From Fibrella aestuarina BUZ 2 (GTDB lineage Bacteria > Bacteroidota > Bacteroidia > Cytophagales > Spirosomataceae): a DNA stretch of 64,000 nucleotides. The stretch spans positions 6,337,815 through 6,401,814 of the forward strand of contig NC_020054.1 of NCBI RefSeq assembly GCF_000331105.1, read 5' to 3'. The notes under the pieces were generated by a model, which was not told the origin of the DNA, did not search any database, and was given only the letters and a program-made list of their open reading frames with translations. The position numbers and the translations under genes are program-made. This document shows positions 1 to 64,000 of the stretch, in pieces. The first letter of the stretch is position 1. Each line of letters starts with the position of its first letter.

Positions 1-626
1 GCGCTTATGCGCAAGAAGAGCAATTGACCTTGCTGGCCTGCTGGCAACCGTCGTCACGTAAGCCCATCACGCCCCTGCTGGATATGGCCGTGCCCAATTG
101 GGAGGCCGTCGTCGAAGAGGCCGTTGCCCGTGCTCCCAGTGACCCAACGATCCGACTACTGGCGGGCGAGATCTATGCCAAAAAAAGCCAGCCAGCGAAA
201 GCTCAGCAACATTTGCTCGACGCTCTTCAACTCGACCCCAGCTACCAACCATACATCGTCAATAGTTTGCAACATGTACTCACGCTACAGCAACCACTCA
301 TGCGAGCCCTTCTCTGGCCATTCAGGCGCGTTCCCGAATCATGGGCGCTGGGTCTGGTAGTGATAGTTCCTATGCTGGCGCGTGGACTGATTGACTTAGC
401 CAGTAGTCGGGGCATCAACCTTGTTACGTCACTGTTGGGTATTTGTCTGCTAATGCTCATCCCGACGTTGGGCATATACTTTATGTGCCGGGTGTTAGTT
501 GAGTTTACGCCTGTGGGGCAGATCATTCTATCGGAACGGGATAAATGGCGTAATCGGCTACAATGCCTGGCTTTGTGGCTTTTTTTTGCCATAAGCACCG
601 TGGTTGTTCTTCAAGGGCTTCGCTAG
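1..626 (+). CDS. C-terminal part of a TPR-like membrane protein (cut by window edge)
   Basis: The frame is open from base 3, so the true start lies outside the window. The visible part has a helical TPR-like stretch (LLAGEIYAKKSQPAKAQQHL, ending at a typical DP turn) followed by three hydrophobic segments near the C terminus, suggesting a soluble repeat domain anchored in the inner membrane. TPR modules usually mediate protein-protein contacts; no catalytic motif is seen. No family name can be assigned from this fragment. Confidence 0.6.
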   Translation, partial: AYAQEEQLTLLACWQPSSRKPITPLLDMAVPNWEAVVEEAVARAPSDPTIRLLAGEIYAKKSQPAKAQQHLLDALQLDPSYQPYIVNSLQHVLTLQQPLMRALLWPFRRVPESWALGLVVIVPMLARGLIDLASSRGINLVTSLLGICLLMLIPTLGIYFMCRVLVEFTPVGQIILSERDKWRNRLQCLALWLFFAISTVVVLQGLR

Positions 627-745
627 GTTATCGCTACCCAATAGCCAATTTCTACCGTACTTTGCCGGGCCAGACGCCGGGTAACGTACCTGACAACGTA
701 CCCAACGCTGGCTCATAAGAAAACAGATTAACCAACAACCTGATT

Positions 746-1174
746 ATGACCATCGCCCTCGGCACCGACCACGCTGGTTTTAGCTACAAGGAACTCGTCA
801 AAGCTCACCTCACGCAGGCTGGCCATACCGTTATCGACAAAGGAACATTCTCGCCCGACCCGGTCGATTACCCTGACTTCATCCGCCCGGCGGCGCAGGC
901 TGTGCTCGACGGCGAGGCCGACCGCGCTATTGTGTTTGGTGGTTCGGGCAACGGCGAGGCTATGACCGCCAACCGGCTGAAAGGTATTCGTTGCGGCCTC
1001 TGCTGGAGCGAAGAAACGGCCCGCCTTACCCGCGAGCACAACAATGCCAACGTGCTGTCGATGGGTGCCCGCATGATTCCGGAAGATCTCGCCCTGCGCA
1101 TCGTCGATATTTTTCTGACCACCGAATTCGAAGGTGGCCGCCATCAGGCCCGCATCGACAAACTCGACGCGTAG
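746..1174 (+). CDS. rpiB: Ribose-5-phosphate isomerase B
   Basis: Interconverts ribose 5-phosphate and ribulose 5-phosphate in the non-oxidative pentose phosphate pathway; cytoplasmic. The 142-residue length fits the RpiB/LacAB family. Visible motifs: DHAG at residues 8-11, the phosphate/substrate loop GGSGNGE at 65-71, and REHNNANVLSMGAR near 97-110. The loop has Ser-Gly-Asn-Gly-Glu rather than the Cys-containing loop of the E. coli enzyme, so it resembles the actinobacterial type in which a glutamate acts as base (Glu71 here, inferred). It is a single gene; a hairpin begins at the last base of its stop codon. Confidence 0.95.
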   Translation: MTIALGTDHAGFSYKELVKAHLTQAGHTVIDKGTFSPDPVDYPDFIRPAAQAVLDGEADRAIVFGGSGNGEAMTANRLKGIRCGLCWSEETARLTREHNNANVLSMGARMIPEDLALRIVDIFLTTEFEGGRHQARIDKLDA

Positions 1175-1242
1175 GGGCAAGGGGCGAGGATGGCAGGGTA
1201 AATAGCTAAGCTCACTATCTCTGCCATCCCTGCCCTTTCCCC
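1174..1242. repeat. Imperfect long hairpin after rpiB
   Basis: G-rich left arm 1174-1196 and C-rich right arm 1221-1242 pair with a few mismatches around a 24-nt loop. It overlaps the last base of the rpiB stop codon and may end its transcript. No clear U-tract follows. Confidence 0.6.
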
Positions 1243-1313
1243 CACGCTAACAAAATAAACACCAGGGGGGCGCGGATGTTTGGCTAGGTACGTTATGAAA
1301 AACTCGTCCAGCT

Positions 1314-1946
1314 ATGTCGTTCCAGGAGTTAATGCTTACCTACGGCTACCCAATCCTCTTTGTGGGGGTGATGCTTGAAAGCGAAGCCTTTCTGATCGTA
1401 GCCGCCTATCTGGCCCATCGGGGCTATTTCTCGCTACCCCTTGTCATAGGAATCGCGGCACTGTCATCGTTTGCCGTCTCGCAGCTTTGCTTTTACCTCG
1501 GCCATCGGTACGGTTCGGGCTTCATCAGTAAACGCCCCGCTTGGCAACAGCGGTTTGCGCGGGTGCAGACACTCCTGCATCGCTACGGAGCGGGACTCGT
1601 GTTTGGCTACCGGGCCTTGTATGGGCTGCGCGGCTTCATTCCGGCGTCGCTTGGTCTGGCCAATTATTCGCGTTCCCGGTTTCTGCTGATCAACGGCCTG
1701 AGCGCCATTGTCTGGGCGGTTGTGGTCGCGCTGGCGGGCAATAGCATCGCCCATTACGCCGAATCGCTGTACAGTCAGATCAGGCAACATGACAAGCTGG
1801 TGATTCTCGGCCTGCTGGGTTTGGGAACGGCGTGGACGCTATACAAGCTATACCAACAACCCAGCACCAGCCCCAAGGCGTCAACCGCGGGTTTGCTGGC
1901 CGAGCCTAAGCAACAGCTGAGCCCCTTACCCCACAAACACGCTTAA
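1314..1946 (+). CDS. DedA family membrane protein
   Basis: Integral inner-membrane protein of the DedA/SNARE-associated (VTT) superfamily, whose members are linked to lipid carrier flipping and membrane homeostasis (family knowledge). The 210 residues show an N-terminal hydrophobic hairpin with the conserved acidic position (LESEAFLIVAAYLA), the central basic motif in variant form FGYRALYGLRGFIPASLGL, and two further membrane segments. The tail is hydrophilic and ends in HKHA. The 3' end overlaps the convergent permease gene by 21 bp. Confidence 0.85.
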   Translation: MSFQELMLTYGYPILFVGVMLESEAFLIVAAYLAHRGYFSLPLVIGIAALSSFAVSQLCFYLGHRYGSGFISKRPAWQQRFARVQTLLHRYGAGLVFGYRALYGLRGFIPASLGLANYSRSRFLLINGLSAIVWAVVVALAGNSIAHYAESLYSQIRQHDKLVILGLLGLGTAWTLYKLYQQPSTSPKASTAGLLAEPKQQLSPLPHKHA

Positions 1947-3242
1947 CGCCATCACGCCGACCAGCCCACACACCGACACGAGTACTTCCATCATCGACCA
2001 GGTTTTGATCGTGTCGACCATCGAAAGCTGAAAATAGTCGCGGAACAGCCAGAAGCCGGTGTCGTTGACGTGCGAAAACATCATGCTGCCCGCGCCGATG
2101 CTCAGCACCATCAGGTTCGGGTCGACGCCCGATTCCTTCAGTAAGGGCAGTACAATACCGGCCGTGGTAATGCCCGACACGGTCGATGAACCCACGCAGA
2201 CGCGGATGATGGCAGCAATGCCCCAGCCAATGACGTAGGGGTGCAGCGAGGCGTGTTGCATCAGGTCGGCGATGGATTGGCTGATGCCCGCATCGGCCAG
2301 CACCTGTTTGAGCGCGCCCGCCCCGCCAAAAATCAGGAAGAGCATGGCTACTTCTTTCACTGAATCGGCCAGTAGATCGGCCACCTCCGCCATCGATTTG
2401 CCACGCTTGAGGCCCAGCGTAACCAGCGCCACCAACACCGAAAGCAGCATGCTCACGATGGGTTCGCCCACAAAAAGCAGCGCCTGCCTGACACCCGACC
2501 CCTCGGCCAGCAACGGGCTTACCAACGTACTGACGCTGATGAGCAGAATCGGCAGCAGCACCGTCAGGAAGCTCACCAACGTACCCGGCATCTGCTCGTC
2601 GGTGAGCTCGGGCGCAATCAACGCCTGATTGGGCGACGTCGTGTAACGTTTCAGCGTTGACCCGAATAACATACCCGACACCAGAATGGCCGGAATGGCC
2701 ACGATGATGCCGTAAAACAGCGTTTTGCCCATGTCGGCGTTGAACTGCTTCAGAATGGCCAGCGGCGCCGGATGCGGCGGCAGATAGCCCTGCGTGACCG
2801 ACAGCGACGCCAGCATGGGAATGCCCACGTACACCGCCGACAGCCGATACCGATGCGCCACCGCGATCACCAGCGGCGCCAGCAACAGAAACCCCACTGA
2901 ATAGAACAGGGGCAAGCCCACGATGAAGCCCGTCAGCATAAAAGCCCAACGGATACGGTGGGTGCCCACCCAGCCGATCAGTGTGGTGGCGATCCGCTGC
3001 GCCGCGCCACTCTGGGCGACCAGCTTTCCCAGCATAGCCCCCAGCGCAATAATACCCAGAATAGACCCTAACGTGCTGCCGATGCCTTTCTGTACCGATT
3101 CGACAATAGCCAATGGCGTCATCCCGAGGGCCAACCCCACCCCCAGCGACACGATCAGAAAGGCCAGAAACGCATGGAGCCGGGCGTAGGAGATCAGTAC
3201 CACCAACGCGGTGATACCCAGGATGGTAATTAGGAGGGACAT
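1926..3242 (-). CDS. GntP family gluconate/organic acid permease
   Basis: Multi-pass transporter of the gluconate:H+ symporter (GntP) family. Hydrophobic throughout, about 438 residues from the ATG at 3242, close to the family norm. Typical stretches are LFYSVGFLLLAPLVIAVA, GYLPPHPAPLAI, VGSSTVSGITTAGIVLP and the histidine-containing FSHVNDTGFW near the C terminus. An upstream TTG at 3290 is possible, but the ATG follows a purine-rich stretch and leads straight into the first membrane helix. The substrate cannot be told from sequence; no sugar-acid catabolic gene is adjacent. Confidence 0.9.
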   Translation of the reverse strand: MSLLITILGITALVVLISYARLHAFLAFLIVSLGVGLALGMTPLAIVESVQKGIGSTLGSILGIIALGAMLGKLVAQSGAAQRIATTLIGWVGTHRIRWAFMLTGFIVGLPLFYSVGFLLLAPLVIAVAHRYRLSAVYVGIPMLASLSVTQGYLPPHPAPLAILKQFNADMGKTLFYGIIVAIPAILVSGMLFGSTLKRYTTSPNQALIAPELTDEQMPGTLVSFLTVLLPILLISVSTLVSPLLAEGSGVRQALLFVGEPIVSMLLSVLVALVTLGLKRGKSMAEVADLLADSVKEVAMLFLIFGGAGALKQVLADAGISQSIADLMQHASLHPYVIGWGIAAIIRVCVGSSTVSGITTAGIVLPLLKESGVDPNLMVLSIGAGSMMFSHVNDTGFWLFRDYFQLSMVDTIKTWSMMEVLVSVCGLVGVMALSVFVG

Positions 3243-3519
3243 GGCGATGGACTGGATCGGACTATACGCACTGGCCGGAATAGAAACCAATTGGTAACCG
3301 TAAGTAGAAAGCCTTATCGATCGCGGTCAGCAAATCGACAACCAACCACCATTCAACCGGTCCCCTTTCCTTTCGTGTAATCCCCGCACCGCTACGTTGT
3401 GGTATGTAACGCCAGAATTGTATTTTTATACCCTGTCGGCGATGCGAATAGGCAACTTTGGCCGGTTTTGGGTCGGTTTGCCAGTCGGTCGCCCTTTCAT
3501 CATACCAAAACCGTTACTC

Positions 3520-4938
3520 ATGAAACGTACAGTACTGCTGCTGGCAGCAGGCGTTTGCGGTCAACTTATCGCGCAGGCGCAACCCAAAAAAGCGAAGCCG
3601 ACGCCTACCCAGGCGGTCGTCAGCGCCGGGGCCAAAACGGCGGCAACCACCACCCAGGGCCGCATCAAATTTTCGGAATTTGATTTGCCCAACGGCCTGC
3701 ACGTGATTCTGCATCAGGACAACAGCACCCCGCTGGTGGCCGTCACGATGATGTACCACGTTGGCTCGAAAAACGAACAGCCCACCCGCACCGGCTTTGC
3801 CCACTTTTTCGAACACCTGCTTTTCGAAGGCTCCGACAACATCAAGCGGGGCGAGTACATGAAGATTGTGAAAGGCAACGGTGGCCAGTTGAATGCCAAC
3901 ACCAGCCAGGATCGCACGTTCTATTACGAGGTGATGCCCTCCAACAAGCTCGAACTGGGCCTGTACCTCGAATCGGAGCGGCTGTTGCACGCCAAAATCG
4001 ACGAGAAAGGCGTGGAAACACAGCGCGAGGTAGTGAAGGAAGAGAAGCGGCAACGCATCGACAACCAGCCCTACGGCTCGATTTTCACCGAAGTGCTGAA
4101 GCACGCCTATACCAAGCACCCCTATCAGTGGGCACCCATCGGCTCGCTGGAACACCTCAACGCCGCCACCATCGACGAGTTCCGGCAGTTTTACAAGGAT
4201 TTCTACGTACCCAACAACGCCATCCTGTCCATTGCGGGCGACATCGATCCCGCGCAAGCCAAAACGCTGGTAACGAAGTATTTCGCCGAAATTCCGAAGG
4301 GTACCAAAGCGATTTACCGCCCGTCGATTAAAGAACCGGCGCAAACGAAGGAAGTCCGCGACACGATCTACGACAACATCACGCTGCCCGCCGTGGTGCA
4401 GGCCTACCACATCCCCGCGCAGGGCACCCCCGATTCCTACGCGATGGAGGTATTGCAGACCATCCTGGCCGGGGGCGAAAGCTCACGTATGACCAAGGAG
4501 ATTGTGGATAAGCAGCAGAAAGCCCTTCAGTCGGCGGCCTTCCCCGTCGCCAACGAAGACGCGGGCCTGTTTCTGACCTATTCCATCGCTAACCAGGGCG
4601 TTAAACCCGACGAGCTGGAAGCGTCGGTAAACACGGAAGTGGAGCGGGTGAAGAAAGACCTCGTCACCGACGCCGAACTGACGAAGGTGAAAAACCAGAT
4701 CGAAACGAACTTCGTCAACCAGAACGCCCGCATCTTCGGGGTGGCCGAAAACCTCGCCAACTACAAGATGTATTACGGCGACGCCAACCTGATCAACACC
4801 GAAATCGACCGGTACAACAAGGTGACGAAGGAAGACCTCCGCCGAGTAGCCAACCAGTATCTCCGCCCCGAAAATCGGGTGGTGCTGTATTACCTGCCGA
4901 AAGCTGCCGAAGGCAAAGACACCGGTAAAGGCAAATAG
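3520..4938 (+). CDS. M16 family zinc metallopeptidase, catalytic partner
   Basis: Secreted or periplasmic pitrilysin-type peptidase. The ATG at 3520 starts a signal peptide (MKRTVLLLAAGVCGQLIAQA); upstream in-frame codons are less likely coding. The inverted zinc motif HFFEH is at residues 95-99 and the third ligand is probably Glu175 in REVVKEE. The length of 472 residues fits a two-domain M16B subunit. The next gene encodes a homologous subunit lacking the zinc motif, and a 93-bp gap suggests one operon. By analogy with two-subunit M16B enzymes the pair probably forms a heterodimer (inference). Confidence 0.93.
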   Translation: MKRTVLLLAAGVCGQLIAQAQPKKAKPTPTQAVVSAGAKTAATTTQGRIKFSEFDLPNGLHVILHQDNSTPLVAVTMMYHVGSKNEQPTRTGFAHFFEHLLFEGSDNIKRGEYMKIVKGNGGQLNANTSQDRTFYYEVMPSNKLELGLYLESERLLHAKIDEKGVETQREVVKEEKRQRIDNQPYGSIFTEVLKHAYTKHPYQWAPIGSLEHLNAATIDEFRQFYKDFYVPNNAILSIAGDIDPAQAKTLVTKYFAEIPKGTKAIYRPSIKEPAQTKEVRDTIYDNITLPAVVQAYHIPAQGTPDSYAMEVLQTILAGGESSRMTKEIVDKQQKALQSAAFPVANEDAGLFLTYSIANQGVKPDELEASVNTEVERVKKDLVTDAELTKVKNQIETNFVNQNARIFGVAENLANYKMYYGDANLINTEIDRYNKVTKEDLRRVANQYLRPENRVVLYYLPKAAEGKDTGKGK

Positions 4939-5031
4939 ATCAATCCCCCACCCAGACGCGAAGGGAGCTTGCTGACGTAGCAACATGCCTACGGCAGAGC
5001 TTCAGGGCGAAGAGGGAAACCCACAAAACAA

Positions 5032-7104
5032 ATGACACTCAAACAGACCATTATGGGCCTTTCGCTGCTAACCACAGCCGCGTTTGCCCAGACTCCGCTC
5101 GATCGGAGCAAATTGCCCGCGGATGCGCCCGCGCCGCAAATCAAAATCGGGAACCCCGAAACGTTCACGCTGCCCAACGGCCTGAAAGTATTCGTGGTCG
5201 AAAACCACAAGCTGCCCCGCGTAGCCGTGAACCTGGTGCTCGACCGGGAGCCGCTGCTGGAAGGCAACAAAGTGGGAACGGCCAGCTTCGCCGGTCAACT
5301 CCTGCGCAACGGTACTAAAACTCGCAGCAAAGCCCAACTCGACGAAGAAATCGACTTCATCGGCGCCGATCTGAGCACCTCGCCCACCAGCGTATTTGGC
5401 CGGTCGCTGAGCAAAAACGCGGGTAAGCTGTTCGAACTGATGTCGGACGTGGTGCTGCACCCGGCGTTTCCGCAGGCCGAACTCGACAAGCTGAAAAAGC
5501 AAACCAAATCGGCGCTGGCATCGCAGAAAGACAACCCCAACGCCATCGCCACAAAGGTGGCCAACGTGGTGATGTTCGGCAAGAACCATCCCTATGGTGA
5601 GCAGCAGACGGAAGAGACCGTCGACAACGTGACGCTGGCCGATGTGCAGACTTACTACAATACCTATTTCAAACCCAATATTGGCTACCTCGCGGTAGTG
5701 GGCGACATCACGCCGGCGCAGGCCAAAACGTTAGTTGAGAAAGCCTTTGGCAGCTGGCAGCGTGGCGACGTACCCAAGCCAACGTACCCGGCGCCGGCAG
5801 CCGTTGGCAAAACCAAAATTGCGCTGGTCGACCGTCCGTCGTCGGTGCAGTCGGTGATCAGCGTGGGGTATCCCGTGGCTCTGAAACCCTATTCGCAGGA
5901 AACGATTCTGGCCAGCGTGATGAACGACATTCTGGGTGGTTCGGAGGCGCGCCTGTTCAACAACCTGCGCGAGAAACACGGCTACACCTACGGCGCTTAC
6001 TCGAGCCTGTCGGGCGACCGGCTGGTTGGGCGCTTCCGGGCGGGTGCCAGCGTGCGCAACGCCGTAACGGATAGTTCTGTGGCCGAAATTATGAACGAAC
6101 TGAAGGCCATCAGCACCACGCCCGTAACGGCCGCCGAGTTGAAGCAGACGAAAAACGCGTTTGGCGGCAACTTCATCTTCACGCTCGAAGACCCGCAGAC
6201 CATCGCCAACTTCGCCATCAACACGGCCCGTTATGGCCTGCCCGCCGACTTCTTCCCCAACTACCTGAAGTATGTCGACGCCATCACCGAAGCCGACGTA
6301 GCAACGGCTGGTAAGCAGTTCATTAAACCCGAAAACGCGGTGATCGTGGTGGTGGGTAAGGCGAGCGAAATTGCCGACAAGCTGAAGCGGTTTGGCGACA
6401 TCGAGTATTACGATGCCAAGGGTAATCGCGTGGAGGCGCCCAAAGCGGCCGCCGCTGTACCCGTTGGCCTGACCGCTCAGCAGGTGATTGATAAATACCT
6501 GGCGGCCATCGGTGGGAAAGAGGCGCTCTCGAAGGTGCAGGACATGACCATGCAGATGAGCACCGAGATGCAGGGCCAGAAGGTGACGATGATCCGCAAA
6601 GCTAAAGTGCCCAACAAGTCGGCTATGTCGGTGATGGTGTCGGGGCAGGAAATGATGAAAACGGTCAGCGACGGGAAGTCCGCCAGCCGCACCATGCAGG
6701 GCCGCAGCCAGAATCTCGAAGGCAAAGACCTGGACATGACCATTCAGGCCGGGATGTTCCCCGAACTCTATTTCGCCGACAACAAGGTCACCAGCGTGCT
6801 GGAGGGCACCGAGAAAGTCGACGGGAAAGATGCCTACCGGATTAAAAACAGCACGCCCGGTGGCGCCACCTGGACTAACCTGTACGACGTAAACACGGGC
6901 CTGAAACTGCAAACAATCTCGATGCAGCGCGGGCCGCAGGGCGAAACCGCCGTAGCCGTCGATTACGCCGACTACAAAGATGTCAACGGCATCAAAGTGC
7001 CCTACACGATGATCCAGCCGATGGGCCCCATGAAGATGACGCTCACTGTAGATAAAGTCGAAATCAACAAAAGCTTGAGCGATGCCGACTTCACGGTGAA
7101 TTAA
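5032..7104 (+). CDS. M16 family non-catalytic partner with LolA-like C-terminal domain
   Basis: 690 residues with a signal peptide (MTLKQTIMGLSLLTTAAFAQ). Residues about 40-450 are M16-like (TFTLPNGLKVFVVENHKLP at the start; EARLFNNLREKHGYTYGAYS of the partner-contacting second domain), but the zinc site is replaced by ASFAGQLLRNGT, so no HxxEH is present. From about residue 477 the protein continues into a domain of the kind seen in outer-membrane lipoprotein-sorting-like proteins (AQQVIDKYLAAIGGKEALSK and a beta-rich tail). The fusion of an inactive peptidase subunit with this domain suggests an envelope substrate or lipoprotein-linked role, which is inference. Confidence 0.88.
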   Translation: MTLKQTIMGLSLLTTAAFAQTPLDRSKLPADAPAPQIKIGNPETFTLPNGLKVFVVENHKLPRVAVNLVLDREPLLEGNKVGTASFAGQLLRNGTKTRSKAQLDEEIDFIGADLSTSPTSVFGRSLSKNAGKLFELMSDVVLHPAFPQAELDKLKKQTKSALASQKDNPNAIATKVANVVMFGKNHPYGEQQTEETVDNVTLADVQTYYNTYFKPNIGYLAVVGDITPAQAKTLVEKAFGSWQRGDVPKPTYPAPAAVGKTKIALVDRPSSVQSVISVGYPVALKPYSQETILASVMNDILGGSEARLFNNLREKHGYTYGAYSSLSGDRLVGRFRAGASVRNAVTDSSVAEIMNELKAISTTPVTAAELKQTKNAFGGNFIFTLEDPQTIANFAINTARYGLPADFFPNYLKYVDAITEADVATAGKQFIKPENAVIVVVGKASEIADKLKRFGDIEYYDAKGNRVEAPKAAAAVPVGLTAQQVIDKYLAAIGGKEALSKVQDMTMQMSTEMQGQKVTMIRKAKVPNKSAMSVMVSGQEMMKTVSDGKSASRTMQGRSQNLEGKDLDMTIQAGMFPELYFADNKVTSVLEGTEKVDGKDAYRIKNSTPGGATWTNLYDVNTGLKLQTISMQRGPQGETAVAVDYADYKDVNGIKVPYTMIQPMGPMKMTLTVDKVEINKSLSDADFTVN

Positions 7105-7108
7105 TCCT

Positions 7109-7141
7109 AAACCTATAAGGCCTTGGAGACCTTATAGGTTT
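7109..7141. repeat. REP-like hairpin, copy 1
   Basis: 33-bp palindromic unit with 15-bp arms (AAACCTATAAGG outer part) and a 3-nt loop, with one G/T-type mismatch. It is the exact reverse complement of copy 2, from which it is separated by 16 bp. It begins 5 bp after the stop codon of the M16 partner gene. Confidence 0.9.
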
Positions 7142-7157
7142 TACTCCATATGATTTC

Positions 7158-7190
7158 AAACCTATAAGGTCTCCAAGGCCTTATAGGTTT
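7158..7190. repeat. REP-like hairpin, copy 2
   Basis: 33-bp unit, exact reverse complement of copy 1, followed by a T-run. Together the two copies make a head-to-head array resembling a BIME and could extrude as one large cruciform. It lies 37 bp upstream of the transposase start. Confidence 0.9.
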
Positions 7191-7227
7191 TTTTGTACCC
7201 CACACCGTAACTACAACACAATCAACT

Positions 7228-7863
7228 ATGTACAACGTACCGCTATTACCCGGTGCTTATTATCACGTATATAACCACGCTGTCGGCGAGGATAACCTGT
7301 TCAGGGAACACGAAAACTATTTGTACTTTTTGAAGCGCTACGCTGACTACATCACTCCCGTGGCACGTACCTACGCGTATTGCCTGATGCCTAATCATTT
7401 CCATTTCCTGATACAGACTCGGGAGGAAGACGCCTTGCTGAGCCATTACAGGCAACTAAAGCAGGTACGTTCTTTTTCGCCTCATCCACCCGACTACCCC
7501 GCCTTTGTCATACAACAATTCAGTAATTTGTGTAACGGCTATGCCAAAGCGATCAATCGTCGGTATGCGCGCCGTGGCGCTTTGTTTGTGGATTACGTCC
7601 GCCGGAAGATGATCACGGAGGAGACTTACTTTACGAACTTACTGGCATACATTCATCGAAATCCCGTTCATCACGGTTTTTGTAAGACGGCCACCGATTG
7701 GGCCTACTCGTCCCTGTTGGCCATTGGCAGCACAAAGTCCACCCAATTAGAGCGCAACCAGGTACTCGACTGGTTTGGTACGCTTGAGGCATTCCTTGCT
7801 TTTCATCAACAGCCCTTAGCGCCGCCTAAAGGAGAAGATTGGGAATTTGGCGGCCACTCGTAA
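7228..7863 (+). CDS. REP-associated tyrosine transposase (Y1/HUH superfamily)
   Basis: 211-residue single-strand DNA transposase-like protein of the IS200-related Y1 superfamily (RAYT group). The HUH metal motif is HFH at residues 57-59 within CLMPNHFHFLIQT; the N terminus GAYYHVYNHAVGEDNLF is typical. The likely nucleophile is Tyr141 in AYIHRNPVHHG, and the C-terminal W..SS motif (DWAYSSL) is present. The gene looks intact. It is flanked by three near-identical hairpins, the expected substrates of such enzymes. The stop codon overlaps hairpin copy 3. RAYTs are usually single-copy, domesticated-like genes that spread REP elements rather than themselves. Confidence 0.93.
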   Translation: MYNVPLLPGAYYHVYNHAVGEDNLFREHENYLYFLKRYADYITPVARTYAYCLMPNHFHFLIQTREEDALLSHYRQLKQVRSFSPHPPDYPAFVIQQFSNLCNGYAKAINRRYARRGALFVDYVRRKMITEETYFTNLLAYIHRNPVHHGFCKTATDWAYSSLLAIGSTKSTQLERNQVLDWFGTLEAFLAFHQQPLAPPKGEDWEFGGHS

Positions 7864-7894
7864 ACCTATAAGGTCTCCAAGACCTTATAGGTTT
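7862..7894. repeat. REP-like hairpin, copy 3
   Basis: 33 bp, perfect 15-bp arms with a CCA loop, in the same orientation as copy 2. Its first two bases are the last two bases of the transposase stop codon TAA. Confidence 0.92.
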
Positions 7895-7929
7895 GGAATT
7901 TCGTTGTCTTATAAAACACCTGATTCGGC

Positions 7930-9294
7930 ATGAAGATCATCATCTGCGTTATCAGCTTTGTGGCCCTGCCTTTGGTCATGCAGGCCCAGATCCGTATCAA
8001 CGACCCAACGAAGGTGGTGCAACGGCGGGTAGAGTCGGGCATCAACACCCGGGTGAACAAAGAAATCAACAGGGGGATCAAAAAGGCGGAAGACAAGGTC
8101 ACCAGCAAGTCGGCCAAGAAACCCAATAGTCCGTCGGCTCCACCGGCTGAGCGCCCAACCACGAACCGAAATCCAACCGAAACCCGCCCAACGGAGACTC
8201 GTCCGGCGACATCGGGCAGTTCGGTTGGGTACGTACCTGGCACGGGCGCCACGGGCCCCTATAGTCAATTCGATTTTGTACCAGCCACCACCATTATCCT
8301 GGCCGATGATTTCAAGCATACTAAACTGGGCGATTTCCCGGCGGGCTGGAACACCAACAGCACGGGCGAAGTCGTCACAATCCGCAACATTCCGGGGCAG
8401 TGGCTTGCCCTCAGCAAGCAGGGGCAGTACATGCCCGAAAGCGTTACCGAGTTGCCAGAGGAATTTACCCTGCAGTTCAATCTGGCCTGCTCTACGCAGC
8501 TGACCGCCGCCTCAACGGCCTTCTCGACGGCGTTTGTCGCGATGAAAAAACCGGCCAAAGAATTTGCACAGTGGACCTACGGCCGCACCGAAGGCGGGCA
8601 TGGGGTAAGTTTCACGCTGCATCCCTACGACACCAACGGGCAGAACGGCAACAGCGAACTGCACATCATCGCTCCGCGCGACGAACGCCTGACTAACAAA
8701 GTCGCCGTGCAGTCGTTCATGACCAAAGGGCGAAACCTCGTACGCGTATCGGTGTCGCGGCAGCAGGAGCGGTTACGCGTGTACATCAACGACGAAAAAA
8801 TCTGGGACGTACCCCACGCGTTCCAGCCCAAAGTCGATTATTCGTCGATCATCTTTGCGCTGGGCGAAACGCATCAGCCCAACGAGTTTTATTACCTCAG
8901 CAACCTGCAATTGGCCGTGGGCGCCCCCAACACCCGCAAGCAACTGCTCGACAAAGGCAAATTCGTGACGCGGGGTATTCATTTCAAGGCCAACAGCGAC
9001 CAGATCAAACCCGACTCGAACGGAGCCCTGCGCGACATTGCGGCCGTGCTGAATGAGAACCGCACCATCCGCGTGCTGATCGTCGATCATACCAACACGG
9101 AAAGCAGTGATGCCGACAATATGGCGCTGTCGAAGCGTCGGGCTGAAGCCGTGCGGGCCGTGCTGGCCAGCCAGTTTGGGGTCGATGCCAGCCGCCTCAG
9201 CACCGATGGCAAGGGCGAAACTCAGCCCGCTGTCCGGGCCGATTCGCCCGAAGGTCAGGCCAATAATCGCCGCGTTGAATTCATTCGTCAGTGA
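7930..9294 (+). CDS. OmpA-domain envelope protein with central jelly-roll-like region
   Basis: 454 residues. Signal peptide MKIIICVISFVALPLVMQAQ, then a charged helical stretch (residues about 25-65) rich in Arg/Lys/Glu, a Pro/Thr/Arg linker with repeated NPTETRPTETRP, and a central beta-rich region (about 115-335; DDFKHTKLGDFPAGW at its start) like those in sugar-binding or LamG-type folds. The C terminus (about 345-454) is an OmpA/MotB peptidoglycan-binding domain: IHFKANSDQIKPDS, then ALSKRRAEAVRAVL and NNRRVEFI. It probably links the outer membrane to peptidoglycan. A VWA-like lipoprotein gene follows 114 bp downstream on the same strand. Confidence 0.85.
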   Translation: MKIIICVISFVALPLVMQAQIRINDPTKVVQRRVESGINTRVNKEINRGIKKAEDKVTSKSAKKPNSPSAPPAERPTTNRNPTETRPTETRPATSGSSVGYVPGTGATGPYSQFDFVPATTIILADDFKHTKLGDFPAGWNTNSTGEVVTIRNIPGQWLALSKQGQYMPESVTELPEEFTLQFNLACSTQLTAASTAFSTAFVAMKKPAKEFAQWTYGRTEGGHGVSFTLHPYDTNGQNGNSELHIIAPRDERLTNKVAVQSFMTKGRNLVRVSVSRQQERLRVYINDEKIWDVPHAFQPKVDYSSIIFALGETHQPNEFYYLSNLQLAVGAPNTRKQLLDKGKFVTRGIHFKANSDQIKPDSNGALRDIAAVLNENRTIRVLIVDHTNTESSDADNMALSKRRAEAVRAVLASQFGVDASRLSTDGKGETQPAVRADSPEGQANNRRVEFIRQ

Positions 9295-9408
9295 TAGACA
9301 GGCTATTGTCTAAGGCGGGTTGAGGCAACTCAAAGCCCTGTCGTTCGGTTTTAGGTATAGTCCCCGGCTCCGTCAGCAGCTATCCCTGGCGGCGGCCTCG
9401 TTCTGCGT

Positions 9409-10167
9409 ATGCCTCGTTTCGCGTTTGTTCTGCTCCTGTTTCTCGCCGCCTGTTCGGATAAAAAAGAGCGCCCGGCCGCCGCTGCCGACGAACCCAGCTA
9501 CACGGTATTTTTCATCGACAAAAGCCTTAGCAACAGCAGCCTGGAAGGTGCCAGAGCTACTTATGAGCGGGTGATCCGGGAAGCCATCGCCGACAATGTG
9601 CATCAGAAGGGCGACAAGGTTGTCGTGTATTTCATTCACGACAACACGGCCAAAGCCCGTGCGCTTTCACTGACGGCCCGTACCCCTTTGCCCGAGGTAG
9701 AAGGCGCCAGCCCCACCGACCGCGAAGCCGCCCAGTCAGATTATGAATTGCAGTTGACCCGCGAACAGGCGACGCTTCAGCGGCAGGTACTGGCCAAACT
9801 CGATCAGGCCAATACCAACAAATCCAACCAGCATACCGACATCTGGGGGAGCCTCGACGTGCTGGCGCGCGCCGATGAGTCGGGTCGTCAGGTACGTGCC
9901 TATTACCTCAGTGATATGGTCGAGAGCATGAGCGGGGCCGATCGGCGTGATTTCCACAAAATGCCCCCCGCCAGCAACGAACAAGCCGACGATTGGGCCA
10001 AAGCCGACGCCAAGAAGCTCGGTGAGCAGTACGCCATCGGGTCGCCGAGCGTCCGACTGGTCCTGCCCTTTGCGGCTACGGCGTCGGCCAAGGAAAACAA
10101 CCCTACCGTCACGCGCTACTGGCATACCCTGCTGGAAACGATGGGCGCACAGGAAGTGACGGAGTAG
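9409..10167 (+). CDS. VWA-like lipoprotein
   Basis: 252 residues. The N terminus is a lipoprotein signal with lipobox FLAAC (Cys15). Residues 37-41 give DKSLS, matching the DxSxS metal-ion-dependent adhesion site of von Willebrand A folds; further acidic positions occur at HTDIWGSL and YLSDMVES. This suggests a surface- or periplasm-facing, metal-dependent binding domain. The partner is unknown; the OmpA-like gene just upstream is a candidate by proximity. The fold call rests on motif pattern only. Confidence 0.7.
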   Translation: MPRFAFVLLLFLAACSDKKERPAAAADEPSYTVFFIDKSLSNSSLEGARATYERVIREAIADNVHQKGDKVVVYFIHDNTAKARALSLTARTPLPEVEGASPTDREAAQSDYELQLTREQATLQRQVLAKLDQANTNKSNQHTDIWGSLDVLARADESGRQVRAYYLSDMVESMSGADRRDFHKMPPASNEQADDWAKADAKKLGEQYAIGSPSVRLVLPFAATASAKENNPTVTRYWHTLLETMGAQEVTE

Positions 10168-10197
10168 TACAAAGTGCCCATTTATCGATTCCCACCT

Positions 10198-10650
10198 ATG
10201 CCCCCCTCCCATCACACCGACGACTACGGCCACCTATTGGCCGATCTTAAGACAGCCATTCGACAGGCCCGCCTGCGCGCTACCCTGGCCGCCAACGCCG
10301 AACTACTACACCTCTACTGGTAACTAGGTATTGCTATTCTGGAACGCCAGAAAGTGGCGCAGTGGGGTGATAAAGTGACAGCACAGCTAGCAGCCGATTT
10401 GCAACGTGAGTTTCCTGAGATGAAGGGTTTGTCACATCGCAACATCAAGTACATGAAGCAGTTTGCAGCGACTTATCCTGACTTCTTAATTGGGCAACGG
10501 CCCGTTGCCCAATTACCGTGGGCGCACCATGTGATTTTACTGGACAAAGTAAATTCGTCAGAGAGCCGGGCCTTTTATACTGCTAAAGCGCTGGAAAACG
10601 GCTGGTCACGCGATGTGTTGAGCCTGCAAATCAAGTCGGGATTGCACGAA
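10198..10650 (+). pseudogene. DUF1016 (YhcG-type) nuclease gene remnant
   Basis: Starts with ATG at 10198 and reads the DUF1016 N-terminal domain, but an in-frame TAA at 10321-10323 interrupts the conserved LYW-(stop)-LG motif, where relatives commonly have Gln or Glu; a CAA to TAA change would explain it. After the stop the frame continues (QWGDKVTAQLAADLQREFP, LSHRNIKYMKQFAA, LDKVNSSESRAFY) until about SGLHEPG, then similarity ends. The whole C-terminal PD-(D/E)xK nuclease domain is missing, replaced by the end of the convergent lipoprotein gene. It is therefore inactivated twice. Intact DUF1016 proteins often sit near restriction-modification or defence genes; none is seen here. Confidence 0.8.
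10487..10515. repeat. 29-bp perfect palindrome inside the DUF1016 remnant
   Basis: 14-bp arms around a single central C. It corresponds to the linker just before the conserved PWAHHVILLDKV segment, so it was in frame in the parental gene. Confidence 0.75.
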
Positions 10651-10687
10651 CCGGGGTTGGGGAGGTGCAACGCATTACGGCATGCGC

Positions 10688-11173
10688 CTACCGCCTGCTG
10701 GCTTTCAGTTCCATGCGGACGGTTTCGCCGCTTTTGCTGATCTCTTCTATGTTCACCACAAAGGCATTGTCGTCGAAGCGGGCAAGTTTCCGGCCTTTGC
10801 CATACAGGTCGTACCCGTTACCGTTGGTTTGAATCTCCATTTCCTGCTGGTAACTAATATTTTCGACGGCAGCCCCCTGCTGAAACACCGACTTATCAAT
10901 CACCGTCGAGACGGTCAGGTCGATCCGGTTTTCGGCTTTGCGCTCCACCTTGATCTGCGACGACAGCACCGGCTTGCCATTCAGCAGGATTGGGTACTGA
11001 ATCACTTGCTGTGGGTACGTTCCCGCCTGCATTTCAATCGTATTCACCTCGTACGTACCTGCCAGACGGCGGCCCCGATCGGGCGAGGTGGCGGGCGACA
11101 CCGTCGAGTCGGCGGGTGATGAACAGCCAGCCATCGCCAGCAGAAAAGCCATTGGGTAGAGTAAGCGTTTCAT
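10688..11173 (-). CDS. Small predicted lipoprotein
   Basis: 161 residues starting MKRLLYPMAFLLAMAGC, with lipobox Cys17 followed by SSPAD. After a Ser/Pro-rich linker comes a beta-rich domain (LAGTYEVNTIEMQAGTYP, NRIDLTVSTVIDKSVF). No enzyme motif is visible and the family is not recognised. It is transcribed towards the DUF1016 remnant and divergently from the amidohydrolase gene. Confidence 0.75.
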   Translation of the reverse strand: MKRLLYPMAFLLAMAGCSSPADSTVSPATSPDRGRRLAGTYEVNTIEMQAGTYPQQVIQYPILLNGKPVLSSQIKVERKAENRIDLTVSTVIDKSVFQQGAAVENISYQQEMEIQTNGNGYDLYGKGRKLARFDDNAFVVNIEEISKSGETVRMELKASRR

Positions 11174-11347
11174 AGACGAGTTGCGTTAAACGTAAAGTTG
11201 ATTGGAACGGGGAACACGTTAAGCAATAACCTTAGCAAAGTAGCTGATTGGTAGCAGACTAGCTACATAAAGTTAGCCAACTGCCCGTGTGTTGATGCGC
11301 CTTTCGCCACGTGTGCTATCTTGCATTTCCCACAAATCGCCTCCCCC

Positions 11348-12985
11348 ATGCGCCGCCCCTCACTGCCTCTCACAGCGCTCCTTCTTCATCTTACCTTTTT
11401 CATCTTTCATTCCACCCTGGCGCAGGTCGAGAAGGCACCGGCGCGCAAGAGCGGCGAAGGGGGCGGGCCGTATAACCGGCTCATCATCCGGGGCGTCACG
11501 CTCATCAACAGCACGGGTGCGCCACCGATGGGGCCGGTGGATATTGTGGTGGAAAAGAACCGCATCGCGCAGATTCAGCAGGTAGGCTACCCCGGCGTGG
11601 CTATCGATCCGAAAAGCCGGCCCAAAGCGGGGGCGGGCGATCAGGAACTCAACTGCGACGGCATGTATTTGATGCCGGGGTTCGTGGACATGCACGGGCA
11701 TATTGGCGGACAGGCGCAGGGAGCCAATGCCGAATACGTCTTTAAACTCTGGCTCGGCCACGGCATCACCACCATCCGCGACCCGTCGGCGGGTAACGGG
11801 CTGGATTGGGTGCTGGAACACCGCGCCAAAAGCGACCGCAACGAGATTGTGGCCCCGCGCATCAAAGCCTACACGGTATTCGGGCAGGGTAGCAAAGCCC
11901 CCATCACCACCCCCGACCAGGCCCGCGCCTGGGTACGTCAGAACGCCGAACGGGGTGCCGACGGCATCAAGTTTTTCGGGGCTGAACCAGGCGTCTTTCG
12001 GGCGGCGTTGGACGAAAACAAAAAATTAGGCCTTCGCTCGGCCTGCCACCACGCCCAACTGGAAGTGGCCCGCATGAACGCGCTGGCTACCGCCAAAGCC
12101 GGTCTGACCACGATGGAGCACTGGTATGGTCTACCCGAAGCCCTCTTCGCCGACCGGACCGTGCAGGACTATCCCGCCACCTACAACTACAACAACGAGC
12201 AGAACCGTTTCGAGGAGGCGGGCAACCTCTGGCAACAGGCCGCCAAACCCGGCACCGACCGCTGGAACAAGGTGATGGATGAACTCATCGCCCTCGATTT
12301 CACCCTTGACCCAACGTTCAACATCTACGAAGCCAACCGCGAACTGATGCTCGCCCGCCGCGCCGAGTGGCACGACGACTACACCCTGCCTAGCCTGTGG
12401 CGTTTCTACGGCCCCAGCCGCATCTCGCACGGGTCGTACTGGCACAATTGGGGCACCGAGCAGGAAGTGGCCTGGAAGAAAAACTACCAGCTCTGGATGG
12501 CGTTCATCAACGAATACAAAAACCGGGGTGGACGCGTCACTGCGGGCTCCGATTCGGGCTTCATCTACCAGCTTTACGGCTTTGCCTACATCCGCGAACT
12601 GGAACTCCTGCGCGAAGCCGGTTTTCATCCGCTCGAAGTGGTGCGGGCCGCCACCATCAAAGGGGCGGAAGCGCTCGGCATGGCCGATCAGATCGGGTCG
12701 GTGGAAGTGGGGAAACTGGCTGATTTCGTCATCGTGAAAGAAAACCCGCTCGCCAACCTGAAAACCCTGTATGGTACCGGAGCCATTCACCTCAACGAGA
12801 AAAACGAAGTCGAGCGCGTCGGCGGCGTGACCTACACGGTGAAAGACGGCGTAGTCTACGACGCCAAACAACTACTCGCCGATGTGCGAGCGTTGGTAGC
12901 TGAGGCCAAAAAGAAAGAGAATTTCGAGATCACGCAGCCGGGCATTGCTCCCAAAGCCGCCCAGCAAGGATCAGGCAAGCAATGA
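11348..12985 (+). CDS. Secreted amidohydrolase
   Basis: 545 residues; the ATG at 11348 is preferred over an upstream TTG because it begins a good signal peptide (MRRPSLPLTALLLHLTFFIF). Amidohydrolase superfamily: the metal motif DMHGH has His116 and His118; later probable ligands are in DGIKFFG (possible carbamylated Lys), CHHAQ, TMEHWYG and TAGSDSG (terminal Asp). The C-terminal composite beta domain is typical (VEVGKLADFVIVKENPL). Such exported members include cyclic dipeptidases and imidazolonepropionase-like enzymes; the substrate cannot be fixed here. A TATCTTGC element lies about 30 bp upstream. Confidence 0.88.
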   Translation: MRRPSLPLTALLLHLTFFIFHSTLAQVEKAPARKSGEGGGPYNRLIIRGVTLINSTGAPPMGPVDIVVEKNRIAQIQQVGYPGVAIDPKSRPKAGAGDQELNCDGMYLMPGFVDMHGHIGGQAQGANAEYVFKLWLGHGITTIRDPSAGNGLDWVLEHRAKSDRNEIVAPRIKAYTVFGQGSKAPITTPDQARAWVRQNAERGADGIKFFGAEPGVFRAALDENKKLGLRSACHHAQLEVARMNALATAKAGLTTMEHWYGLPEALFADRTVQDYPATYNYNNEQNRFEEAGNLWQQAAKPGTDRWNKVMDELIALDFTLDPTFNIYEANRELMLARRAEWHDDYTLPSLWRFYGPSRISHGSYWHNWGTEQEVAWKKNYQLWMAFINEYKNRGGRVTAGSDSGFIYQLYGFAYIRELELLREAGFHPLEVVRAATIKGAEALGMADQIGSVEVGKLADFVIVKENPLANLKTLYGTGAIHLNEKNEVERVGGVTYTVKDGVVYDAKQLLADVRALVAEAKKKENFEITQPGIAPKAAQQGSGKQ

Positions 12986-12994
12986 GTACCAATC

Positions 12995-13798
12995 TTACTC
13001 AATTGTGAATGCATCAGCGTCGAGATAGGCGGGGAAGCGGGCGCGGAAGGCGCGTAAGTCGTCGAGTGAAAGTGTTTGTTGATGCACCACTTCGGTATCG
13101 TATTGTCGGAACAGCACCTCACCCTTGAAGTCAATCAGGGCCGTGCCGCCTGTGTAGGGGTGGCCGTTGCCGTCGGTGCCTACGCGGTTGACACCCGCCA
13201 CGTAGCTGAGATTTTCAATGGCGCGGGCCTGCAACAGCGCGTCCCAGGCCGTTTGGCGGGGCGCGGGCCAGTTCGCCACATAAAGCAGCAGATCGTAGTC
13301 GAGTTGATCGGGGGCAATGAGCTGATTACGGCTCCAGACCGGAAACCGCAGGTCGTAGCAGATGAGCGGACAAATGCGCCAGCCACGCCAGGTACGTATC
13401 ATTCGCGACGTACCCGCCGTGTACGTTTTCTCTTCCCCCGCCATCCTGAACAGGTGGCGTTTGTCGTAGGTGGCAAACGTACCGTCGGGCTCCATCCAGA
13501 CCAGCCGGTTGTAAAACTGCCGACTGCCCCCCTCCCGGCTGCTTCCCTCCTGCACCACGTAACTGCCCGTAATGGCCGCGTTGGTTTGCTGCGCCAGTTG
13601 CCGCAGCCACCGAAACGTGGTCAGGTTCATGGGTTCGGCCACCGCCGCCGCGTCCATCGTGAAGCCCGTCGTGAACATTTCGGGCAGCACAATCAGATCG
13701 GTCGGCTCGGGCAGGTTGAACAGCGTCTCCTCAAGCATCGCCCGATTCGCAACCGGGTCGTGCCAGTGAAGGGCCGTTTGGACGAGAGTTAGGTGCAT
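12995..13798 (-). CDS. Carbon-nitrogen hydrolase, omega-amidase (YafV/Nit2-like)
   Basis: 267-residue nitrilase-superfamily enzyme with the full catalytic triad: Glu40 in VLPEMFTTGF, Lys113 in TYDKRHLF and Cys147 in LICYDLRFP. The MFTTGF and CYDLRFPVWSRN signatures match omega-amidases, which hydrolyse alpha-ketoglutaramate and ketosuccinamate left by glutamine/asparagine transaminases. Its 3' end is 9 bp from the convergent amidohydrolase gene. It lies upstream of no obvious transaminase. Confidence 0.9.
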   Translation of the reverse strand: MHLTLVQTALHWHDPVANRAMLEETLFNLPEPTDLIVLPEMFTTGFTMDAAAVAEPMNLTTFRWLRQLAQQTNAAITGSYVVQEGSSREGGSRQFYNRLVWMEPDGTFATYDKRHLFRMAGEEKTYTAGTSRMIRTWRGWRICPLICYDLRFPVWSRNQLIAPDQLDYDLLLYVANWPAPRQTAWDALLQARAIENLSYVAGVNRVGTDGNGHPYTGGTALIDFKGEVLFRQYDTEVVHQQTLSLDDLRAFRARFPAYLDADAFTIE

Positions 13799-13804
13799 AG
13801 AGGC

Positions 13805-13903
13805 AATGAATAATGTACAATGAACAATGTATAATGGGCTTTCGCGTAAGCAGTGGACCTGCTAGTTCATTGTACATCGTACATTATCCATTGTACATCA
13901 TTT
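13805..13903. repeat. Imperfect long hairpin between omega-amidase gene and def
   Basis: Left arm about 13813-13836 and right arm about 13868-13900 pair with a few mismatches; both arms consist of variants of AATGTACAATGAAC. Related in sequence to the hairpin at 38740-38847. The def stop codon (13898-13900) lies in the right arm. Confidence 0.75.
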
Positions 13904-14476
13904 TGAAAAACGCATCTTGTATTCCACGTCGACGTTGCCTTTGGTGATGTCGGCGAGGCGCTTTTTGAGCAGTTGCCGTTTCAGGGGCGACATGTAGTCA
14001 GTGAAGAGCTTGCCGTCGAGGTGATCGTACTCGTGTTGAATGATCCGGGCAGCAATGCCGTCGTATTCTTCCACATGCTCGTTCCAGTCGAGGTCGACGT
14101 ACCTGATCTTGATGAATTCGGGGCGGTACACATCGTTTCGGATGCCGGGAATGCTGAGGCAGCCCTCTTCAAACGCCCATTCGTCGCCGTCTTCTTCCAG
14201 AATTTCGGGGTTGATGAACACCTTCTTGAACCCCACCAGAGACGGGTCGAACTCGTCATCATCGGGCGTTTCGTCTTCGTTCATGGGCGTACCATCGACC
14301 ACAAACAGCCGTAGGCTCTGCCCAACCTGCGGCGCGGCCAGGCCCACCCCCGAAGCGGCATACATTGTTTCAAACATATTGTCGGCCAACGTCTTCACAT
14401 CAACCTGACCTTTCTCGATCTCTTTGGCGCGCTTCCGCAGAACCGGATCGCCATAGGCTACAATTGGGAGAATCAT
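13898..14476 (-). CDS. def: Peptide deformylase
   Basis: Removes the N-terminal formyl group from nascent proteins. All three motifs are present: GVGLAAPQ (residues 43-50), EEGCLSIP with metal ligand Cys106, and QHEYDH with His148, Glu149 and His152. The length is 192 residues; an acidic insert NEDETPDDDEFD near residue 70 is typical of Bacteroidota forms. It lies downstream of ruvX on the same strand, separated by a long hairpin. Confidence 0.97.
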   Translation of the reverse strand: MILPIVAYGDPVLRKRAKEIEKGQVDVKTLADNMFETMYAASGVGLAAPQVGQSLRLFVVDGTPMNEDETPDDDEFDPSLVGFKKVFINPEILEEDGDEWAFEEGCLSIPGIRNDVYRPEFIKIRYVDLDWNEHVEEYDGIAARIIQHEYDHLDGKLFTDYMSPLKRQLLKKRLADITKGNVDVEYKMRFSK

Positions 14477-14490
14477 ATCACTTGTGCTTC

Positions 14491-14556
14491 ATGGTTGCTG
14501 TTTAGCGGTTGGCGTTCCTGCTCTGGCAACAACGTCAACCGCTAAACAGCAACCAT
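14491..14556. repeat. Long hairpin between def and ruvX
   Basis: 26-bp arms (14491-14516 and 14531-14556) with one mismatch around a 14-nt loop. It lies 14 bp upstream of the def start, within what may be a ruvX-def transcript. Confidence 0.85.
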
Positions 14557-14561
14557 CAAAC

Positions 14562-14975
14562 CTATTTTTTACTTTCCATAAATGATTGCAAAATGATCGT
14601 CGCGCTGACCATGTCGATGGCCCCTTTCTGGCGACGGTCTTTTTTGCTCGTACCACCGGCGATCATCGCCTGCAAGGCCATCCGCGACGTAAACCGCTCG
14701 TCGTGCTGGTAGACGGTCTGCTCGGGAAACACCGTTTTAAGCTTTTTAATTAGCCCCCGCACCGCCGCTGTCGTGTCGGTGTCGGAACCATCGGTATTGG
14801 TTGGCCACCCCACCACAAACCCCTCTACCGGCTCGGCCGCCGCATAGGCCTTCAGCCGGTCGATGAGCGTGTGGGTCGGCACCGTTTCGAGCGCCGTTGC
14901 AATCAATTGCAGCGGGTCCGTAACGGCCAGGCCGGTCCGTTTGTTTCCGTAATCAATCGCCACGAGTCGCGCCAT
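14562..14975 (-). CDS. ruvX: Holliday junction resolvase-like YqgF/RuvX
   Basis: 137 residues, RNase H-like fold. Acidic active-site candidates are Asp8 (AIDYGNKRTGLAVTDP), Glu93 (DERFTSR) and Asp121 (GAIDMVSA). The family acts on structured nucleic acid, with roles reported in pre-16S rRNA 5' processing and in recombination. Its promoter region is shared divergently with the toxin-antitoxin-like pair. Confidence 0.93.
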   Translation of the reverse strand: MARLVAIDYGNKRTGLAVTDPLQLIATALETVPTHTLIDRLKAYAAAEPVEGFVVGWPTNTDGSDTDTTAAVRGLIKKLKTVFPEQTVYQHDERFTSRMALQAMIAGGTSKKDRRQKGAIDMVSATIILQSFMESKK

Positions 14976-14984
14976 AGTGTGGGC

Positions 14985-14992
14985 AAAGGTAC
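14985..14992 (-). promoter_or_regulatory. Predicted -7 element for ruvX
   Basis: Reads TACCTTTG on the minus strand, matching the Bacteroidota TAnnTTTG consensus, 10 bp before the ATG, which would give a very short leader. No convincing -33 TTG at the expected distance. Confidence 0.5.
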
Positions 14993-15021
14993 GGCGAAAG
15001 GCGATTAGCGACTTCTTTTCG

Positions 15022-15029
15022 TAACTTTG
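15022..15029 (+). promoter_or_regulatory. Predicted -7 element for the vapBC-like pair
   Basis: TAACTTTG matches TAnnTTTG and lies 28 bp before the start codon of the small antitoxin-like gene. Confidence 0.5.
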
Positions 15030-15056
15030 TATATTGAGTTAGCTGTTATTCGGATT

Positions 15057-15221
15057 ATGAAAGCACCCAAGCCTCTTACCGTGCGCGAACCAGATAAAAC
15101 AACCAGACCGAAGAAAAAACGCAGTCTGGATAACTCGTCCTTGTTACCATTTTTCGGTAAGAGTCCTGAGGGTATTTGGGACAAGGATATCCATACGGGC
15201 GAAGGGGACAATAGCTTCTAA
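15057..15221 (+). CDS. Probable VapB-like antitoxin
   Basis: 54 residues from the ATG at 15057. The N-terminal half is basic and Pro-rich (TVREPDKTTRPKKKRSLDN); the C-terminal part, FFGKSPEGIWDKDIHTGEG, looks like the toxin-wrapping tail of small antitoxins, with aromatic and acidic residues. Its stop codon overlaps the start codon of the PIN gene by one base, implying coupled translation. No DNA-binding fold is obvious at this length, so the antitoxin call rests mainly on context. Confidence 0.6.
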   Translation: MKAPKPLTVREPDKTTRPKKKRSLDNSSLLPFFGKSPEGIWDKDIHTGEGDNSF

Positions 15222-15682
15222 TGGATGAGCTCATTCTTGATACGATCACGTTAGATTACCTCACCCGTAACCAGAAGGCACTTTCTTCAGCCGCCCGTAG
15301 GCGAATCGAACAAGCCGATACGGTCTATGTCTGCGTAGTCAGCATGTGGGAGCTGGCTAATCATATTCGCGAAGGACTCATCGTGTTGAACGCCGATTTC
15401 GACACGTTTTATCAGAAAGCCTTACAGACACTGGGCATTACGCTACTGGACACGCAGTGGCTGGCGCTCAACTACCTGTCTACGTTCGATTACCAAATCA
15501 TTAGTAAACCCTGGCAGCGAACGATTAAAAACACATTGATAACGGGTATCAAGCAGGAACTACACAAAGACCCGTTCGATCGGATGATCATTGCTCACGG
15601 CCTGACCATGAACCTACCCGTTGTGTCGCCGGATACACTCTTCCCCTATTACGCTGATCGCGGATTGAAGGTCATCTGGTAA
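15221..15682 (+). CDS. PIN-domain ribonuclease, VapC-like toxin
   Basis: 153 residues. PIN catalytic acids are visible: Asp7 (ILDTITLDYL), Glu44 (VSMWELANHIREG), and Asp117/Asp120 in HKDPFDRMIIAHGL, with Asp138 in SPDTLFPYY. This is the LLDTH/HDPFDR subtype typical of VapC toxins, which cleave tRNA or rRNA. It overlaps the antitoxin-like gene by one base. The helix 3-4 region is longer than usual (KPWQRTIKNTLITG). Confidence 0.85.
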   Translation: MDELILDTITLDYLTRNQKALSSAARRRIEQADTVYVCVVSMWELANHIREGLIVLNADFDTFYQKALQTLGITLLDTQWLALNYLSTFDYQIISKPWQRTIKNTLITGIKQELHKDPFDRMIIAHGLTMNLPVVSPDTLFPYYADRGLKVIW

Positions 15683-15873
15683 GATCGCGTCACGGTTCGT
15701 TTTCACCTCAAACAATGGCGGCGAATAAACGTACCAGAGGCAGCTTCGTCCCATTTGTCATTTTCTCAGAAAGGCCTTCAGATGGACAGGGATACGTTGC
15801 GCCCCTAACCAATTTTTGCGCCGCGCCGGTTCGTTCGTTGAATTATACTAGTTTTAATTCTTGTTAACCCAGT

Positions 15874-16158
15874 ATGACTGACACCAACATGGAGTTGCGC
15901 TCAATTGAAAAAGCCACCAGCGCCATCGCCGACAAGTACCGCCTGTCGATCCTGATGCAATTGGCCAAGCAGGAAACCATGACCAGTTCCGACGTGCAGG
16001 AGCTGACGGGCCTCTCGCAGCCCTGCGTGTCGCACCACGTCAAGCAGCTGACCGACAGCGGGCTAGTGGAAGCCCAAAAAGAAGGGCGTAACCTGTTTCT
16101 GCGCCTTAACAAACCGGCTTTGCAGGAATTGGGTGAGTTTCTGAAAAACCTCGGCTAA
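15874..16158 (+). CDS. ArsR-family transcriptional regulator
   Basis: 94-residue winged-helix repressor-type protein: ADKYRLSILMQLAKQE, then the helix-turn-helix TSSDVQELTGLSQPCVSHHV. The only cysteine is Cys51, in the recognition helix at a position usually Ser or Thr, so it lacks the classic CxC metal site. A second ATG at codon 6 is possible. The Old Yellow Enzyme gene starts 75 bp downstream on the same strand, so co-regulation is likely. It is not close to the arsenic genes at the right end. Confidence 0.88.
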   Translation: MTDTNMELRSIEKATSAIADKYRLSILMQLAKQETMTSSDVQELTGLSQPCVSHHVKQLTDSGLVEAQKEGRNLFLRLNKPALQELGEFLKNLG

Positions 16159-16233
16159 AATTTTTCAGCAACACATCCAAACTTTTAAATCTTTAAATAG
16201 GTTGTCCATCCGAATCGTACTAACCAAATCAAC

Positions 16234-17325
16234 ATGGCAACACAGCTTTTCGAACCTGCCCAATTGGGTAATCTGACCCTTTCTAACCATATCGTGATGG
16301 CCCCCATGACCCGCAACCGGGCCACGGCGAGCCACGACGTGACCGACATCATGGCTACGTATTACGCGCAACGGGCATCGGCCGGTCTGATCGTAACGGA
16401 AGGCATTGCGCCGTCGCCCAATGGAAACGGTTACGCCCGGGTGCCGGGTATCTACACCGCCCAGCAGGTAGCCGGTTGGAAACAGGTAACCGATGCTGTC
16501 CACGCGGAAGGCGGTCGTATTTTTGCCCAGTTGATGCACACGGGGCGGGTAGGTCATCCGGTCAATATGCACGAAGGCGCACAGATTCTGGCCCCGTCGG
16601 CCGTCGCTGCTGCCGGCCAGATTTACACCGATGAGCAGGGCATGCAGGATCACCCCACGCCCGAAGCCTTCACCATTGACCAGATCAAAGCCACCATCCA
16701 GGAGTTTGTTACCGCCTCGAAAAACGCTATTGAAGCCGGTTTCGACGGCGTCGAACTGCACGGCGCTAACGGTTACCTGATCGAGCAGTTCCTGCGCAGC
16801 ACCAGCAACCAACGTACCGACGAATATGGCGGTAGCGTAGAGAACAACGCCCGGTTTGCGCTGGAAATCGCCGAGGCTGTATCGACCGCCATCGGCAAGG
16901 AGAAAGTAGGCATTCGCCTCTCGCCCTATGGCGTGTTCAACGACATGCCCTACGATCCGGCTTTCGACGCCCTTTACCATTACCTCGCCAAACAACTGAA
17001 CGACCACGTGGTGTACGTGCACCTCGTCGATCACGAAAGCATGGGCGCGCCAGCCGTAGCCCCGGCAATCGTTGACGCTGTTCGCGAGCATTACACAGGT
17101 ACCCTCATACTGAGCGGTGGCTACACCGCCGAAACGGCCGAAGCCGCCCTCGAAAGTGGCCGCGCCAACCTGGTCGCGTTTGGTCGTCCGTTCATTTCAA
17201 ACCCGGATCTGGTTGAACGCCTGAAAACCGGTGCCGACCTGAACCAGCCCGACTTCTCGACCTTCTATTCGCCTGGCGAAAAAGGCTATACCGACTACCC
17301 GACCCTGGCCGAAGTGTCCGCCTAA
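16234..17325 (+). CDS. Old Yellow Enzyme family alkene (enone) reductase, NemA-like
   Basis: 363-residue FMN-dependent oxidoreductase that reduces activated C=C bonds of enones, maleimides or nitro compounds using NAD(P)H. Motifs: FMN-binding VMAPMTRNRA at the N terminus; GLIVTEGIAPSPNGNGYARV; substrate-binding His176 and Asn179 in LHGANGYLIEQFL; then the conserved TDEYGGSVENNARF. Cytoplasmic. It follows the ArsR-type gene and is ended by a good intrinsic terminator, so a two-gene unit is likely. Confidence 0.93.
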   Translation: MATQLFEPAQLGNLTLSNHIVMAPMTRNRATASHDVTDIMATYYAQRASAGLIVTEGIAPSPNGNGYARVPGIYTAQQVAGWKQVTDAVHAEGGRIFAQLMHTGRVGHPVNMHEGAQILAPSAVAAAGQIYTDEQGMQDHPTPEAFTIDQIKATIQEFVTASKNAIEAGFDGVELHGANGYLIEQFLRSTSNQRTDEYGGSVENNARFALEIAEAVSTAIGKEKVGIRLSPYGVFNDMPYDPAFDALYHYLAKQLNDHVVYVHLVDHESMGAPAVAPAIVDAVREHYTGTLILSGGYTAETAEAALESGRANLVAFGRPFISNPDLVERLKTGADLNQPDFSTFYSPGEKGYTDYPTLAEVSA

Positions 17326-17350
17326 GTCAGGTACGTTTCCAATAAATGTA

Positions 17351-17382
17351 AAAAGGCCCGTCGCAAGCGACGGGCCTTTTTT
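17351..17382 (+). terminator. Intrinsic terminator
   Basis: 13-bp stem AAAAGGCCCGTCG with CAAG loop followed by a T-run, 25 bp after the reductase gene. The A-run on the other side could also serve the convergent glycosyltransferase gene. Confidence 0.9.
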
Positions 17383-17399
17383 GTGCTCTAGGTGGTGAA

Positions 17400-19097
17400 T
17401 CAGGGACGTACCCGGTAGATACGATAGCCATCGCCCCCCGGCGGACCGTCGATTTCTTTGACCACCTCCACCTGTCGGCCATGCTCGGCTACGATGTCGA
17501 GGAAGGGGCGGCAATAGAAATCACGAAAACGGGCCACTTCACCGGGTTTCATCGGGTTGGTCGTGTCGATAAATAGGTATTCACCCGGTTTCGCCAGGAA
17601 TTTTTGGGCAAATTCCGCATGGTCTTTCGCCCGAATAGTCAGGAACTTGTGCGTGACGTTGAAGAGATACGCCAGCTCGTAATACTTATCGGGCTGTTGT
17701 GTCATCGTGATCAACTGCGTGGTGCAGGCCCCGCCCACAATGACGAATTTCTGGTTCTGCGGGCGCGCATACTCGATCAGTTGGTTGATCGCCGCCCCGT
17801 GCAGGAACGGCTGCCGACGCAGGCCTTTGATCATAAAGAATTGCGTGGCCAGCACCAGCCCGAACAACCCCGCTACCGTCAGCCCCATGCCGATCCGGGA
17901 TGCCGTTGCCGGACCAGGCAGACGTGCCCACAGCCACCGGATGGCGTACAGCCCGGACAGCGTAGCAAACGGGTAGACGGCAAAAATGTGCCAGCCATAG
18001 CGGGCCCGTTCGGTCACAAACATCTGTGCCAGCAGTGCAAACAGAATGGCCGTCGAGAACAAAAACAGGCGATCCTGCGCCGCTAGGGGGCCAATCAGCC
18101 GGGCGCGGAGCAGCAACGTACCCGCCACGACCACCGACGTACCCAGCAGTAACGTCGCCACGATGGGCTGAACGGAAAAGAGCCACTGCGGCCAGCCGCC
18201 AAAGCCAAACCAGTAGGTATACACCATCAAGCCCGAGCCGCCCATGACGTCGCCAAACAGGTCGAAGACGCGGAAGAAGGGTTCGGCCAGCCCTTTTTCG
18301 TTGCCGATTTTCTGGCCAAATACATCGAACAGCCGGTTAGCGACGAGCAGATACGCCACGGCCAGCAGGTACGTTCCTCCGATCGCCAGCAGAGCCTGCG
18401 TCCGTTTCGCCAGTCGTGCCTGCTGCCACCAGTCGAACGCCCAGCGCCCGTAGGCCACCACCAGCCCCACGTAGAAGGCGTTGATGTACCAGATGAAATT
18501 GAGTTTGTTGAACTGCCCCAACAACAAGACCACGCCAATCCATATAACGTAACGTACCCGGCTTGTTTGAACAAAGCGCAGCCATAAGGCGATCGACGCG
18601 ATTTTGAGAAACAGCTCGATGGCGTTAGGGCCGGTATCAAAGCGGGTGTAATGGACAAAGCTCGCGTCGAAGGCCAGAAAAAAAACGACCACCAGCGCCA
18701 TCAGCCAACCCCATTCGCGCCGGACAAGGTCGGCCAGCCAGCATAGCCCCCCGATTGTGAGCAGCGCCATTGGCAGGCGAATCGACCAGATCGACACGCC
18801 AAACAGCTTGAAAATCGGGTAATAGAGCCAGGCTTTGAGTGCCCCGATGTAGTCCATCAGCAGAATAGGTACGTCGCCCCACTTCACAAAGTTGAACAGG
18901 TCGGGGTCGACGCCGCCCAGCGCCGCGTTGCAGAACAGCAGTTCGTCGTAGCCGAGCGGAATGCCCGTAAGCCGATAACAGGCAAAAACGAGGTAGATAG
19001 CGGCGGCAAGGCCCAGCAGGAGGTAATAGAAGGCAGGCTGAGGCGAAGAAACAGAAACGGTGGCGTGAGACCGCGCAGGATCAGATACGTGATGCAT
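17400..19097 (-). CDS. GT-C type membrane glycosyltransferase (ArnT/PMT-like, GT39-related)
   Basis: 565 residues with about 11-13 hydrophobic segments. The first periplasmic loop has the acidic GYDELLF pair (Asp51-Glu52), the usual catalytic acid region of polyprenyl-phosphate-dependent GT-C enzymes; SIWSIRLPMALLTIGGLCWL and a FVHYTRFDTGPNA loop follow. The C-terminal soluble part (about 440-565) would face the periplasm. It probably transfers a sugar from a lipid carrier to a glycan or protein; the acceptor is unknown. Confidence 0.75.
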   Translation of the reverse strand: MHHVSDPARSHATVSVSSPQPAFYYLLLGLAAAIYLVFACYRLTGIPLGYDELLFCNAALGGVDPDLFNFVKWGDVPILLMDYIGALKAWLYYPIFKLFGVSIWSIRLPMALLTIGGLCWLADLVRREWGWLMALVVVFFLAFDASFVHYTRFDTGPNAIELFLKIASIALWLRFVQTSRVRYVIWIGVVLLLGQFNKLNFIWYINAFYVGLVVAYGRWAFDWWQQARLAKRTQALLAIGGTYLLAVAYLLVANRLFDVFGQKIGNEKGLAEPFFRVFDLFGDVMGGSGLMVYTYWFGFGGWPQWLFSVQPIVATLLLGTSVVVAGTLLLRARLIGPLAAQDRLFLFSTAILFALLAQMFVTERARYGWHIFAVYPFATLSGLYAIRWLWARLPGPATASRIGMGLTVAGLFGLVLATQFFMIKGLRRQPFLHGAAINQLIEYARPQNQKFVIVGGACTTQLITMTQQPDKYYELAYLFNVTHKFLTIRAKDHAEFAQKFLAKPGEYLFIDTTNPMKPGEVARFRDFYCRPFLDIVAEHGRQVEVVKEIDGPPGGDGYRIYRVRP

Positions 19098-19201
19098 ACA
19101 CCGTAAAATAACGGCCCGATACTGGTTAATCCCAACAATCGTTAGGCTGTGCCCGTTTTATCGGCTCTCCGCAAGCCATACCTTTCTATCGTCCACGTAC
19201 G

Positions 19202-19209
19202 TACCTTTG
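19202..19209 (+). promoter_or_regulatory. Predicted -7 element for the PfkB kinase gene
   Basis: TACCTTTG, overlapping an ACGTACGTACC stretch, 25 bp before the ATG. No clear -33 box. Confidence 0.5.
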
Positions 19210-19234
19210 CGGCTTCATTTTCAGCATAAACAGC

Positions 19235-20155
19235 ATGAGCTTACTCACCGTGGGGTCGGTCGCCTTCGACGCACTGGAAACTCCGTTTGGCAAAACCGAC
19301 AAGATCATCGGCGGCGCTGCCACCTACATTACCCTGTCGGCTTCGTACTTCACCCCCACCAATAACCTCGTTGCCGTGGTGGGCGACGATTTCCCGCAGT
19401 CAATGATCGACACGCTCGTGAGCCACGGCGTCAACGTCGACGGGTTGCAGATCCGGCAGGGCGAAAAAACGTTTTTCTGGTCGGGCAAGTACCACAACGA
19501 CATGAACAGCCGCGACACGGTGGAGGTACAGCTCAACGTGATGGAAAACTTTGACCCCATCATTCCCGATCAGTACCAGAACTGCCAGTACCTCATGCTG
19601 GGTAACACGGCCCCGGCCATTCAGCATCAGGTGCTGAAACGGCTCACCAACCGCCCGAAACTGGTGGTGCTCGACACCATGAACCTCTGGATCGAGATTG
19701 CCAATGCTGACCTGAAATCCCTGCTCAAGGATGTCGACGTGCTGGTATTGAACGACGAAGAAGCCCGGCAACTCACCGGCGACTATGCGCTCGTGCGGGC
19801 TGCCGCCAGCATCCGGGCGATGGGCCCCAAAACGGTCATCATCAAGAAAGGCGAGCATGGAGCATTGCTCTTCCACGAAGACCGCATCTTTGCCGCTCCC
19901 GCCCTGCCGCTGGAAGAAGTGTTTGACCCCACGGGGGCGGGCGATACGTTTGCCGGTGGCTTCATTGGCCACCTCGCCAAAACCGACGACCTCTCGTTCG
20001 ATAACCTCAAACGCGCCATCATCTACGGCTCAGCGATGGCTTCGTTCTGCGTCGAGAAGTTCGGTGCCGAGCGCATCCTGAACCTGACCCAGGATGAGAT
20101 TCAGGCTCGCGTCGATCAATTCGTCCGGCTCTCGGCGTTCAGCGTGGAGATGTAA
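19235..20155 (+). CDS. PfkB-family sugar/nucleoside kinase
   Basis: 306 residues of the ribokinase fold. N-terminal signature KIIGGAATY and C-terminal signature FDPTGAGDTFAGGFIGHLA, with the catalytic Asp of GAGD near residue 236. The ATP site motif VIIKKGEHGALLF is present. The substrate (ribose, adenosine, fructose or other) cannot be told. An intergenic hairpin follows. Confidence 0.9.
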   Translation: MSLLTVGSVAFDALETPFGKTDKIIGGAATYITLSASYFTPTNNLVAVVGDDFPQSMIDTLVSHGVNVDGLQIRQGEKTFFWSGKYHNDMNSRDTVEVQLNVMENFDPIIPDQYQNCQYLMLGNTAPAIQHQVLKRLTNRPKLVVLDTMNLWIEIANADLKSLLKDVDVLVLNDEEARQLTGDYALVRAAASIRAMGPKTVIIKKGEHGALLFHEDRIFAAPALPLEEVFDPTGAGDTFAGGFIGHLAKTDDLSFDNLKRAIIYGSAMASFCVEKFGAERILNLTQDEIQARVDQFVRLSAFSVEM

Positions 20156-20220
20156 TTTCGAACGCAATGGTTAGCGCTAAGTGTGCGAAGCCATTCGGCT
20201 CGTTATCAATCAGTTTACAC

Positions 20221-20265
20221 ATAAGAATGGCGCAGGGAAATTCGTTTTCTCTGCGCCATTCTTAT
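20221..20265 (+). terminator. Hairpin after the PfkB kinase gene
   Basis: Perfect 15-bp arms ATAAGAATGGCGCAG and its complement, 15-nt loop; probable transcription end for the kinase gene though the T-run is weak. Confidence 0.6.
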
Positions 20266-20281
20266 TGATACGAACTCGACA

Positions 20282-20809
20282 ATGCGTCGCGCTACCCATC
20301 TTTTTCTGCTGTTGATCTTGACCCAAGCCGGGTATTGCCAGGTCCAAACCAGCCATACCCTGGTAGAAAACCTCGCCTCGCGGTTTGTTTACCGCCCCCA
20401 ACTCGATTCGTCGATCAACGTCAATACCCTATCCAGAGAGCAATGCAATCAGATCATCGAGCGCATGCATGTGATCGATCAGCAATACCGTAGCGAGCTC
20501 GGTTCCGATATGAGCAGGCAAGACGAGGCAGCACAAAAAGCGGGACGGCTGATGACCATCAACGACCAGAGCAATCAGGCGATTTTGCTGAAAATTCTCC
20601 ATCGCTTCGGCTGGCCTTGTGATGACCCGAAGCGGCAGCTCGGCTACAAAGCATATATCATTGCGTGGCACGCCCGAGGTGATTATGATAAGATGGCGGC
20701 CTTTTATCCTTACCTGCAACGGGCAACCCGATACGGTTGCATGCACCCCGCTCACGAACAGGAATATAGCACCTGGCTAACCAACTTAAAGCGAGTGTAT
20801 AGGCGATGA
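20282..20809 (+). CDS. Hypothetical exported protein (DUF6624-like)
   Basis: 175 residues with signal peptide MRRATHLFLLLILTQAGYCQ. The mature part is helical and charged (IIERMHVIDQQYRSEL, LLKILHRFGWPCD) and ends with AHEQEYSTWLTNLKRVYRR. The pattern of a central helix followed by a GWP turn resembles DUF6624 proteins, a tentative assignment. No catalytic motif is certain. Confidence 0.6.
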   Translation: MRRATHLFLLLILTQAGYCQVQTSHTLVENLASRFVYRPQLDSSINVNTLSREQCNQIIERMHVIDQQYRSELGSDMSRQDEAAQKAGRLMTINDQSNQAILLKILHRFGWPCDDPKRQLGYKAYIIAWHARGDYDKMAAFYPYLQRATRYGCMHPAHEQEYSTWLTNLKRVYRR

Positions 20810-20836
20810 CTCCCGCTAACCGCACACGTCAGTAGC

Positions 20837-21349
20837 CTACTTACGTACCTGATTGAAGATAAACAGGTCGCTGAAGGCCCATTGCCCGTCTTTCTGCTGC
20901 CCGCGTTGAATGACGAGTTGCGTGGGCGACCGACGTTCGTAGATGATGCGAATCGAGCCGTCTTCTTTCTCGAACAGCGCCTGATTTTTCTGTGCACTGA
21001 TAAACGCATAGCGATCCGACTTGTCTTTTTCCTCGACCCCGATCATACCGGGTTTGAAATGCTTGACCATCGCCACCGGCCCGCGCTCCGTCTGCTCGAA
21101 GACAAACAGTTCGTAAAGCGCCGGTTTGTTGTCCTTCATCATGCGGATAAACCCGATGATGTTGTCGCTGGCCGGCGCCGTCCAGGACGCTTCAATGGGC
21201 CCGCCGTTATACGTACCCAGCCAATGGCCTTCCAGCAAAGCAACGTCGGCCAGCGAACCGCTTTTCGATGGGGCCGTTTGCGCAGCGGCCGTAAGGAGTG
21301 TCGTACTGCTCAGCAGCAGCGCCAGTAATAAAGTTGGAATCGTTTTCAT
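20837..21349 (-). CDS. Exported DUF6265-like protein
   Basis: About 170 residues from the internal ATG at 21349, which starts the signal peptide MKTIPTLLLALLLSSTTLL. The mature protein is beta-rich with LLEGHWLGTYNGGPIEASW near the start, a pattern of lipocalin-like DUF6265 proteins (small-molecule binding suspected). An upstream ATG at 21367 adds six residues and is less likely. Convergent with the gene to its left. Confidence 0.7.
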   Translation of the reverse strand: MKTIPTLLLALLLSSTTLLTAAAQTAPSKSGSLADVALLEGHWLGTYNGGPIEASWTAPASDNIIGFIRMMKDNKPALYELFVFEQTERGPVAMVKHFKPGMIGVEEKDKSDRYAFISAQKNQALFEKEDGSIRIIYERRSPTQLVIQRGQQKDGQWAFSDLFIFNQVRK

Positions 21350-21374
21350 CTGATCAGTAAAAGGCAAATCAGGC

Positions 21375-21422
21375 CCCGACTTACCACCTTAAGGCAAGCT
21401 TGCCTTAAGGTGGTAAGTCGGG
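21375..21422. repeat. 48-bp perfect palindrome with no loop
   Basis: Two 24-bp halves meet at a HindIII-like AAGCTT centre with no mismatch. It sits between two minus-strand genes, 26 bp after the OPT transporter stop codon. No U-tract. Confidence 0.93.
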
Positions 21423-21448
21423 CAGTACGAAAAAGTGAGAATTTTAGT

Positions 21449-23533
21449 CTACTCGGGTTTGCTCAGGCCCACGCGACCCAGTGTCAGGGCCAACGCGACG
21501 AACGCCAACGTACCCAGCAGCATATAGCCACCTTCGCCCAGCGCGCCCGCCAGCGCCGGTTCGAGCGACAGGCTCGACAACGCCCGGAATGCCCCTTCGT
21601 TGACCGATAGCCCCGCGACCAGCACGCCCGCGAGTGCCCCGCCCGCCACCAGGCCCGTGGCAAACAGATTGCCTTTGCTCAGGTCATCGGTTTCTTCCGT
21701 TTCTTCTTCCAGCGGTGCGCCCGAATGCTTCACGATAAACTTTTTCGTCCGCCAATCAATGAAGGCCTTGACGCAACCACCCGCGAAAATGGGCAACGTG
21801 GTCGACAGCGGCAGGTACAGCCCCACGGCAAAGGCCAGCGCACTGATGCCCACCAGTTCAAACACGAAGGCCAGCACGGCCCCTACCAGCACAAACTGCC
21901 AGTCGAGGTTAAACGATAGCAGGCCTTTGATGAGCGTCGCCATCAACGTACCCTGCGGCGCGGGGTAGCGGTCGGAGCCGATGGCGTGGGTAATCCCCTG
22001 CGCCACCAGATCAGGCGTGGGCGTGTCGAGCAGTTTTACAGTAGCGCCAACGACAATCGACGAGACAACAACGCCGACAAACAAGGCCAATTGCTGCGCG
22101 CGGGGCGTGGCCCCCACCAGATAGCCCGTTTTCAAATCCTGCGAGGTAGCGCCCGCGTTGGCTGCCGCTACGCAGATCAGGCTGCCCACCACCAGCACCG
22201 CCGGTTCGTAGGTACGTCCCGTCAGGCCGATACCAATGAAAATCAGGGCCGTACCCATGATGGTGGCGATGGTCATCCCCGACACCGGCGATGAACTCGA
22301 CCCGATCAGCCCAACGATCCGGCTGGCGACGGTGACGAAGAAAAAGCCGAATACGAGCACCAGAATGGCAATCAGCAGCTTGGTCAGGTACGTGTCGCCG
22401 GGAATCTGTGGCAGCAGCACCATGATCGCCACTAACACCAGACAGCCAATCACGACGGTACGGCCGCTCAGTTCCAGATCCGTCCGCAGTACCGGGCCAG
22501 TAGCCGTTTTAGTGTCGCCCTTGCTGATCGATGACCGAAACGACGACACGATGGTCGGGATGGTTTTCAGCAGGGTCATGAACCCGCCCGCCGTAACGGC
22601 ACCCGCCCCAATCTGCCGGATGTAGGCCCGGTACACCGCCGCCGCCGTGTCGGTAAACGATTGGGTTGCGGGGTTCCAGCCTCCGGGGCCACCCGCTTTG
22701 GTCAGGTCGTCGAGGTAACCGAGTTTTTGCAGTTGTAGGGCAATGGTTTCGCCCGGCACCAGCGACGCCAGCAGCGGAATCAGACCCAGCCAGGCCAGGA
22801 AACCACCCGCCACGAGCACCGCCGAAATGCGGAACCCGATGATGTAGCCGACTCCCAAGTACTCCGGGGTGATTTCGCCCGCGACCTGCGCCGACGGAAA
22901 AAAGCGATTGGTTTGCTTGGTGGCCCAGACCGGCACCTCGGCCACGATATGCAACACTTTTTGCAGAGCGGCATACAGAAACGCCGCGCCCAGCCCCAGG
23001 TAGGCCGTCCGGGCGAAGTCGCCACCGCGTTCACCGGCAATCAGCACCGACGCGCAGGCTGTGCCTTCGGGATAGGGCAAGGTGTCGTGTTCATCCACGA
23101 TCAGCGACCGGCGCAGCGGCACCATCATCAACGTACCCACCAGCCCGCCGATGATCGCCAGCGTCAGGATCGTCCAGTAGTTGAAGAAGTCAGTGCCAGC
23201 GCCCTCGGTCAGAAACAAAAAACCCGGCATGGTAAATACCACGCCCGAGGCAATACTCTCCCCCGCTGAGCCGGTGGTCTGGATAATGTTGTTTTCGAGA
23301 ATGGTGGTGCCCAGAAACCGGCGGCCGAGCGAAATAGCCAGCACCGAAATCGGGATGGATGCCGATACGGACAACCCGGCTTTGAGCGAGAGGTAAACGG
23401 TGGCGGCGCCGAAGAGGACACCGAAAAAGGCACCCACCAGGATGGCTTTGAGCGATAGCTCAGCCGGTGATTCGGAAGCAGGGATGAAAGGCAAAGGCAG
23501 TGGTTCGTTTAAAGTACAAAGTCCAATGTCCAA
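21449..23533 (-). CDS. OPT family oligopeptide/metal-chelate transporter
   Basis: Up to 694 residues with about 14-16 membrane segments. The N-terminal ESPAELSLKAILVGAFFGVL and SVLAISLGRRFLG, then NNIIQTTGSAGESIASG, are hallmark motifs of the bacterial OPT/YSL group, which import peptides or siderophore-metal complexes. The start is unresolved: the 23533 TTG lies in a hairpin arm; CTG at 23500 or TTG at 23494 would remove the hairpin-encoded residues. No ATG is available there. Confidence 0.88.
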   Translation of the reverse strand: MDIGLCTLNEPLPLPFIPASESPAELSLKAILVGAFFGVLFGAATVYLSLKAGLSVSASIPISVLAISLGRRFLGTTILENNIIQTTGSAGESIASGVVFTMPGFLFLTEGAGTDFFNYWTILTLAIIGGLVGTLMMVPLRRSLIVDEHDTLPYPEGTACASVLIAGERGGDFARTAYLGLGAAFLYAALQKVLHIVAEVPVWATKQTNRFFPSAQVAGEITPEYLGVGYIIGFRISAVLVAGGFLAWLGLIPLLASLVPGETIALQLQKLGYLDDLTKAGGPGGWNPATQSFTDTAAAVYRAYIRQIGAGAVTAGGFMTLLKTIPTIVSSFRSSISKGDTKTATGPVLRTDLELSGRTVVIGCLVLVAIMVLLPQIPGDTYLTKLLIAILVLVFGFFFVTVASRIVGLIGSSSSPVSGMTIATIMGTALIFIGIGLTGRTYEPAVLVVGSLICVAAANAGATSQDLKTGYLVGATPRAQQLALFVGVVVSSIVVGATVKLLDTPTPDLVAQGITHAIGSDRYPAPQGTLMATLIKGLLSFNLDWQFVLVGAVLAFVFELVGISALAFAVGLYLPLSTTLPIFAGGCVKAFIDWRTKKFIVKHSGAPLEEETEETDDLSKGNLFATGLVAGGALAGVLVAGLSVNEGAFRALSSLSLEPALAGALGEGGYMLLGTLAFVALALTLGRVGLSKPE

Positions 23534-23601
23534 AGTTGGGATGCAAACCCGTAATCTGTTGCACTCCTACCAACTTTGGACATTGGACTTTGTACTTTAA
23601 A
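23508..23601. repeat. Long perfect hairpin between OPT gene and pyrF
   Basis: 32-bp arms (23508-23539 and 23570-23601) with no mismatch and a 30-nt loop. Arms are built from variants of AAAGTCCAA. The right arm contains the pyrF stop codon; the left arm may contain the OPT start. Confidence 0.93.
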
Positions 23602-24418
23602 CCAGGTACGTTGCCATTTCCTGCTGAATAGCGCGGGCTTCGGCGGCGGCCGCCTCGGCGAAATCGGTACCCGATGAGGCGTAGAGAATACTGCGCGACG
23701 CGTTGACGAGCAGGCCACCGTCGGGCGTCAGGCCATTTTTCGAGACATCGGCCAATGAACCGCCCTGCGCGCCCACACCCGGCACCAGCAGAAAATGCTT
23801 CGGGGCCAGTTCGCGGATGCGGCACAGTTGCTCGGCCTGCGTAGCCCCCACCACAAACATCAGTTGCTCGTGCGAAGCCCAGGTATTGGCTTTCTCGATG
23901 ACCGTCTCGAACAGTTCCTGCGTGTCGTTGTCGACCGACTGCCGTTGAAAATCGGCGCTGCCGGGGTTGCTCGTCAGGGCCAGCAGGATCACCCACTTGC
24001 CGGGGTAATCAAAAAAGGGCATCACCGAGTCATGGCCCATGTAGGGCGCTACCGTCACGGCGTCGAAGTCGAGCCCGGCCGCCGATTTATCAAAAAACGC
24101 CCGCGCGTATAGCCCCGACGTGTTACCGATGTCGCCCCGTTTGGCGTCGGCGATGGTGAAGCAGTCGTCGGGAATATAGTCGAGGGTTTTTTGCAGGCTT
24201 TCCCAACCGCGTGGTCCCTGCGCTTCGTAGAAGGCGATGTTGGGCTTGTAGGCCACGGCATAGGGGGCGGTAGCGTCGATTATGGCCTTATTGAACGCAA
24301 AAACAGGATCGGGCTCATGCTGCAAGTGCGATGGGAGTTTCTGAATATCGGTGTCCAACCCCACGCAGAGGTAGGATTTTTTTGCCTTGATGAGTGCCGA
24401 AAGTGCCTGATAATTCAT
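23597..24418 (-). CDS. pyrF: Orotidine 5'-phosphate decarboxylase
   Basis: Last step of UMP synthesis: decarboxylates OMP. 273 residues from the ATG at 24418, the longer OMPdecase type. The catalytic Asp-Lys-Arg cluster is in [13 protein letters not shown]; other motifs are [35 protein letters not shown] and [14 protein letters not shown] four codons upstream is less likely. Its promoter is divergent from rfbC. Confidence 0.96.
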
Positions 24419-24441
24419 GCTTTTAATCAATTGCGGTGGGC

Positions 24442-24449
24442 CAAAAGTA
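24442..24449 (-). promoter_or_regulatory. Predicted -7 element for pyrF
   Basis: TACTTTTG on the minus strand, fitting TAnnTTTG, 24 bp before the pyrF ATG. Confidence 0.5.
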
Positions 24450-24470
24450 CGAACGTACCCGGCGGAAGTC

Positions 24471-24478
24471 TATTTTTG
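24471..24478 (+). promoter_or_regulatory. Predicted -7 element for rfbC
   Basis: TATTTTTG fits TAnnTTTG and lies 29 bp before the rfbC ATG, back to back with the pyrF element. Confidence 0.5.
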
Positions 24479-24507
24479 CTCCTTATTCAGCATCGAAACA
24501 ACTTCAC

Positions 24508-25053
24508 ATGCAAGTGCGTCAAACGGCCATCGACGGCCTTATTGAATTGATTCCCCGCGTTTTCGAAGACGAGCGCGGCCATTTTTTCGAATCATACAAC
24601 AAGACATTGTTCACGTCGTTGGGCCTGCCGATGGATTTTGTGCAGGATAACCAATCGTTCTCGACCAAAGGCGTGCTGCGCGGGCTGCATTTCCAGAATG
24701 AGCCTTTCGCGCAGGGCAAGCTGGTACGGGTCATTACGGGGCAGGTACTCGACGTAGCCGTTGACCTGCGGCCCGACTCGCCCACGTTTGGCCAGTACGA
24801 GACCTTCCTGCTCGACGGCAAAATGGCCAACATGGCCTGGATTCCGGAAGGCTTTGCGCACGGTTTTGTGGCGCTGGAAGACAGCATTTTCAGCTACAAA
24901 TGCACCAATGTGTATAACAAAACCGCTGAAGGCGGCATCCGCTGGGATGACCCCGACCTGAACATCGACTGGGGCATTACTAACCCCAACGTATCAGAAA
25001 AAGACCAGATTCTGCCCACGTTCCGGACGCTGTTCCCCCACGTGGTGATCTAA
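24508..25053 (+). CDS. rfbC: dTDP-4-dehydrorhamnose 3,5-epimerase
   Basis: Third step of dTDP-L-rhamnose synthesis, supplying rhamnose for surface polysaccharide. 181 residues from the ATG at 24508. Conserved RmlC motifs: FEDERGHFFESY, VLRGLHFQ with the catalytic His, GQVLDVAVDLR, and IPEGFAHGFVAL. Other rhamnose genes (rfbA, B, D) are absent here, so the pathway is scattered in this genome. Confidence 0.95.
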   Translation: MQVRQTAIDGLIELIPRVFEDERGHFFESYNKTLFTSLGLPMDFVQDNQSFSTKGVLRGLHFQNEPFAQGKLVRVITGQVLDVAVDLRPDSPTFGQYETFLLDGKMANMAWIPEGFAHGFVALEDSIFSYKCTNVYNKTAEGGIRWDDPDLNIDWGITNPNVSEKDQILPTFRTLFPHVVI

Positions 25054-25133
25054 TTTTTTTTACGGCCCGCTTTTCCATCAGCCACCTGTTGCCCGATCTG
25101 GCGCCATGGGTGGCTGATCTTATAATTGCATTA

Positions 25134-25162
25134 AATTTCGTTTAAACGAAATTCGTTTAAAC
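25134..25162. promoter_or_regulatory. Palindromic operator candidate for the MarR regulator
   Basis: AATTTCGTTTAAACGAAATT (25134-25153) is a perfect 20-bp palindrome, immediately followed by a second TTCGTTTAAAC half, giving tandem overlapping sites. Typical of a MarR autoregulatory operator next to its own gene. Confidence 0.75.
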
Positions 25163-25200
25163 AACTATGGGTTATACCTTTACCAGCCCATCAGCCGTCA

Positions 25201-25631
25201 TGAATAAGCCTTATCGCAATGAATATCACCGACTTATCGCCAACCTGCACAAAACGGATGGCTATATCGTCAACTATTTCGCGCAGAAACTGGCGCCGTT
25301 CGATCTCTCCGTTCAGCAGTACGTGACGCTTCGGCGGCTCTCTGAAGTTTACCCCAACAGCCTGACGGCCGGTGAACTCAAAGAGAAGCTCAACGACCTA
25401 AACCCCGACCTGACCCGACTGATCGACCGGCTCGTTGCAAAGAACCTGGTGGTGCGCGAAGTCGACCCCGACAACCGCCGCCGCGTGAATCTGCGACTTA
25501 CAGCCGAGTCCAATCAGTTTGTGGAGAAGGTGGCCGTCGAGTTCAATGATTTTGAAGCGGTCGTCAGTCACCTGACCGACGATGAAGTGAATACCCTGAA
25601 TACACTCCTGACTAAAATTCGTACCAAGTAA
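25201..25631 (+). CDS. MarR-family transcriptional regulator of the efflux operon
   Basis: 143 residues from ATG 25201 (an ATG at 25167 would add 11 residues but lies only 14 bp after the operator palindrome). Winged helix: LSVQQYVTLRRL, LTAGELKEKLNDLNPDLTRL, then the wing VREVDPDNRRRVNLRLT with the DxRxxR motif of MarR proteins. The next gene begins one base after its stop codon. It probably represses the TolC-HlyD-MFS genes until a ligand binds. Confidence 0.9.
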
Positions 25632-25632
25632 G

Positions 25633-26964
25633 ATGAAAAAGTACCTTGTTGGCCTGAGCTTGTGGGGCCTGAGCGTTGGCGGGGCCCTGGCCCAACCCGC
25701 GCCTCAGGTGTTGCCGCTGGATCAGGCCATCCAACTCGCGTTGAAAAACAACAAAGGCCTTAAACTGGCCGACTCGCGCACCGCCGCCGCGCAGGCCCGG
25801 GCGCAGGAAGTGAAAGACCGCAACCTGCCGCAGGCCACCGCTTCGCTGGCCTATTCGCGCTACAGCCTGACGGGCCCGTTTGCCTTCGGGGAGGGTTCTG
25901 ACGGCAAGCCGCTGTTTGGCATTCCGGCGGGGTCGTTTCCCGCTACCATCGGTGGTGTAACGGTCAGCAAAGAAGTCTTTGGTGGGTTTGCCGAAAAATC
26001 GGCGAAGCTCTCGGCTGACCTACTGGCGCAGGCCAGCAAACTCGATGCGCAGCGGAACCGGGAAGAGCTGGTCTACACCGTCACGGAAGCCTATTACAAC
26101 ATTGTGAAGCTGATCCGGTCGACGGCGGTGATCGAACAGAACATCCGGCAGTTCGATGAGCGGGAGCGCGAAGCCAAAAATTTGCAGAAAGAAGGCGTCG
26201 TGACGGCCAACGAAGTGTTGAAGATTCAGCTTCAGCGCAACAACCTCCAACTGAGCCGACAGCAGGTCGAGAAATCGCGGCAGACAGCCCTGTACAACTT
26301 CGGGCTGCTGATTGGCCAACCCGAGGATCAACCCATCTCGGTCGACACGACTCTGCGCAACCCCGCTACGACACTCGCTCCGATGAGTGATTTCCTGACG
26401 AAAGCGGTTCAGGTACGTCCCGAAGTACAGGCCAACAATCTCCGCGTGCAGGCGGCCGATGCGCAGCTTCGTACCGTAAAAAGCGCCATGTATCCGCACC
26501 TGGGTGTGTCGGCGGGCTACAACTACATCAACCCGTCGGCGCGGGTCATTCCAGAAGGCAATTCGTTTATCAGTGCCTGGAACGTGGGGGCCGGGATCAG
26601 CTACAACATCGGGTCGCTCTATAATATGAAAGGCCGATTGAACACGGCCAAAACGGCAATCGATCAGGCCACGATCGCGGGGCAGCAGCAGACCGATCAG
26701 ATCCGGTCGGAGGTGGTGACGGCCTATAACAACTACCAACTGGCGCTTGAGCAGCAGACGGTGATCCGCACGGCAGTGGATCAGGCCCAGGAGAACTACC
26801 GCCTTGCCGAATCACGGTTCCGCAACGGGCTGGTTGGCTCAACCGACCTGCTTGAAGCCGATAGCTTCCTGATTCAGGCCCAACTCAACGTGATCAACGC
26901 CACCGTCGACGCCCAACTGGCTTACCAACGGCTCCTAAAAGCGAGTGGCATCAACCTTAATTAA
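25633..26964 (+). CDS. TolC-like outer-membrane efflux channel
   Basis: 443 residues with signal peptide MKKYLVGLSLWGLSVGGALA. Two repeats of the long coiled-coil outer membrane efflux fold: QVLPLDQAIQLALKNNKGLK with EVKDRNLPQATASLAY, and a second half including VRPEVQANNLRVQAADAQL and LAESRFRNGLVGSTDLLEA. It provides the outer-membrane exit for the adaptor and MFS pump encoded next. Confidence 0.92.
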   Translation: MKKYLVGLSLWGLSVGGALAQPAPQVLPLDQAIQLALKNNKGLKLADSRTAAAQARAQEVKDRNLPQATASLAYSRYSLTGPFAFGEGSDGKPLFGIPAGSFPATIGGVTVSKEVFGGFAEKSAKLSADLLAQASKLDAQRNREELVYTVTEAYYNIVKLIRSTAVIEQNIRQFDEREREAKNLQKEGVVTANEVLKIQLQRNNLQLSRQQVEKSRQTALYNFGLLIGQPEDQPISVDTTLRNPATTLAPMSDFLTKAVQVRPEVQANNLRVQAADAQLRTVKSAMYPHLGVSAGYNYINPSARVIPEGNSFISAWNVGAGISYNIGSLYNMKGRLNTAKTAIDQATIAGQQQTDQIRSEVVTAYNNYQLALEQQTVIRTAVDQAQENYRLAESRFRNGLVGSTDLLEADSFLIQAQLNVINATVDAQLAYQRLLKASGINLN

Positions 26965-26983
26965 CCGTTTCCAATACAACATT

Positions 26984-28093
26984 ATGAATACCAAGTTATT
27001 GCTCCGGGTGGGGGGCGTTATCATTCTGGTCGCTGCGCTTTTCTTCGGGTACAGTGAATTTCGGTACCTGCAACGTTATGAAACCACCGACGACGCTCAG
27101 ATCGATGGCGATGTCGACCCCGTGACGCCTAAAGTGGGTGGGTACGTAAAAGCCATTCGCTTCAAGGATAATCAGTTTGTGCACGAAGGCGATACGCTGT
27201 TCGTGATCGACGATGCCGATTACCGCATCCGGGTCGCGCAGGCCGAAGCCGCCCTGCAAAGTGCACAGGCCGGTGTTGGCGTGAGCCGGTCGCAGGTGAA
27301 CGTGGCTGCCGCTACCATTCAGAGTTCGCAGGCAACCGTGCAAACGGCCCGCAACCAGGTCGCTACGGCGCAGGCCAATCTGGCCGCCGCGCAGGCCCGC
27401 GCCCGCAAAGCGAGCCAGGATTTTGACCGGTACAGCCGGTTGTTAGCCGAAAAAACGGTGCCGCAGCAACAGTTCGACGCCGTACAGGCCGAGCGCGATG
27501 CCGCGCAGGCGCAGGTACAGGCCGCTCAGGCGCAGCTCCAGACGGCGCAGGCACAGGTAGCGGCGGCGGGTACCCAAACGGGGGTAACCAGCTCGCAGCG
27601 CCGGGCCACAGAAAGCCAGATCTCGGTCGTGCAGGCCACCATCAAGCAACGACAAACCGAACTCGACCTGGCCAACCTGCAATTGTCGTACACGATTGTG
27701 CGGGCACCGGCGTCGGGTGTGATCTCGAAGCGGTCGGTGCAGGTGGGTCAGCTCATTCAGGCGGGGCAGGCGCTGTGCTCGGTAGTTGGCAACGACAACC
27801 TATGGGTAACGGCCAACTTCAAGGAAACGCAGGTGGGGCAGATGCAGCCCGGCCAGCAGGTTAACATCGAAGTAGATGCCTTCGACGGCGAGAAATTCAC
27901 GGGCCGGATTGGTTCGTTTGCCGGTGCCACGGGCGCCAAATTCTCGCTGCTGCCGCCCGACAATGCCACGGGTAACTACGTGAAAGTGGTACAGCGGATT
28001 CCGGTACGGATCGAATTGGACAAAAACAGTCCCCTGTTTGCCCGCCTGCGCCCCGGCATGAGCGCAACCGTGGCCGTGGATATTCAGAAGTAA
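26984..28093 (+). CDS. HlyD/EmrA-type membrane fusion protein
   Basis: 369 residues from the ATG at 26984, starting with one membrane anchor (LLLRVGGVIILVAALFFGY). ETTDDAQIDGDVDPVTPKVG is the typical EmrA lipoyl-domain entry; a long Ala/Gln-rich coiled coil follows (about residues 80-230), then LSYTIVRAPASGVISKRSV and the beta-barrel part. It bridges the inner-membrane pump and the TolC channel. It lies 19 bp after the TolC gene. Confidence 0.93.
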   Translation: MNTKLLLRVGGVIILVAALFFGYSEFRYLQRYETTDDAQIDGDVDPVTPKVGGYVKAIRFKDNQFVHEGDTLFVIDDADYRIRVAQAEAALQSAQAGVGVSRSQVNVAAATIQSSQATVQTARNQVATAQANLAAAQARARKASQDFDRYSRLLAEKTVPQQQFDAVQAERDAAQAQVQAAQAQLQTAQAQVAAAGTQTGVTSSQRRATESQISVVQATIKQRQTELDLANLQLSYTIVRAPASGVISKRSVQVGQLIQAGQALCSVVGNDNLWVTANFKETQVGQMQPGQQVNIEVDAFDGEKFTGRIGSFAGATGAKFSLLPPDNATGNYVKVVQRIPVRIELDKNSPLFARLRPGMSATVAVDIQK

Positions 28094-28096
28094 AGA

Positions 28097-28216
28097 GTCA
28101 TTTGCCTTCGGCGTCATTGATGGTCATTCGTAGTCATTCATTGTTTTTACGACCAATGACAATGAATGACTACGAATGACCATCAATGACTACGAATGAC
28201 GGCGAAGCCAAATGAC
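28097..28216. repeat. Very long hairpin inside the efflux operon
   Basis: Left arm 28097-28143 (47 bp) and right arm 28160-28216 (57 bp) pair nearly perfectly; the right arm carries one extra 10-nt CGTAGTCATT-type unit. Loop about 16 nt. It lies between the adaptor and pump genes. Confidence 0.9.
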
Positions 28217-28236
28217 CACTTAATGACAGTTCAACC

Positions 28237-29793
28237 ATGAAATTAGGCTTTGATAAATGGGTCGTTGTCCTGACAGTGACGACGGCCGCCCTGCTTCAAA
28301 CCATCGACTCGTCCATCGTCAACGTGACGCTGAACCAGATGATGGGGAACCTCGGCGCATCGCTGGGCGACATTAGCTGGGTGGTAACGGGCTACGCGGC
28401 GGCCAGTGCGGTGATGATTACGATGTCGGGTTGGCTCAGCGCCAAACTGGGGCGGCGCAATTACTTCGCGGCCTCGATCGTCGTCTTCACGATTGCATCG
28501 GTCTTCTGCGGGCTGTCGACCAACGTGTGGGAACTGGTCTTTTTCCGGGTCTTACAGGGTATCGGCGGGGGCGGTTTGCTCACCACGGCCCAATCCATTC
28601 TGATTCAGACGTTTCCGAAGGAAGACATTGGTATCGCCAACGCCATCTTCGGGATGGGCGTAATTATCGGGCCGTCGATCGGCCCTACGTTGGGTGGTTA
28701 CATCACCGATAACCTCTCGTGGAACTGGGTGTTCTACATCAATATTCCGTTCGGTATCCTGGCTACGGTGATGACCTACGCCTACATTAAAGAACCGGCG
28801 GAGAAAGTGGCAGCAGGGAGTATGGACTGGCTGGCGCTGATCATGCTCACCGTGGGCATTGGCGGGTTGCAGATCATTCTGGAGAAAGGGCAGGAAAACG
28901 ACTGGTTCGATTCGCGCTTTATCACCCTCATGACTACCGCCGCCGTGCTGTGCATCGTCGGCTTCATCTGGCGGCAACTGACCGTCGACATCCCCATTCT
29001 CGATTTGCGGCTGCTCCGGCGGCGACGCTACGCGGTGGGTACGTTGTTCAACTTCATTCTGGGCTTCGGGCTGTTTGCGTCGGTGTTCATCATCCCGGTT
29101 TTCTGCCAGACCATTCTGGGGTTCACGGCGAGCCAAACCGGGTTGCTGCTGATGCCGGGCTCCATTGCCACCGGCCTGATGATGCCCGTGGTGGGTGGGT
29201 TGTTGCGGAAGAATTTCACCTCGCCCATCGTGTATGCCGGGATCGGTTTCCTGATGTTCTTCGGCTTTTGTTTCGACCTGTCGTTCATCAGCCTGGAAGC
29301 GGGCCCCGATTATTTCTTCTGGCCGCTCATTGTCCGGGGTATCGGTATGGGGCTGATCTTCATTCCCCTAACGACCGTGACGCTGGCCGACCTGAAGCCG
29401 GTTGAGATTCCGCAGGGATCGGCGCTATCGAACACCATCCGGCAGTTGGGCGGTACGTTCGGTACGGCCATCATGACGACCTACATCTCGACCCGGACGG
29501 TATTTCACAGCTCACGGCTGGGGGATAACATCTCGGTTTACAACCCGCTCTCGGCCGATCGGCTGCGGCAATACACGCAACTGTTTCTGTCGAAAGGCGA
29601 TGCGCTGGTAACAGCCACCAGTAAGGCCTACCGGCTGCTGCAAGGGTCGGTGGTGAAACAGGCGCTGGTGATGACCTATGCCGACGCCTTCCTAATTATC
29701 GGTGGTTTTTTCCTCGTCTGCGTGCCGCTGCTATTGCTCTTCATCGGTAAGAAGATCGAAGCCCCGGCCCACGTCGAGATGGCGATGGAATAA
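28237..29793 (+). CDS. DHA2 (EmrB/QacA) family drug efflux MFS transporter
   Basis: 518 residues, 14 predicted membrane segments. Motifs of the DHA2 family: TIDSSIVNVTLNQMMGNL near the first helix, LGRRNYFAASIVVFT, and motif C-like GMGVIIGPSIGPTLGGYI. Proton-driven export of drugs or other amphiphiles through the adaptor and TolC partner. Confidence 0.94.
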   Translation: MKLGFDKWVVVLTVTTAALLQTIDSSIVNVTLNQMMGNLGASLGDISWVVTGYAAASAVMITMSGWLSAKLGRRNYFAASIVVFTIASVFCGLSTNVWELVFFRVLQGIGGGGLLTTAQSILIQTFPKEDIGIANAIFGMGVIIGPSIGPTLGGYITDNLSWNWVFYINIPFGILATVMTYAYIKEPAEKVAAGSMDWLALIMLTVGIGGLQIILEKGQENDWFDSRFITLMTTAAVLCIVGFIWRQLTVDIPILDLRLLRRRRYAVGTLFNFILGFGLFASVFIIPVFCQTILGFTASQTGLLLMPGSIATGLMMPVVGGLLRKNFTSPIVYAGIGFLMFFGFCFDLSFISLEAGPDYFFWPLIVRGIGMGLIFIPLTTVTLADLKPVEIPQGSALSNTIRQLGGTFGTAIMTTYISTRTVFHSSRLGDNISVYNPLSADRLRQYTQLFLSKGDALVTATSKAYRLLQGSVVKQALVMTYADAFLIIGGFFLVCVPLLLLFIGKKIEAPAHVEMAME

Positions 29794-29797
29794 GGGT

Positions 29798-29919
29798 AGT
29801 CTGGAAAGTCGGATAGCAAAGAAGTCCGTAGTCTGGATAGTCGTTTGGGTGTTGCTTACGCATTCTCACACAACGACTATCCAGACTACGGACTTCTTTG
29901 CTATCCGACTTTCCAGACT
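29798..29919. terminator. Exceptionally long perfect hairpin between convergent genes
   Basis: 48-bp arms (29798-29845 and 29872-29919) with no mismatch and a 26-nt loop, followed by CTTTT. It lies between the efflux pump and DJ-1 genes and could end transcription from both sides, but is far longer than a normal terminator. Confidence 0.93.
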
Positions 29920-29922
29920 CTT

Positions 29923-30603
29923 TTACTTTTCAAACATCTCTTCCACCACTTTCCGGCCGACTTTGCGGGCGGAGAGTGGGTTTTGGCCCGTGATGAGGCG
30001 TTCGTCTACTTCCAGGTGCGGCATGTACGGAATCAGCGATTTGCTGTAGACCGCGCCGCGTTTTTTCAATTCGTCCTCCAGCAGAAACGGCACCTCCCCG
30101 TCGAGCCGGACGAGCTTTTCTTCCATGTTGGAAAAGCCCGTTACCTGCTTGTCTTTCAGGAAGGGCGTTCCGTCAGAGAGTGTCACGTTGAGCAATCCCG
30201 CCACGCCGTGGCAAACCGCCGCTACCATGCCGCCATGTTCGTAGACGTGGCGCGTAATGGCCTGTAAGGCTTCGTTGTTCGGGAAATCCCACATGGTGCC
30301 GTGCCCGCCCGTGAAGTAGATAATCTGGTAATCGGCGGCACGTACCTGATCGGGCCGGAGCGAATTGGCCAGTTTTTCGGCGAACACCGGATTATGCGTC
30401 CATTTATCGTTCGTGTTGTCGCGCGATTCGACGCTGCGCTGATCGAGCGGAATCGGCCCACCCTGCGGACTTACAAAGTCGAACTGGATGTTTCGATCCT
30501 GCAATTCGTCGTAGAAATGCGTAGCCTCGCTGAGCCAAAGGCCTGTCTTCTGGGGTTTGGTCGGGTAATCGGCGTGACTCGTACAAACGATCAATGCTTT
30601 CAT
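29923..30603 (-). CDS. DJ-1/PfpI superfamily protein (class I glutamine amidotransferase-like)
   Basis: 226 residues, start ATG 30603. Nucleophile elbow AAVCHGVAG with Cys131-His132 and partner Glu26 (GLWLSEATHF), plus GGHGTMWDFPNN, placing it near the Hsp31/YajL-like glyoxalase III and chaperone group. Cytoplasmic stress function is likely. Some members are simple hydratases, so the substrate is unproven. Confidence 0.88.
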   Translation of the reverse strand: MKALIVCTSHADYPTKPQKTGLWLSEATHFYDELQDRNIQFDFVSPQGGPIPLDQRSVESRDNTNDKWTHNPVFAEKLANSLRPDQVRAADYQIIYFTGGHGTMWDFPNNEALQAITRHVYEHGGMVAAVCHGVAGLLNVTLSDGTPFLKDKQVTGFSNMEEKLVRLDGEVPFLLEDELKKRGAVYSKSLIPYMPHLEVDERLITGQNPLSARKVGRKVVEEMFEK

Positions 30604-30689
30604 GGCAAGGCGTGTTCAATAGGCAACGGCGAAAGTTACAGCATAACGGCGGAGGGGGCAAACCGCCGCCCCGTCTTACCCCGTCAAGA

Positions 30690-33047
30690 TTAGCGCGTTA
30701 CCATCAGTTTGTTGGTCTGGCTGTAGTCGCCGGTGTCGAGCCGATACAGGTATAAACCCGCCGGCCAGGTGCCCGTATCCACCCCGATCCGGTGCGAACC
30801 CGCCGGGTACATACCTTCGGCTAGCGTCTTGACCAACGTACCTGAACTGCTCAGCAGCCGCAGCGAGATCGCCCGCGCACTCGGCAGCGTAAACGAGATG
30901 TAGGCCATCTGACCCGCCGGGTTGGGTACGTGCCGCAGACTCACGATCGATGCTGGTTCGCTGGCCGTCAGCACCAACGCATCGGACACCGTGGTGCAGC
31001 CGTTGGTCGTTACGCGCACGGCATACGTACCCGGAGCCGTGTTGGTGAACGTCGGGCCGGTCGCGTTCGGAATCACTACTCCATTCAAAAGCCATTGATT
31101 GCCCGTAGGGCTGCTCGATGTCAGGCCATTGGCCGTGGCGGTGATGGTCGGTTTGGCCGGAATGGCGTTGATACTAACGGCGACGGGCGATGAAGCGGCA
31201 CTGACACAGCCGCTGGCGTTGCGCGCCGTGATGGTGTAGTTGCCCGAGGCCGTGGCTGAATACGTCGACGACACGGCCCCCGCAATGGGGGCTCCGTTGA
31301 GCAGCCACTGGTAGCTAACTTCTGCACCATCGGCTTTCAACGACACCGCCGAACCCGCACAGACCGACGCGCTGCCTACTACGGTTACCGCGGGCGTTGC
31401 TGGCGCCGGGCTGTTGGCGATCACGACTTCATTGGAAATAAGGCTGTTACACCCGGCCGCATTCCGTACCGACAAGGCGTAGCTGCCTGCCTGCGTTACC
31501 GTCAGTGAGGCGGTCCGGTCGGGCAGGGGCGCGCCGTTGAGGTACCAGATGTACGTATCGCTTTGGGGCGCTACCAGTACCGACGAACTGCCCGCGCAAA
31601 AGGTCGTCCCCCCGCTGACGCCGATGGTAGGGCGCGTGGGTACGTTGGCACAGTTGACGTTGGTGTTGAGCAACGCCCGCAGCGTGGCGCGCCCGCCCGT
31701 AGCCACCTGAAATGGCTTGCCCATGTATGAGATCAAGCCCTCGGTTGTTTGCATCGCTACCCGACCCTCGGCGCGTTTGGCCATGTAATCGTAGTAAGCC
31801 ATTTCGGTGGGCGTAAGCAGGCTTTCCGACAGCACGATAGAGGCGATGGCGTACCGTTTCTGACTTTGCGTGGCGTTGGGCACCCGTGGGCCTTCGATGG
31901 CGATAAAGTCGTTGATGCTGTAGGTATTGAACGCCGTTTTAGGGAATGTACCGCCCGCAGGTACGTTGGTTTGGTCTTTGAAGATCACGGCGGTCTGTTT
32001 TACATCGGCGGGTGCCAGTAACCCCATCATGTACAGCTCCCAGTCGTTATAGCCGCCTTCAACCGTTTTAGGGTTGTAATCCAGCCTCCAGCTATCGCCA
32101 AGGTCCACGAAGTTGTAGTTGAAATTACTGCCCTGCCTGGTGGCACCGCCGCTGTAGCCCATCACGGCCGTAGCCAAGTTGGAGATAGGCCAATGCGGAA
32201 CCCCATCTTTCAAAAAGCTTTTGCTCGACTGGTTAATCCACTGATGCGCTACTTCGTGGATGTAGCCCTGATTGGCCCCGTCGAATAGGCTGGGCAGCGG
32301 AAACTGATTGTAGCCGATCAGCCGCCCCGCGCTACCAAACGGAGCACCGCCGTTGGCAGGCCCGGTACCGAAGCCAATACCCTGCACGGTGTTGTTGATC
32401 GTGGCGTGATAGCGGTTGTCTAGAAAGCCGGGCACGAGCACGTAATTGATAAAATCAAACTCGTCGGCGTGGTACTTGTAGAAGGTTTTTGTATAGGCCT
32501 GCCGGTCATTATCGGCCGGGGTGCTGATCGTCGACGGGACGACGATGTTGAAGACGTAATCCGAATACTGGGTGTTGTTGTCGATTTTTCTGGGCGTAAC
32601 AACGGGTACGTCGGCGGGGAGTAGCAGAATGAACCCGTTGACCTGCGAGCTCTGCGTGGTGCCCACAAACAGGCGGATAAACCCAAAGAAAGGCTCGGCC
32701 CATTTACCAGCCGGCGGCGCGATGTTGGCCGAAAAGATGCCGTCTTTGGCTTTCTTATCGCCGTTGCTACCGTTGTCGTTCAGCGTTACCGTCGTCTGCG
32801 TGGTTTCATTAACCATGCGCAACTCGGTAGGTTGTCCTGCCGTCGTCACCTCAAGCAGGACCTGTTGCGTACTGTTGATCGGAACCACGCTCGGCGTCAG
32901 CGCATACCGGACGATACGTTCACCCGCCAACGGTTTGTTGATGGTAACCATCTGCGCCAGATCGTTGTGGCAACTTGTCGTAGACTGCGCCTGTAAGGCA
33001 GTGATCAGGTGCAGAAAGAAGAGGGCGGATAGTAGCAGTTGTTTCAT
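30690..33047 (-). CDS. T9SS-exported HExxH metalloprotein with Ig-like repeats
   Basis: 785 residues. Signal peptide MKQLLLSALFFLHLITALQA; an N-terminal beta domain (about 40-145); then a region with QGYIHEVAHQWINQ, in which His264, Glu265 and His268 form a zincin-like HExxH motif. From about residue 470 come three Ig-like modules with a Cys...W-LNG...SYALSV pattern, and finally a type IX secretion sorting domain (VPNPAGQMAYISF to LYLYRLDTGDYSQTNKLMV). It is therefore probably a cell-surface or released metallopeptidase or binding protein. No known peptidase family was recognised by eye. Confidence 0.82.
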   Translation of the reverse strand: MKQLLLSALFFLHLITALQAQSTTSCHNDLAQMVTINKPLAGERIVRYALTPSVVPINSTQQVLLEVTTAGQPTELRMVNETTQTTVTLNDNGSNGDKKAKDGIFSANIAPPAGKWAEPFFGFIRLFVGTTQSSQVNGFILLLPADVPVVTPRKIDNNTQYSDYVFNIVVPSTISTPADNDRQAYTKTFYKYHADEFDFINYVLVPGFLDNRYHATINNTVQGIGFGTGPANGGAPFGSAGRLIGYNQFPLPSLFDGANQGYIHEVAHQWINQSSKSFLKDGVPHWPISNLATAVMGYSGGATRQGSNFNYNFVDLGDSWRLDYNPKTVEGGYNDWELYMMGLLAPADVKQTAVIFKDQTNVPAGGTFPKTAFNTYSINDFIAIEGPRVPNATQSQKRYAIASIVLSESLLTPTEMAYYDYMAKRAEGRVAMQTTEGLISYMGKPFQVATGGRATLRALLNTNVNCANVPTRPTIGVSGGTTFCAGSSSVLVAPQSDTYIWYLNGAPLPDRTASLTVTQAGSYALSVRNAAGCNSLISNEVVIANSPAPATPAVTVVGSASVCAGSAVSLKADGAEVSYQWLLNGAPIAGAVSSTYSATASGNYTITARNASGCVSAASSPVAVSINAIPAKPTITATANGLTSSSPTGNQWLLNGVVIPNATGPTFTNTAPGTYAVRVTTNGCTTVSDALVLTASEPASIVSLRHVPNPAGQMAYISFTLPSARAISLRLLSSSGTLVKTLAEGMYPAGSHRIGVDTGTWPAGLYLYRLDTGDYSQTNKLMVTR

Positions 33048-33154
33048 GCAGCAAAACGAATTTGACTGGATCTAAAGCAGTTAGTCAGTGAAAATATACC
33101 GTTTTGCAAAAGCCCGGTCAGCGACCCGAACAGATCGCCAACCGGGCTGGCTAC

Positions 33155-33802
33155 TTACGATCGACTCGCGACAAACAGCGCCTGCCGACTATAGGTCTGA
33201 TCGGTGAGTTGATCGAGCAGGAAACGGGACAGATCAACACCCGCAATCTGCTGGCCAGGCAGGTGATGCGCCCCTACAACGTACCCAGCCGATTTGGCCT
33301 CGGGCACAATGCGAGGGACGCGCACATACGTCCAGTTGAGGGGGCTGTCGTGCAGCAACCCGTACTCAACCCGGCGGTCAGCCATCATAGCTCCGAAGTG
33401 CTGCTCCATAAAGTTGGCAGCGGCGCGAGTCGGGCCGTCGAGGGGTTCCTGCCCCGTATCGAACAGGCTCGACACGACCACATACCGGCTGATGCCCGCC
33501 TGCGCCATTGCGGCGATAATGCCACGGGTAACGGCGGAGGTAATGGGCAGCGTTTCGCCCTTCGGGTGGCCCAGCGTGCTCAGCAGGGCCGTACTGCCCG
33601 TCAGCAATTCGCGGAGCGCATCTCCATCGCGGGCATCACCCGGCAGGATCGTGAGATTAGGGTCCCGGATCGGAAATGACTCGGGCTGGCGAAGCAACAG
33701 GCGAACGCGGTATCCCGTGCGAAGGGCTTCCTGCACAAGGGGCCGCCCGGCTTTCCCGGCACCGCCCAGACTAGAAATGGTTGGTTGTGAATTGGTATGC
33801 AT
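33155..33802 (-). CDS. NAD(P)-binding NmrA/SDR-like protein
   Basis: 215 residues from the ATG at 33802 (an upstream ATG at 33829 adds nine). Rossmann fold with ISSLGGAGKAGRPLVQEALR, LLRQPESF, and YVVVSSLFDTG. Resembles atypical short-chain dehydrogenases used as redox sensors or epimerases. No catalytic Tyr-x-x-x-Lys is evident. Confidence 0.82.
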   Translation of the reverse strand: MHTNSQPTISSLGGAGKAGRPLVQEALRTGYRVRLLLRQPESFPIRDPNLTILPGDARDGDALRELLTGSTALLSTLGHPKGETLPITSAVTRGIIAAMAQAGISRYVVVSSLFDTGQEPLDGPTRAAANFMEQHFGAMMADRRVEYGLLHDSPLNWTYVRVPRIVPEAKSAGYVVGAHHLPGQQIAGVDLSRFLLDQLTDQTYSRQALFVASRS

Positions 33803-33909
33803 ACGGCTAACCAGCTGATGATGGAACAATCAGACAAACCGCTCCCGGTACCGTCGAGGGCACGCTGAGCGGGCGGCGTTATGGTTAGCAGCGTTTAATG
33901 GGGTAAAAA

Positions 33910-33969
33910 TAAAGGCCAATGATCAAGGTCCAAGCGGTTTGCCACCTGGACCTTGATCATTGGCCTTTA
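33910..33969. repeat. Long perfect hairpin 3' of uvrA
   Basis: 23-bp perfect arms around a 14-nt loop, ending 2 bp beyond the uvrA stop codon. Confidence 0.88.
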
Positions 33970-33971
33970 CA

Positions 33972-36944
33972 CTAGACTTTCCCTTTCAGGAAATCAGCCG
34001 TATAGCTGACACCTTCATCGAGTTTGGTCATCTCTTCGGGCGTCCCGGTGAAGGTAACGTACCCACCCGCGTCGCCGCCTTCTTTGCCCAAATCGATGAT
34101 GTGGTCGGCGGATTTGATCACCTCCATATTGTGCTCGATGATGATCACCGAATCGCCTTGATCGACCAGCGCGTTGATGGCTTTCAGCAGCTTACGGATG
34201 TCGTGAAAATGCAGGCCGGTGGTGGGTTCGTCGAAGATGAAGAGCGTCTTGCCTTTGTTGGGATTGCCCTTAGTCAGGAACGACGCCAGCTTCACGCGCT
34301 GCGCTTCACCGCCCGACAGCGTATTGGCCGACTGCCCCAGGCCGATGTAGCCCAGGCCCACCTCCTGCAACGGCAGTAGCTTATCGACCATCTTCGGCTC
34401 GACTTTCCGGAAAAAGTCGATGGCCTCGTCGACGGTCATGTCCAGAATATCCGACACGTTCTTATCGCCCAATGTCACCTCCAGCGTTTCCTGCTTGAAG
34501 CGTTTGCCGCCGCAGCCTTCGCATTTGAGGTAAATATCAGCCATGAACTGCATCTCGACTTTTACCTCGCCTTCGCCCTGACACACCTCGCAGCGCCCGC
34601 CGTCGACGTTGAACGAAAACTGGCTGGGTTTGTAGCCGCGCGCTTTCGAAATCGCCTGATCGGCCATTACCTGCCGGAGGTAATCGTAGGCCTTGATGTA
34701 GGTAACGGGGTTCGATCGGCTCGATTTGCCGATGGGATTCTGGTCGATCATCTCGATCGCCGCAACCCGGTCCACGGAACCCGTCAGCTCGGTGTATTTC
34801 CCCGATTCTTCGCCCCCTTCGCCTTTTATGCGACTGAGCGCCGGGTAGAGCACCTTCCGAATGAGCGTCGATTTACCCGATCCTGACACGCCCGTCACGA
34901 CCGCCATTGTGTTGAGCGGAAAGCGCACGTCGACGTCTTTAAGGTTGTTTTCGCGCGCGCCTTTCAGTTCGATCCAGTGCGTCGGTTTCCGCCGGAACGT
35001 CGGCACCGGCACCGTCTCCCGACCGGTGAGGAAATCGAGGGTATGAGAGTGTAATGATGAGTGATGAGTGATGAATGATGAATGGGCCTTAGTAGGCGTA
35101 GTTGCTTCACCATTAGCAGTTTCATTCATCGTTCTGCGTTCATCATTCATCATTGAGGCGATAGCCTCCCATGTTCCCTGAAACACGAGGTGACCGCCAC
35201 CGGAACCGGCTTCGGGGCCGATGTCGATGATCTGATCGGCGGCGCGCATCACTTCTTCTTCGTGCTCCACCACAATCACGGTGTTGCCCATGTCGCGGAG
35301 GGTTTCCAGCACGCTCACGAGCCGCTGCGTATCGCGCGGGTGCAGCCCGATGCTGGGTTCGTCGAGGATGTACATCGACCCTACGAGCGCCGAACCGAGC
35401 GATGTTGCCAGCTTGATCCGCTGGTATTCGCCACCCGAGAGGCTGTTGGTCAGCCGGTTGAGCGTGAGGTAACCGAGCCCAACGCGCTCCATATAATCGA
35501 GCCGATTCTGAATCTCGACCAGAATCCGGTCGGCCACTTTACGATCGCCTTCGGGCAACGCAAGCGTGCGGAAGAACTGCGCCGTCTGCGCGATGGGCAT
35601 CAGCACCAGATCGGTGATCGACTTGCCGCCCACTTTCACGAAGCTGGCATCGCGGCGGAGGCGTGAGCCCCGGCACTCCGGGCAGGTGGTCTTGCCCCGG
35701 TAGCGCGACAGCATCACGCGGTACTGCACCTTAAACGTCTGGCTTTCGACAAACGAGAAGAAATCGTTCAAGCCGTTGAAATACTGGTTACCCGTCCAAA
35801 GCACCTCCTGCTGTTCGCGGGACAGTTCTTTGTAGGGCCGATGAATGGGGAAGTCGAACCGAATGCCGTTGCGCAGCAGCGGTTTCAAAAACTCCTCGCT
35901 CATCTTTTCGCTCCGCCAGGGCATAATCGCCCCTTCAAACACCGACAGGTTTTTGTCGGGAATGACCAGGTCGGGGTCGATCCCCAGCACCTTTCCAAAC
36001 CCATCGCAGCGGCGGCAGGCCCCGTAGGGGTTGTTAAACGTAAACAGGTTGACACTCGGCTCCTCGAAGGCGACCCCGTCCAGCTCAAACCGGTCGGAGA
36101 AATCGCGCACCTCGACGCCCACCACATCGACGCGGCAGGCACCCTCGCCCTCGTTGAAGGCCGTTTGTACCGAATCGGAGAAGCGGTACTGCGTGTCTTC
36201 GTCGGGTTGGCCGTTTTCATCCAGAATCACCGTTCCCCGGTCGATGAGGATGTACAAGTCGTTAGCGGGTAGCTGCGCATCGGCTGGGCCATCAAGCACA
36301 TCCTCGATTTGAAGCACCTGCCCCTCCGAGACCAGCCGCGTGTAGCCTTTTTGCAGCAGAATTTTCAACTCGGCGGTCAGGGGGCGGTCTTCGCGCAGGT
36401 GCAGCGGTGCCATCACCATCACCCGCTGGCTTTCGGGCTGGGCGAAGATGAAATTTACCACGTCGGTGACGGTATCTTTCTTGACCACCCCACCCGAAAC
36501 GGGTGAGTAGGTGATACCGACGCGGGCATACAATAGCTTGAGGTAATCGTAGATTTCCGTCGACGTACCCACGGTCGAGCGCGGGTTGCGCGACGTCACT
36601 TTCTGCTCGATGGCGATGGCTGGCGAAACCCCCTTGATGTACTCGACCTCAGGTTTTTCCATCCGGCCCAGAAACTGCCGGGCGTAGCTGCTGAGGCTCT
36701 CGACGTACATGCGCTGCCCTTCGGCAAAGAGCGTATCGAAGGCCAGCGACGACTTGCCCGACCCCGACAACCCCGTGACAACCACCAGCTTGTTGCGCGG
36801 AATGGCGACATCGAGGCTCTTTAAATTATGGACTTTCGCCCCCTTGATGATAATGAACTGTTTGGGGTCTAACTGATCAACCGACCCATTCAGGGTACCA
36901 GTGGAAAGAACGGGCTGAACGTCGGCTTCGGCTTGTTGACTCAT
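33972..36944 (-). CDS. uvrA: Excinuclease ABC subunit A
   Basis: Damage-recognition ATPase of nucleotide excision repair. 990 residues, about 40 longer than usual. Two ABC ATPase units: Walker [15 protein letters not shown] (residues 58-71) and [14 protein letters not shown] (about 684), signatures LSGGEYQRI and LSGGEAQRV, and zinc-finger cysteines [24 protein letters not shown] and CEGCGG. The excess length is residues about 597-635, encoded by an in-frame hairpin element (35041-35157) in the linker between the ATPase halves. All motifs are intact, so the protein is probably functional. Confidence 0.97.
35041..35157. repeat. In-frame palindromic element inside uvrA
   Basis: About 117 bp (39 codons): left arm about 35051-35083 and right arm about 35123-35155 are imperfect inverted repeats made of 7-bp GATGAAT/GATGAGT units, with a 40-nt loop. 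Read in uvrA frame it gives [12 protein letters not shown]... and [14 protein letters not shown], low-complexity sequence not typical of UvrA. Confidence 0.85.
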
Positions 36945-37042
36945 GCGTTGGACTAGCAGATGGGCTATCTTGTTTCCAACGGAATTACAAGCCGGTAGGT
37001 TCGATTATGTTTGAGTTATAATACAACGATGGGTGGATAAAC

Positions 37043-37483
37043 TTACAGGAGGCTGGCCAAATCCAAGCCAAGAATAATCGAATACGACGAAGCACTTGTC
37101 AGGCCACCATCGCCAAAGCGGTATCGCAACCATTCCGTAGTTTTATAGTTGTACACAAAGCCTTCACGGATACCATACAAATCGTCATCGATGAGTTGAA
37201 TCACTTTGCGTAGATCAGCCTTGAGCCCATTTGTGTGGCACACTTCAATAATAATCGGCGTTTGATCGGTCTGATTATCGCGCAATGAAACGTCGGGCAC
37301 CAGGCTTGCTTTACCTTCATCCAGCATCGTTTCGGGGAGCGGTTCGAGTGTGATCGTTTTCTCCCGGTGGTACATTACCCCTAAGCCGATTGTTAGCAGT
37401 GAAATAACGCGCTGGTGATCAATAGGTGCCCAAACACCATAATCCTCTTGTACAACTGACGGCGAACTGATAGGGAAATACAT
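37043..37483 (-). CDS. Uma2-like putative PD-(D/E)xK protein
   Basis: 146 residues, start ATG 37483. Core PDVSLRDNQTDQTPIIIEV followed by HTNGLKADLRKVIQLIDDD matches the PD...(D/E)xK restriction-endonuclease-like pattern of Uma2 family proteins, common in Bacteroidota and cyanobacteria but of unknown function. It is shorter than typical Uma2 (about 180-200) and the end is divergent. It lies upstream of uvrA on the same strand with a 98-bp gap. Confidence 0.6.
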   Translation of the reverse strand: MYFPISSPSVVQEDYGVWAPIDHQRVISLLTIGLGVMYHREKTITLEPLPETMLDEGKASLVPDVSLRDNQTDQTPIIIEVCHTNGLKADLRKVIQLIDDDLYGIREGFVYNYKTTEWLRYRFGDGGLTSASSYSIILGLDLASLL

Positions 37484-37503
37484 AAGCGTAACGAGCTAGC
37501 TAT

Positions 37504-37537
37504 CAAATGTAAATAAACAGACACGAAACGCGACAAA
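37504..37537 (-). promoter_or_regulatory. Bacteroidota-type promoter for the Uma2-like gene
   Basis: On the minus strand TTTG (37534-37537) and TACATTTG (37504-37511) are 22 bp apart, matching the -33/-7 arrangement of the phylum; 20 bp before the ATG. Confidence 0.6.
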
Positions 37538-37556
37538 TCAGGCAGCTAACTTTCTC

Positions 37557-38246
37557 ATGCTCACTCCCCTCCACGCGTGGCCCGACAGCCCCGAAGCAGC
37601 CGTAGCGCTGCAACAGCAATTGCGGCATCAGGTACGTATCCAGCCGTTGTCACAGCCCCCCGAAACCATCGCGGGCTGCGATATTTCGTTTAACAAGTTT
37701 GAAGAGACGGTCTATGCGGGCATTGTCGTGCTACGCCTCGATACGCTCGAAACCATCGCCGAGGCCACCGCTATCACCACCACGAGCTTCTCTTACGTAC
37801 CGGGCCTGCTATCGTTTCGCGAAATCCCCGCCCTGCTGGAAGCCTGGGATAAACTAACCGTGATGCCCGACGTGGTCGTGTTTGATGGGCACGGCATCGC
37901 ACACCCACGCCGTATGGGCATTGCCACCCACGCCGGTTTGTTCCTCGACCGCCCTACACTGGGCTGCGGTAAGTCGGTGCTGGTAGGCCGCTACGACGAA
38001 CCGGCTCCCGAACGCGGCGCGTGGTCGCCCATGCTGCACCGGGGTGAGGTGATCGGCGCGGCGCTACGCACCAAAAACCGGATCAATCCCGTCTATGTCT
38101 CGCCCGGCCATCTGATCGACCTCGAAACGAGCATCGACCTCATGTTACGTTGTGATGGTGGTTATCGCCTTCCCGAACCAACCCGCCGGGCGCATAATCT
38201 GGTCAATGCCGTGCGCCGGGCCAACTTATCCGACCAGGCCCAATAG
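37557..38246 (+). CDS. nfi: Endonuclease V
   Basis: Cleaves near deoxyinosine, the product of adenine deamination, starting alternative excision repair. 229 residues. Catalytic acids match E. coli Nfi: Asp42 (CDISF), Glu89 (YVPGLLSFREIPALL) and Asp110 (VVFDGHGIAHPRRMG). The wedge motif with Tyr80 is present. It is divergent from the uvrA side, making a small repair neighbourhood. Confidence 0.95.
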   Translation: MLTPLHAWPDSPEAAVALQQQLRHQVRIQPLSQPPETIAGCDISFNKFEETVYAGIVVLRLDTLETIAEATAITTTSFSYVPGLLSFREIPALLEAWDKLTVMPDVVVFDGHGIAHPRRMGIATHAGLFLDRPTLGCGKSVLVGRYDEPAPERGAWSPMLHRGEVIGAALRTKNRINPVYVSPGHLIDLETSIDLMLRCDGGYRLPEPTRRAHNLVNAVRRANLSDQAQ

Positions 38247-38261
38247 GTCTAAAAACCGACG

Positions 38262-38269
38262 TACCTTTG
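38262..38269 (+). promoter_or_regulatory. Predicted -7 element for yqeY
   Basis: TACCTTTG directly fused to an ACGTACC word, 25 bp before the ATG. Confidence 0.5.
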
Positions 38270-38294
38270 CCTATTCATTCAATCAACTACCCTG

Positions 38295-38741
38295 ATGACA
38301 CTGAAAGAACAAATCGACGCTGATATTAAAGACGCCATGCGCGCCAAGGAACAGGATCGCCTCCGGGCGCTGCGGGCCATAAAAAGCATGATTTTGCTCG
38401 AAGAAACGAAGGAAGGCGCCACCGGCACGATCTCGAAAGACGACGAAATCAAGCTACTATCGAAAGCCGTGAAACAACGCCGCGACTCAGCCGACATCTA
38501 CCGCCAACAGGGTCGCGAGGACCTGCTGGCCACGGAAGAAGCCGAAATCGCCGTGATCTCGAATTACCTGCCCAAGCAACTATCGGAAGACGAACTGCGC
38601 GCTAAAGTGCAGGAACTGATCGCGCAGGTGGGTGCCACCGGACCCGGCGACATGGGCAAAGTGATGGGCGCGGCCTCGAAAGCGCTCGCCGGCCAGGCCG
38701 AAGGCAAAGCCATCTCGGCGATGGTGAAGAGCTTGTTGTAA
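38295..38741 (+). CDS. yqeY: GatB/YqeY domain protein
   Basis: 148 residues: LKEQIDADIKDAMRAKEQDR, LRALRAIKSMILLEE, EEAEIAVISNYLPKQLSEDE and GDMGKVMGAASKALAGQAEG are standard YqeY motifs. Family members resemble the tRNA-binding tail of GatB, with an uncharacterised role in translation or tRNA handling. Its stop codon is fused to the start of a hairpin. Confidence 0.92.
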   Translation: MTLKEQIDADIKDAMRAKEQDRLRALRAIKSMILLEETKEGATGTISKDDEIKLLSKAVKQRRDSADIYRQQGREDLLATEEAEIAVISNYLPKQLSEDELRAKVQELIAQVGATGPGDMGKVMGAASKALAGQAEGKAISAMVKSLL

Positions 38742-38847
38742 TGTATAATGAACAATGTACGATGCACAATGACTACGTAATCACCCCGCAACAGCCAGGC
38801 GCCCCCGGCGGACCGCATTGTTCATCGTACATTGTTCATTATACATT
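38740..38847. repeat. Long perfect hairpin between yqeY and cvpA
   Basis: 25-bp perfect arms (38740-38764 and 38823-38847), extended by several more paired bases, around a loop of about 45 nt. Arms of AATGTATAATGAAC type, related to the hairpin at 13805-13903. Begins inside the yqeY stop codon and ends 6 bp before the cvpA ATG. Confidence 0.9.
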
Positions 38848-38853
38848 TCGCTC

Positions 38854-39387
38854 ATGGCTACCCTCGACATTCTGATCCTGATTCCGCTCATTTGGGGGGC
38901 CTACAATGGCTACCGCAAAGGGCTGCTGGTCGAGATCGTGGCGATTCTTGCCTTCGTGGTGGCCCTGATTATTGGCTTCAAATTCCTACAGTTCGGTATC
39001 GACTTGCTGGCCCCCTACATCAGCCGCGAACTGGCCCGGAAGTTTCTGCCCTGGCTGGGCTTCTCGGTCATTTTCTTCCCGGTCGTGTTCATGATCAACC
39101 GCATGGGTTATTCGTTGCGCCGGAGCCTGCGCTATACCCTGTTGGGTACGTTCGACAGCCTCGCCGGTGCGGCGGTGGGCATCTTCACGTGGGTCTTTGG
39201 AATTAGTACGATCTTATGGCTGTTCAGCTTTATGAACGTCAGGATGCCGCCCAACCAAACCCGCGACAGTTTCATGTACCCGCTGCTGCGCCCTGTGGCG
39301 CCAAAGGTGATGAACGTAGCGACGGTCTGGATGCCTAAAGGACTGGAAGCCGGTCGGCGCTTGAAGCGTGAACGCCTGACCGAGTGA
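38854..39387 (+). CDS. cvpA: CvpA family membrane protein
   Basis: 177 residues from the ATG at 38854; an upstream TTG would translate the hairpin and is rejected. Four membrane segments: DILILIPLIWGAYNGYRKGL (with the typical GYRKG turn), VEIVAILAFVVALIIGF, FLPWLGFSVIFFPVVFMIN and LAGAAVGIFTWVFGISTI. The family is named for colicin V production; its cellular role is uncertain. Confidence 0.88.
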   Translation: MATLDILILIPLIWGAYNGYRKGLLVEIVAILAFVVALIIGFKFLQFGIDLLAPYISRELARKFLPWLGFSVIFFPVVFMINRMGYSLRRSLRYTLLGTFDSLAGAAVGIFTWVFGISTILWLFSFMNVRMPPNQTRDSFMYPLLRPVAPKVMNVATVWMPKGLEAGRRLKRERLTE

Positions 39388-39459
39388 ACGAGCAGCCAAC
39401 GCTCGGTGCTTGCTCAGCTTGTTGACCATTCAAGTAGTCATCCTTTCGCTCTTCACGAA

Positions 39460-40521
39460 ATGAAACAGGATATTCGTACATATAGCCCGGCGCAGTTGAC
39501 CGAGTGGTTCAAACAGAACGGTGAACCGGCCTTCCGGGCCAAGCAGGTACAGGAGTGGCTCTGGAAGAAAGCGGCGCGGTCGTTTGGGCAGATGAGCAAC
39601 CTCGGCCTGCCCCTGCGCGAGAAACTCGATGCGCACTTTGCCATCAACGCGCTGACGGTCGCCACCGAGCAGCGCAGCAACGACGGCACCATCAAATCGT
39701 CGTTTAAGCTGTATGACGGCAACCTGGTGGAAGGCGTACTGATTCCGGCGCTCCGTACCGACGACCAGGATAGAATGACGGCCTGCGTATCGAGCCAGGT
39801 GGGTTGCTCACTGACCTGCAAATTCTGCGCGACGGGCTACATGGACCGCAAGCGGAACCTCACCGCCGCCGAGATCGTCGATCAGGTGGTCGAAATCGAC
39901 CGGCAGGCGAAAGAGACCTACAGCAGCCCGCTTACCAACATCGTCTACATGGGCATGGGCGAGCCGCTGCTCAACTACAAGAACGTGCTGGAATCGGTCG
40001 ACCGGATTACATCGCCCGACGGACTGGGGATGTCGCCCAAGCGGATCACCATCTCAACGGCAGGCATTGCCAAGATGATCCGGCAGCTGGGCGATGATGG
40101 CGTAAAGACGAATCTGGCGCTGTCGCTGCATGCCGCCAACGATCAGAAGCGCGACCAGATTATGCCGATTAACGAGAGCAATTCGCTGGCAAACCTGGCC
40201 GACGCACTCAATTACTTTTACCGCAAAACCGGTACCCGCGTCACGTTTGAGTACATCGTCTTTTACCATTTCAACGACACCATACAAGACGCCAAAGAGC
40301 TGTTTGAGTTCACGAAAAAGGTACCGGCTAAGGTGAACATCATCGAATACAACCCCATTGCCGAGGCCAATTTCAAGAATACCGACCCCCAGACGCTCGA
40401 CAAATTTGCGGGTTATCTGGACGATCGGGGCGTTACGGTCAACATCCGCCGAAGCCGAGGCAAAGACATCGACGCTGCCTGCGGGCAGCTGGCGGGCAAG
40501 GAAAAAGCGCAGATTAAGTAA
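39460..40521 (+). CDS. rlmN: 23S rRNA/tRNA adenine C2-methyltransferase RlmN
   Basis: Radical SAM enzyme that methylates A2503 of 23S rRNA and A37 of some tRNAs. 353 residues from the ATG at 39460. The iron-sulfur motif CxxxCxxC is Cys116, Cys120, Cys123 (GCSLTCKFCATG). The two extra catalytic cysteines are Cys109 (TACVSS) and Cys341 (AACGQL). GMGEPLLN is the SAM-binding glycine-rich motif. Confidence 0.97.
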   Translation: MKQDIRTYSPAQLTEWFKQNGEPAFRAKQVQEWLWKKAARSFGQMSNLGLPLREKLDAHFAINALTVATEQRSNDGTIKSSFKLYDGNLVEGVLIPALRTDDQDRMTACVSSQVGCSLTCKFCATGYMDRKRNLTAAEIVDQVVEIDRQAKETYSSPLTNIVYMGMGEPLLNYKNVLESVDRITSPDGLGMSPKRITISTAGIAKMIRQLGDDGVKTNLALSLHAANDQKRDQIMPINESNSLANLADALNYFYRKTGTRVTFEYIVFYHFNDTIQDAKELFEFTKKVPAKVNIIEYNPIAEANFKNTDPQTLDKFAGYLDDRGVTVNIRRSRGKDIDAACGQLAGKEKAQIK

Positions 40522-40656
40522 ACAGTCGAGGCTAGTATTGGCACGTTATGTTACTCGACCACGAATTTTAATATTAAAATACGGGCATATACTGCCCTAT
40601 CTACTGAGTCGGGCATGTAGTTTGATGCAGCACAGGTAACTCTGCTTTGTCCAAGT

Positions 40657-43600
40657 ATGCCTGTACGTTTACGTTTATGCCCCAGCCTGCCTACGGTTCT
40701 GCTTCTTCTGATCATTTCCGTTTCGGCACTAGCCCAAAAATCCCAGCTTAACAACCCTTTCGTCACGCGCAACGCGAGGCAACTCGATTCGTTGCGGCGG
40801 GTGATTGAGCGACAGCAGCGCCAACGTACCCAGGATCCCGCGCTGGGCCGGGTCCCGGTTGAACGCCTCGATCGTATCCGGGAGGAATTGGCCAGCCAAC
40901 GGCAGGCTCGTGCGGCAGCGCCCATGACCTGGACCGAACGCGGCCCTCAGGGCGTGACCGGCACCATCCGCACCTTCCTGGTTGATCCACTCGACCCCAA
41001 TGGCCGCAAAGTATGGGCGGGCAGCCTCACGGCGGGCCTTTGGGTCAATGGCAACATCAACAGCGCCGACAGCACCTGGCGATGCGTGAGCGATGGCTGG
41101 GACAACCGGGCTGTGTCGGCGCTAGCTGCCGACTCGGCCAATCCGCAGGTACGTTACGCGGCGACCGGCGATTTGCTCAGCACCCTGGGTGGCCCCGATG
41201 GCGGCGGCATCTACAAATCGACCAACGGCGGCTCGACCTGGAGCAGACTCAGTTCGACCGTTCCGACTAGTGGCACCAGCCTGCTTCAGTCGGCGTTTCT
41301 GCGCGTCAGTAAACTCGTAGTCGGGCGCGGTAGTGCTGTGTATGCCGCGACCCAGTACGGCCTCGTTCGCTCGGCTGATGGAGGCACCTCCTGGCAATTT
41401 ACGCTGGCCCCCCAGCAAAACATTGGCGCACAGCCCGTTACCAACGGCGACGACCGTATGACCGACGTGGAGATGCACAGTAATGGATTACTCTACGCCG
41501 CCACTGGCACAGGCCGCATTTTCCGTTCAATCACCACGGCAGGTACGTCGTGGACCGAGGTAACGCCTCCTTCAACGGCGCCCTACACGGGTGTACGCAC
41601 CGAAATTTCGCTAGGTCCGCTATTGAAACCAGGCGTTGAGGCGATCTACGCCATCAATATCGCCTACGACAACAACTACGGAGGGTACACAACTCGCTGG
41701 CTACGTCGTTCGGGCGACGGCGGTAAGACTTGGGTAACCATTGCCAAACCCGTCAATGCCAACTATTCGGGCATTGATTTTACACTGGGTTTCGGGGATA
41801 ACTACCTGACGATGAACATTGCCCCCGATGATGCCAATACCATCAATATCAGTGCTTACGACCAGTTGTACCGCTCGACTGATGCGGGCAAAACTTGGTC
41901 GGCGGGTATATTTATCGACCGGACGACGGCGATGTTGCAAACGTCGACCCAACGGGTTGTCTGGGGTGGCGACGTGGCCGTTCGTTACGCTTCAGTGATG
42001 AGTACACTGGCGAAACAGGGATTCACCGATGCACAAAACGGGCGCACCAAAGGCTTCGGTGGGCTATCGGCCAATGGCGTTGCCATGCGGAATTCAGCTG
42101 GTAGCGTTTACCGGTTGATTGGGAGCCGTGGCGAACCTGGTCTGTTGGAGATGCCGGTTTCGGGGGGGAGTGCAACGGCGGCACAGGTCAGTTATCAGGC
42201 CTATCCTTTGCGCCCTTATGTCGATCAGGATGAACCTGGTTTGCAACTGGCTACGACACCCGGCGATGGTTTCCTGTGGCGGAATACAGCCCAATCCGCC
42301 GACTGGACGTACACGTCGACCTCCCTCGCCACGGGCAATACGTCGCTCAACGATCTGTCTGATTACGACAGCCGGACCAATACACTCTACTATTGGGCGG
42401 GTAACTACCTGACCGCTACCTTCGGTTCGGCCAGCGGCCCCACCGCTGATCCCGTTTTCAAAGCACTCTCGACAACATTGGCGCAACCCACGACCCTGAA
42501 AGTGGGCGCATTGCCCAATACACTTTTTGTGGCGACGATCGACGCCAAGCTTTACCGCCTGACAGCCACCAATCAGTCGACGATGGTCGTGACGGCCATT
42601 GATCGGGGGGCATTTCCGGCCAACAGCGCGATCAGCAGCATCGACGTAGGCGCGACAAACGACGAACTGATCGTGACCATGGCAAACTACGGCATCAAGT
42701 CGGTGTGGTATACCACCAACGGCGGCACCACCTGGACCAGCAAAGATGACAGCGGTTCGGGCCTGCCCGACTTGCCCGTTTACGATGTGTTGATGAACCC
42801 GGCCAACCGCAAACAGGTACTATTGGCTACGGAACTGGGCCTTTGGGCAACCGACGATATCACGGCGACCTCGCCCGGCTGGACGCTCAGCAACGGGTCG
42901 ATGCCTGCCATCCGCACTGTGCAACTGGCTTATCGCGCGGCCGATGGGCGCGTAGCGGTTGCTACCGACGGTCGGGGCGTGTGGGAAACGAATGCCTGGG
43001 CCATTGCTAACCCGGCGTCACCCACCTTAACCGTAGGGCGCCTGGCACAAACGTCGGTTTGCGCCGGGAGCACCCTGCCCGTGCCTTTCACGCTTGTCAA
43101 CGGCAACGGTACGCCACTTGAGGTTCGGCTATCCGATGCCCAGGGGAATTTCACGACTAGTGTGCTGGTAGGCCGTGGCACAACAAGCCCTTTGTCAGTC
43201 ACCCTGCCGGCCAGCGCGACGTATGGCACCCGTTACCGCCTTCGCCTCGACGTACCCGACCTGAACCTGACGGCCATGGCCAGCCAGACGCTGACGATCA
43301 GCGACTTGCTTACGCAACAACCGTACATCGCGGATCGGCGCAATGCCGCCGATTCGCGCCTGGCGCTGATTCGGTTTACCGACGGCTACATCTGCGTAGG
43401 CGACACGGCCACCCTGTATGCCAACGTACCTGGCCGCCCGCTCTCGACATCGGCTACCTACCGCTGGGCCGTCGATGAAACCGTACTAACTGCGGCAACA
43501 TCGGCCACGCTCAAAACAAGTCAGACGGGTACGTACAGCTTTACCGTGACCGAATTTGGTTGCACGGCCACCAATGCCGATGGCTTTCTACTAAAAGCAA

Positions 43601-45897
43601 CGGATAGCCCTGCCCCTATCGTGCTGAACCCCACCCCCGACGATGGTCCCATCTGTGCCGGTCAGAAAGCACCGCTGGTAGCCAGTTACCTGGGCGAGCG
43701 GGCCGCCTACCAGTGGTTCCGGAACGAAGCAGTGATCCCCGGTGCCACCTCGGCCATCTTCTCCGCCACGCAAACCGGCGCCTATACCTACAGCGTCGCT
43801 AAAGGCTCATGTGGGGTAGCCGCCCCGCCCATTGTCCTGACGTTTAGCAAGGCCATTCTCGCCTCTCCCATCGCCGTGGTGGGCGACGTAGCGCCTACCC
43901 TTTGTGGCAGCAATACGGTACAGCTATACGCTACCCGCCAGCCCGACAGCACTGCGTATCAATGGCTTCGCAACGGCTACCCACTGGCTAGCCAAACCAC
44001 GCCTGACCTGACCGTGACGGATGAGGGCGTGTACGCGTTGCAAGTATTGCGGGGTGGTTGCAAGGCTGTTAGTAGTCCAGTATCAGTAACCACAAGTACG
44101 CAGCTCGCTACCGGCTTTTATTCGTTCGGCAGCACTACCGCCTGTACCGGTGAGGGCATCTCATTGTATGCCAAACGCTACGATCAGTCGTTGCAATGGA
44201 TGCGAAACGGCGTCGATATTCCGGGCGAAACCGATCTGTTCTACGAAGCCAAGACATCTGGTACGTATACACTCCGGGCTACCTCGGGCGGTTGTTCGGC
44301 TACTGCCGTGGCGGTGTCGCTGGTATTCAGCCAGACCATTACGCCTAAACTGACCAGCAACGAGCGTTGCACCAGCGTCGACCTCTCAACCCAGGACTAC
44401 CCCCGCTCAGGGACCACCTCCTTTTACTGGCTGAGAAACGGGCAGGTAGTCGCTAGCGGTGATCAGTCGTACCAAACCATCTACACGTCGGGTACGTATA
44501 GCTTGTCGGTAACCAACGGCGTCTGTAGAGGTGTGTCTGCTCCCTTGGCCCTGACGATTGGCCAACCCGCTCCACCGGTCATTGAAGCCAGTGGTGCCGT
44601 GCTTCGCTGTCCCAATTCGGCAGTTGATCTGATCGTATCGAAAGGGCCCTATAGCGTCTGGAAGCGGAACGGCGTCCGCATCGACAATGCCAACAGTTTC
44701 CATTACGCCGCTACCGAGTCGGGCGTTTATACGGTGGCCTACGAAGACGGCAGTTGCACTACCGAATCAAACGCGTTAACGATCACCTTCGGGCAGTCGG
44801 CGTCGGCGACACTGGCGGGCCGTACCCTCATTCAGCCGGGGCAGTCGACCACGTTAGCCATTGGTCTGGCGGGCACAGCCCCCTGGTCGTTGTCGCTGTC
44901 GACCGGGCAACTCATCACCAACACAACCCAGAGCCCCTACTCGCTGACGGTCGCACCCGCCCGAAGCACCAGCTATTCCGTCGTCAGTGTGGCCAATAGT
45001 TGCGGCCTGGGTACGGTAACTGGCTTCGCCCGGGTGTTTGTGGGTGGCGCCGATGTATCGCTTAGCAGCTGGGTCAGCAAACGCCAAACCAGTGTAGACA
45101 GTGTCATTATTCAGACGGTACGGGTCTACAACGCCGGTCCTGATCCGGCCGAGGGGCTTGCGCTTACCAATCGCCTGCCAGCCGGTACGTCTTACGTCGG
45201 AAGCGCCTCGGGGGTCAGCACAACCAGCTACACGGTGGGTACGTTGGCGGCTGGGCAGTCGATGACGCTTAGCTTTGGCATCAAGACCAAACGTACCGGT
45301 GCTTTTGTTAACGCCGTTGAGGTGAGCGCCTGCGACACGCCTGACCCTGACAGCGAACCTGGCACAGGCACGGCCGACGGCGAAGACGATGCGACGCTGG
45401 CCGACTGGCGTACCGCTGACACCACTCGCTACTACGCGATTTCGCCCAATCCTAATGGCCGTGTCTTACCCGCAGTGGCCATGAATCAGCCCCCACCCGT
45501 TCCCAATAAAGCCGATCTAAGTCTGATGCTCTGGACCAGTCGCCGCGTAGTAGCCAGTAAGACTGACACGATTCAGGTGGTGCTGAAAATTCAGAACCGG
45601 GGCGGGTTACCGACAACCAACGTGCGCGCGTCGCTTACAATCCCTAACGGCTCGTTCAGCACCGATGGCGACAACTGGTTCTCGGTTGGAGGTAACGCTT
45701 CCCTGTCCATGAGTATGGGCCAAGTTGGCGCCAACCAATCGCTAACCAAAATTATCTACTGGATCCCGACGGCCTCGGGCCGCCTCAGTAGCGAGATCTT
45801 GAATTCATCCGTTGCAGACCCTAACTCAACACCCAACAACAGTAGCACCCGCCCCGGCGAAGACGATGAAGCCATCGCCGAGATTCGGGCGTTCTAA
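40657..45897 (+). CDS. Giant surface protein: BNR/sortilin-like propeller, Ig-like repeats, DUF11 repeats
   Basis: 1746 residues with signal peptide (LPTVLLLLIISVSALAQ). Region about 95-800 carries beta-propeller sialidase-type repeats (IYKSTNGGSTW, LVRSADGGTSWQF, WYTTNGGTTWTS). About 805-1470 is a string of roughly seven Ig-like modules, most with C...YQW-RNG...SGTYT patterns, like those in the T9SS protein at 30690-33047. Residues about 1475-1610 and 1640-1746 are two DUF11-like modules (VYNAGPDPAEGLALTNRLP, LKIQNRGGLPTTNV). No type IX sorting domain is visible at the C terminus. Adhesion or matrix role is inferred. Confidence 0.82.
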   Translation: MPVRLRLCPSLPTVLLLLIISVSALAQKSQLNNPFVTRNARQLDSLRRVIERQQRQRTQDPALGRVPVERLDRIREELASQRQARAAAPMTWTERGPQGVTGTIRTFLVDPLDPNGRKVWAGSLTAGLWVNGNINSADSTWRCVSDGWDNRAVSALAADSANPQVRYAATGDLLSTLGGPDGGGIYKSTNGGSTWSRLSSTVPTSGTSLLQSAFLRVSKLVVGRGSAVYAATQYGLVRSADGGTSWQFTLAPQQNIGAQPVTNGDDRMTDVEMHSNGLLYAATGTGRIFRSITTAGTSWTEVTPPSTAPYTGVRTEISLGPLLKPGVEAIYAINIAYDNNYGGYTTRWLRRSGDGGKTWVTIAKPVNANYSGIDFTLGFGDNYLTMNIAPDDANTINISAYDQLYRSTDAGKTWSAGIFIDRTTAMLQTSTQRVVWGGDVAVRYASVMSTLAKQGFTDAQNGRTKGFGGLSANGVAMRNSAGSVYRLIGSRGEPGLLEMPVSGGSATAAQVSYQAYPLRPYVDQDEPGLQLATTPGDGFLWRNTAQSADWTYTSTSLATGNTSLNDLSDYDSRTNTLYYWAGNYLTATFGSASGPTADPVFKALSTTLAQPTTLKVGALPNTLFVATIDAKLYRLTATNQSTMVVTAIDRGAFPANSAISSIDVGATNDELIVTMANYGIKSVWYTTNGGTTWTSKDDSGSGLPDLPVYDVLMNPANRKQVLLATELGLWATDDITATSPGWTLSNGSMPAIRTVQLAYRAADGRVAVATDGRGVWETNAWAIANPASPTLTVGRLAQTSVCAGSTLPVPFTLVNGNGTPLEVRLSDAQGNFTTSVLVGRGTTSPLSVTLPASATYGTRYRLRLDVPDLNLTAMASQTLTISDLLTQQPYIADRRNAADSRLALIRFTDGYICVGDTATLYANVPGRPLSTSATYRWAVDETVLTAATSATLKTSQTGTYSFTVTEFGCTATNADGFLLKATDSPAPIVLNPTPDDGPICAGQKAPLVASYLGERAAYQWFRNEAVIPGATSAIFSATQTGAYTYSVAKGSCGVAAPPIVLTFSKAILASPIAVVGDVAPTLCGSNTVQLYATRQPDSTAYQWLRNGYPLASQTTPDLTVTDEGVYALQVLRGGCKAVSSPVSVTTSTQLATGFYSFGSTTACTGEGISLYAKRYDQSLQWMRNGVDIPGETDLFYEAKTSGTYTLRATSGGCSATAVAVSLVFSQTITPKLTSNERCTSVDLSTQDYPRSGTTSFYWLRNGQVVASGDQSYQTIYTSGTYSLSVTNGVCRGVSAPLALTIGQPAPPVIEASGAVLRCPNSAVDLIVSKGPYSVWKRNGVRIDNANSFHYAATESGVYTVAYEDGSCTTESNALTITFGQSASATLAGRTLIQPGQSTTLAIGLAGTAPWSLSLSTGQLITNTTQSPYSLTVAPARSTSYSVVSVANSCGLGTVTGFARVFVGGADVSLSSWVSKRQTSVDSVIIQTVRVYNAGPDPAEGLALTNRLPAGTSYVGSASGVSTTSYTVGTLAAGQSMTLSFGIKTKRTGAFVNAVEVSACDTPDPDSEPGTGTADGEDDATLADWRTADTTRYYAISPNPNGRVLPAVAMNQPPPVPNKADLSLMLWTSRRVVASKTDTIQVVLKIQNRGGLPTTNVRASLTIPNGSFSTDGDNWFSVGGNASLSMSMGQVGANQSLTKIIYWIPTASGRLSSEILNSSVADPNSTPNNSSTRPGEDDEAIAEIRAF

Positions 45898-45905
45898 CAG
45901 AACGG

Positions 45906-46748
45906 CTACATCATGACCGACCGCATACGCAACACCTGTCGGCCCAGCGCCTCGTTGCCTTCAATCTCGATGAAGGCGGCGGCTTGCTGAGCTGGCAGGT
46001 GTCGGGTAACGAGTTGCCAGGCAAAATCCCGCTCGATCCGCACGGTCACATCGGGCTGAGCCTTTGTTTCATTCACGACCAGCGCCCATTGATCGGCCAA
46101 TCGGTGTAGCCACCAGTCGCCTCCCTTCAACGCCGGTATGGCGATGTGCAGCAACGTACCTGTGGGCGCTACCTGCTCGCGGTAGGCGTGTGGCAGGGCC
46201 CGCATAAACGTATCGAGCAGGGGGTGGTATAGGGCATCGGTCAGCAAGGTTTCCTGCTGCCCAACAGCCAGCCGAATCTGCTGCTGATGATGCCAGCGCT
46301 CGGTGTATTCGCGCGCCACATGAAACCAATTGGGCGATTCGGCCTGCCCGGCCCACGCTACGGAGTAAACAGCCGGTTCATCGGGAGGCAGCGCCATCAC
46401 CAGCGCGTCGGCGGTGCGGCCAGCCTCGTCCAGCCAGTCGGTGAGTAATGCGGGGCTTAGTCGGCGGGTGGCACGTACCCAGTCGTTGTTGAGCCGGTTG
46501 AGGTAATCGACCAAGTCGCGGTAGGAGTGAATGGCCACCGGTTCGGGTGACGAATAGCCGTCCCGATACAAAGTGATGGTGCGTAGCGCCGTATCGAGCA
46601 GGTGCGACGCCACGTCTTTCACCGTCCAGCCTGCACAAATCGTATCGCGGTGCCAATCGTCGGGCGACAGGCTGCGCAGCAGCTCAACGAGTTTTTCGTG
46701 GAGAATGGGAAATAACGGGGCGGTTTCGACGGGACCGATCGGTTTCAT
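45906..46748 (-). CDS. DinB-superfamily maleylpyruvate isomerase-like protein
   Basis: 280 residues from the ATG at 46748. Resembles the mycothiol-dependent maleylpyruvate isomerase group: TICAGWTVKDVASHLLD with His49, and EYTERWHHQQQIR with Glu150 and His153/154 giving the metal site. In actinobacteria such enzymes use mycothiol; this phylum is not known to make it, so the thiol cofactor and substrate are open. Convergent with the giant gene, 9 bp apart. Confidence 0.75.
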   Translation of the reverse strand: MKPIGPVETAPLFPILHEKLVELLRSLSPDDWHRDTICAGWTVKDVASHLLDTALRTITLYRDGYSSPEPVAIHSYRDLVDYLNRLNNDWVRATRRLSPALLTDWLDEAGRTADALVMALPPDEPAVYSVAWAGQAESPNWFHVAREYTERWHHQQQIRLAVGQQETLLTDALYHPLLDTFMRALPHAYREQVAPTGTLLHIAIPALKGGDWWLHRLADQWALVVNETKAQPDVTVRIERDFAWQLVTRHLPAQQAAAFIEIEGNEALGRQVLRMRSVMM

Positions 46749-46909
46749 AAACGTTGTCTTGATTGGGCGAATATAGATAATGACCCACTCTACCAACGTA
46801 CCTGAGTGCCGATGAGCCGTGGCATTTAATTACTGAGGAAACCGAAAACCAGATGACCCACCATTTGTTATCCTACAAAACTAATAGGCTAACAAAACCA
46901 TAGACAACG

Positions 46910-47167
46910 ATGAAAACGGACCCGAACATTGACCGGCGCGACGACGTGCGCCCGGCGGAAGGCGAGCACAAATACGGCGATGTTGATTTTGCCGACCCAA
47001 CCAACAAAAAATACCCAATCGATACACCTGAGCATGTACGCGCTGCCTGGAGCTACATCAATCATAAAGACAACGCAGCCAAGTACGAGGCCGATGAAGT
47101 ACGGCTGATCAAAGAGCGTATTCAGCGGGCGGCTAAAAAGCACGGCGTTGATATTCAGACTGATTAA
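46910..47167 (+). CDS. Small DUF6582-like protein
   Basis: 85 residues, highly charged. YPIDTPEHVRAAWSYINHKD and AKYEADEVRLIKERIQRAAK match a short alpha-helical family (DUF6582) found alone or as a tail of phage-related proteins. Function unknown. No prophage genes are near. Confidence 0.75.
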   Translation: MKTDPNIDRRDDVRPAEGEHKYGDVDFADPTNKKYPIDTPEHVRAAWSYINHKDNAAKYEADEVRLIKERIQRAAKKHGVDIQTD

Positions 47168-47183
47168 CTGATACCATAGCTTA

Positions 47184-47234
47184 AGCCCGGTTGCCAGTAG
47201 TTGCTGCTTTCCCTGGCTAGCTGGCGACCGGGCT
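47184..47234 (+). terminator. Hairpin after the DUF6582-like gene
   Basis: 14-bp arms AGCCCGGTTGCCAG with one mismatch, loop 23 nt. No strong T-run. Confidence 0.6.
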
Positions 47235-47460
47235 CTTGCTAGCACACATACTGTCAGTATTTACTTAAATAAAATGGTCATCTCCATACAGCTAATCAAT
47301 TGATAATCTATTCATTTAGAAAATTAGCTAATCAGTTTAACGCATAAATGCCATGCAAATTCCCTGATTCTGTGTACACGATTTCCTGCAACTGATTGCA
47401 TATTAACTTTTACTGGTTAAAAATAAACACCGCAATAGATAATAGTACTTTTTGGCGATT

Positions 47461-47468
47461 TAGTTTTG
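47461..47468 (+). promoter_or_regulatory. Predicted -7 element for susC
   Basis: TAGTTTTG fits TAnnTTTG, 36 bp before the ATG. A second candidate TATATTTC lies 9 bp further on. Confidence 0.45.
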
Positions 47469-47504
47469 TTATATTTCTGTCGTAAACCTAATATCCTTTA
47501 CGAC

Positions 47505-50500
47505 ATGACGAATAAATACCTATTGAGCAGACCGGGCCTGTTAGCCACCTGGCTTCTGCTAAGTATGCTTCTGTGTTGGTCAGGCGCCGTTCACGCGCAG
47601 GATCGACGTGTAACCGGGAAAGTCGTTTCCAGCAAAGATCAGCAGGGACTACCGGGCGTCACCATCTTGGTGAGAGGCTCCCAGGTTGGCACCACCACCG
47701 ACGCCAACGGTGGGTTCGTACTCAACGTTTCGCCCAGCGCAACACTGGTTTTTAGTGCAATCGGTTTCACGGGCACCACGGTTGAGGTTGGCAATCAAAC
47801 TCAGTTGACGGTGACGCTTCAGGAAGCCGAGCAGAACCTGGGGGAAATCGTCGTTACGGCGCTTGGTATTAAGAAGGAGTCGAAGACCCTCGGCTATGCC
47901 ACCGCTACGGTCGATCCGGCGCAGATGACCACCAACCGGACCGTCAACTTCATCAACGCGTTACAGGGCAAGATTGCGGGTGTCAACATCTCGTCGCTCG
48001 GCACAGGAGCTGCCGGTACATCGAAGATCCGGATTCGGGGGCAATCGTCCTTTTCGGGGCAGAACAACCCGCTGATCGTCATCAATGGCGTACCCGTCGA
48101 CAACACCAACTTCGGGCAGAACAACGGGAACGTGGGCGGCGATAACTCCATCGGCAACCGCGACCGCAACTACTCCGACGGCGGTGATGGCCTGTCGAGT
48201 ATCAACCCCGACGACATCGAGGGCATGACCGTCTTGAAAGGCGGTACGGCAGCAGCGCTCTATGGCTCGCGGGCGAAGGACGGTGCCATTCTGATCACCA
48301 CCAAAACGAAGGGAACGACGGGCGGTATCGGTGTGGTGTACAACTCCAACTTCACGACCGATCAGCCCCTCGACATGACCGATTTCCAATATGAATATGG
48401 GCAGGGCGAATACGGTGTACGGCCCACGGCCGCCAACCCAACCTCGGGTGTCTGGAGCTTTGGCGAGAAGTTTGAGCCGGGCAAGACGCAGGTGCTGTTT
48501 GGCGGTATTACCGTGCCTTACCAGCCCGTGCGCAACCGCATCAACACCTTCTACCGCACTGGCAGCACCTGGACCAACTCCGTAGCCATCTCGTCGGGCA
48601 ACGAAAAGGGGGGCTTTAACCTCTCGCTCGCCAACCTCGACAACAAGGGCATCACGCCAAACAACACGTTTACGCGGCAAACGATCAACCTGGGTTTCAG
48701 CTACAACCTGTCGCCCAAACTGAACATAACGGGCACCCTCAACTACTCGAGCGAGTTGAACAAAAACCCGCCGCAGATTGCGCAGCAGGACAACAGCACC
48801 CCAACGGTGATCTACACGCTGGCCAACTCGATGCCGTTCGACGTGCTGGAAGCCAACCAGATCAACCCCGCCACGGGCAACGAGTTTGTGTATTCGCGGT
48901 TTATGAACCGTACTAACCCGTATTTCGTCCTCAACAACAAGTTTGAGAACATTCGGCGCGACCGCCTGTTTGGCAACATCACGGCCCGCTACAACTTCAC
49001 CGACTGGCTGTATTTGCAGGGTCGGATCGGGCAGGACTTCTGGGCGCGCGATCAGGACTACAACTTCCCCACGGGGCAGGCCTCACTGGCGGCAGCACCC
49101 GCCGGTTTTGTAAACGGTGCCTACGTGCAGGAAGCCCGCCGTTTCCGCGAACTCAACAGCGATTTCCTGATTGGGGCTGACCGTAAGTTTGGCAAAATCG
49201 GGCTGAACCTCACGGCGGGTGGCAACCAGCTCTACCGGCGCAGCGATGTGAATTCGGTACTGGCTACCGACTTCATCGTTCGGGGCCTGTATGTACCACA
49301 AAACGGCCGCGTGAAAGACCCAACCTACGGCCTTACTGAACGCCGGGTGAACTCGCTGTATGGTGCGCTCGAGGTGTCGTACAACGATTTCCTGTACATC
49401 AACGCCACCGCCCGGAACGACTGGTTCTCGACGCTGGCTCCGGCCGCCCGGAGCATCCTGTACCCCTCGGTGACGGGTAGTTTTGTGTTCTCGCAGGCGC
49501 TGAAGAACGTACCTAACTGGCTTAATTTCGGGAAACTGCGGGCCGCCTATGCCGAAGTGGGCAGCGACGGCGACGTAGCGCCTTACTCCAACAACCTGTT
49601 CTACGGTGTAGCGGCCAACTTATTCCCCAATCCAGCGGGAGCCGGACAGCCGGTCGGGTTCATTACCTCCAACACGGTGCCAAGCGCGTCGCTGAAACCA
49701 AGCCGCACGGCCGAGTCGGAAGTGGGGCTCGAACTGAAGTTGTTCAACAGCCGGATCGGTATCGACCTGACGTATTACAACAAAGTCACGCGGGATCAGA
49801 TCGTATCGGTGCAGTCGTCGGATGCGTCGGGCTACACCAACACGCTCATCAACAGCGGGGTTAGCCGTAACCGGGGCGTCGAACTGTTGCTGAATCTGGC
49901 TCCTGTTCGTACCCCGGCTTTCTCGTGGGATGTCACGTTCAATGGCTCGTATAACGAGACGAAGCTGCTGAGCCTGATCACCGACGACGACGGTTCGCCC
50001 GAGCGCGATTACAACAAAGACAAACTGCCCGAGCAGATCGTGGTCGGTACGGGCGTGTTTGTGGGCGATCTGCGGCAGGTAGTGGGCCTGCCACTCGGTC
50101 AGCTTTACACCTACGGCTACCAGCGCAACGCAACGGGGCAAATCATTCACGGGACCGATGGACTGCCCCTTCGGACCAACACGCCCATCTCCTTTGGGTC
50201 GGCGCTGCCTAAATACGTGGGTGGTATCACCAACTCATTTAATTACAAAGGCGTCACGCTCTCATTCCTGATCGACTTCAAGCTGGGCAACAACATGATG
50301 TCGGGCACCAACCTGAACCTCTTCCGGCACGGCTTGCAGAAAGAAACGCTGGTGGGTCGGGGCGATGCCGACAACAAAATGGTGGGTGCTGGTGTGAACG
50401 AAAAAGGCGAACCCAATACGGTTCGGGCGTTTGTGCAGGATTACTACTCGGTTGGCCGCTCGAAGAGCCTGGGCGAGCAGGTGATTTACAACGCCGGTTT

Positions 50501-50738
50501 CTGGAAGCTCCGCCAGATCACGGTGGGCTACGATTTCACGTCGTTGCTCCCGAAAAACCTGTTTATCAAAGGGCTTCGTCTGAATGCAGTGGCCAATAAC
50601 GTGCTGGTACTGAAAAAATGGGTGCCCAACATCGACCCTGAGCAGTTTGGCTTCAGCTCCGACAACCTCATCGGTCTGGAATCGACGGGTCTGCCCATCA
50701 CCCGCAGCATTGGCTTCAATCTGAATGTTCGACTATAA
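47505..50738 (+). CDS. SusC/RagA-type TonB-dependent outer-membrane transporter
   Basis: 1077 residues from the ATG at 47505. Signal peptide ending SGAVHAQ; a carboxypeptidase-regulatory-like domain (VTGKVVSSKDQQGLPGVTIL, about 28-110); TonB plug with NLGEIVVTALGIKKESKTLG, AGVNISSLGTGAAGTSKIRI and VLKGGTAAALYGSRAKDGAI; then the 22-strand barrel ending FNLNVRL. Imports glycans or peptides with its SusD lipoprotein partner. The substrate is unknown; no glycosidase or peptidase lies in the unit. Confidence 0.95.
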   Translation: MTNKYLLSRPGLLATWLLLSMLLCWSGAVHAQDRRVTGKVVSSKDQQGLPGVTILVRGSQVGTTTDANGGFVLNVSPSATLVFSAIGFTGTTVEVGNQTQLTVTLQEAEQNLGEIVVTALGIKKESKTLGYATATVDPAQMTTNRTVNFINALQGKIAGVNISSLGTGAAGTSKIRIRGQSSFSGQNNPLIVINGVPVDNTNFGQNNGNVGGDNSIGNRDRNYSDGGDGLSSINPDDIEGMTVLKGGTAAALYGSRAKDGAILITTKTKGTTGGIGVVYNSNFTTDQPLDMTDFQYEYGQGEYGVRPTAANPTSGVWSFGEKFEPGKTQVLFGGITVPYQPVRNRINTFYRTGSTWTNSVAISSGNEKGGFNLSLANLDNKGITPNNTFTRQTINLGFSYNLSPKLNITGTLNYSSELNKNPPQIAQQDNSTPTVIYTLANSMPFDVLEANQINPATGNEFVYSRFMNRTNPYFVLNNKFENIRRDRLFGNITARYNFTDWLYLQGRIGQDFWARDQDYNFPTGQASLAAAPAGFVNGAYVQEARRFRELNSDFLIGADRKFGKIGLNLTAGGNQLYRRSDVNSVLATDFIVRGLYVPQNGRVKDPTYGLTERRVNSLYGALEVSYNDFLYINATARNDWFSTLAPAARSILYPSVTGSFVFSQALKNVPNWLNFGKLRAAYAEVGSDGDVAPYSNNLFYGVAANLFPNPAGAGQPVGFITSNTVPSASLKPSRTAESEVGLELKLFNSRIGIDLTYYNKVTRDQIVSVQSSDASGYTNTLINSGVSRNRGVELLLNLAPVRTPAFSWDVTFNGSYNETKLLSLITDDDGSPERDYNKDKLPEQIVVGTGVFVGDLRQVVGLPLGQLYTYGYQRNATGQIIHGTDGLPLRTNTPISFGSALPKYVGGITNSFNYKGVTLSFLIDFKLGNNMMSGTNLNLFRHGLQKETLVGRGDADNKMVGAGVNEKGEPNTVRAFVQDYYSVGRSKSLGEQVIYNAGFWKLRQITVGYDFTSLLPKNLFIKGLRLNAVANNVLVLKKWVPNIDPEQFGFSSDNLIGLESTGLPITRSIGFNLNVRL

Positions 50739-50751
50739 GCTGAACCCCATT

Positions 50752-52284
50752 ATGAAAAAAATACAATTCCTTGCGCCCCTGATGGCCCTCGTACTGGGCG
50801 TCAGCAGTTGCGACAAAGGGTTCGATACGCTGAACGTAAACCCAACGGCAGCGACTTCGCTTAACCCGGCCTTTTTGTTTAATAATGCGTTGATCAACAG
50901 CACGTACCCAGGCTCCACGCTGATCTTCGAGCACCCGATCGTGCAGCAGTTGTTTACGCCCAACTCAGGTATCGTAGCGGGCGGTAATTTCAACATCGAC
51001 AACCGGGGGCCCACCGGCGCCAACGCCGCGCTCTGGCAACGGTACTACCGCGATAATATCCGGTATCTGGTTGAGGTGATCAATCAGACCAAGTCCGATG
51101 CTAACCGGTCGAACCTGTACAATATGGCCCGGCTCTGGAAAGCCTATTCGTTTATGGTCCTCACCGATACGTATGGCGACATCCCCTACACGGAAGCTGG
51201 TTTGGGCTATATCGGTAGCAACGTTGTACCCAAATACGACACGCAGGAAAGCATCTATAACGACATCATCAAAGAGCTGACCGAGGCCTCGGCGGCGCTG
51301 GATGCGGCCAAGCCCACCGAAGCGGGTGAAGTGGTCTATGGCGGTAACATCGCCCGCTGGAAACGATTCGGTTATTCGGTGATGCTCCGGGCGGGGATGC
51401 GGCTGTCAAAAGTGAATCCGACGCTGGCTCAGGCGACGGTGCAGAAGGCGGTAGCCGGGGGTGTGTTTCAGTCAAACGCCGACAATGCGGTCCTGCGCAA
51501 CGACGCCAACTACCAGAATCAGGTCGGTGTTACGCTCAACTCGACCGAAGCGGCCAACTACTACATGACGGGCTATTTTGTCGATTACCTGAAATCGACC
51601 GCCGATCCGCGGCTGGCCTCGATTGCTGTTCGGTATGTGGGGGCAAAAAGCGGCCCTGAGCAAACAGCCGCCCGCGCTAACCGCGACCCGGCTGTGCAAA
51701 AAGGCATGCCGCTGGGCTTCGACAACGGGACGATCGGCGCCCGCGCCACCGCCGACGGGCTGGCCAGCTTCTACGACTACTCGCAGCTCGACCGTACGCG
51801 CATGGGCAAACTAGCCGCCCCAACGTATTTTGTCACCTATGCCCAAACTCAATTGCTGCTGGCCGAAGCCGTCGTGCGCAACTGGACTACCGGCAACGCG
51901 GCCGACTACTACAATGCGGGTGTAAGAGCACATATGCAGCAGTTGGGCGATTATGATGCCACTTCGCTGGTATCAGACGCTAACATTGCTACGTACCTGA
52001 CGGCCAATCCCTACACGGCGGCCAAAGGACTGGAGCAGATCAATACCCAATACTGGATCGCTTCGTTCCTGAATGGGCCCGAGGTATTTGCCAACTTCCG
52101 CCGCAGCGGTTTCCCTAAGCTGACGCCCAACCCCTATCCGGGCAAGGAGATTAAAGGCAGTTTCATCAACCGCCTCTCCTACCCGGATTCCGAAATTTCG
52201 GTAAACTCGGCGAAAGTCCAGGAAGCCATCACCCGGCAAGGCCCCGACAACCTCGACACCCGTGTTTGGTGGGATAAGCAGTAA
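50752..52284 (+). CDS. SusD/RagB-like substrate-binding lipoprotein
   Basis: 510 residues from the ATG at 50752 (upstream start overlaps the end of susC). Lipobox VLGVSSC puts the mature Cys near residue 20, followed by DKGFDTLNVNPTAA. The helical SusD core is visible (IRYLVEVINQTKSDANRSNL, LWKAYSFMVLTDTYGDIPY). This belongs to the SusD-like_2 subgroup. It caps the SusC barrel on the cell surface. Confidence 0.94.
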   Translation: MKKIQFLAPLMALVLGVSSCDKGFDTLNVNPTAATSLNPAFLFNNALINSTYPGSTLIFEHPIVQQLFTPNSGIVAGGNFNIDNRGPTGANAALWQRYYRDNIRYLVEVINQTKSDANRSNLYNMARLWKAYSFMVLTDTYGDIPYTEAGLGYIGSNVVPKYDTQESIYNDIIKELTEASAALDAAKPTEAGEVVYGGNIARWKRFGYSVMLRAGMRLSKVNPTLAQATVQKAVAGGVFQSNADNAVLRNDANYQNQVGVTLNSTEAANYYMTGYFVDYLKSTADPRLASIAVRYVGAKSGPEQTAARANRDPAVQKGMPLGFDNGTIGARATADGLASFYDYSQLDRTRMGKLAAPTYFVTYAQTQLLLAEAVVRNWTTGNAADYYNAGVRAHMQQLGDYDATSLVSDANIATYLTANPYTAAKGLEQINTQYWIASFLNGPEVFANFRRSGFPKLTPNPYPGKEIKGSFINRLSYPDSEISVNSAKVQEAITRQGPDNLDTRVWWDKQ

Positions 52285-52295
52285 ACGTTAATTCG

Positions 52296-52387
52296 AAAAG
52301 TCCTCCGTCTACAGGCCTCCGTTGCGCTGCGTTTTCCACACTACGTGAGTTAGCAGCGTAACGGAGGCCTGTAGACGGAGGACTTTT
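52296..52387. terminator. Long hairpin between susD-like gene and oxidoreductase gene
   Basis: 35-bp arms (52296-52330 and 52353-52387) with one mismatch and a 22-nt loop, followed by a T-run. It lies between convergent genes and probably ends both. Confidence 0.9.
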
Positions 52388-52388
52388 T

Positions 52389-53456
52389 TTAACTAATTCT
52401 GATCGCTTGTCCGGTACGTTGCGATTCGTAAATAGCTTCGAAGAGTTGGACCACGCGGCGACCGTCCTGCGCCGTGATGGCCGGGGTACGTTGCTCGCGA
52501 ATAGCTGTGCAGAAATCGGCGAGTTGAAGTGCGAAATAGTGCGTCAGTGCGTTGATTTCCCCAAACAGGGTGGTGTCTTCCTCCTTCCACTCCGCCAGCA
52601 GGTGTTCTTCGCCGGGCACCGTCCAGAGGTCGTTGACGGGTGGCTCCTGAATACCCGACCGGCCGGCAATAAACATGCTGCCGCCATCGGTCTGTACCCC
52701 CACCGACGCCCCGCTGCTACCGTGTAGGTGCACTTTGCCATAGAGCCCCGGCTTCTGGCTGTTGCTGGCGACAATGTTACCCACCCCCCCGTTTTTGAAC
52801 TGCACGATGGCTACAGCCGTATCCTCTACCTCGATGTAAGGGTGGTTTACGTTGCGCCACTGCCCGTAGACCATCGTCGGCTCACCCATGTACCACAGGA
52901 GCAAATCCAACTGGTGCGGCGCCTGATTCACTAGCACCCCACCGCCTTCGTGCTGCCACGAACCCCGCCAGGGGTCCGACCCGTAGTAGGCCTCGTCGCG
53001 CCAGCCGAGCATCTGCACCATGCCCAGCGCGGGCGTACCGATCTTGCCCGCATCAATCGCCGCCCGAATCCGTTGCGACGGCGCATAGAACCGCCGCTGA
53101 CTCACCACGCTCAGCACCCGCTGGGTACGTTCGGCGGTCGCGATCATGGCATCACAGTCGGCCAGTGACGCCGCCAGCGGTTTTTCCACCAGCACGTGCG
53201 CCCCGGCTTCCAGCGCGGCAATCGTGGGCTCGCGGTGATTGGGGTGCGGCGTCAGCACCACGCACACGTCGATACCTTCCCGGCTCACCATGTCCGCCAC
53301 ACTGGTGTAGGGCGCAATGCCGTACTGACGCGCAAAGTCGGCGGTTTTTTGTTCGTTCCGGCCGCACACGGCTGCCAGCGTAACATCGGGGGTTTGCTGC
53401 ACCGCCTGTGCGTGCAGATGGGCTACTTTGCCGGGTCCAATCAGGGCTATTCTCAT
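52389..53456 (-). CDS. Gfo/Idh/MocA family NAD(P)-dependent oxidoreductase
   Basis: 355 residues: N-terminal Rossmann MRIALIGPGKVAHLHAQAV, catalytic-type EKP motif at Glu91-Lys92-Pro93 (VLVEKPLAAS), and the C-terminal dimer sheet with VNQAPHQLDLLLWYMG and GGVGNIVASNS. Such enzymes oxidise sugars, inositols or related cyclitols. The specific substrate is not visible. Confidence 0.9.
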   Translation of the reverse strand: MRIALIGPGKVAHLHAQAVQQTPDVTLAAVCGRNEQKTADFARQYGIAPYTSVADMVSREGIDVCVVLTPHPNHREPTIAALEAGAHVLVEKPLAASLADCDAMIATAERTQRVLSVVSQRRFYAPSQRIRAAIDAGKIGTPALGMVQMLGWRDEAYYGSDPWRGSWQHEGGGVLVNQAPHQLDLLLWYMGEPTMVYGQWRNVNHPYIEVEDTAVAIVQFKNGGVGNIVASNSQKPGLYGKVHLHGSSGASVGVQTDGGSMFIAGRSGIQEPPVNDLWTVPGEEHLLAEWKEEDTTLFGEINALTHYFALQLADFCTAIREQRTPAITAQDGRRVVQLFEAIYESQRTGQAIRIS

Positions 53457-53472
53457 GGGCTAAAAAGCAAAA

Positions 53473-53503
53473 AAACGGCCCTCACTTACTGTGAAGGCCG
53501 TTT
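53473..53503 (-). terminator. Intrinsic terminator of the outer-membrane protein gene
   Basis: Stem AAACGGCC with an inner TCAC/GTGA pairing, then a run of T on the minus strand. Confidence 0.85.
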
Positions 53504-53525
53504 GATTTCGGGAAAGCGCGACTGT

Positions 53526-54125
53526 CTACCGACGGCCACCGCCGATGTCGAAGCCGAGTTTCACGCCCACGTACGAGTTTTTGCTCTGTACGCTCGTGCC
53601 AACCTGTACGTTACCATTGCTGTCATACACCACTGAGTTGGTGTTGGGAACAATGTTGTATTCAGCAGCCAGTACGAAGTGGCCCGTTTTGAAGCCAGCC
53701 CGCACCATACCACCGAACACGTTACCTGCCTGGATTTCACCGTTCGTGCCCTGATTGCCGTTGGTTACGAACGACGTACCGGCAATACCGAACAGACCAA
53801 CGCCAGCCCCTACGAACGGCCGGAAATTGGCGTCAGACAGCAGGTAGTTGCCCGTCAGCAGGTACGAGGCCGCGCCAGTGGCGTTACCCGATGTTTCGTT
53901 GCCGTTGTATACGACCGACCGGGCCATTGCGGCTACTTCAAGCCGAAGACCTACGTCGATCCGATCACTGACGCCATATTTTGGCTCAACGGCAAACAGG
54001 ACGCCACCGCCACCACTAGGAATGGCCGCGCCCAATGACACGTTCACTTTGAACGGTTTGAATTCCTGCGCCTGTGCTGACACGGCCAGCAACAGGGCCA
54101 CGCTGAGAGAAAGAAAATACTTCAT
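53526..54125 (-). CDS. Small outer-membrane beta-barrel protein
   Basis: 199 residues with signal peptide MKYFLSLSVALLLAVSAQA. Alternating hydrophobic strands rich in Gly and aromatics (FKVNVSLGAAIPSGGGGVLF, YLLTGNYLLSDANFRPFVGA, NSYVGVKLGFDIGGG) fit an 8-stranded barrel of the OmpX/OmpA-barrel type. Function unknown. It is a single gene with its own terminator. Confidence 0.85.
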   Translation of the reverse strand: MKYFLSLSVALLLAVSAQAQEFKPFKVNVSLGAAIPSGGGGVLFAVEPKYGVSDRIDVGLRLEVAAMARSVVYNGNETSGNATGAASYLLTGNYLLSDANFRPFVGAGVGLFGIAGTSFVTNGNQGTNGEIQAGNVFGGMVRAGFKTGHFVLAAEYNIVPNTNSVVYDSNGNVQVGTSVQSKNSYVGVKLGFDIGGGRR

Positions 54126-54405
54126 CGGTTGGTTTTGTAAATGGTTTATCGGCGGCGAAAGTATATCCGTTTGCCCGATATGAAACGTTCTGTTATCACT
54201 TATTTTGTATTCAGCTCAACAACGCCCTGATAATCAGCCGAAACAGACTATCTCCTGATTAATTATGCTTAGCCTGCATGGCAACTGTTCTTTTTCGTAA
54301 ATCGTTATACCCAACGTAAGTACGTAGCACCAGCTGAATAGCCTGAAAAGCGGGCATATTCGGTAGGCCCGATGCCCCGTACACCCTGAATCAACTCGTT
54401 TCTGC

Positions 54406-57252
54406 ATGCATTCAACCCTGCTTAAGTCGCTGCTTTTCGTAGCGGCCTTGAACGTACCTGGCACGGTCACCACCGCGCTGGCCCAAACGGCTCGCAAAGC
54501 CGCCCCCCAACCCAGGCAACCCCTGACGGCCCCCATCCCGTTTGACCGCGACGTGAAGGTGGGTAAACTGCCGAACGGCCTCACCTATTACATCCGCAAG
54601 AATGCCGAACCGGCCAACCGCGCCGAGCTTCGCCTCGTCGTCAGGGCGGGATCGGTGCTGGAAAACGATGCCCAACAGGGGCTTGCCCACTTCATGGAGC
54701 ACATGGCGTTCAACGGGACCAAAAACTTCCCGAAGAACGAGTTGGTCAATTTCCTGCAATCGTCGGGTATCCGGTTTGGGGCCGACCTCAACGCCTACAC
54801 CAGCTTCGACGAAACCGTGTATGAATTGCCCGTACCCACCGATTCGGCGAACGTGTTTGAGCAGTCGATGCAGATTCTGGAAGACTGGGCACACAACGTA
54901 ACGCTCGACCCGGCCGAGGTCGAAAAAGAACGTGGCGTGGTGCTCGAAGAGTGGCGGCTAGGCCGGGGTGCCCAACAGCGGATGCGCGACAAGTACTTTC
55001 CGTTCATCCTGAACAACTCGCGCTACGCCAACCGCCTGCCCATCGGCAAAGACAGCATCATCCGCAACTTCAAACCCGCCGTGCTGCGCGATTTCTACAA
55101 AACCTGGTACCGGCCCGACCTGATGGCGGTGGTAGCTGTGGGCGATTTCGACGTGAACCAGGTGGAAGCGATGATCCGGCAGAAGTTCGGGCGGATTCCG
55201 AAGGCCACCACGCCCCTACCCCGCCCGACGTTTACGATTCCGCCGCACAAAGACACGAAGGTGGTGATCGTGACCGACAATGAGCAGCCGAACACCATTG
55301 TTCAGATCATCTACAAACGGCCGCAATTAAAAGAAAAAACACTGGGTGACCTCCGGTCCGACATTGTCCGCGACCTGTTCAACGGGATGCTGGGCAACCG
55401 CATTCAGGAACTGACGCAGCAGGCCGACCCGCCGTTTTTGTATGGCTACAGCAACTACGGCAGTTTTCTGGGCAACCTCGACGCGTTCACGGCTTTTGCC
55501 GTCGCCAAGGAAGGCAATATCGAGCGGGCCATCCGGGCGCTGCTCGACGAAAACGCGCGGGTGAAGCAGTTTGGCTTTACTCCTACCGAACTGGCCCGTG
55601 CCAAAACCGATCTGCTGCGCGGCATCGAGCAGGCCTACCTCGAACGCGATAAAACCCGCTCGGCCAATTATGTCGGCGAGTACGTCGGCAATTTCACCGA
55701 TCAGGAGCCGGTAGTTAATATTGGCTACTACTTCGATTTTGTGAAACAGCACCTCGACGGCATTAAGCTCACGGAAGTGAACGGGCTGGTCGATCAGTTT
55801 ATTCGGAACGAAAACCGGGCGGTGGTGCTGATGGCTCCCGAAAAAGACAAAGCCAAGCTGCCCAGCGTGGAGCAGGTGATTGGGTACGTTGATGCTGCCG
55901 GACAAGGCCTGACGGCCTACAACGACAACGTACTCGACAAGCCGCTGCTGGCGAAGGCCCCGGTTCCCGGCAAGATCATCAGCGAGCAGAAGCTCGACAA
56001 GATTGGGGTTACTGAATTGCGCCTGAGCAACGGCGTTCGGGTGGTGTTGAAACCGACCAATTTCAAAAACGACCAGATTCTGTTTTCGGGCAATAGCCTC
56101 GGCGGCACCTCGCGCTACGAACTGGCTGATTTTCAGAGTGCCCGCTTCGCCTCGACGCTGGTATCGCTGGGCGGCACGGGTGAGTACAGTCAGGTACAGC
56201 TGGGCAAATTCCTGGCCGGTAAGGCCTTGAACGTGAGTCCGTACATAGGCGAGTTGAACGAGGGCGTCAGCGGCGGTACGGCCCCCAAAGATCTGGAAAC
56301 GGCGCTGCAACTGCTTTACAGTTACTTTACTCAGCCGCGCAAAGACGCCGATGTGGTGGCCGGATTCCTGTCGAATCAGAAGAGTGCGCTGGCCAACCAA
56401 CTGGCGACGCCCACGCCCCAGAAGGTCTTTCAGGATACGGTGAGCGTGACGCTGGGCAACAACAACCCGCGCCGCCAGCCCCTCACCCCCGCCGACCTCG
56501 ACCGCATCAGCCTCGACCGGGCGCTTCAGATCTACAACGACCGCTTTGCCGACGCCAGCAATTTCACGTTCACGTTTGTCGGCAATTTTGATCCGATCAA
56601 GGTCCGGCCGTTGCTCGAAACGTACCTGGGTGGCCTGCCCAGCACCCAGTCGAATGAGACGTTCCGCGATCTGGGCATCCGAGCGCCGGAGGGGCAACTG
56701 AGCAAGACCGTGCGGCGGGGCGTCGACCCCAAAGCGAGCGTCCAACTGGTCTACACGGGCAACTTTGACTGGACGCCCGAAAACGCCGTGCAGGTCGACG
56801 CGCTGGCCGAAGTGCTGGAGATCAAGCTGATCGAGAAGTTGCGGGAAGAAGAAAGCGGCGTGTATGGCGTCAGTGCCAGCGGGGTTTATGGACGCTATCC
56901 GGTGCCGCGCTACACCTTCCGCATCAACTTTGGCTGTGCGCCCGAAAACGTCGAGAAGCTCGTCGCCAGCGTCAACCGGGAAGTGGCCAAGCTAAAAGCG
57001 ACGGGTGCCGACGCGAAAGATATCGCCAAGTTCAAAGCCGAAACCCAGCGCGAGCAGGAAGTGCAACTACGCGACAACAACTTCTGGCTTAGTTATCTCG
57101 CCAACCAGTATTACAATGGCGACGACCCACAGGAAGTCCTGCGCCAACCCGAACTGCTCAAAACCGTGACTGTCGAGAGCACCAAAGCCGCCGCCAACAC
57201 GTACCTGGGCAATAACCTGATCAAGTTCGTACTCCTGCCAACGGGGCAATAG
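54406..57252 (+). CDS. Large M16 family zinc peptidase, PqqL-like
   Basis: 948 residues, a full four-domain pitrilysin-type enzyme in one chain. Signal peptide up to ALAQTA. Zinc motif HFMEH at residues 95-99 with the third ligand probably Glu182 (RGVVLEEWR). The C-terminal half includes LREEESGVYGVSASGVYGRY, the conserved second-half motif. Periplasmic or secreted degradation of peptides is likely. It is separate from the two-gene M16 pair at 3.5-7.1 kb. Confidence 0.93.
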   Translation: MHSTLLKSLLFVAALNVPGTVTTALAQTARKAAPQPRQPLTAPIPFDRDVKVGKLPNGLTYYIRKNAEPANRAELRLVVRAGSVLENDAQQGLAHFMEHMAFNGTKNFPKNELVNFLQSSGIRFGADLNAYTSFDETVYELPVPTDSANVFEQSMQILEDWAHNVTLDPAEVEKERGVVLEEWRLGRGAQQRMRDKYFPFILNNSRYANRLPIGKDSIIRNFKPAVLRDFYKTWYRPDLMAVVAVGDFDVNQVEAMIRQKFGRIPKATTPLPRPTFTIPPHKDTKVVIVTDNEQPNTIVQIIYKRPQLKEKTLGDLRSDIVRDLFNGMLGNRIQELTQQADPPFLYGYSNYGSFLGNLDAFTAFAVAKEGNIERAIRALLDENARVKQFGFTPTELARAKTDLLRGIEQAYLERDKTRSANYVGEYVGNFTDQEPVVNIGYYFDFVKQHLDGIKLTEVNGLVDQFIRNENRAVVLMAPEKDKAKLPSVEQVIGYVDAAGQGLTAYNDNVLDKPLLAKAPVPGKIISEQKLDKIGVTELRLSNGVRVVLKPTNFKNDQILFSGNSLGGTSRYELADFQSARFASTLVSLGGTGEYSQVQLGKFLAGKALNVSPYIGELNEGVSGGTAPKDLETALQLLYSYFTQPRKDADVVAGFLSNQKSALANQLATPTPQKVFQDTVSVTLGNNNPRRQPLTPADLDRISLDRALQIYNDRFADASNFTFTFVGNFDPIKVRPLLETYLGGLPSTQSNETFRDLGIRAPEGQLSKTVRRGVDPKASVQLVYTGNFDWTPENAVQVDALAEVLEIKLIEKLREEESGVYGVSASGVYGRYPVPRYTFRINFGCAPENVEKLVASVNREVAKLKATGADAKDIAKFKAETQREQEVQLRDNNFWLSYLANQYYNGDDPQEVLRQPELLKTVTVESTKAAANTYLGNNLIKFVLLPTGQ

Positions 57253-57263
57253 TAGCTACCCCC

Positions 57264-57305
57264 AAACGCAAAAAGCCGCTTCCTAGGAAGCGGCTTTTTG
57301 CGTTT
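57264..57305 (+). terminator. Intrinsic terminator of the M16 peptidase gene
   Basis: 42-bp perfect palindrome with AAAAAGCCGCTTCCT arms and internal T-run. Confidence 0.88.
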
Positions 57306-57371
57306 AGGATGATATATGTCATTCGAATAAATCATCAATAATTCACTCAATGTCTGCCAGTGGAAACGTAC

Positions 57372-57917
57372 CTAGGCGGCTTTCTGAATCGGGACGACCG
57401 CCTGCGTTTCGTCCCAGGTCAAGAGCATATTCACGCCGCCGGGTTGCGGCTCAAAGCTGATGAAGAATTGCTCGGCGGCGGGCGTGTAGGTACGTGTCGG
57501 CACGGTCAGGCGCATGACGTCGGCGTCTTCTTTGTAGCTCACGCCCCACTGCCCCGTGCGGCGGTTGATGATGACCGTCCAGTCGGTGAGCGTCGGGATG
57601 GTGTACAGCGAGTAACGACCTTTGGTGAGCCGGTTACCCCCCAGACGTACATCCTGCGCCAGTTCGATGAGCGTAGCGGCATTGGCGCCTGTGCGCCAGA
57701 CGGTATCGTACTTCACCACGCCCCCGAAGACCGTGCGGCCCCGTTTGCTGGGCTGGCTGTAGGTCACCTTTACAGAAATGCCATTTTGCGTGACCTGGGC
57801 GACGGCTTTGGGGCTGCGGCTGCCCGACCAGCGAAGGTACAGCGCGATCAGAATCAGGAGGAGCACAACCCCACCAATTATGAGCCAGGTGGTTGTGTCG
57901 AATGCGGTTAAGTCCAT
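57372..57917 (-). CDS. DUF2911 membrane-anchored protein
   Basis: 181 residues from the ATG at 57917 (an upstream TTG is less likely). One N-terminal anchor (TTTWLIIGGVVLLLILIALY), then a periplasmic beta-rich DUF2911 domain: VFGGVVKYDTVWRTGANAAT, LTKGRYSLYTIPT and INRRTGQWGVSY. Function unknown in the family. Confidence 0.88.
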   Translation of the reverse strand: MDLTAFDTTTWLIIGGVVLLLILIALYLRWSGSRSPKAVAQVTQNGISVKVTYSQPSKRGRTVFGGVVKYDTVWRTGANAATLIELAQDVRLGGNRLTKGRYSLYTIPTLTDWTVIINRRTGQWGVSYKEDADVMRLTVPTRTYTPAAEQFFISFEPQPGGVNMLLTWDETQAVVPIQKAA

Positions 57918-57954
57918 GAGCAATGAAAACAGATTGTGGCGCAAGAGTAAGTAA

Positions 57955-57978
57955 AAAGGCCCGTTTTAGCGGACCTTT
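57955..57978 (-). terminator. Intrinsic terminator of aspS
   Basis: On the minus strand AAAGGTCCG pairs with CGGGCCTTT via one G-T pair and is followed by T residues. Confidence 0.75.
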
Positions 57979-58008
57979 CTAGCAGTATACAATCAAACAG
58001 GTTTCTCC

Positions 58009-59757
58009 TTAAACGGTCGTTTTGATCTTTAGTTCGTCCAGTTGCTTGTTGGCAATGGTCGAGGGCGAGTCGATCATGACGTCGCGACCAGCGTTGTTTT
58101 TGGGGAAAGCGATGAAATCACGAATGCTGTCGGCCCCACCGAAGAGCGAGCAAAGCCGGTCGAATCCGAAGGCGATACCACCGTGCGGCGGCGCGCCAAA
58201 TTCAAACGCGTCCATCAAAAAGCCAAACTGCGCCTTGGCCTCATCGTCGCTGAAGCCCAGCAGGCTGAACATGCGGGCCTGCAAGTCGCGGTTGAAGATC
58301 CGGATCGAGCCGCCACCCACTTCGGTACCATTAATCACCAGGTCATAGGCATTGGCCCGCACGGCGCCGGGGTCGGTGTCGAGCAGCGGAATGTCTTCGG
58401 GCTTGGGCGACGTAAACGGGTGGTGCATGGCAAACCAGCGCCCTTCCTCCTCGCCGTATTCGAGCAGCGGGAAGTCGAGCACCCACAGCACCTTATAGTC
58501 GTCGGGGTTGCGCAGACCGAGGCGCGTGCCCATTTCGAGGCGAAGCTCGTTCAGTTGTTTGCGGGTTTTGTTGGCCTCGCCCGCCAGCAGCAGCAGCAGA
58601 TCGCCGGGCTGTGCGTTCATGGCCGTTGCCCAGCCCGCGAGTTCGTCGGGTGAATAGAATTTATCGACCGACGATTTGACGCTGCCGTCGTCATTGACAC
58701 GGGCGTAGATCAGGCCTTTGGCACCAATCTGCGGGCGTTTCACCCAGTCGGTCAGTTCATCAATCTGCTTGCGGGTATACGAGGCCGCGCCCGTTGCGCA
58801 GATACCCACCACCAGTTCAGCACTGTCGAATACGCTGAAGCCTTTGCCCTGCACCTGCTCGGTCAACTCAACGAACGGCATACCGAACCGGATGTCGGGC
58901 TTATCGGAGCCGTAGAGCCGCATCGCATCGGCATAGGTCATGCGGGGCACTTCGGGCAGGTCGATGCTTTTCACCGATTTGAACAGGTGGCGCACCAGTC
59001 CCTCAAACATGTTGAGAATGTCTTCCTGCTCCACAAACGACATCTCGCAGTCGATTTGCGTGAACTCGGGTTGCCGGTCGGCGCGCAGGTCTTCGTCACG
59101 GAAGCACTTGACAATCTGGTAGTACCGATCGAACCCCGACACCATCAGTAGTTGCTTAAACGTCTGCGGCGATTGGGGCAAGGCGTAAAATTCACCGGGG
59201 TTCATGCGGCTGGGCACCACAAAGTCACGAGCACCCTCGGGCGTCGATTTGATCAGCACCGGCGTTTCAACTTCGATAAACTCCTGGCCGTCCATGTACT
59301 CGCGGGTGCGGCGGGCGACCTGATGGCGCAGTTCGAGGTTGCGGCGAACCGGGTTCCGGCGCAGGTCGAGGTAGCGATAGCGCATCCGCAGGTCATCACC
59401 ACCGTCGGTTTCATCGTCGATCAGGAAGGGCGGCAGCTTGGCGGGGTTTAGAACGGTCAGTTCGGTCGGGCGCACCTCGATATCGCCGGTGGGCAGGTTC
59501 GGGTTTTTCGCCTGCCGTTCGGTCACTTTGCCTTTCGCCTGAATCACAAATTCGCGGCCCAGCGTGCGGGCCGTGGCAAAAAGTGGAGCCGCCGACACGC
59601 CTTCTTCAAGAATAAGCTGGGTGATGCCGTAGCGGTCGCGCAAGTCGATCCAGAGTACCCCTCCTTTATCGCGAATGGTTTGTACCCAGCCACTTAGGCT
59701 AACCGTTTTTTCACTATCCGACAAACGCAGTTCGCCGCAGGTATGAGTTCGAAGCAT
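58009..59757 (-). CDS. aspS: Aspartyl-tRNA synthetase
   Basis: 582 residues, bacterial-type class II synthetase. N-terminal OB fold ([20 protein letters not shown]), motif 2 [18 protein letters not shown], the bacterial GAD insertion domain in the middle, and motif 3 [13 protein letters not shown]. Charges tRNA(Asp). Whether it also charges tRNA(Asn) cannot be judged here. Confidence 0.97.
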
Positions 59758-60044
59758 GATAAGGTCTCAAGGGCCAACGGTGGCGACCAACAATCAAGAG
59801 TAGCACCGCGGGTATTGTCCCATCGACTGCGTTGACCGGCCAACGTTGAACGTAAAAAGTGGCCGCAAAAATAGCCAGCTTAGCAGGGTTTCGCAACGAT
59901 AAAGGTGGCGATGGCAACGCCGATGACGCAGATTGAGGGGATGGTCGCGGATTCGTGACTAGCGCCGACCAACAAGTAAGCGATTATCCTTACACAATCC
60001 GTACTTATCTGCCCAATCCGCGTCCTCTGCATTCAATCTGTATG
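59758..60044. other. Intergenic region without a supported gene
   Basis: 287 bp between aspS and the DUF5723 gene, both leftward. Apart from the aspS upstream region nothing recognisable was seen. Confidence 0.5.
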
Positions 60045-61502
60045 CTAGTCGTTGTCGGTGTTGCGGGAGCCGAAGCCCATCGCCAGCCCCAGGTACACAT
60101 CGACGCCACGCGGGCGGATGCCGTTGTTGCTCGTACCAATTAGCCCCAGCAGGTTATCAGACCCGGCCCAGACTGGCCCGGCCCGTAGCGACAGCCCTAC
60201 CTGCGCGCCCCCGTTGACCACCGAAAGCGGCACCGATACGCCGCCCCATTTTACATCGTAGCGGGGCACGATGGCCAGCACGGTAGGCTGGTGAGCCGCA
60301 ATGGCCGAGTTGCTGCGCAGATCCTGCCACAAAGCGACCTGCAACCCCAGGCCCGTAGGCAGTGCGTAGTCGGCCGAGAGGTTGAGCGACGTCGGGAGCC
60401 CGCTCGTAAACTTACCCCGGTTCTGCGCTTCGGTCACGCCCAGCTTTTCGCGGATAATGTTCACGGCCTGCTCGGTATTGCGCACATCGTCGAAATCGCT
60501 GGGCAGGAATCTCGTTTTCTGCTGCGTGATATCATACGACTCGCCCGAGTACGTCACGGCGCCCAGATCGGTCAGGGCCAGCCCCAGGCGCATGGTGGGA
60601 CTTTCCGAATCAAGCTGACGTACATAGGCAAGCCCAACGTCGACACCCACGCCGCGGCCCGGCGCATTGCCGCTGACCAGCGAACTGAGCGTCAGGTTTT
60701 GGTTATTCAGGAAGGACGTAAAGCCAAAGTCGGCGTTGATGCGGCTGATGTCGAGGTAGCCCCCGTCAGGTACGTTCGGGTCGGGTAAGACGGTGTAGTC
60801 GAGGCCCCGGTTCACGAAATAACCCGAGGTAAAGCCCACCAGGTATTTTAAGGTAATACCCGCCATCAGTTTGTCGGTCTCCGATTCGAGCAGTGTATGC
60901 CCGATGCTCGCGGCCAGTTCGCCATATACGTTTGTGTTTACGCTGAACGCATTGTTGCGGCTGGGAATGCTGTAATAAGCCGAACTGGCCAGGCTGGCCC
61001 GAATCGCCGCCAGCAGTTGCTCCGACGCCCCCCAAATCTGGCCCGATGCCCGTAGGCGCGTCGACAGCCCGATAACGGTGCGTGGTCCGAGGCTCAACTG
61101 CGCCGCTGGCCCCCGGAATTCGGCCCAAAGCGTGCCGTTTTTGGGTTTACCATCCAGTATTTCCTGCGTGTAATCGGTTTCGAAGCGGAGCGCGCCGTTG
61201 GCCTGCCGATACTGCCCAGGTACGTTGCCGGTCACCAGGCGCAACAGCGAGTACGGTGCCTGATACCGTACGTAATTGTTGTTGACGTTGAGGCCCACTG
61301 CCCCAAGGCTGAAGTAAAACCGGTGGGGTGAATCGGCCAGCCACGCCGGATTTTGGTAGGCACGGTGAATTCCCCCTTCTGGACTAGTCGTTAACCCCAG
61401 CAGGTTCTGCGCGGATGCGACGAATGGGGCAAGACCGGCACCAAGAAGAAAGAGCCGACGGAGGTAGGATCGCGTACGCAAAGATGAGTTGGTTGTATTC
61501 AT
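60045..61502 (-). CDS. DUF5723 family outer-membrane protein
   Basis: 485 residues; signal peptide ending FVASAQ, followed by a beta-barrel-like repeat pattern with IHRAYQNPAWLADSPHRFYF near the N terminus. This NPA motif and the general layout fit the DUF5723 group, which resembles long-chain fatty-acid channel type barrels. Ends VDVYLGLAMGFGSRNTDND. Function unknown. Confidence 0.75.
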   Translation of the reverse strand: MNTTNSSLRTRSYLRRLFLLGAGLAPFVASAQNLLGLTTSPEGGIHRAYQNPAWLADSPHRFYFSLGAVGLNVNNNYVRYQAPYSLLRLVTGNVPGQYRQANGALRFETDYTQEILDGKPKNGTLWAEFRGPAAQLSLGPRTVIGLSTRLRASGQIWGASEQLLAAIRASLASSAYYSIPSRNNAFSVNTNVYGELAASIGHTLLESETDKLMAGITLKYLVGFTSGYFVNRGLDYTVLPDPNVPDGGYLDISRINADFGFTSFLNNQNLTLSSLVSGNAPGRGVGVDVGLAYVRQLDSESPTMRLGLALTDLGAVTYSGESYDITQQKTRFLPSDFDDVRNTEQAVNIIREKLGVTEAQNRGKFTSGLPTSLNLSADYALPTGLGLQVALWQDLRSNSAIAAHQPTVLAIVPRYDVKWGGVSVPLSVVNGGAQVGLSLRAGPVWAGSDNLLGLIGTSNNGIRPRGVDVYLGLAMGFGSRNTDND

Positions 61503-61544
61503 GCGCAGGCTACACTACAGGTTGTCTATAGGTAGCTATACGCC

Positions 61545-61586
61545 GCAAAGAAAACGCAACGCGGCTAAAGCGTGCGTTTTCTTTGT
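61545..61586. terminator. Hairpin between DUF5723 gene and nfu
   Basis: 14-bp arms GCAAAGAAAACGCA with one mismatch and a T-run on the plus side; may end nfu transcription from the right even though the U-tract is on the other strand. Confidence 0.5.
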
Positions 61587-61674
61587 TTTTCTGATGAAAC
61601 GGACGAAAGACCGCCTGACAGCCCGACGTTTTCTGGAATTACCCGCACCGATGGCCGTTAGGCAACCCGGCGGC

Positions 61675-62277
61675 TTAAACGCCCTCAGCTTCAACCGTTT
61701 TCACGGCAGGCACCAGGCGCGTCAGCAAGTTTTCGATACCAGCTTTCAACGTGAGCGTTGACGAGGGACAACCACTGCATGAGCCCTGCAACAGCACTTT
61801 CACCGTGCCGGTTGCTTCGTCGAAGGCGTGAAAATTAATGGCGCCCCCGTCTGACTCAACCGCCGGCCGGACGTACTGGTCGAGCGCGGCTTTGATCTGC
61901 TGTACGGTTTCGCTGTCGGCTTCGAGGCGGGTCGAGTTCAGCTCCATGGTGCGCTGCACAAACACGGGCTTGTCGGCCTCAAAATAGTCTTTCAGGAAGA
62001 CCTTTACTTCAAATAGAATCTCACCCCAGTCGACGTCTTCGTCTTTGGTCAGGGTGATGAAATTACCGGCAATAAACACCCGACGGACACCATCGACGCC
62101 AAAAAGCGCCACGGCGAGGGGTGAATTTTTGCCTTCTTTCAGCGCTTCCGACGGCTCGGCATAGTCGAACGAAAGACCATCTGGAACCAATTCTCGGTTC
62201 AGCACGAACTTCATCGAGTTGGGGTTCGGGCTTTGTTCCGTATAAATCGAAACGGGCGGGCGCAACGCTGCGTGCAT
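61675..62277 (-). CDS. NifU-family iron-sulfur cluster carrier (Nfu)
   Basis: 200 residues with an N-terminal Nfu_N domain (IYTEQSPNPNSMKFVLN at 11-27) and C-terminal NifU domain containing the cluster-binding CxxC, Cys167-Cys170 (GSCSGCPSSTLTLK). Transfers Fe-S clusters to client proteins. It is a single gene. Confidence 0.93.
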   Translation of the reverse strand: MHAALRPPVSIYTEQSPNPNSMKFVLNRELVPDGLSFDYAEPSEALKEGKNSPLAVALFGVDGVRRVFIAGNFITLTKDEDVDWGEILFEVKVFLKDYFEADKPVFVQRTMELNSTRLEADSETVQQIKAALDQYVRPAVESDGGAINFHAFDEATGTVKVLLQGSCSGCPSSTLTLKAGIENLLTRLVPAVKTVEAEGV

Positions 62278-62379
62278 GGTAATGAGGTTAACGTTTGAAG
62301 GTTAACGTTGACCGTTCTGCGCAAAGTTCAACAAATAGGACGATGAGCGATAAACGGTGAGGGCATAACGTGGGCTCGC

Positions 62380-62808
62380 CTAGTCTTTATCACTCGCCAC
62401 TCTCGTCACAAACGCCTCGCTGAAGGCTTTGATCTGATCGCGGATGCGGGCGTAGTTAGCCATGACGCTCGCTTCGTCGGGGCCGGTGACTTTAGAGGGG
62501 TCTTCGAAATTATGGTGTAGCCGATTGGTTTGCCCAATCCAGACGGGGCAACGCTCAGCGGCGCTATCGCAGACCGTAATCACATAATCGAATGGAAGGT
62601 GCGCGTACTCATCCACGTGATTCGACGTATGATGGCTGATGTCGATCCCATCGTCGGCCATCGTCTGTACGGCGCGGGGGTTCAGGCCGTGCGTTTCGAC
62701 GCCCGCGCTGTACACCGCCGCCCGGTCACCGGCGAACCGTTGCAGGTACCCATGCGCCATCTGGCTGCGGGTCGAGTTACCGGTGCAGAGAACAAGGATA
62801 TGTAACAT
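62380..62808 (-). CDS. arsC: Thioredoxin-coupled arsenate reductase
   Basis: Low-molecular-weight phosphatase-type ArsC, 142 residues. Nucleophile loop CTGNSTRSQ with Cys8 and Arg14, and the redox pair Cys80/Cys87 in VCDSAAERCPVW, matching the triple-cysteine relay of S. aureus ArsC. Reduces arsenate to arsenite using thioredoxin. Last gene of the arsM-arsN2-arsC run; a hairpin region separates it from arsN2. Confidence 0.93.
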   Translation of the reverse strand: MLHILVLCTGNSTRSQMAHGYLQRFAGDRAAVYSAGVETHGLNPRAVQTMADDGIDISHHTSNHVDEYAHLPFDYVITVCDSAAERCPVWIGQTNRLHHNFEDPSKVTGPDEASVMANYARIRDQIKAFSEAFVTRVASDKD

Positions 62809-62828
62809 AGTCAGGTTAGTGTTTTCTA

Positions 62829-62951
62829 TTCACTGTTGACAGTCCACTGTTTGTCGAAACGAATTGCTTGCTGTACAGATGCCGATATGGGGGATGAGCC
62901 GTTGACAACAGTGAACGGTAGACGGAGGACAGCGAACAGTGGACTGTTAAC
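62829..62951. repeat. Inverted-repeat region between arsN2 and arsC
   Basis: CACTGTTGACAGTCCACTGT-type left arm pairs with ACAGTGGACTGTTAAC at the right end; an extra partial copy lies between. The right end reaches the arsN2 stop codon. Confidence 0.7.
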
Positions 62952-63382
62952 TATATAGTGAGCTGCATGACCACAGACGAATCCGGGCAGAGTGTGCTGA
63001 ACTGCTGCGTTTGCGCAATGGCTTCAGGTACGTTGTCGCGACTGATGTAGCCAAAACCCAGGCGTTCAAAATAGGCATCGGCCGATGTGGTGAGCAGGTA
63101 TAGGTCCGTCAGGCCGTTGTGCTGCGCCGCCTGTAACAGGCCATCCACTAACGTCTGCCCGATGTATTGGCCCCGGTACTCGGGCGAAACCACCACCGAA
63201 CGCAGCAGCCCCACCTCACCCAACGGCTCGATCCCGGCCGCCCCAATCAACTCACCCTCCTCCGACTGAGCCAGCAAAAAGGTCGACAAATCGGTGGGCA
63301 GATCGGCGGTAGGCAAGTCCGCCTGCGTCAGTAGGGTAACAAGGGCGGGGCGGTCGTCGGCGGTGGCGGGGCGGTACGTCAT
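62951..63382 (-). CDS. arsN2: ArsN2-type GNAT acetyltransferase
   Basis: 143 residues from the ATG at 63382; the longer upstream frame overlaps arsM and is rejected. GNAT fold with the acetyl-CoA loop VVSPEYRGQYIGQTLV. The C-terminal LTTSADAYFERLGFGYISRD and STLCPDSSVV segments are characteristic of ArsN2 proteins encoded in arsenic operons. Relatives acetylate arsinothricin or are suspected to act on organoarsenicals. Confidence 0.88.
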   Translation of the reverse strand: MTYRPATADDRPALVTLLTQADLPTADLPTDLSTFLLAQSEEGELIGAAGIEPLGEVGLLRSVVVSPEYRGQYIGQTLVDGLLQAAQHNGLTDLYLLTTSADAYFERLGFGYISRDNVPEAIAQTQQFSTLCPDSSVVMQLTI

Positions 63383-63419
63383 GGCTTGGCTATTTGGGAG
63401 CAAAACTAACAGACACGGA

Positions 63420-64000
63420 TTAACAGCAATCGGGGCCGCAACAGGCGGTGCCAGCCGTAGCCCCCACCAACGTAGCTTCAGCCGACGCCTGAACGTTCGC
63501 TTTTTCGGCGTAAACCGTGATACTGAAAATACCAATCTGCGTAGCCTTGTAAGCCGTCAGTTCCGCCGCCGTCAGGTACTGCGTCAGCAAATCGTCGGGT
63601 AGTACGATGGGTTTCCGCTTCTGAATCTGGACGTTTGTAAAGCCAGCCTGCGTCACCGTGTCGAGGTAGGCCTGCTCCTGAATGGCACCCGATACGCAGC
63701 CCGCGTACAGCTCGGCCGCCTGCCGAATTGCGGGGGGCAACGTACCGGCCAGCACGATATCGGAGATGCTAAAATGGCCGCCCGGTTTCAGGATTCGGAA
63801 GGTCTCGGCAAACGCCTGGGCTTTGTTGGGTACCAGGTTCATCACGCAGTTGCTCACCACCACGTCGGCCAGGTTATGGGGCAGCGGCATGTCTTCGATG
63901 TCGCCATAGACAAACTCGACGTTGGTGTAGCCCAGCTTTTTGGTGTTCTGCCGGGCGCGGTCGATCATAGCGGGCGTCATGTCGAGGCCAATCACGCGGC
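63420..64000 (-). CDS. arsM: Arsenite S-adenosylmethionine methyltransferase (5' part outside window)
   Basis: The reading frame continues past the right edge, so the N terminus is missing. SAM-binding VIGLDMTPAMIDRARQN and FVYGDIEDMPLP, then arsenic-binding cysteines in VVSNCVMNLVP and YAGCVSGAIQ. The tail ends TACCGPDCC, a typical extra Cys-rich terminus. Methylates arsenite to mono/di/trimethyl species. 37 bp upstream of arsN2 on the same strand. Confidence 0.93.
   Translation of the reverse strand, partial: RVIGLDMTPAMIDRARQNTKKLGYTNVEFVYGDIEDMPLPHNLADVVVSNCVMNLVPNKAQAFAETFRILKPGGHFSISDIVLAGTLPPAIRQAAELYAGCVSGAIQEQAYLDTVTQAGFTNVQIQKRKPIVLPDDLLTQYLTAAELTAYKATQIGIFSITVYAEKANVQASAEATLVGATAGTACCGPDCC

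Follow-up and report, generated by a model that had tools for sequence, protein, structure and literature searches.

The 64,000-nt window analysed here (Fibrella aestuarina BUZ 2, NC_020054.1, positions 6,337,815-6,401,814, forward strand) raises the question of what produces a series of very long hairpins whose sequences differ from site to site. A preliminary description had listed twelve such sites, and an inverted repeat was present at all of them (12/12). Three hairpins of the window were missing from that list (7109, with 33/33 paired positions, 20221 and 57261), and one listed site, 35041, is located inside uvrA and is not intergenic. The features are given below, the hairpins without strand.

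1174..1243, hairpin, weak; arms 23 bp with 4 mismatches (19/23 paired), loop 24; after a plus-strand gene
7109..7190, hairpin; perfect arms of 33 bp, loop 16; 4 nt past a plus-strand stop and followed by TTTTG; by eye not built of heptads
13804..13893, RATGNAY hairpin, strong; arms 26 bp with 3 mismatches (23/26), loop 38; between the CN_hydrolase and def genes
14488..14559, hairpin, strong; arms 34 bp with 4 mismatches (30/34); between def and ruvX
20221..20265, hairpin; arms 20 bp with 1 mismatch, short loop of 5
21375..21422, palindrome, strong; 48 bp, perfect (24/24), no loop; by eye not built of heptads
23507..23602, GTYCAAN (AAAGTCC) heptad hairpin, strong; perfect arms of 33 bp (33/33), loop 30
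28107..28196, GTCATTN hairpin, strong; arms 38 bp with 2 mismatches (36/38), loop 14
29798..29919, AGTCTGG-family hairpin, strong; perfect arms of 48 bp (48/48), loop 26 with GTTGCTTACGC
33910..33969, hairpin, strong; arms 28 bp with 2 mismatches (26/28), loop 4; separated by 2 nt from the uvrA 3' end
33972..36944, minus strand, uvrA (990 aa), host gene of an in-frame hairpin
35053..35154, GATGARY heptad hairpin inside uvrA, weak; arms 32 bp with 6 mismatches (26/32), loop 38
38740..38847, RATGNAY hairpin, strong; arms 32 bp with 1 mismatch (31/32), loop 44
52296..52387, hairpin, strong; arms 35 bp with 1 mismatch (34/35), loop 22
57261..57308, near-perfect palindrome of 48 bp with 1 mismatch; 11 nt past a plus-strand gene (counted from 57264)
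62835..62951, ACAGTG-word hairpin, degraded and weak; ungapped arms 17 bp with 1 mismatch (16/17), loop 83

Two of these hairpins fill convergent gaps almost completely, the one at 29798 leaving 4 nt and 3 nt up to the flanking stop codons and the one at 52296 leaving 11 nt and 1 nt, and the hairpin at 38740 begins inside a stop codon, that of a YqeY-family gene. The hairpin at 20221 and the palindrome at 57261 may each be an ordinary terminator.

The comparison with shuffled DNA proposed in the preliminary description was clear-cut: long hairpins were far commoner in real sequence, with 87 inverted repeats with arms of at least 20 bp in 864 kb of the own genome (G000) and none in three shuffles. 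By extrapolation the whole genome holds about 700 long hairpins. In 464 kb searched with arm and score both at least 20, 40 inverted repeats were found, and none in three dinucleotide shuffles made in 500-bp blocks. No predicted gene contained any of the 87 inverted repeats, the gene calls being our own and crude. Their neighbouring genes were convergent in 35 cases, tandem in 49 and divergent in one (two had one neighbour unknown); the sampled gene pairs comprised 115 convergent, 408 tandem and 109 divergent ones. The median distance from the upstream stop was 7, 7 and 11 nt for the ++, -- and +- arrangements (n=83, 54 and 95, unfiltered). In total, 186 of 232 hairpins were located at most 30 nt past a stop codon, and a stop was present within 80 nt in 75/83 and 86/95 cases. 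Within the window no Rfam family matched at its gathering score, and a limited literature search of titles and abstract beginnings, which does not prove absence, listed no paper on such hairpins in Spirosomataceae.

The elements measure about 40-140 bp and consist of two arms of 20-58 bp each. Many arms are built of degenerate 7-bp words, among them RATGNAY, GTYCAAN, GARTKAA and GATGARY. Some hairpins carry a short GC-rich apex (GGCTGACGC, GGCTGGCGC, GCTTACGC), and an identical apex was found atop unrelated arms. The pooled arms matched themselves at lag 7 with a frequency of 0.432 vs 0.274 after shuffling, and period 7 was recovered in three pooled arm sets (z 15.4, 8.6 and 9.1), together with a weaker period of 8 in some sets. 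Single arms had a significant period of 5-12, mostly 7, in 68 of 164 cases (own genome 34/75, other Fibrella 14/31, Larkinella 20/58), and a lag-7 match of at least 50% was reached by 55/164 arms (mean of the shuffles, 5.35). Exclusion of RATGNA words left the period of 7 in place (z 6.8; 55/75 own arms). The earlier claim that many arms are made of short degenerate units was thus borne out against shuffled controls.

The hairpins are less unrelated to one another than had been proposed. Of the 87, 45 were singletons and 42 fell into clusters (sizes 21, 5, 3, 3 and five of 2). Ten window hairpins are in this set: 38740 belongs to the cluster of 21, 28113 and 29798 each belong to a cluster of 2, and the other seven are singletons. 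The 13805 hairpin, too imperfect for the set, had 71 matches in its own genome on both strands taken together, with 40 of 195 candidates scored, and 35 matches to the 29798 hairpin were dispersed over the genome. Since 42 of the 87 cluster and the 29798 homologues are dispersed, the arms align in part to several repeat families; the statement that they do not descend from one REP family stands only insofar as there are several families and not one. The nearest full-length paralogues within a genome were only 81-84% identical, even for perfect hairpins (in two of the searches, 40 candidates per genome were scored): for perfect arms of 40 and 48 bp they were 84% and 81% alike, and the best full-length likeness among the 87 was 89%. 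The figure of 81-84% is not predicted by simple recent copying and speaks against the explanation preferred below. In the AGTCTGG family, 12 copies chosen for intact arms, a biased choice, showed 96.8% arm-to-arm identity vs 79.0% between copies. When this selection was dropped, the argument was weakened, because all 21 copies, aligned with gaps, gave 83.2% (918/1104), barely above the 79.0% between copies; several copies have decayed. Such elements are common in Fibrella, Larkinella and Spirosoma. Among the matches listed for the L010 hairpin, many were in G004 (the genome of L010, F. rubiginis, 100% match), G002 and G000, and those in G001 and G003 fall within genes. RATGNAY words are as abundant in G004 as in the own genome.

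The proposal that sites are kept in position and not in sequence between close relatives was confirmed at several sites. At the gap of the 13804 hairpin, L010 and L011 have no inverted repeat of at least 10 bp and L009 has a purine-rich 34-bp hairpin. In the def/ruvX gap, L009 has a GTTTCAG hairpin, and both L010 and L011 have a RATGNAY hairpin of 55 bp. At the gap orthologous to that of the 28107 hairpin, G004 and G003 have other words with ungapped arms of only 10 bp, and G001 has no inverted repeat of at least 10 bp.

Orthologous hairpins were compared among three Larkinella species that are 93-94% identical, the comparisons not all being independent. The loop was inverted in 10, direct in 11 and uninformative in 5 of 26 comparisons (10/21 informative). 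Inversion depended on arm length, with 13/34 loops inverted at arms of at least 16 bp and 1/41 at 9-15 bp (p 1.3e-4, both directions counted). Among 678 pairs, 13 paired double changes of the arms were found, where about 0.5 were expected by our estimate from the single-change rate. Single-sided changes numbered 65 vs these 13, which indicates that correction was slower than mutation over this time. Indels of at least 6 nt were multiples of 7 in 18/67 cases, with about 1 in 7 expected, in alignments that include replaced parts, and no weight is placed on this figure. Over six directions 18/90 orthologous placements were scored as replaced, and 82/172 placements failed; the class of absent hairpins includes misplacements caused by flank repeats (e.g., A140444 and A211016), and reliance was placed only on sites that were read through. 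One such site carries three hairpins across three species, two of them sharing one word family. At another, one species out of four has cleanly gained a hairpin in the interval from stop to start; its genome contains this insertion only once, and inspection by eye showed neither a local source nor a target duplication. No donor of young hairpins was found at high identity over full length (one search scored 40 of 79-103 candidates per genome), and short part-matches reached 100% over 27 nt. Two hairpins searched against plasmids gave no match.

Paired arm changes together with loop inversion are the known signature of template switching, here acting on heptad hairpins, and the data support the conclusion that strand switching flips the loops and partly repairs the arms. 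With moderate confidence we interpret the elements as hypervariable chromosomal hairpins whose arms are homogenised and whose loops are flipped by template switching, and which are replaced from a stock of word families. They would be DNA-level elements residing at tolerant sites, that is, right after stop codons or in a protein linker as in uvrA. A replicating polymerase would switch between the arms, through template switching or a strand exchange that amounts to it, and would occasionally copy one arm onto the other, often reversing the loop; RecA recombination or an invertase could flip the loop as well, and our inference is replication template switching in preference to RecA recombination. 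Slippage between like words would lengthen or shorten the arms and may be the source of period 7, and arms left alone would decay. Whole hairpins would be gained or replaced at a high rate from the stock of word families, presumably by copying from other hairpins. Template switching had previously been proposed as the generator of the hairpins. It explains the paired changes and the inverted loops; their creation is a different matter, given the clean insertion without second copy or visible local source.

The hairpin inside uvrA is read in frame within a protein linker of 37 residues. The UvrA proteins of relatives have, in some cases, other mirrored words in the same linker, and of 116 linkers, 23 had mirrored-codon runs exceeding those of every one of 30 shuffles. 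This suggests that the process acting on the intergenic hairpins also rewrites this linker, which belongs to a core repair protein.

The hairpins would be ordinary if they were long intrinsic terminators or stabilisers of mRNA 3' ends kept by selection on RNA, which we consider improbable. Their location a few nucleotides past stop codons, the filled convergent gaps and the frequent exchange of a hairpin for another hairpin, without loss, would all suit such a role, as would the presence of at least four T in the first 6 nt after 38/251 long-hairpin ends vs about 5% by our estimate. However, the T-run was absent at 213/251 long-hairpin ends and at 41/43 short-hairpin ends (2/43 had it). Arm mismatches read in the transcribed sense showed no preference for G-U (72) over A-C (69), a comparison with little power wherever a single mismatch hardly destabilises a 30-bp stem. 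Moreover, a terminator would be harmful in uvrA, where one hairpin is in frame and some relatives' linkers have mirrored words. It is possible, although unlikely, that the hairpins represent several families of non-autonomous palindromes, of REP/REPIN, MITE or Rickettsia-palindromic-element type, which a transposase mobilises; the heptads would then simply be the sequence of these palindromes. Clustering of 42/87 hairpins (one cluster of 21) with dispersed homologues, word families that differ between lineages, the clean gain in one of four species and the in-frame presence in a protein are what such elements would leave. Yet Y1 transposase (PF01797) had no match in G000 and 2, 3, 3 and 3 matches in G001-G004, near-identical full-length copies were absent (81-84% at best in single-genome searches, two of which scored 40 candidates per genome, and 89% among the 87), the species-specific insertion lacked a second copy and, by eye, a target duplication, and 45/87 hairpins were singletons. 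A resident RAYT/IS200 transposase was rejected as a candidate, none being found in G000.

We give still less credence than to RNA selection to a dedicated or unusually active process that composes hairpins out of 7-nt words. In it a polymerase or reverse transcriptase, for instance, would copy a short template and fold back on itself, and every hairpin would start out new and perfect and decay later. Perfect 40- and 48-bp arms whose nearest full-length paralogues are only 84% and 81% alike, intact next to decayed copies within one family, pooled period 7 across different words and the same apex on unrelated arms are consistent with it. Nevertheless, a search covering Y1_Tnp and SbcD found no enzyme, clusters by descent exist, and over-representation of heptads in bacteria was attributed to polymerase slippage in the available text of PMC4692102. 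In a related reading, doubtful as well, a Spirosomataceae polymerase, perhaps with a factor recognising the apex modules, would string degenerate 7-nt words together and copy the arm back; tolerant sites, past stop codons and in the UvrA linker, would time and again be overwritten with a fresh perfect hairpin made of one of several words, and the loop would be flipped later. If hairpins were written in this manner, their sequence would be disposable, and shape and site would be inherited. Accumulation of long hairpins through loss of SbcCD is very improbable: SbcD (TIGR00619) reached only 25.5 bits in the own genome, below the cut-off, but in the equally RATGNAY-rich G004 a complete SbcD scored 194.7 bits, and SbcD passes the cut-off in 49/79 genomes of the order. 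Loss of SbcD as a general cause was therefore rejected, the gene being weak in G000 and full in G004.

Under the template-switching reading, these hairpins would document naturally how inverted repeats are tidied, flipped and replaced in the course of DNA copying, and plain resequencing could measure the rate of template switching and its arm-length threshold. Paired change is usually taken as a sign of selection on RNA. The hairpins carry the warning that covariation in bacterial intergenic hairpins need not mean RNA function.

Among known systems, REP/REPIN elements with RAYT, as far as described in the available part of PMC3116915, are likewise dispersed intergenic palindromes. Unlike these, the hairpins occur in a genome without Y1 transposase, and half of those sampled are singletons. 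Rickettsia palindromic elements are palindromes in frame within proteins and belong to few conserved families. The in-frame palindrome is common to both, whereas the uvrA site has many different words. The available part of PMC2267715 names RPE and cites Claverie and Ogata. Sponge mtDNA contains repetitive hairpin-forming elements that are intergenic and structurally as well as compositionally divergent; they are organellar, and the available text of the report has no heptad words (PMC2800124). Chloroplast hairpins, which undergo minute inversions with flipped loops, are set apart from those described here by the organellar setting as well.

The closest process is template switching at inverted repeats. 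Arm homogenisation with spacer inversion is described in the available parts of two reports, for yeast genes (PMC8604942) and for RNA genes and hairpins (PMC8794818). In yeast it was favoured by long arms, with 10 loop inversions in genes (PMC8604942), and the RNA hairpin data held 69 loop-only clusters (PMC8794818). Arm homogenisation, compensated changes and inversion of the spacer or loop are shared with the present elements. Inversions were few in yeast and RNA as far as these texts report, in contrast to 10/21 informative comparisons here, between species 93-94% identical and in bacterial intergenic elements. The closest elements are the degenerate (GGGANTN)n heptads of Xanthomonas, which, according to the available text of PMC4692102, are intergenic and form inverted repeats after genes. 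Both consist of 7-bp words in which some positions are fixed and others free, are intergenic and vary between close species; the Xanthomonas heptads also lie nearer the 5' neighbouring gene, and 70 and 75 convergent pairs can form inverted repeats (PMC4692102). That report deals with a single G-rich word type, examined as a quadruplex (PMC4692102); here many word families occur in one genome. The present hairpins also differ from the Xanthomonas heptads as reported in their long, near-perfect arms, in apex modules that are shared, in the inversion of loops and in the replacement of whole hairpins. The earlier designation as a candidate undescribed system has accordingly to be narrowed, since heptads of this type (PMC4692102) and template switching (PMC8604942, PMC8794818) had already been reported in the texts cited.

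Long inverted repeats (IRs) were present at all twelve sites for which the preliminary description had claimed hairpins, those at 1174, 35041 and 62829 being weak, and further IRs were found at 7109, 20221 and 57261. The main finder, which reports ungapped IRs with arm and score of at least 20, returned 40 IRs in 464 kb and 87 IRs in 864 kb, the latter being a sample of the 6.94-Mb, two-contig genome. Three dinucleotide shuffles of each set in 500-bp blocks yielded none. None of the 87 IRs lay within a gene as predicted by our own hexamer script, and only 1 of 27 IRs with scores of 16-19 did so. Their neighbour genes were convergent in 35 cases, tandem in 49 and divergent in 1 (one neighbour unknown in 2); gene pairs in the sample were convergent in 115 cases, tandem in 408 and divergent in 109. 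With laxer finder settings, applied to own, Larkinella and other Fibrella sequence, 186 of 232 hairpins began within 30 nt of the upstream stop codon, at a median distance of 7 (++, n=83), 7 (--, n=54) and 11 nt (+-, n=95); 11 lay between divergent genes and four, all from Larkinella, in predicted genes. At the hairpin at 29798, only 4 and 3 nt separate its ends from both stop codons.

The pooled arms were periodic when compared with shuffled controls, as had been anticipated. In 75 pooled own arms of at least 24 bp, the match was 0.432 at lag 7 versus 0.274 in the controls (z 15.4) and 0.422 at lag 14 (z 12.8); the 7-bp period recurred in 31 other-Fibrella arms (z 8.6) and 58 Larkinella arms (z 9.1). 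Tested singly, 34, 14 and 20 of these arms, respectively, had a significant period of 5-12, mostly 7, so most single arms are non-periodic by this test. After exclusion of RATGNA words, 55 own arms still gave z 6.8 at lag 7 and z 3.7 at lag 8. At least half of the letters were repeated at lag 7 in 55 of 164 arms (shuffle mean 5.35). We read the words as holding some positions fixed and others variable (RATGNAY, GTYCAAN, GARTKAA). In the perfect hairpins at 7109 and 21375 a heptad make-up was not evident by eye. The former (window:7109-7190), absent from the preliminary list, has perfect 33-bp arms followed by TTTTG, each arm being nearly palindromic by itself (AAACCTATAAGG..CCTTATAGGTTT).

Different arms had apex modules in common. 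With IR arms counted from 14 bp, such IRs making up 1.5% of the 864 kb, 15 of 27 occurrences of GGCTGACGC, 11 of 59 of GGCTGGCGC and 6 of 30 of GCTTACGC fell within IRs; GCTTCGC was not enriched (4/172), nor did three control 9-mers occur in IRs (0/6, 0/23 and 0/18). GGCTGACGC was also present in hairpins at Spirosoma and Larkinella loci.

The claim that the hairpins are unrelated in sequence held for about half of them: at E<=1e-3, 45 of the 87 were singletons, and the others formed clusters of 21, 5, 3 and 3 and five pairs. Among the ten hairpins of the window that belong to this set, the cluster of 21 took in 38740, and 28113 and 29798 each belonged to a pair; the other seven were singletons. 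Searches of both strands of the own genome gave 71 matches to the 13805 hairpin, with 40 of 195 candidates scored, and 35 to the 29798 hairpin. The word families are lineage-specific. Among 121 family genomes, matches to 29798 were confined to the five of its own genus (at most 7 candidates scored per genome), with only a partial match in three of the four congeners. Judged from one protein, the named species nearest to F. aestuarina are Fibrella forsythiae, rubiginis and aquatilis, at 80-83% identity. For the RATGNAY hairpin of F. rubiginis (locus L010), the matches listed were many in its own genome (G004), in the congener G002 and in F. aestuarina, and those in the congeners G001 and G003 lay within genes; a 2.5-kb query gave at least 128, 93 and 56 matches in the first three (40 candidates scored in each) and 6 and 5 in the last two. 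Four consecutive RATGNAY words occurred 98+111 times in F. aestuarina and 101+99 times in F. rubiginis, and the reversed pattern never occurred in either. The same four-word run was found in 40 other genomes of 395; outside the genus, the matches listed were mostly homogeneous tandem arrays. More than 50 matches were seen in G040, G161, G299 and G329, Bacteroidota outside the order and no close relatives; among the matches listed, those of the first three resemble homogeneous AATGGAT arrays, and G329 is not among them.

Full-length near-identical copies were seen neither in the same-genome searches nor among the 87. The best same-genome paralogue reached 81% for the 48/48-arm hairpin at 29798, 84% for a 40/40-arm hairpin and 82% for the 55-bp L010 hairpin in its own genome (40 candidates scored in each of the latter two), and the closest pair among the 87 was 89% identical. 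The AGTCTGG family was sampled as the window copy and 20 other own-genome places. Twelve of these 21 copies, with an intact arm of at least 30 bp, were 96.8% identical arm to arm (512/529) versus 79.0% copy to copy (1850/2343), a choice of copies that flatters arm identity; aligned with gaps and no threshold, all 21 gave 83.2% arm to arm (918/1104). Since some copies are also clearly decayed, paralogues alone are no proof of concerted arms, and the case for these rests on orthologues. As to the origin or movement of whole hairpins, clusters by descent argue for copying from site to site, and the missing near-identical copies argue for a mutagenic or older source.

The expectation that position is kept and sequence is not was borne out in the def-ruvX gap, which holds one hairpin in F. 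aestuarina, a GTTTCAG hairpin at locus L009 and a 55-bp RATGNAY hairpin at L010 and L011. In the adjoining gap the F. aestuarina and L009 hairpins again differ, and L010 and L011 have no IR of 10 bp or more. Stretches of 260, 300 and 146 kb were compared among three Larkinella genomes (A, B and C), whose 20-kb loci are 93-94% identical. Of 40 hairpins in A (arm and score of at least 18), 21 were unplaceable in B; of the 19 placed, 4 were scored as the same, 5 as the same with inversion, 1 as partly alike, 3 as replaced, 5 as absent and 1 as other. When the six directions are pooled, 90 of 172 could be placed: 20 the same, 21 inverted, 16 partly alike, 18 replaced, 11 absent and 4 other. Each site is here counted from both sides, and some absences are misplacements. 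By eye, each of the three species has its own hairpin at one site (C98434/A219348/B165323), with two of these hairpins built from a single word family, and at another A retains the words of the outgroup locus L026 and B and C have a common, different hairpin. C alone has a hairpin of about 120 bp between an apparent stop and start codon, with no second copy in its genome or three relatives.

Within hairpins, 26 orthologous comparisons left 596 arm pairs unchanged; 65 had a change in one arm only, 13 had changes in both arms that preserved pairing, and 4 fell outside these classes. About 0.5 paired double changes would be expected by chance, as estimated from single changes. Ten comparisons showed an inverted loop and 11 a direct one, with 5 uninformative, and by our count inversion occurred at 6 of 13 informative sites. 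In intergenic DNA of the three Larkinella species, arms of at least 16 bp had inverted loops in 13 of 34 informative comparisons, and shorter arms (9-15 bp) in 1 of 41; Fisher's test gave p 1.3e-4, both directions being counted and the comparisons hence non-independent. In coding sequence, arms of 9-15 bp had 0 of 182 loops inverted, as expected there anyway. Of 71 tried in Pontibacter pairs, 15 had direct loops and one an inverted loop, the latter with a 19-bp arm. Selection for RNA pairing would be expected to leave an excess of G-U mismatches; in transcript sense, G-U and A-C types were about equally common in tandem contexts (72 vs 69), though a single mismatch in a long stem costs little. 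Taken together, arm changes that come in pairs and loops inverted in place, an inversion that long arms favour, form the signature of template switching from one arm of an inverted repeat to the other. RecA-dependent exchange between the arms could likewise flip loops.

One hairpin, too imperfect to enter the set of 87, lies in frame within a gene:
window:33972-36944, uvrA (990 aa), host gene of the 35041 hairpin
Taken from domain positions, it falls within the linker joining the two halves of UvrA. A terminator would harm here, and the site thus speaks for a tolerated process at the DNA level. Among 120 homologues listed (own protein and twin included; best 8000 candidates scored), the linker could be excised in 116 and was 60-92 aa long. 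Relatives were compared as protein, the DNA of the site being from F. aestuarina only. Several linkers read as both strands of a heptad hairpin with differing words (SDELLVMSDE..SSLITNNSSL; NEELRIRN..FLILNSSF; SEELRVKNN..SSLLTLHSSF). Codon-compatible mirrored runs averaged 16.4 nt versus 13.0 shuffled, and 23 of 116 linkers exceeded all 30 of their own shuffles (about 4 expected), so most linkers lack a mirrored run by this test. In the nearest named relative (P0003; 93% identical over residues 400-900) the linker differs and is shorter. Across the 116 homologues the linker appears as a hot spot with mirrored words from many different families, and it offers a natural experiment on hairpin turnover within a protein.

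In a small sample of 20-kb loci round one orthologue, one per genome, 28 loci from Fibrella, Spirosoma, Fibrisoma, Larkinella, Rudanella and Arsenicibacter (L009-L036) held 62 hairpins and 25 others (L037-L061) three. Among these others, the 20-kb locus of Runella (L038), a genus of the same family as the hairpin-rich genera, had none; hairpin richness is not universal across the family. Among side observations, an intergenic compound element whose arms contain CAACAGCGNAGCGTCGGTAG, recurrent in Larkinella and one Fibrella-genus genome (L031:7585, L033:7798 and G001:C55, position 54710 of joined stretches), has the look of a REP-like family of its own. Another family, GTCATYCYGACG..GGAGGGRTC, has three members (L070:19372, L105:13806, L106:2392); it is unlike the heptad hairpins and probably a REP-type palindrome. 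A heptad-like hairpin, AGAGAGACTACAGAGAAACAACAGAGAGACAACAGT, on a Gemmatimonadetes contig (L054:13451) suggests that the style may be present in other phyla. No SbcD above the cut-off was found in the F. aestuarina genome (best 25.5 bits, G000:C2:5569104-5569361); F. rubiginis has a full SbcD (194.7 bits).

Systems for comparison include chloroplast minute inversions and Rickettsia palindromic elements. Most of the present hairpins would escape large surveys: the survey of PMC13155455 covers spacers up to 8 bp, and the RepRanger defaults (PMC12306157) palindromes up to 32 nt and loops up to 11 nt. Both outcomes, paired arm changes and spacer inversion, the latter preferring long arms, are described in PMC8604942. 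PMC8794818 has RNA hairpins created and maintained by template switching; loop inversions are rare there, whereas they are common in our hairpins. The 7-bp arm period fits the bacterial excess of heptameric repeats, which PMC4692102 ties to polymerase slippage as a hypothesis from earlier work. In Xanthomonas the same paper reports (GGGANTN)n words, of which 70 and 75 convergent pairs could form hairpins; of the systems compared, these words are the nearest in kind to the heptad hairpins.
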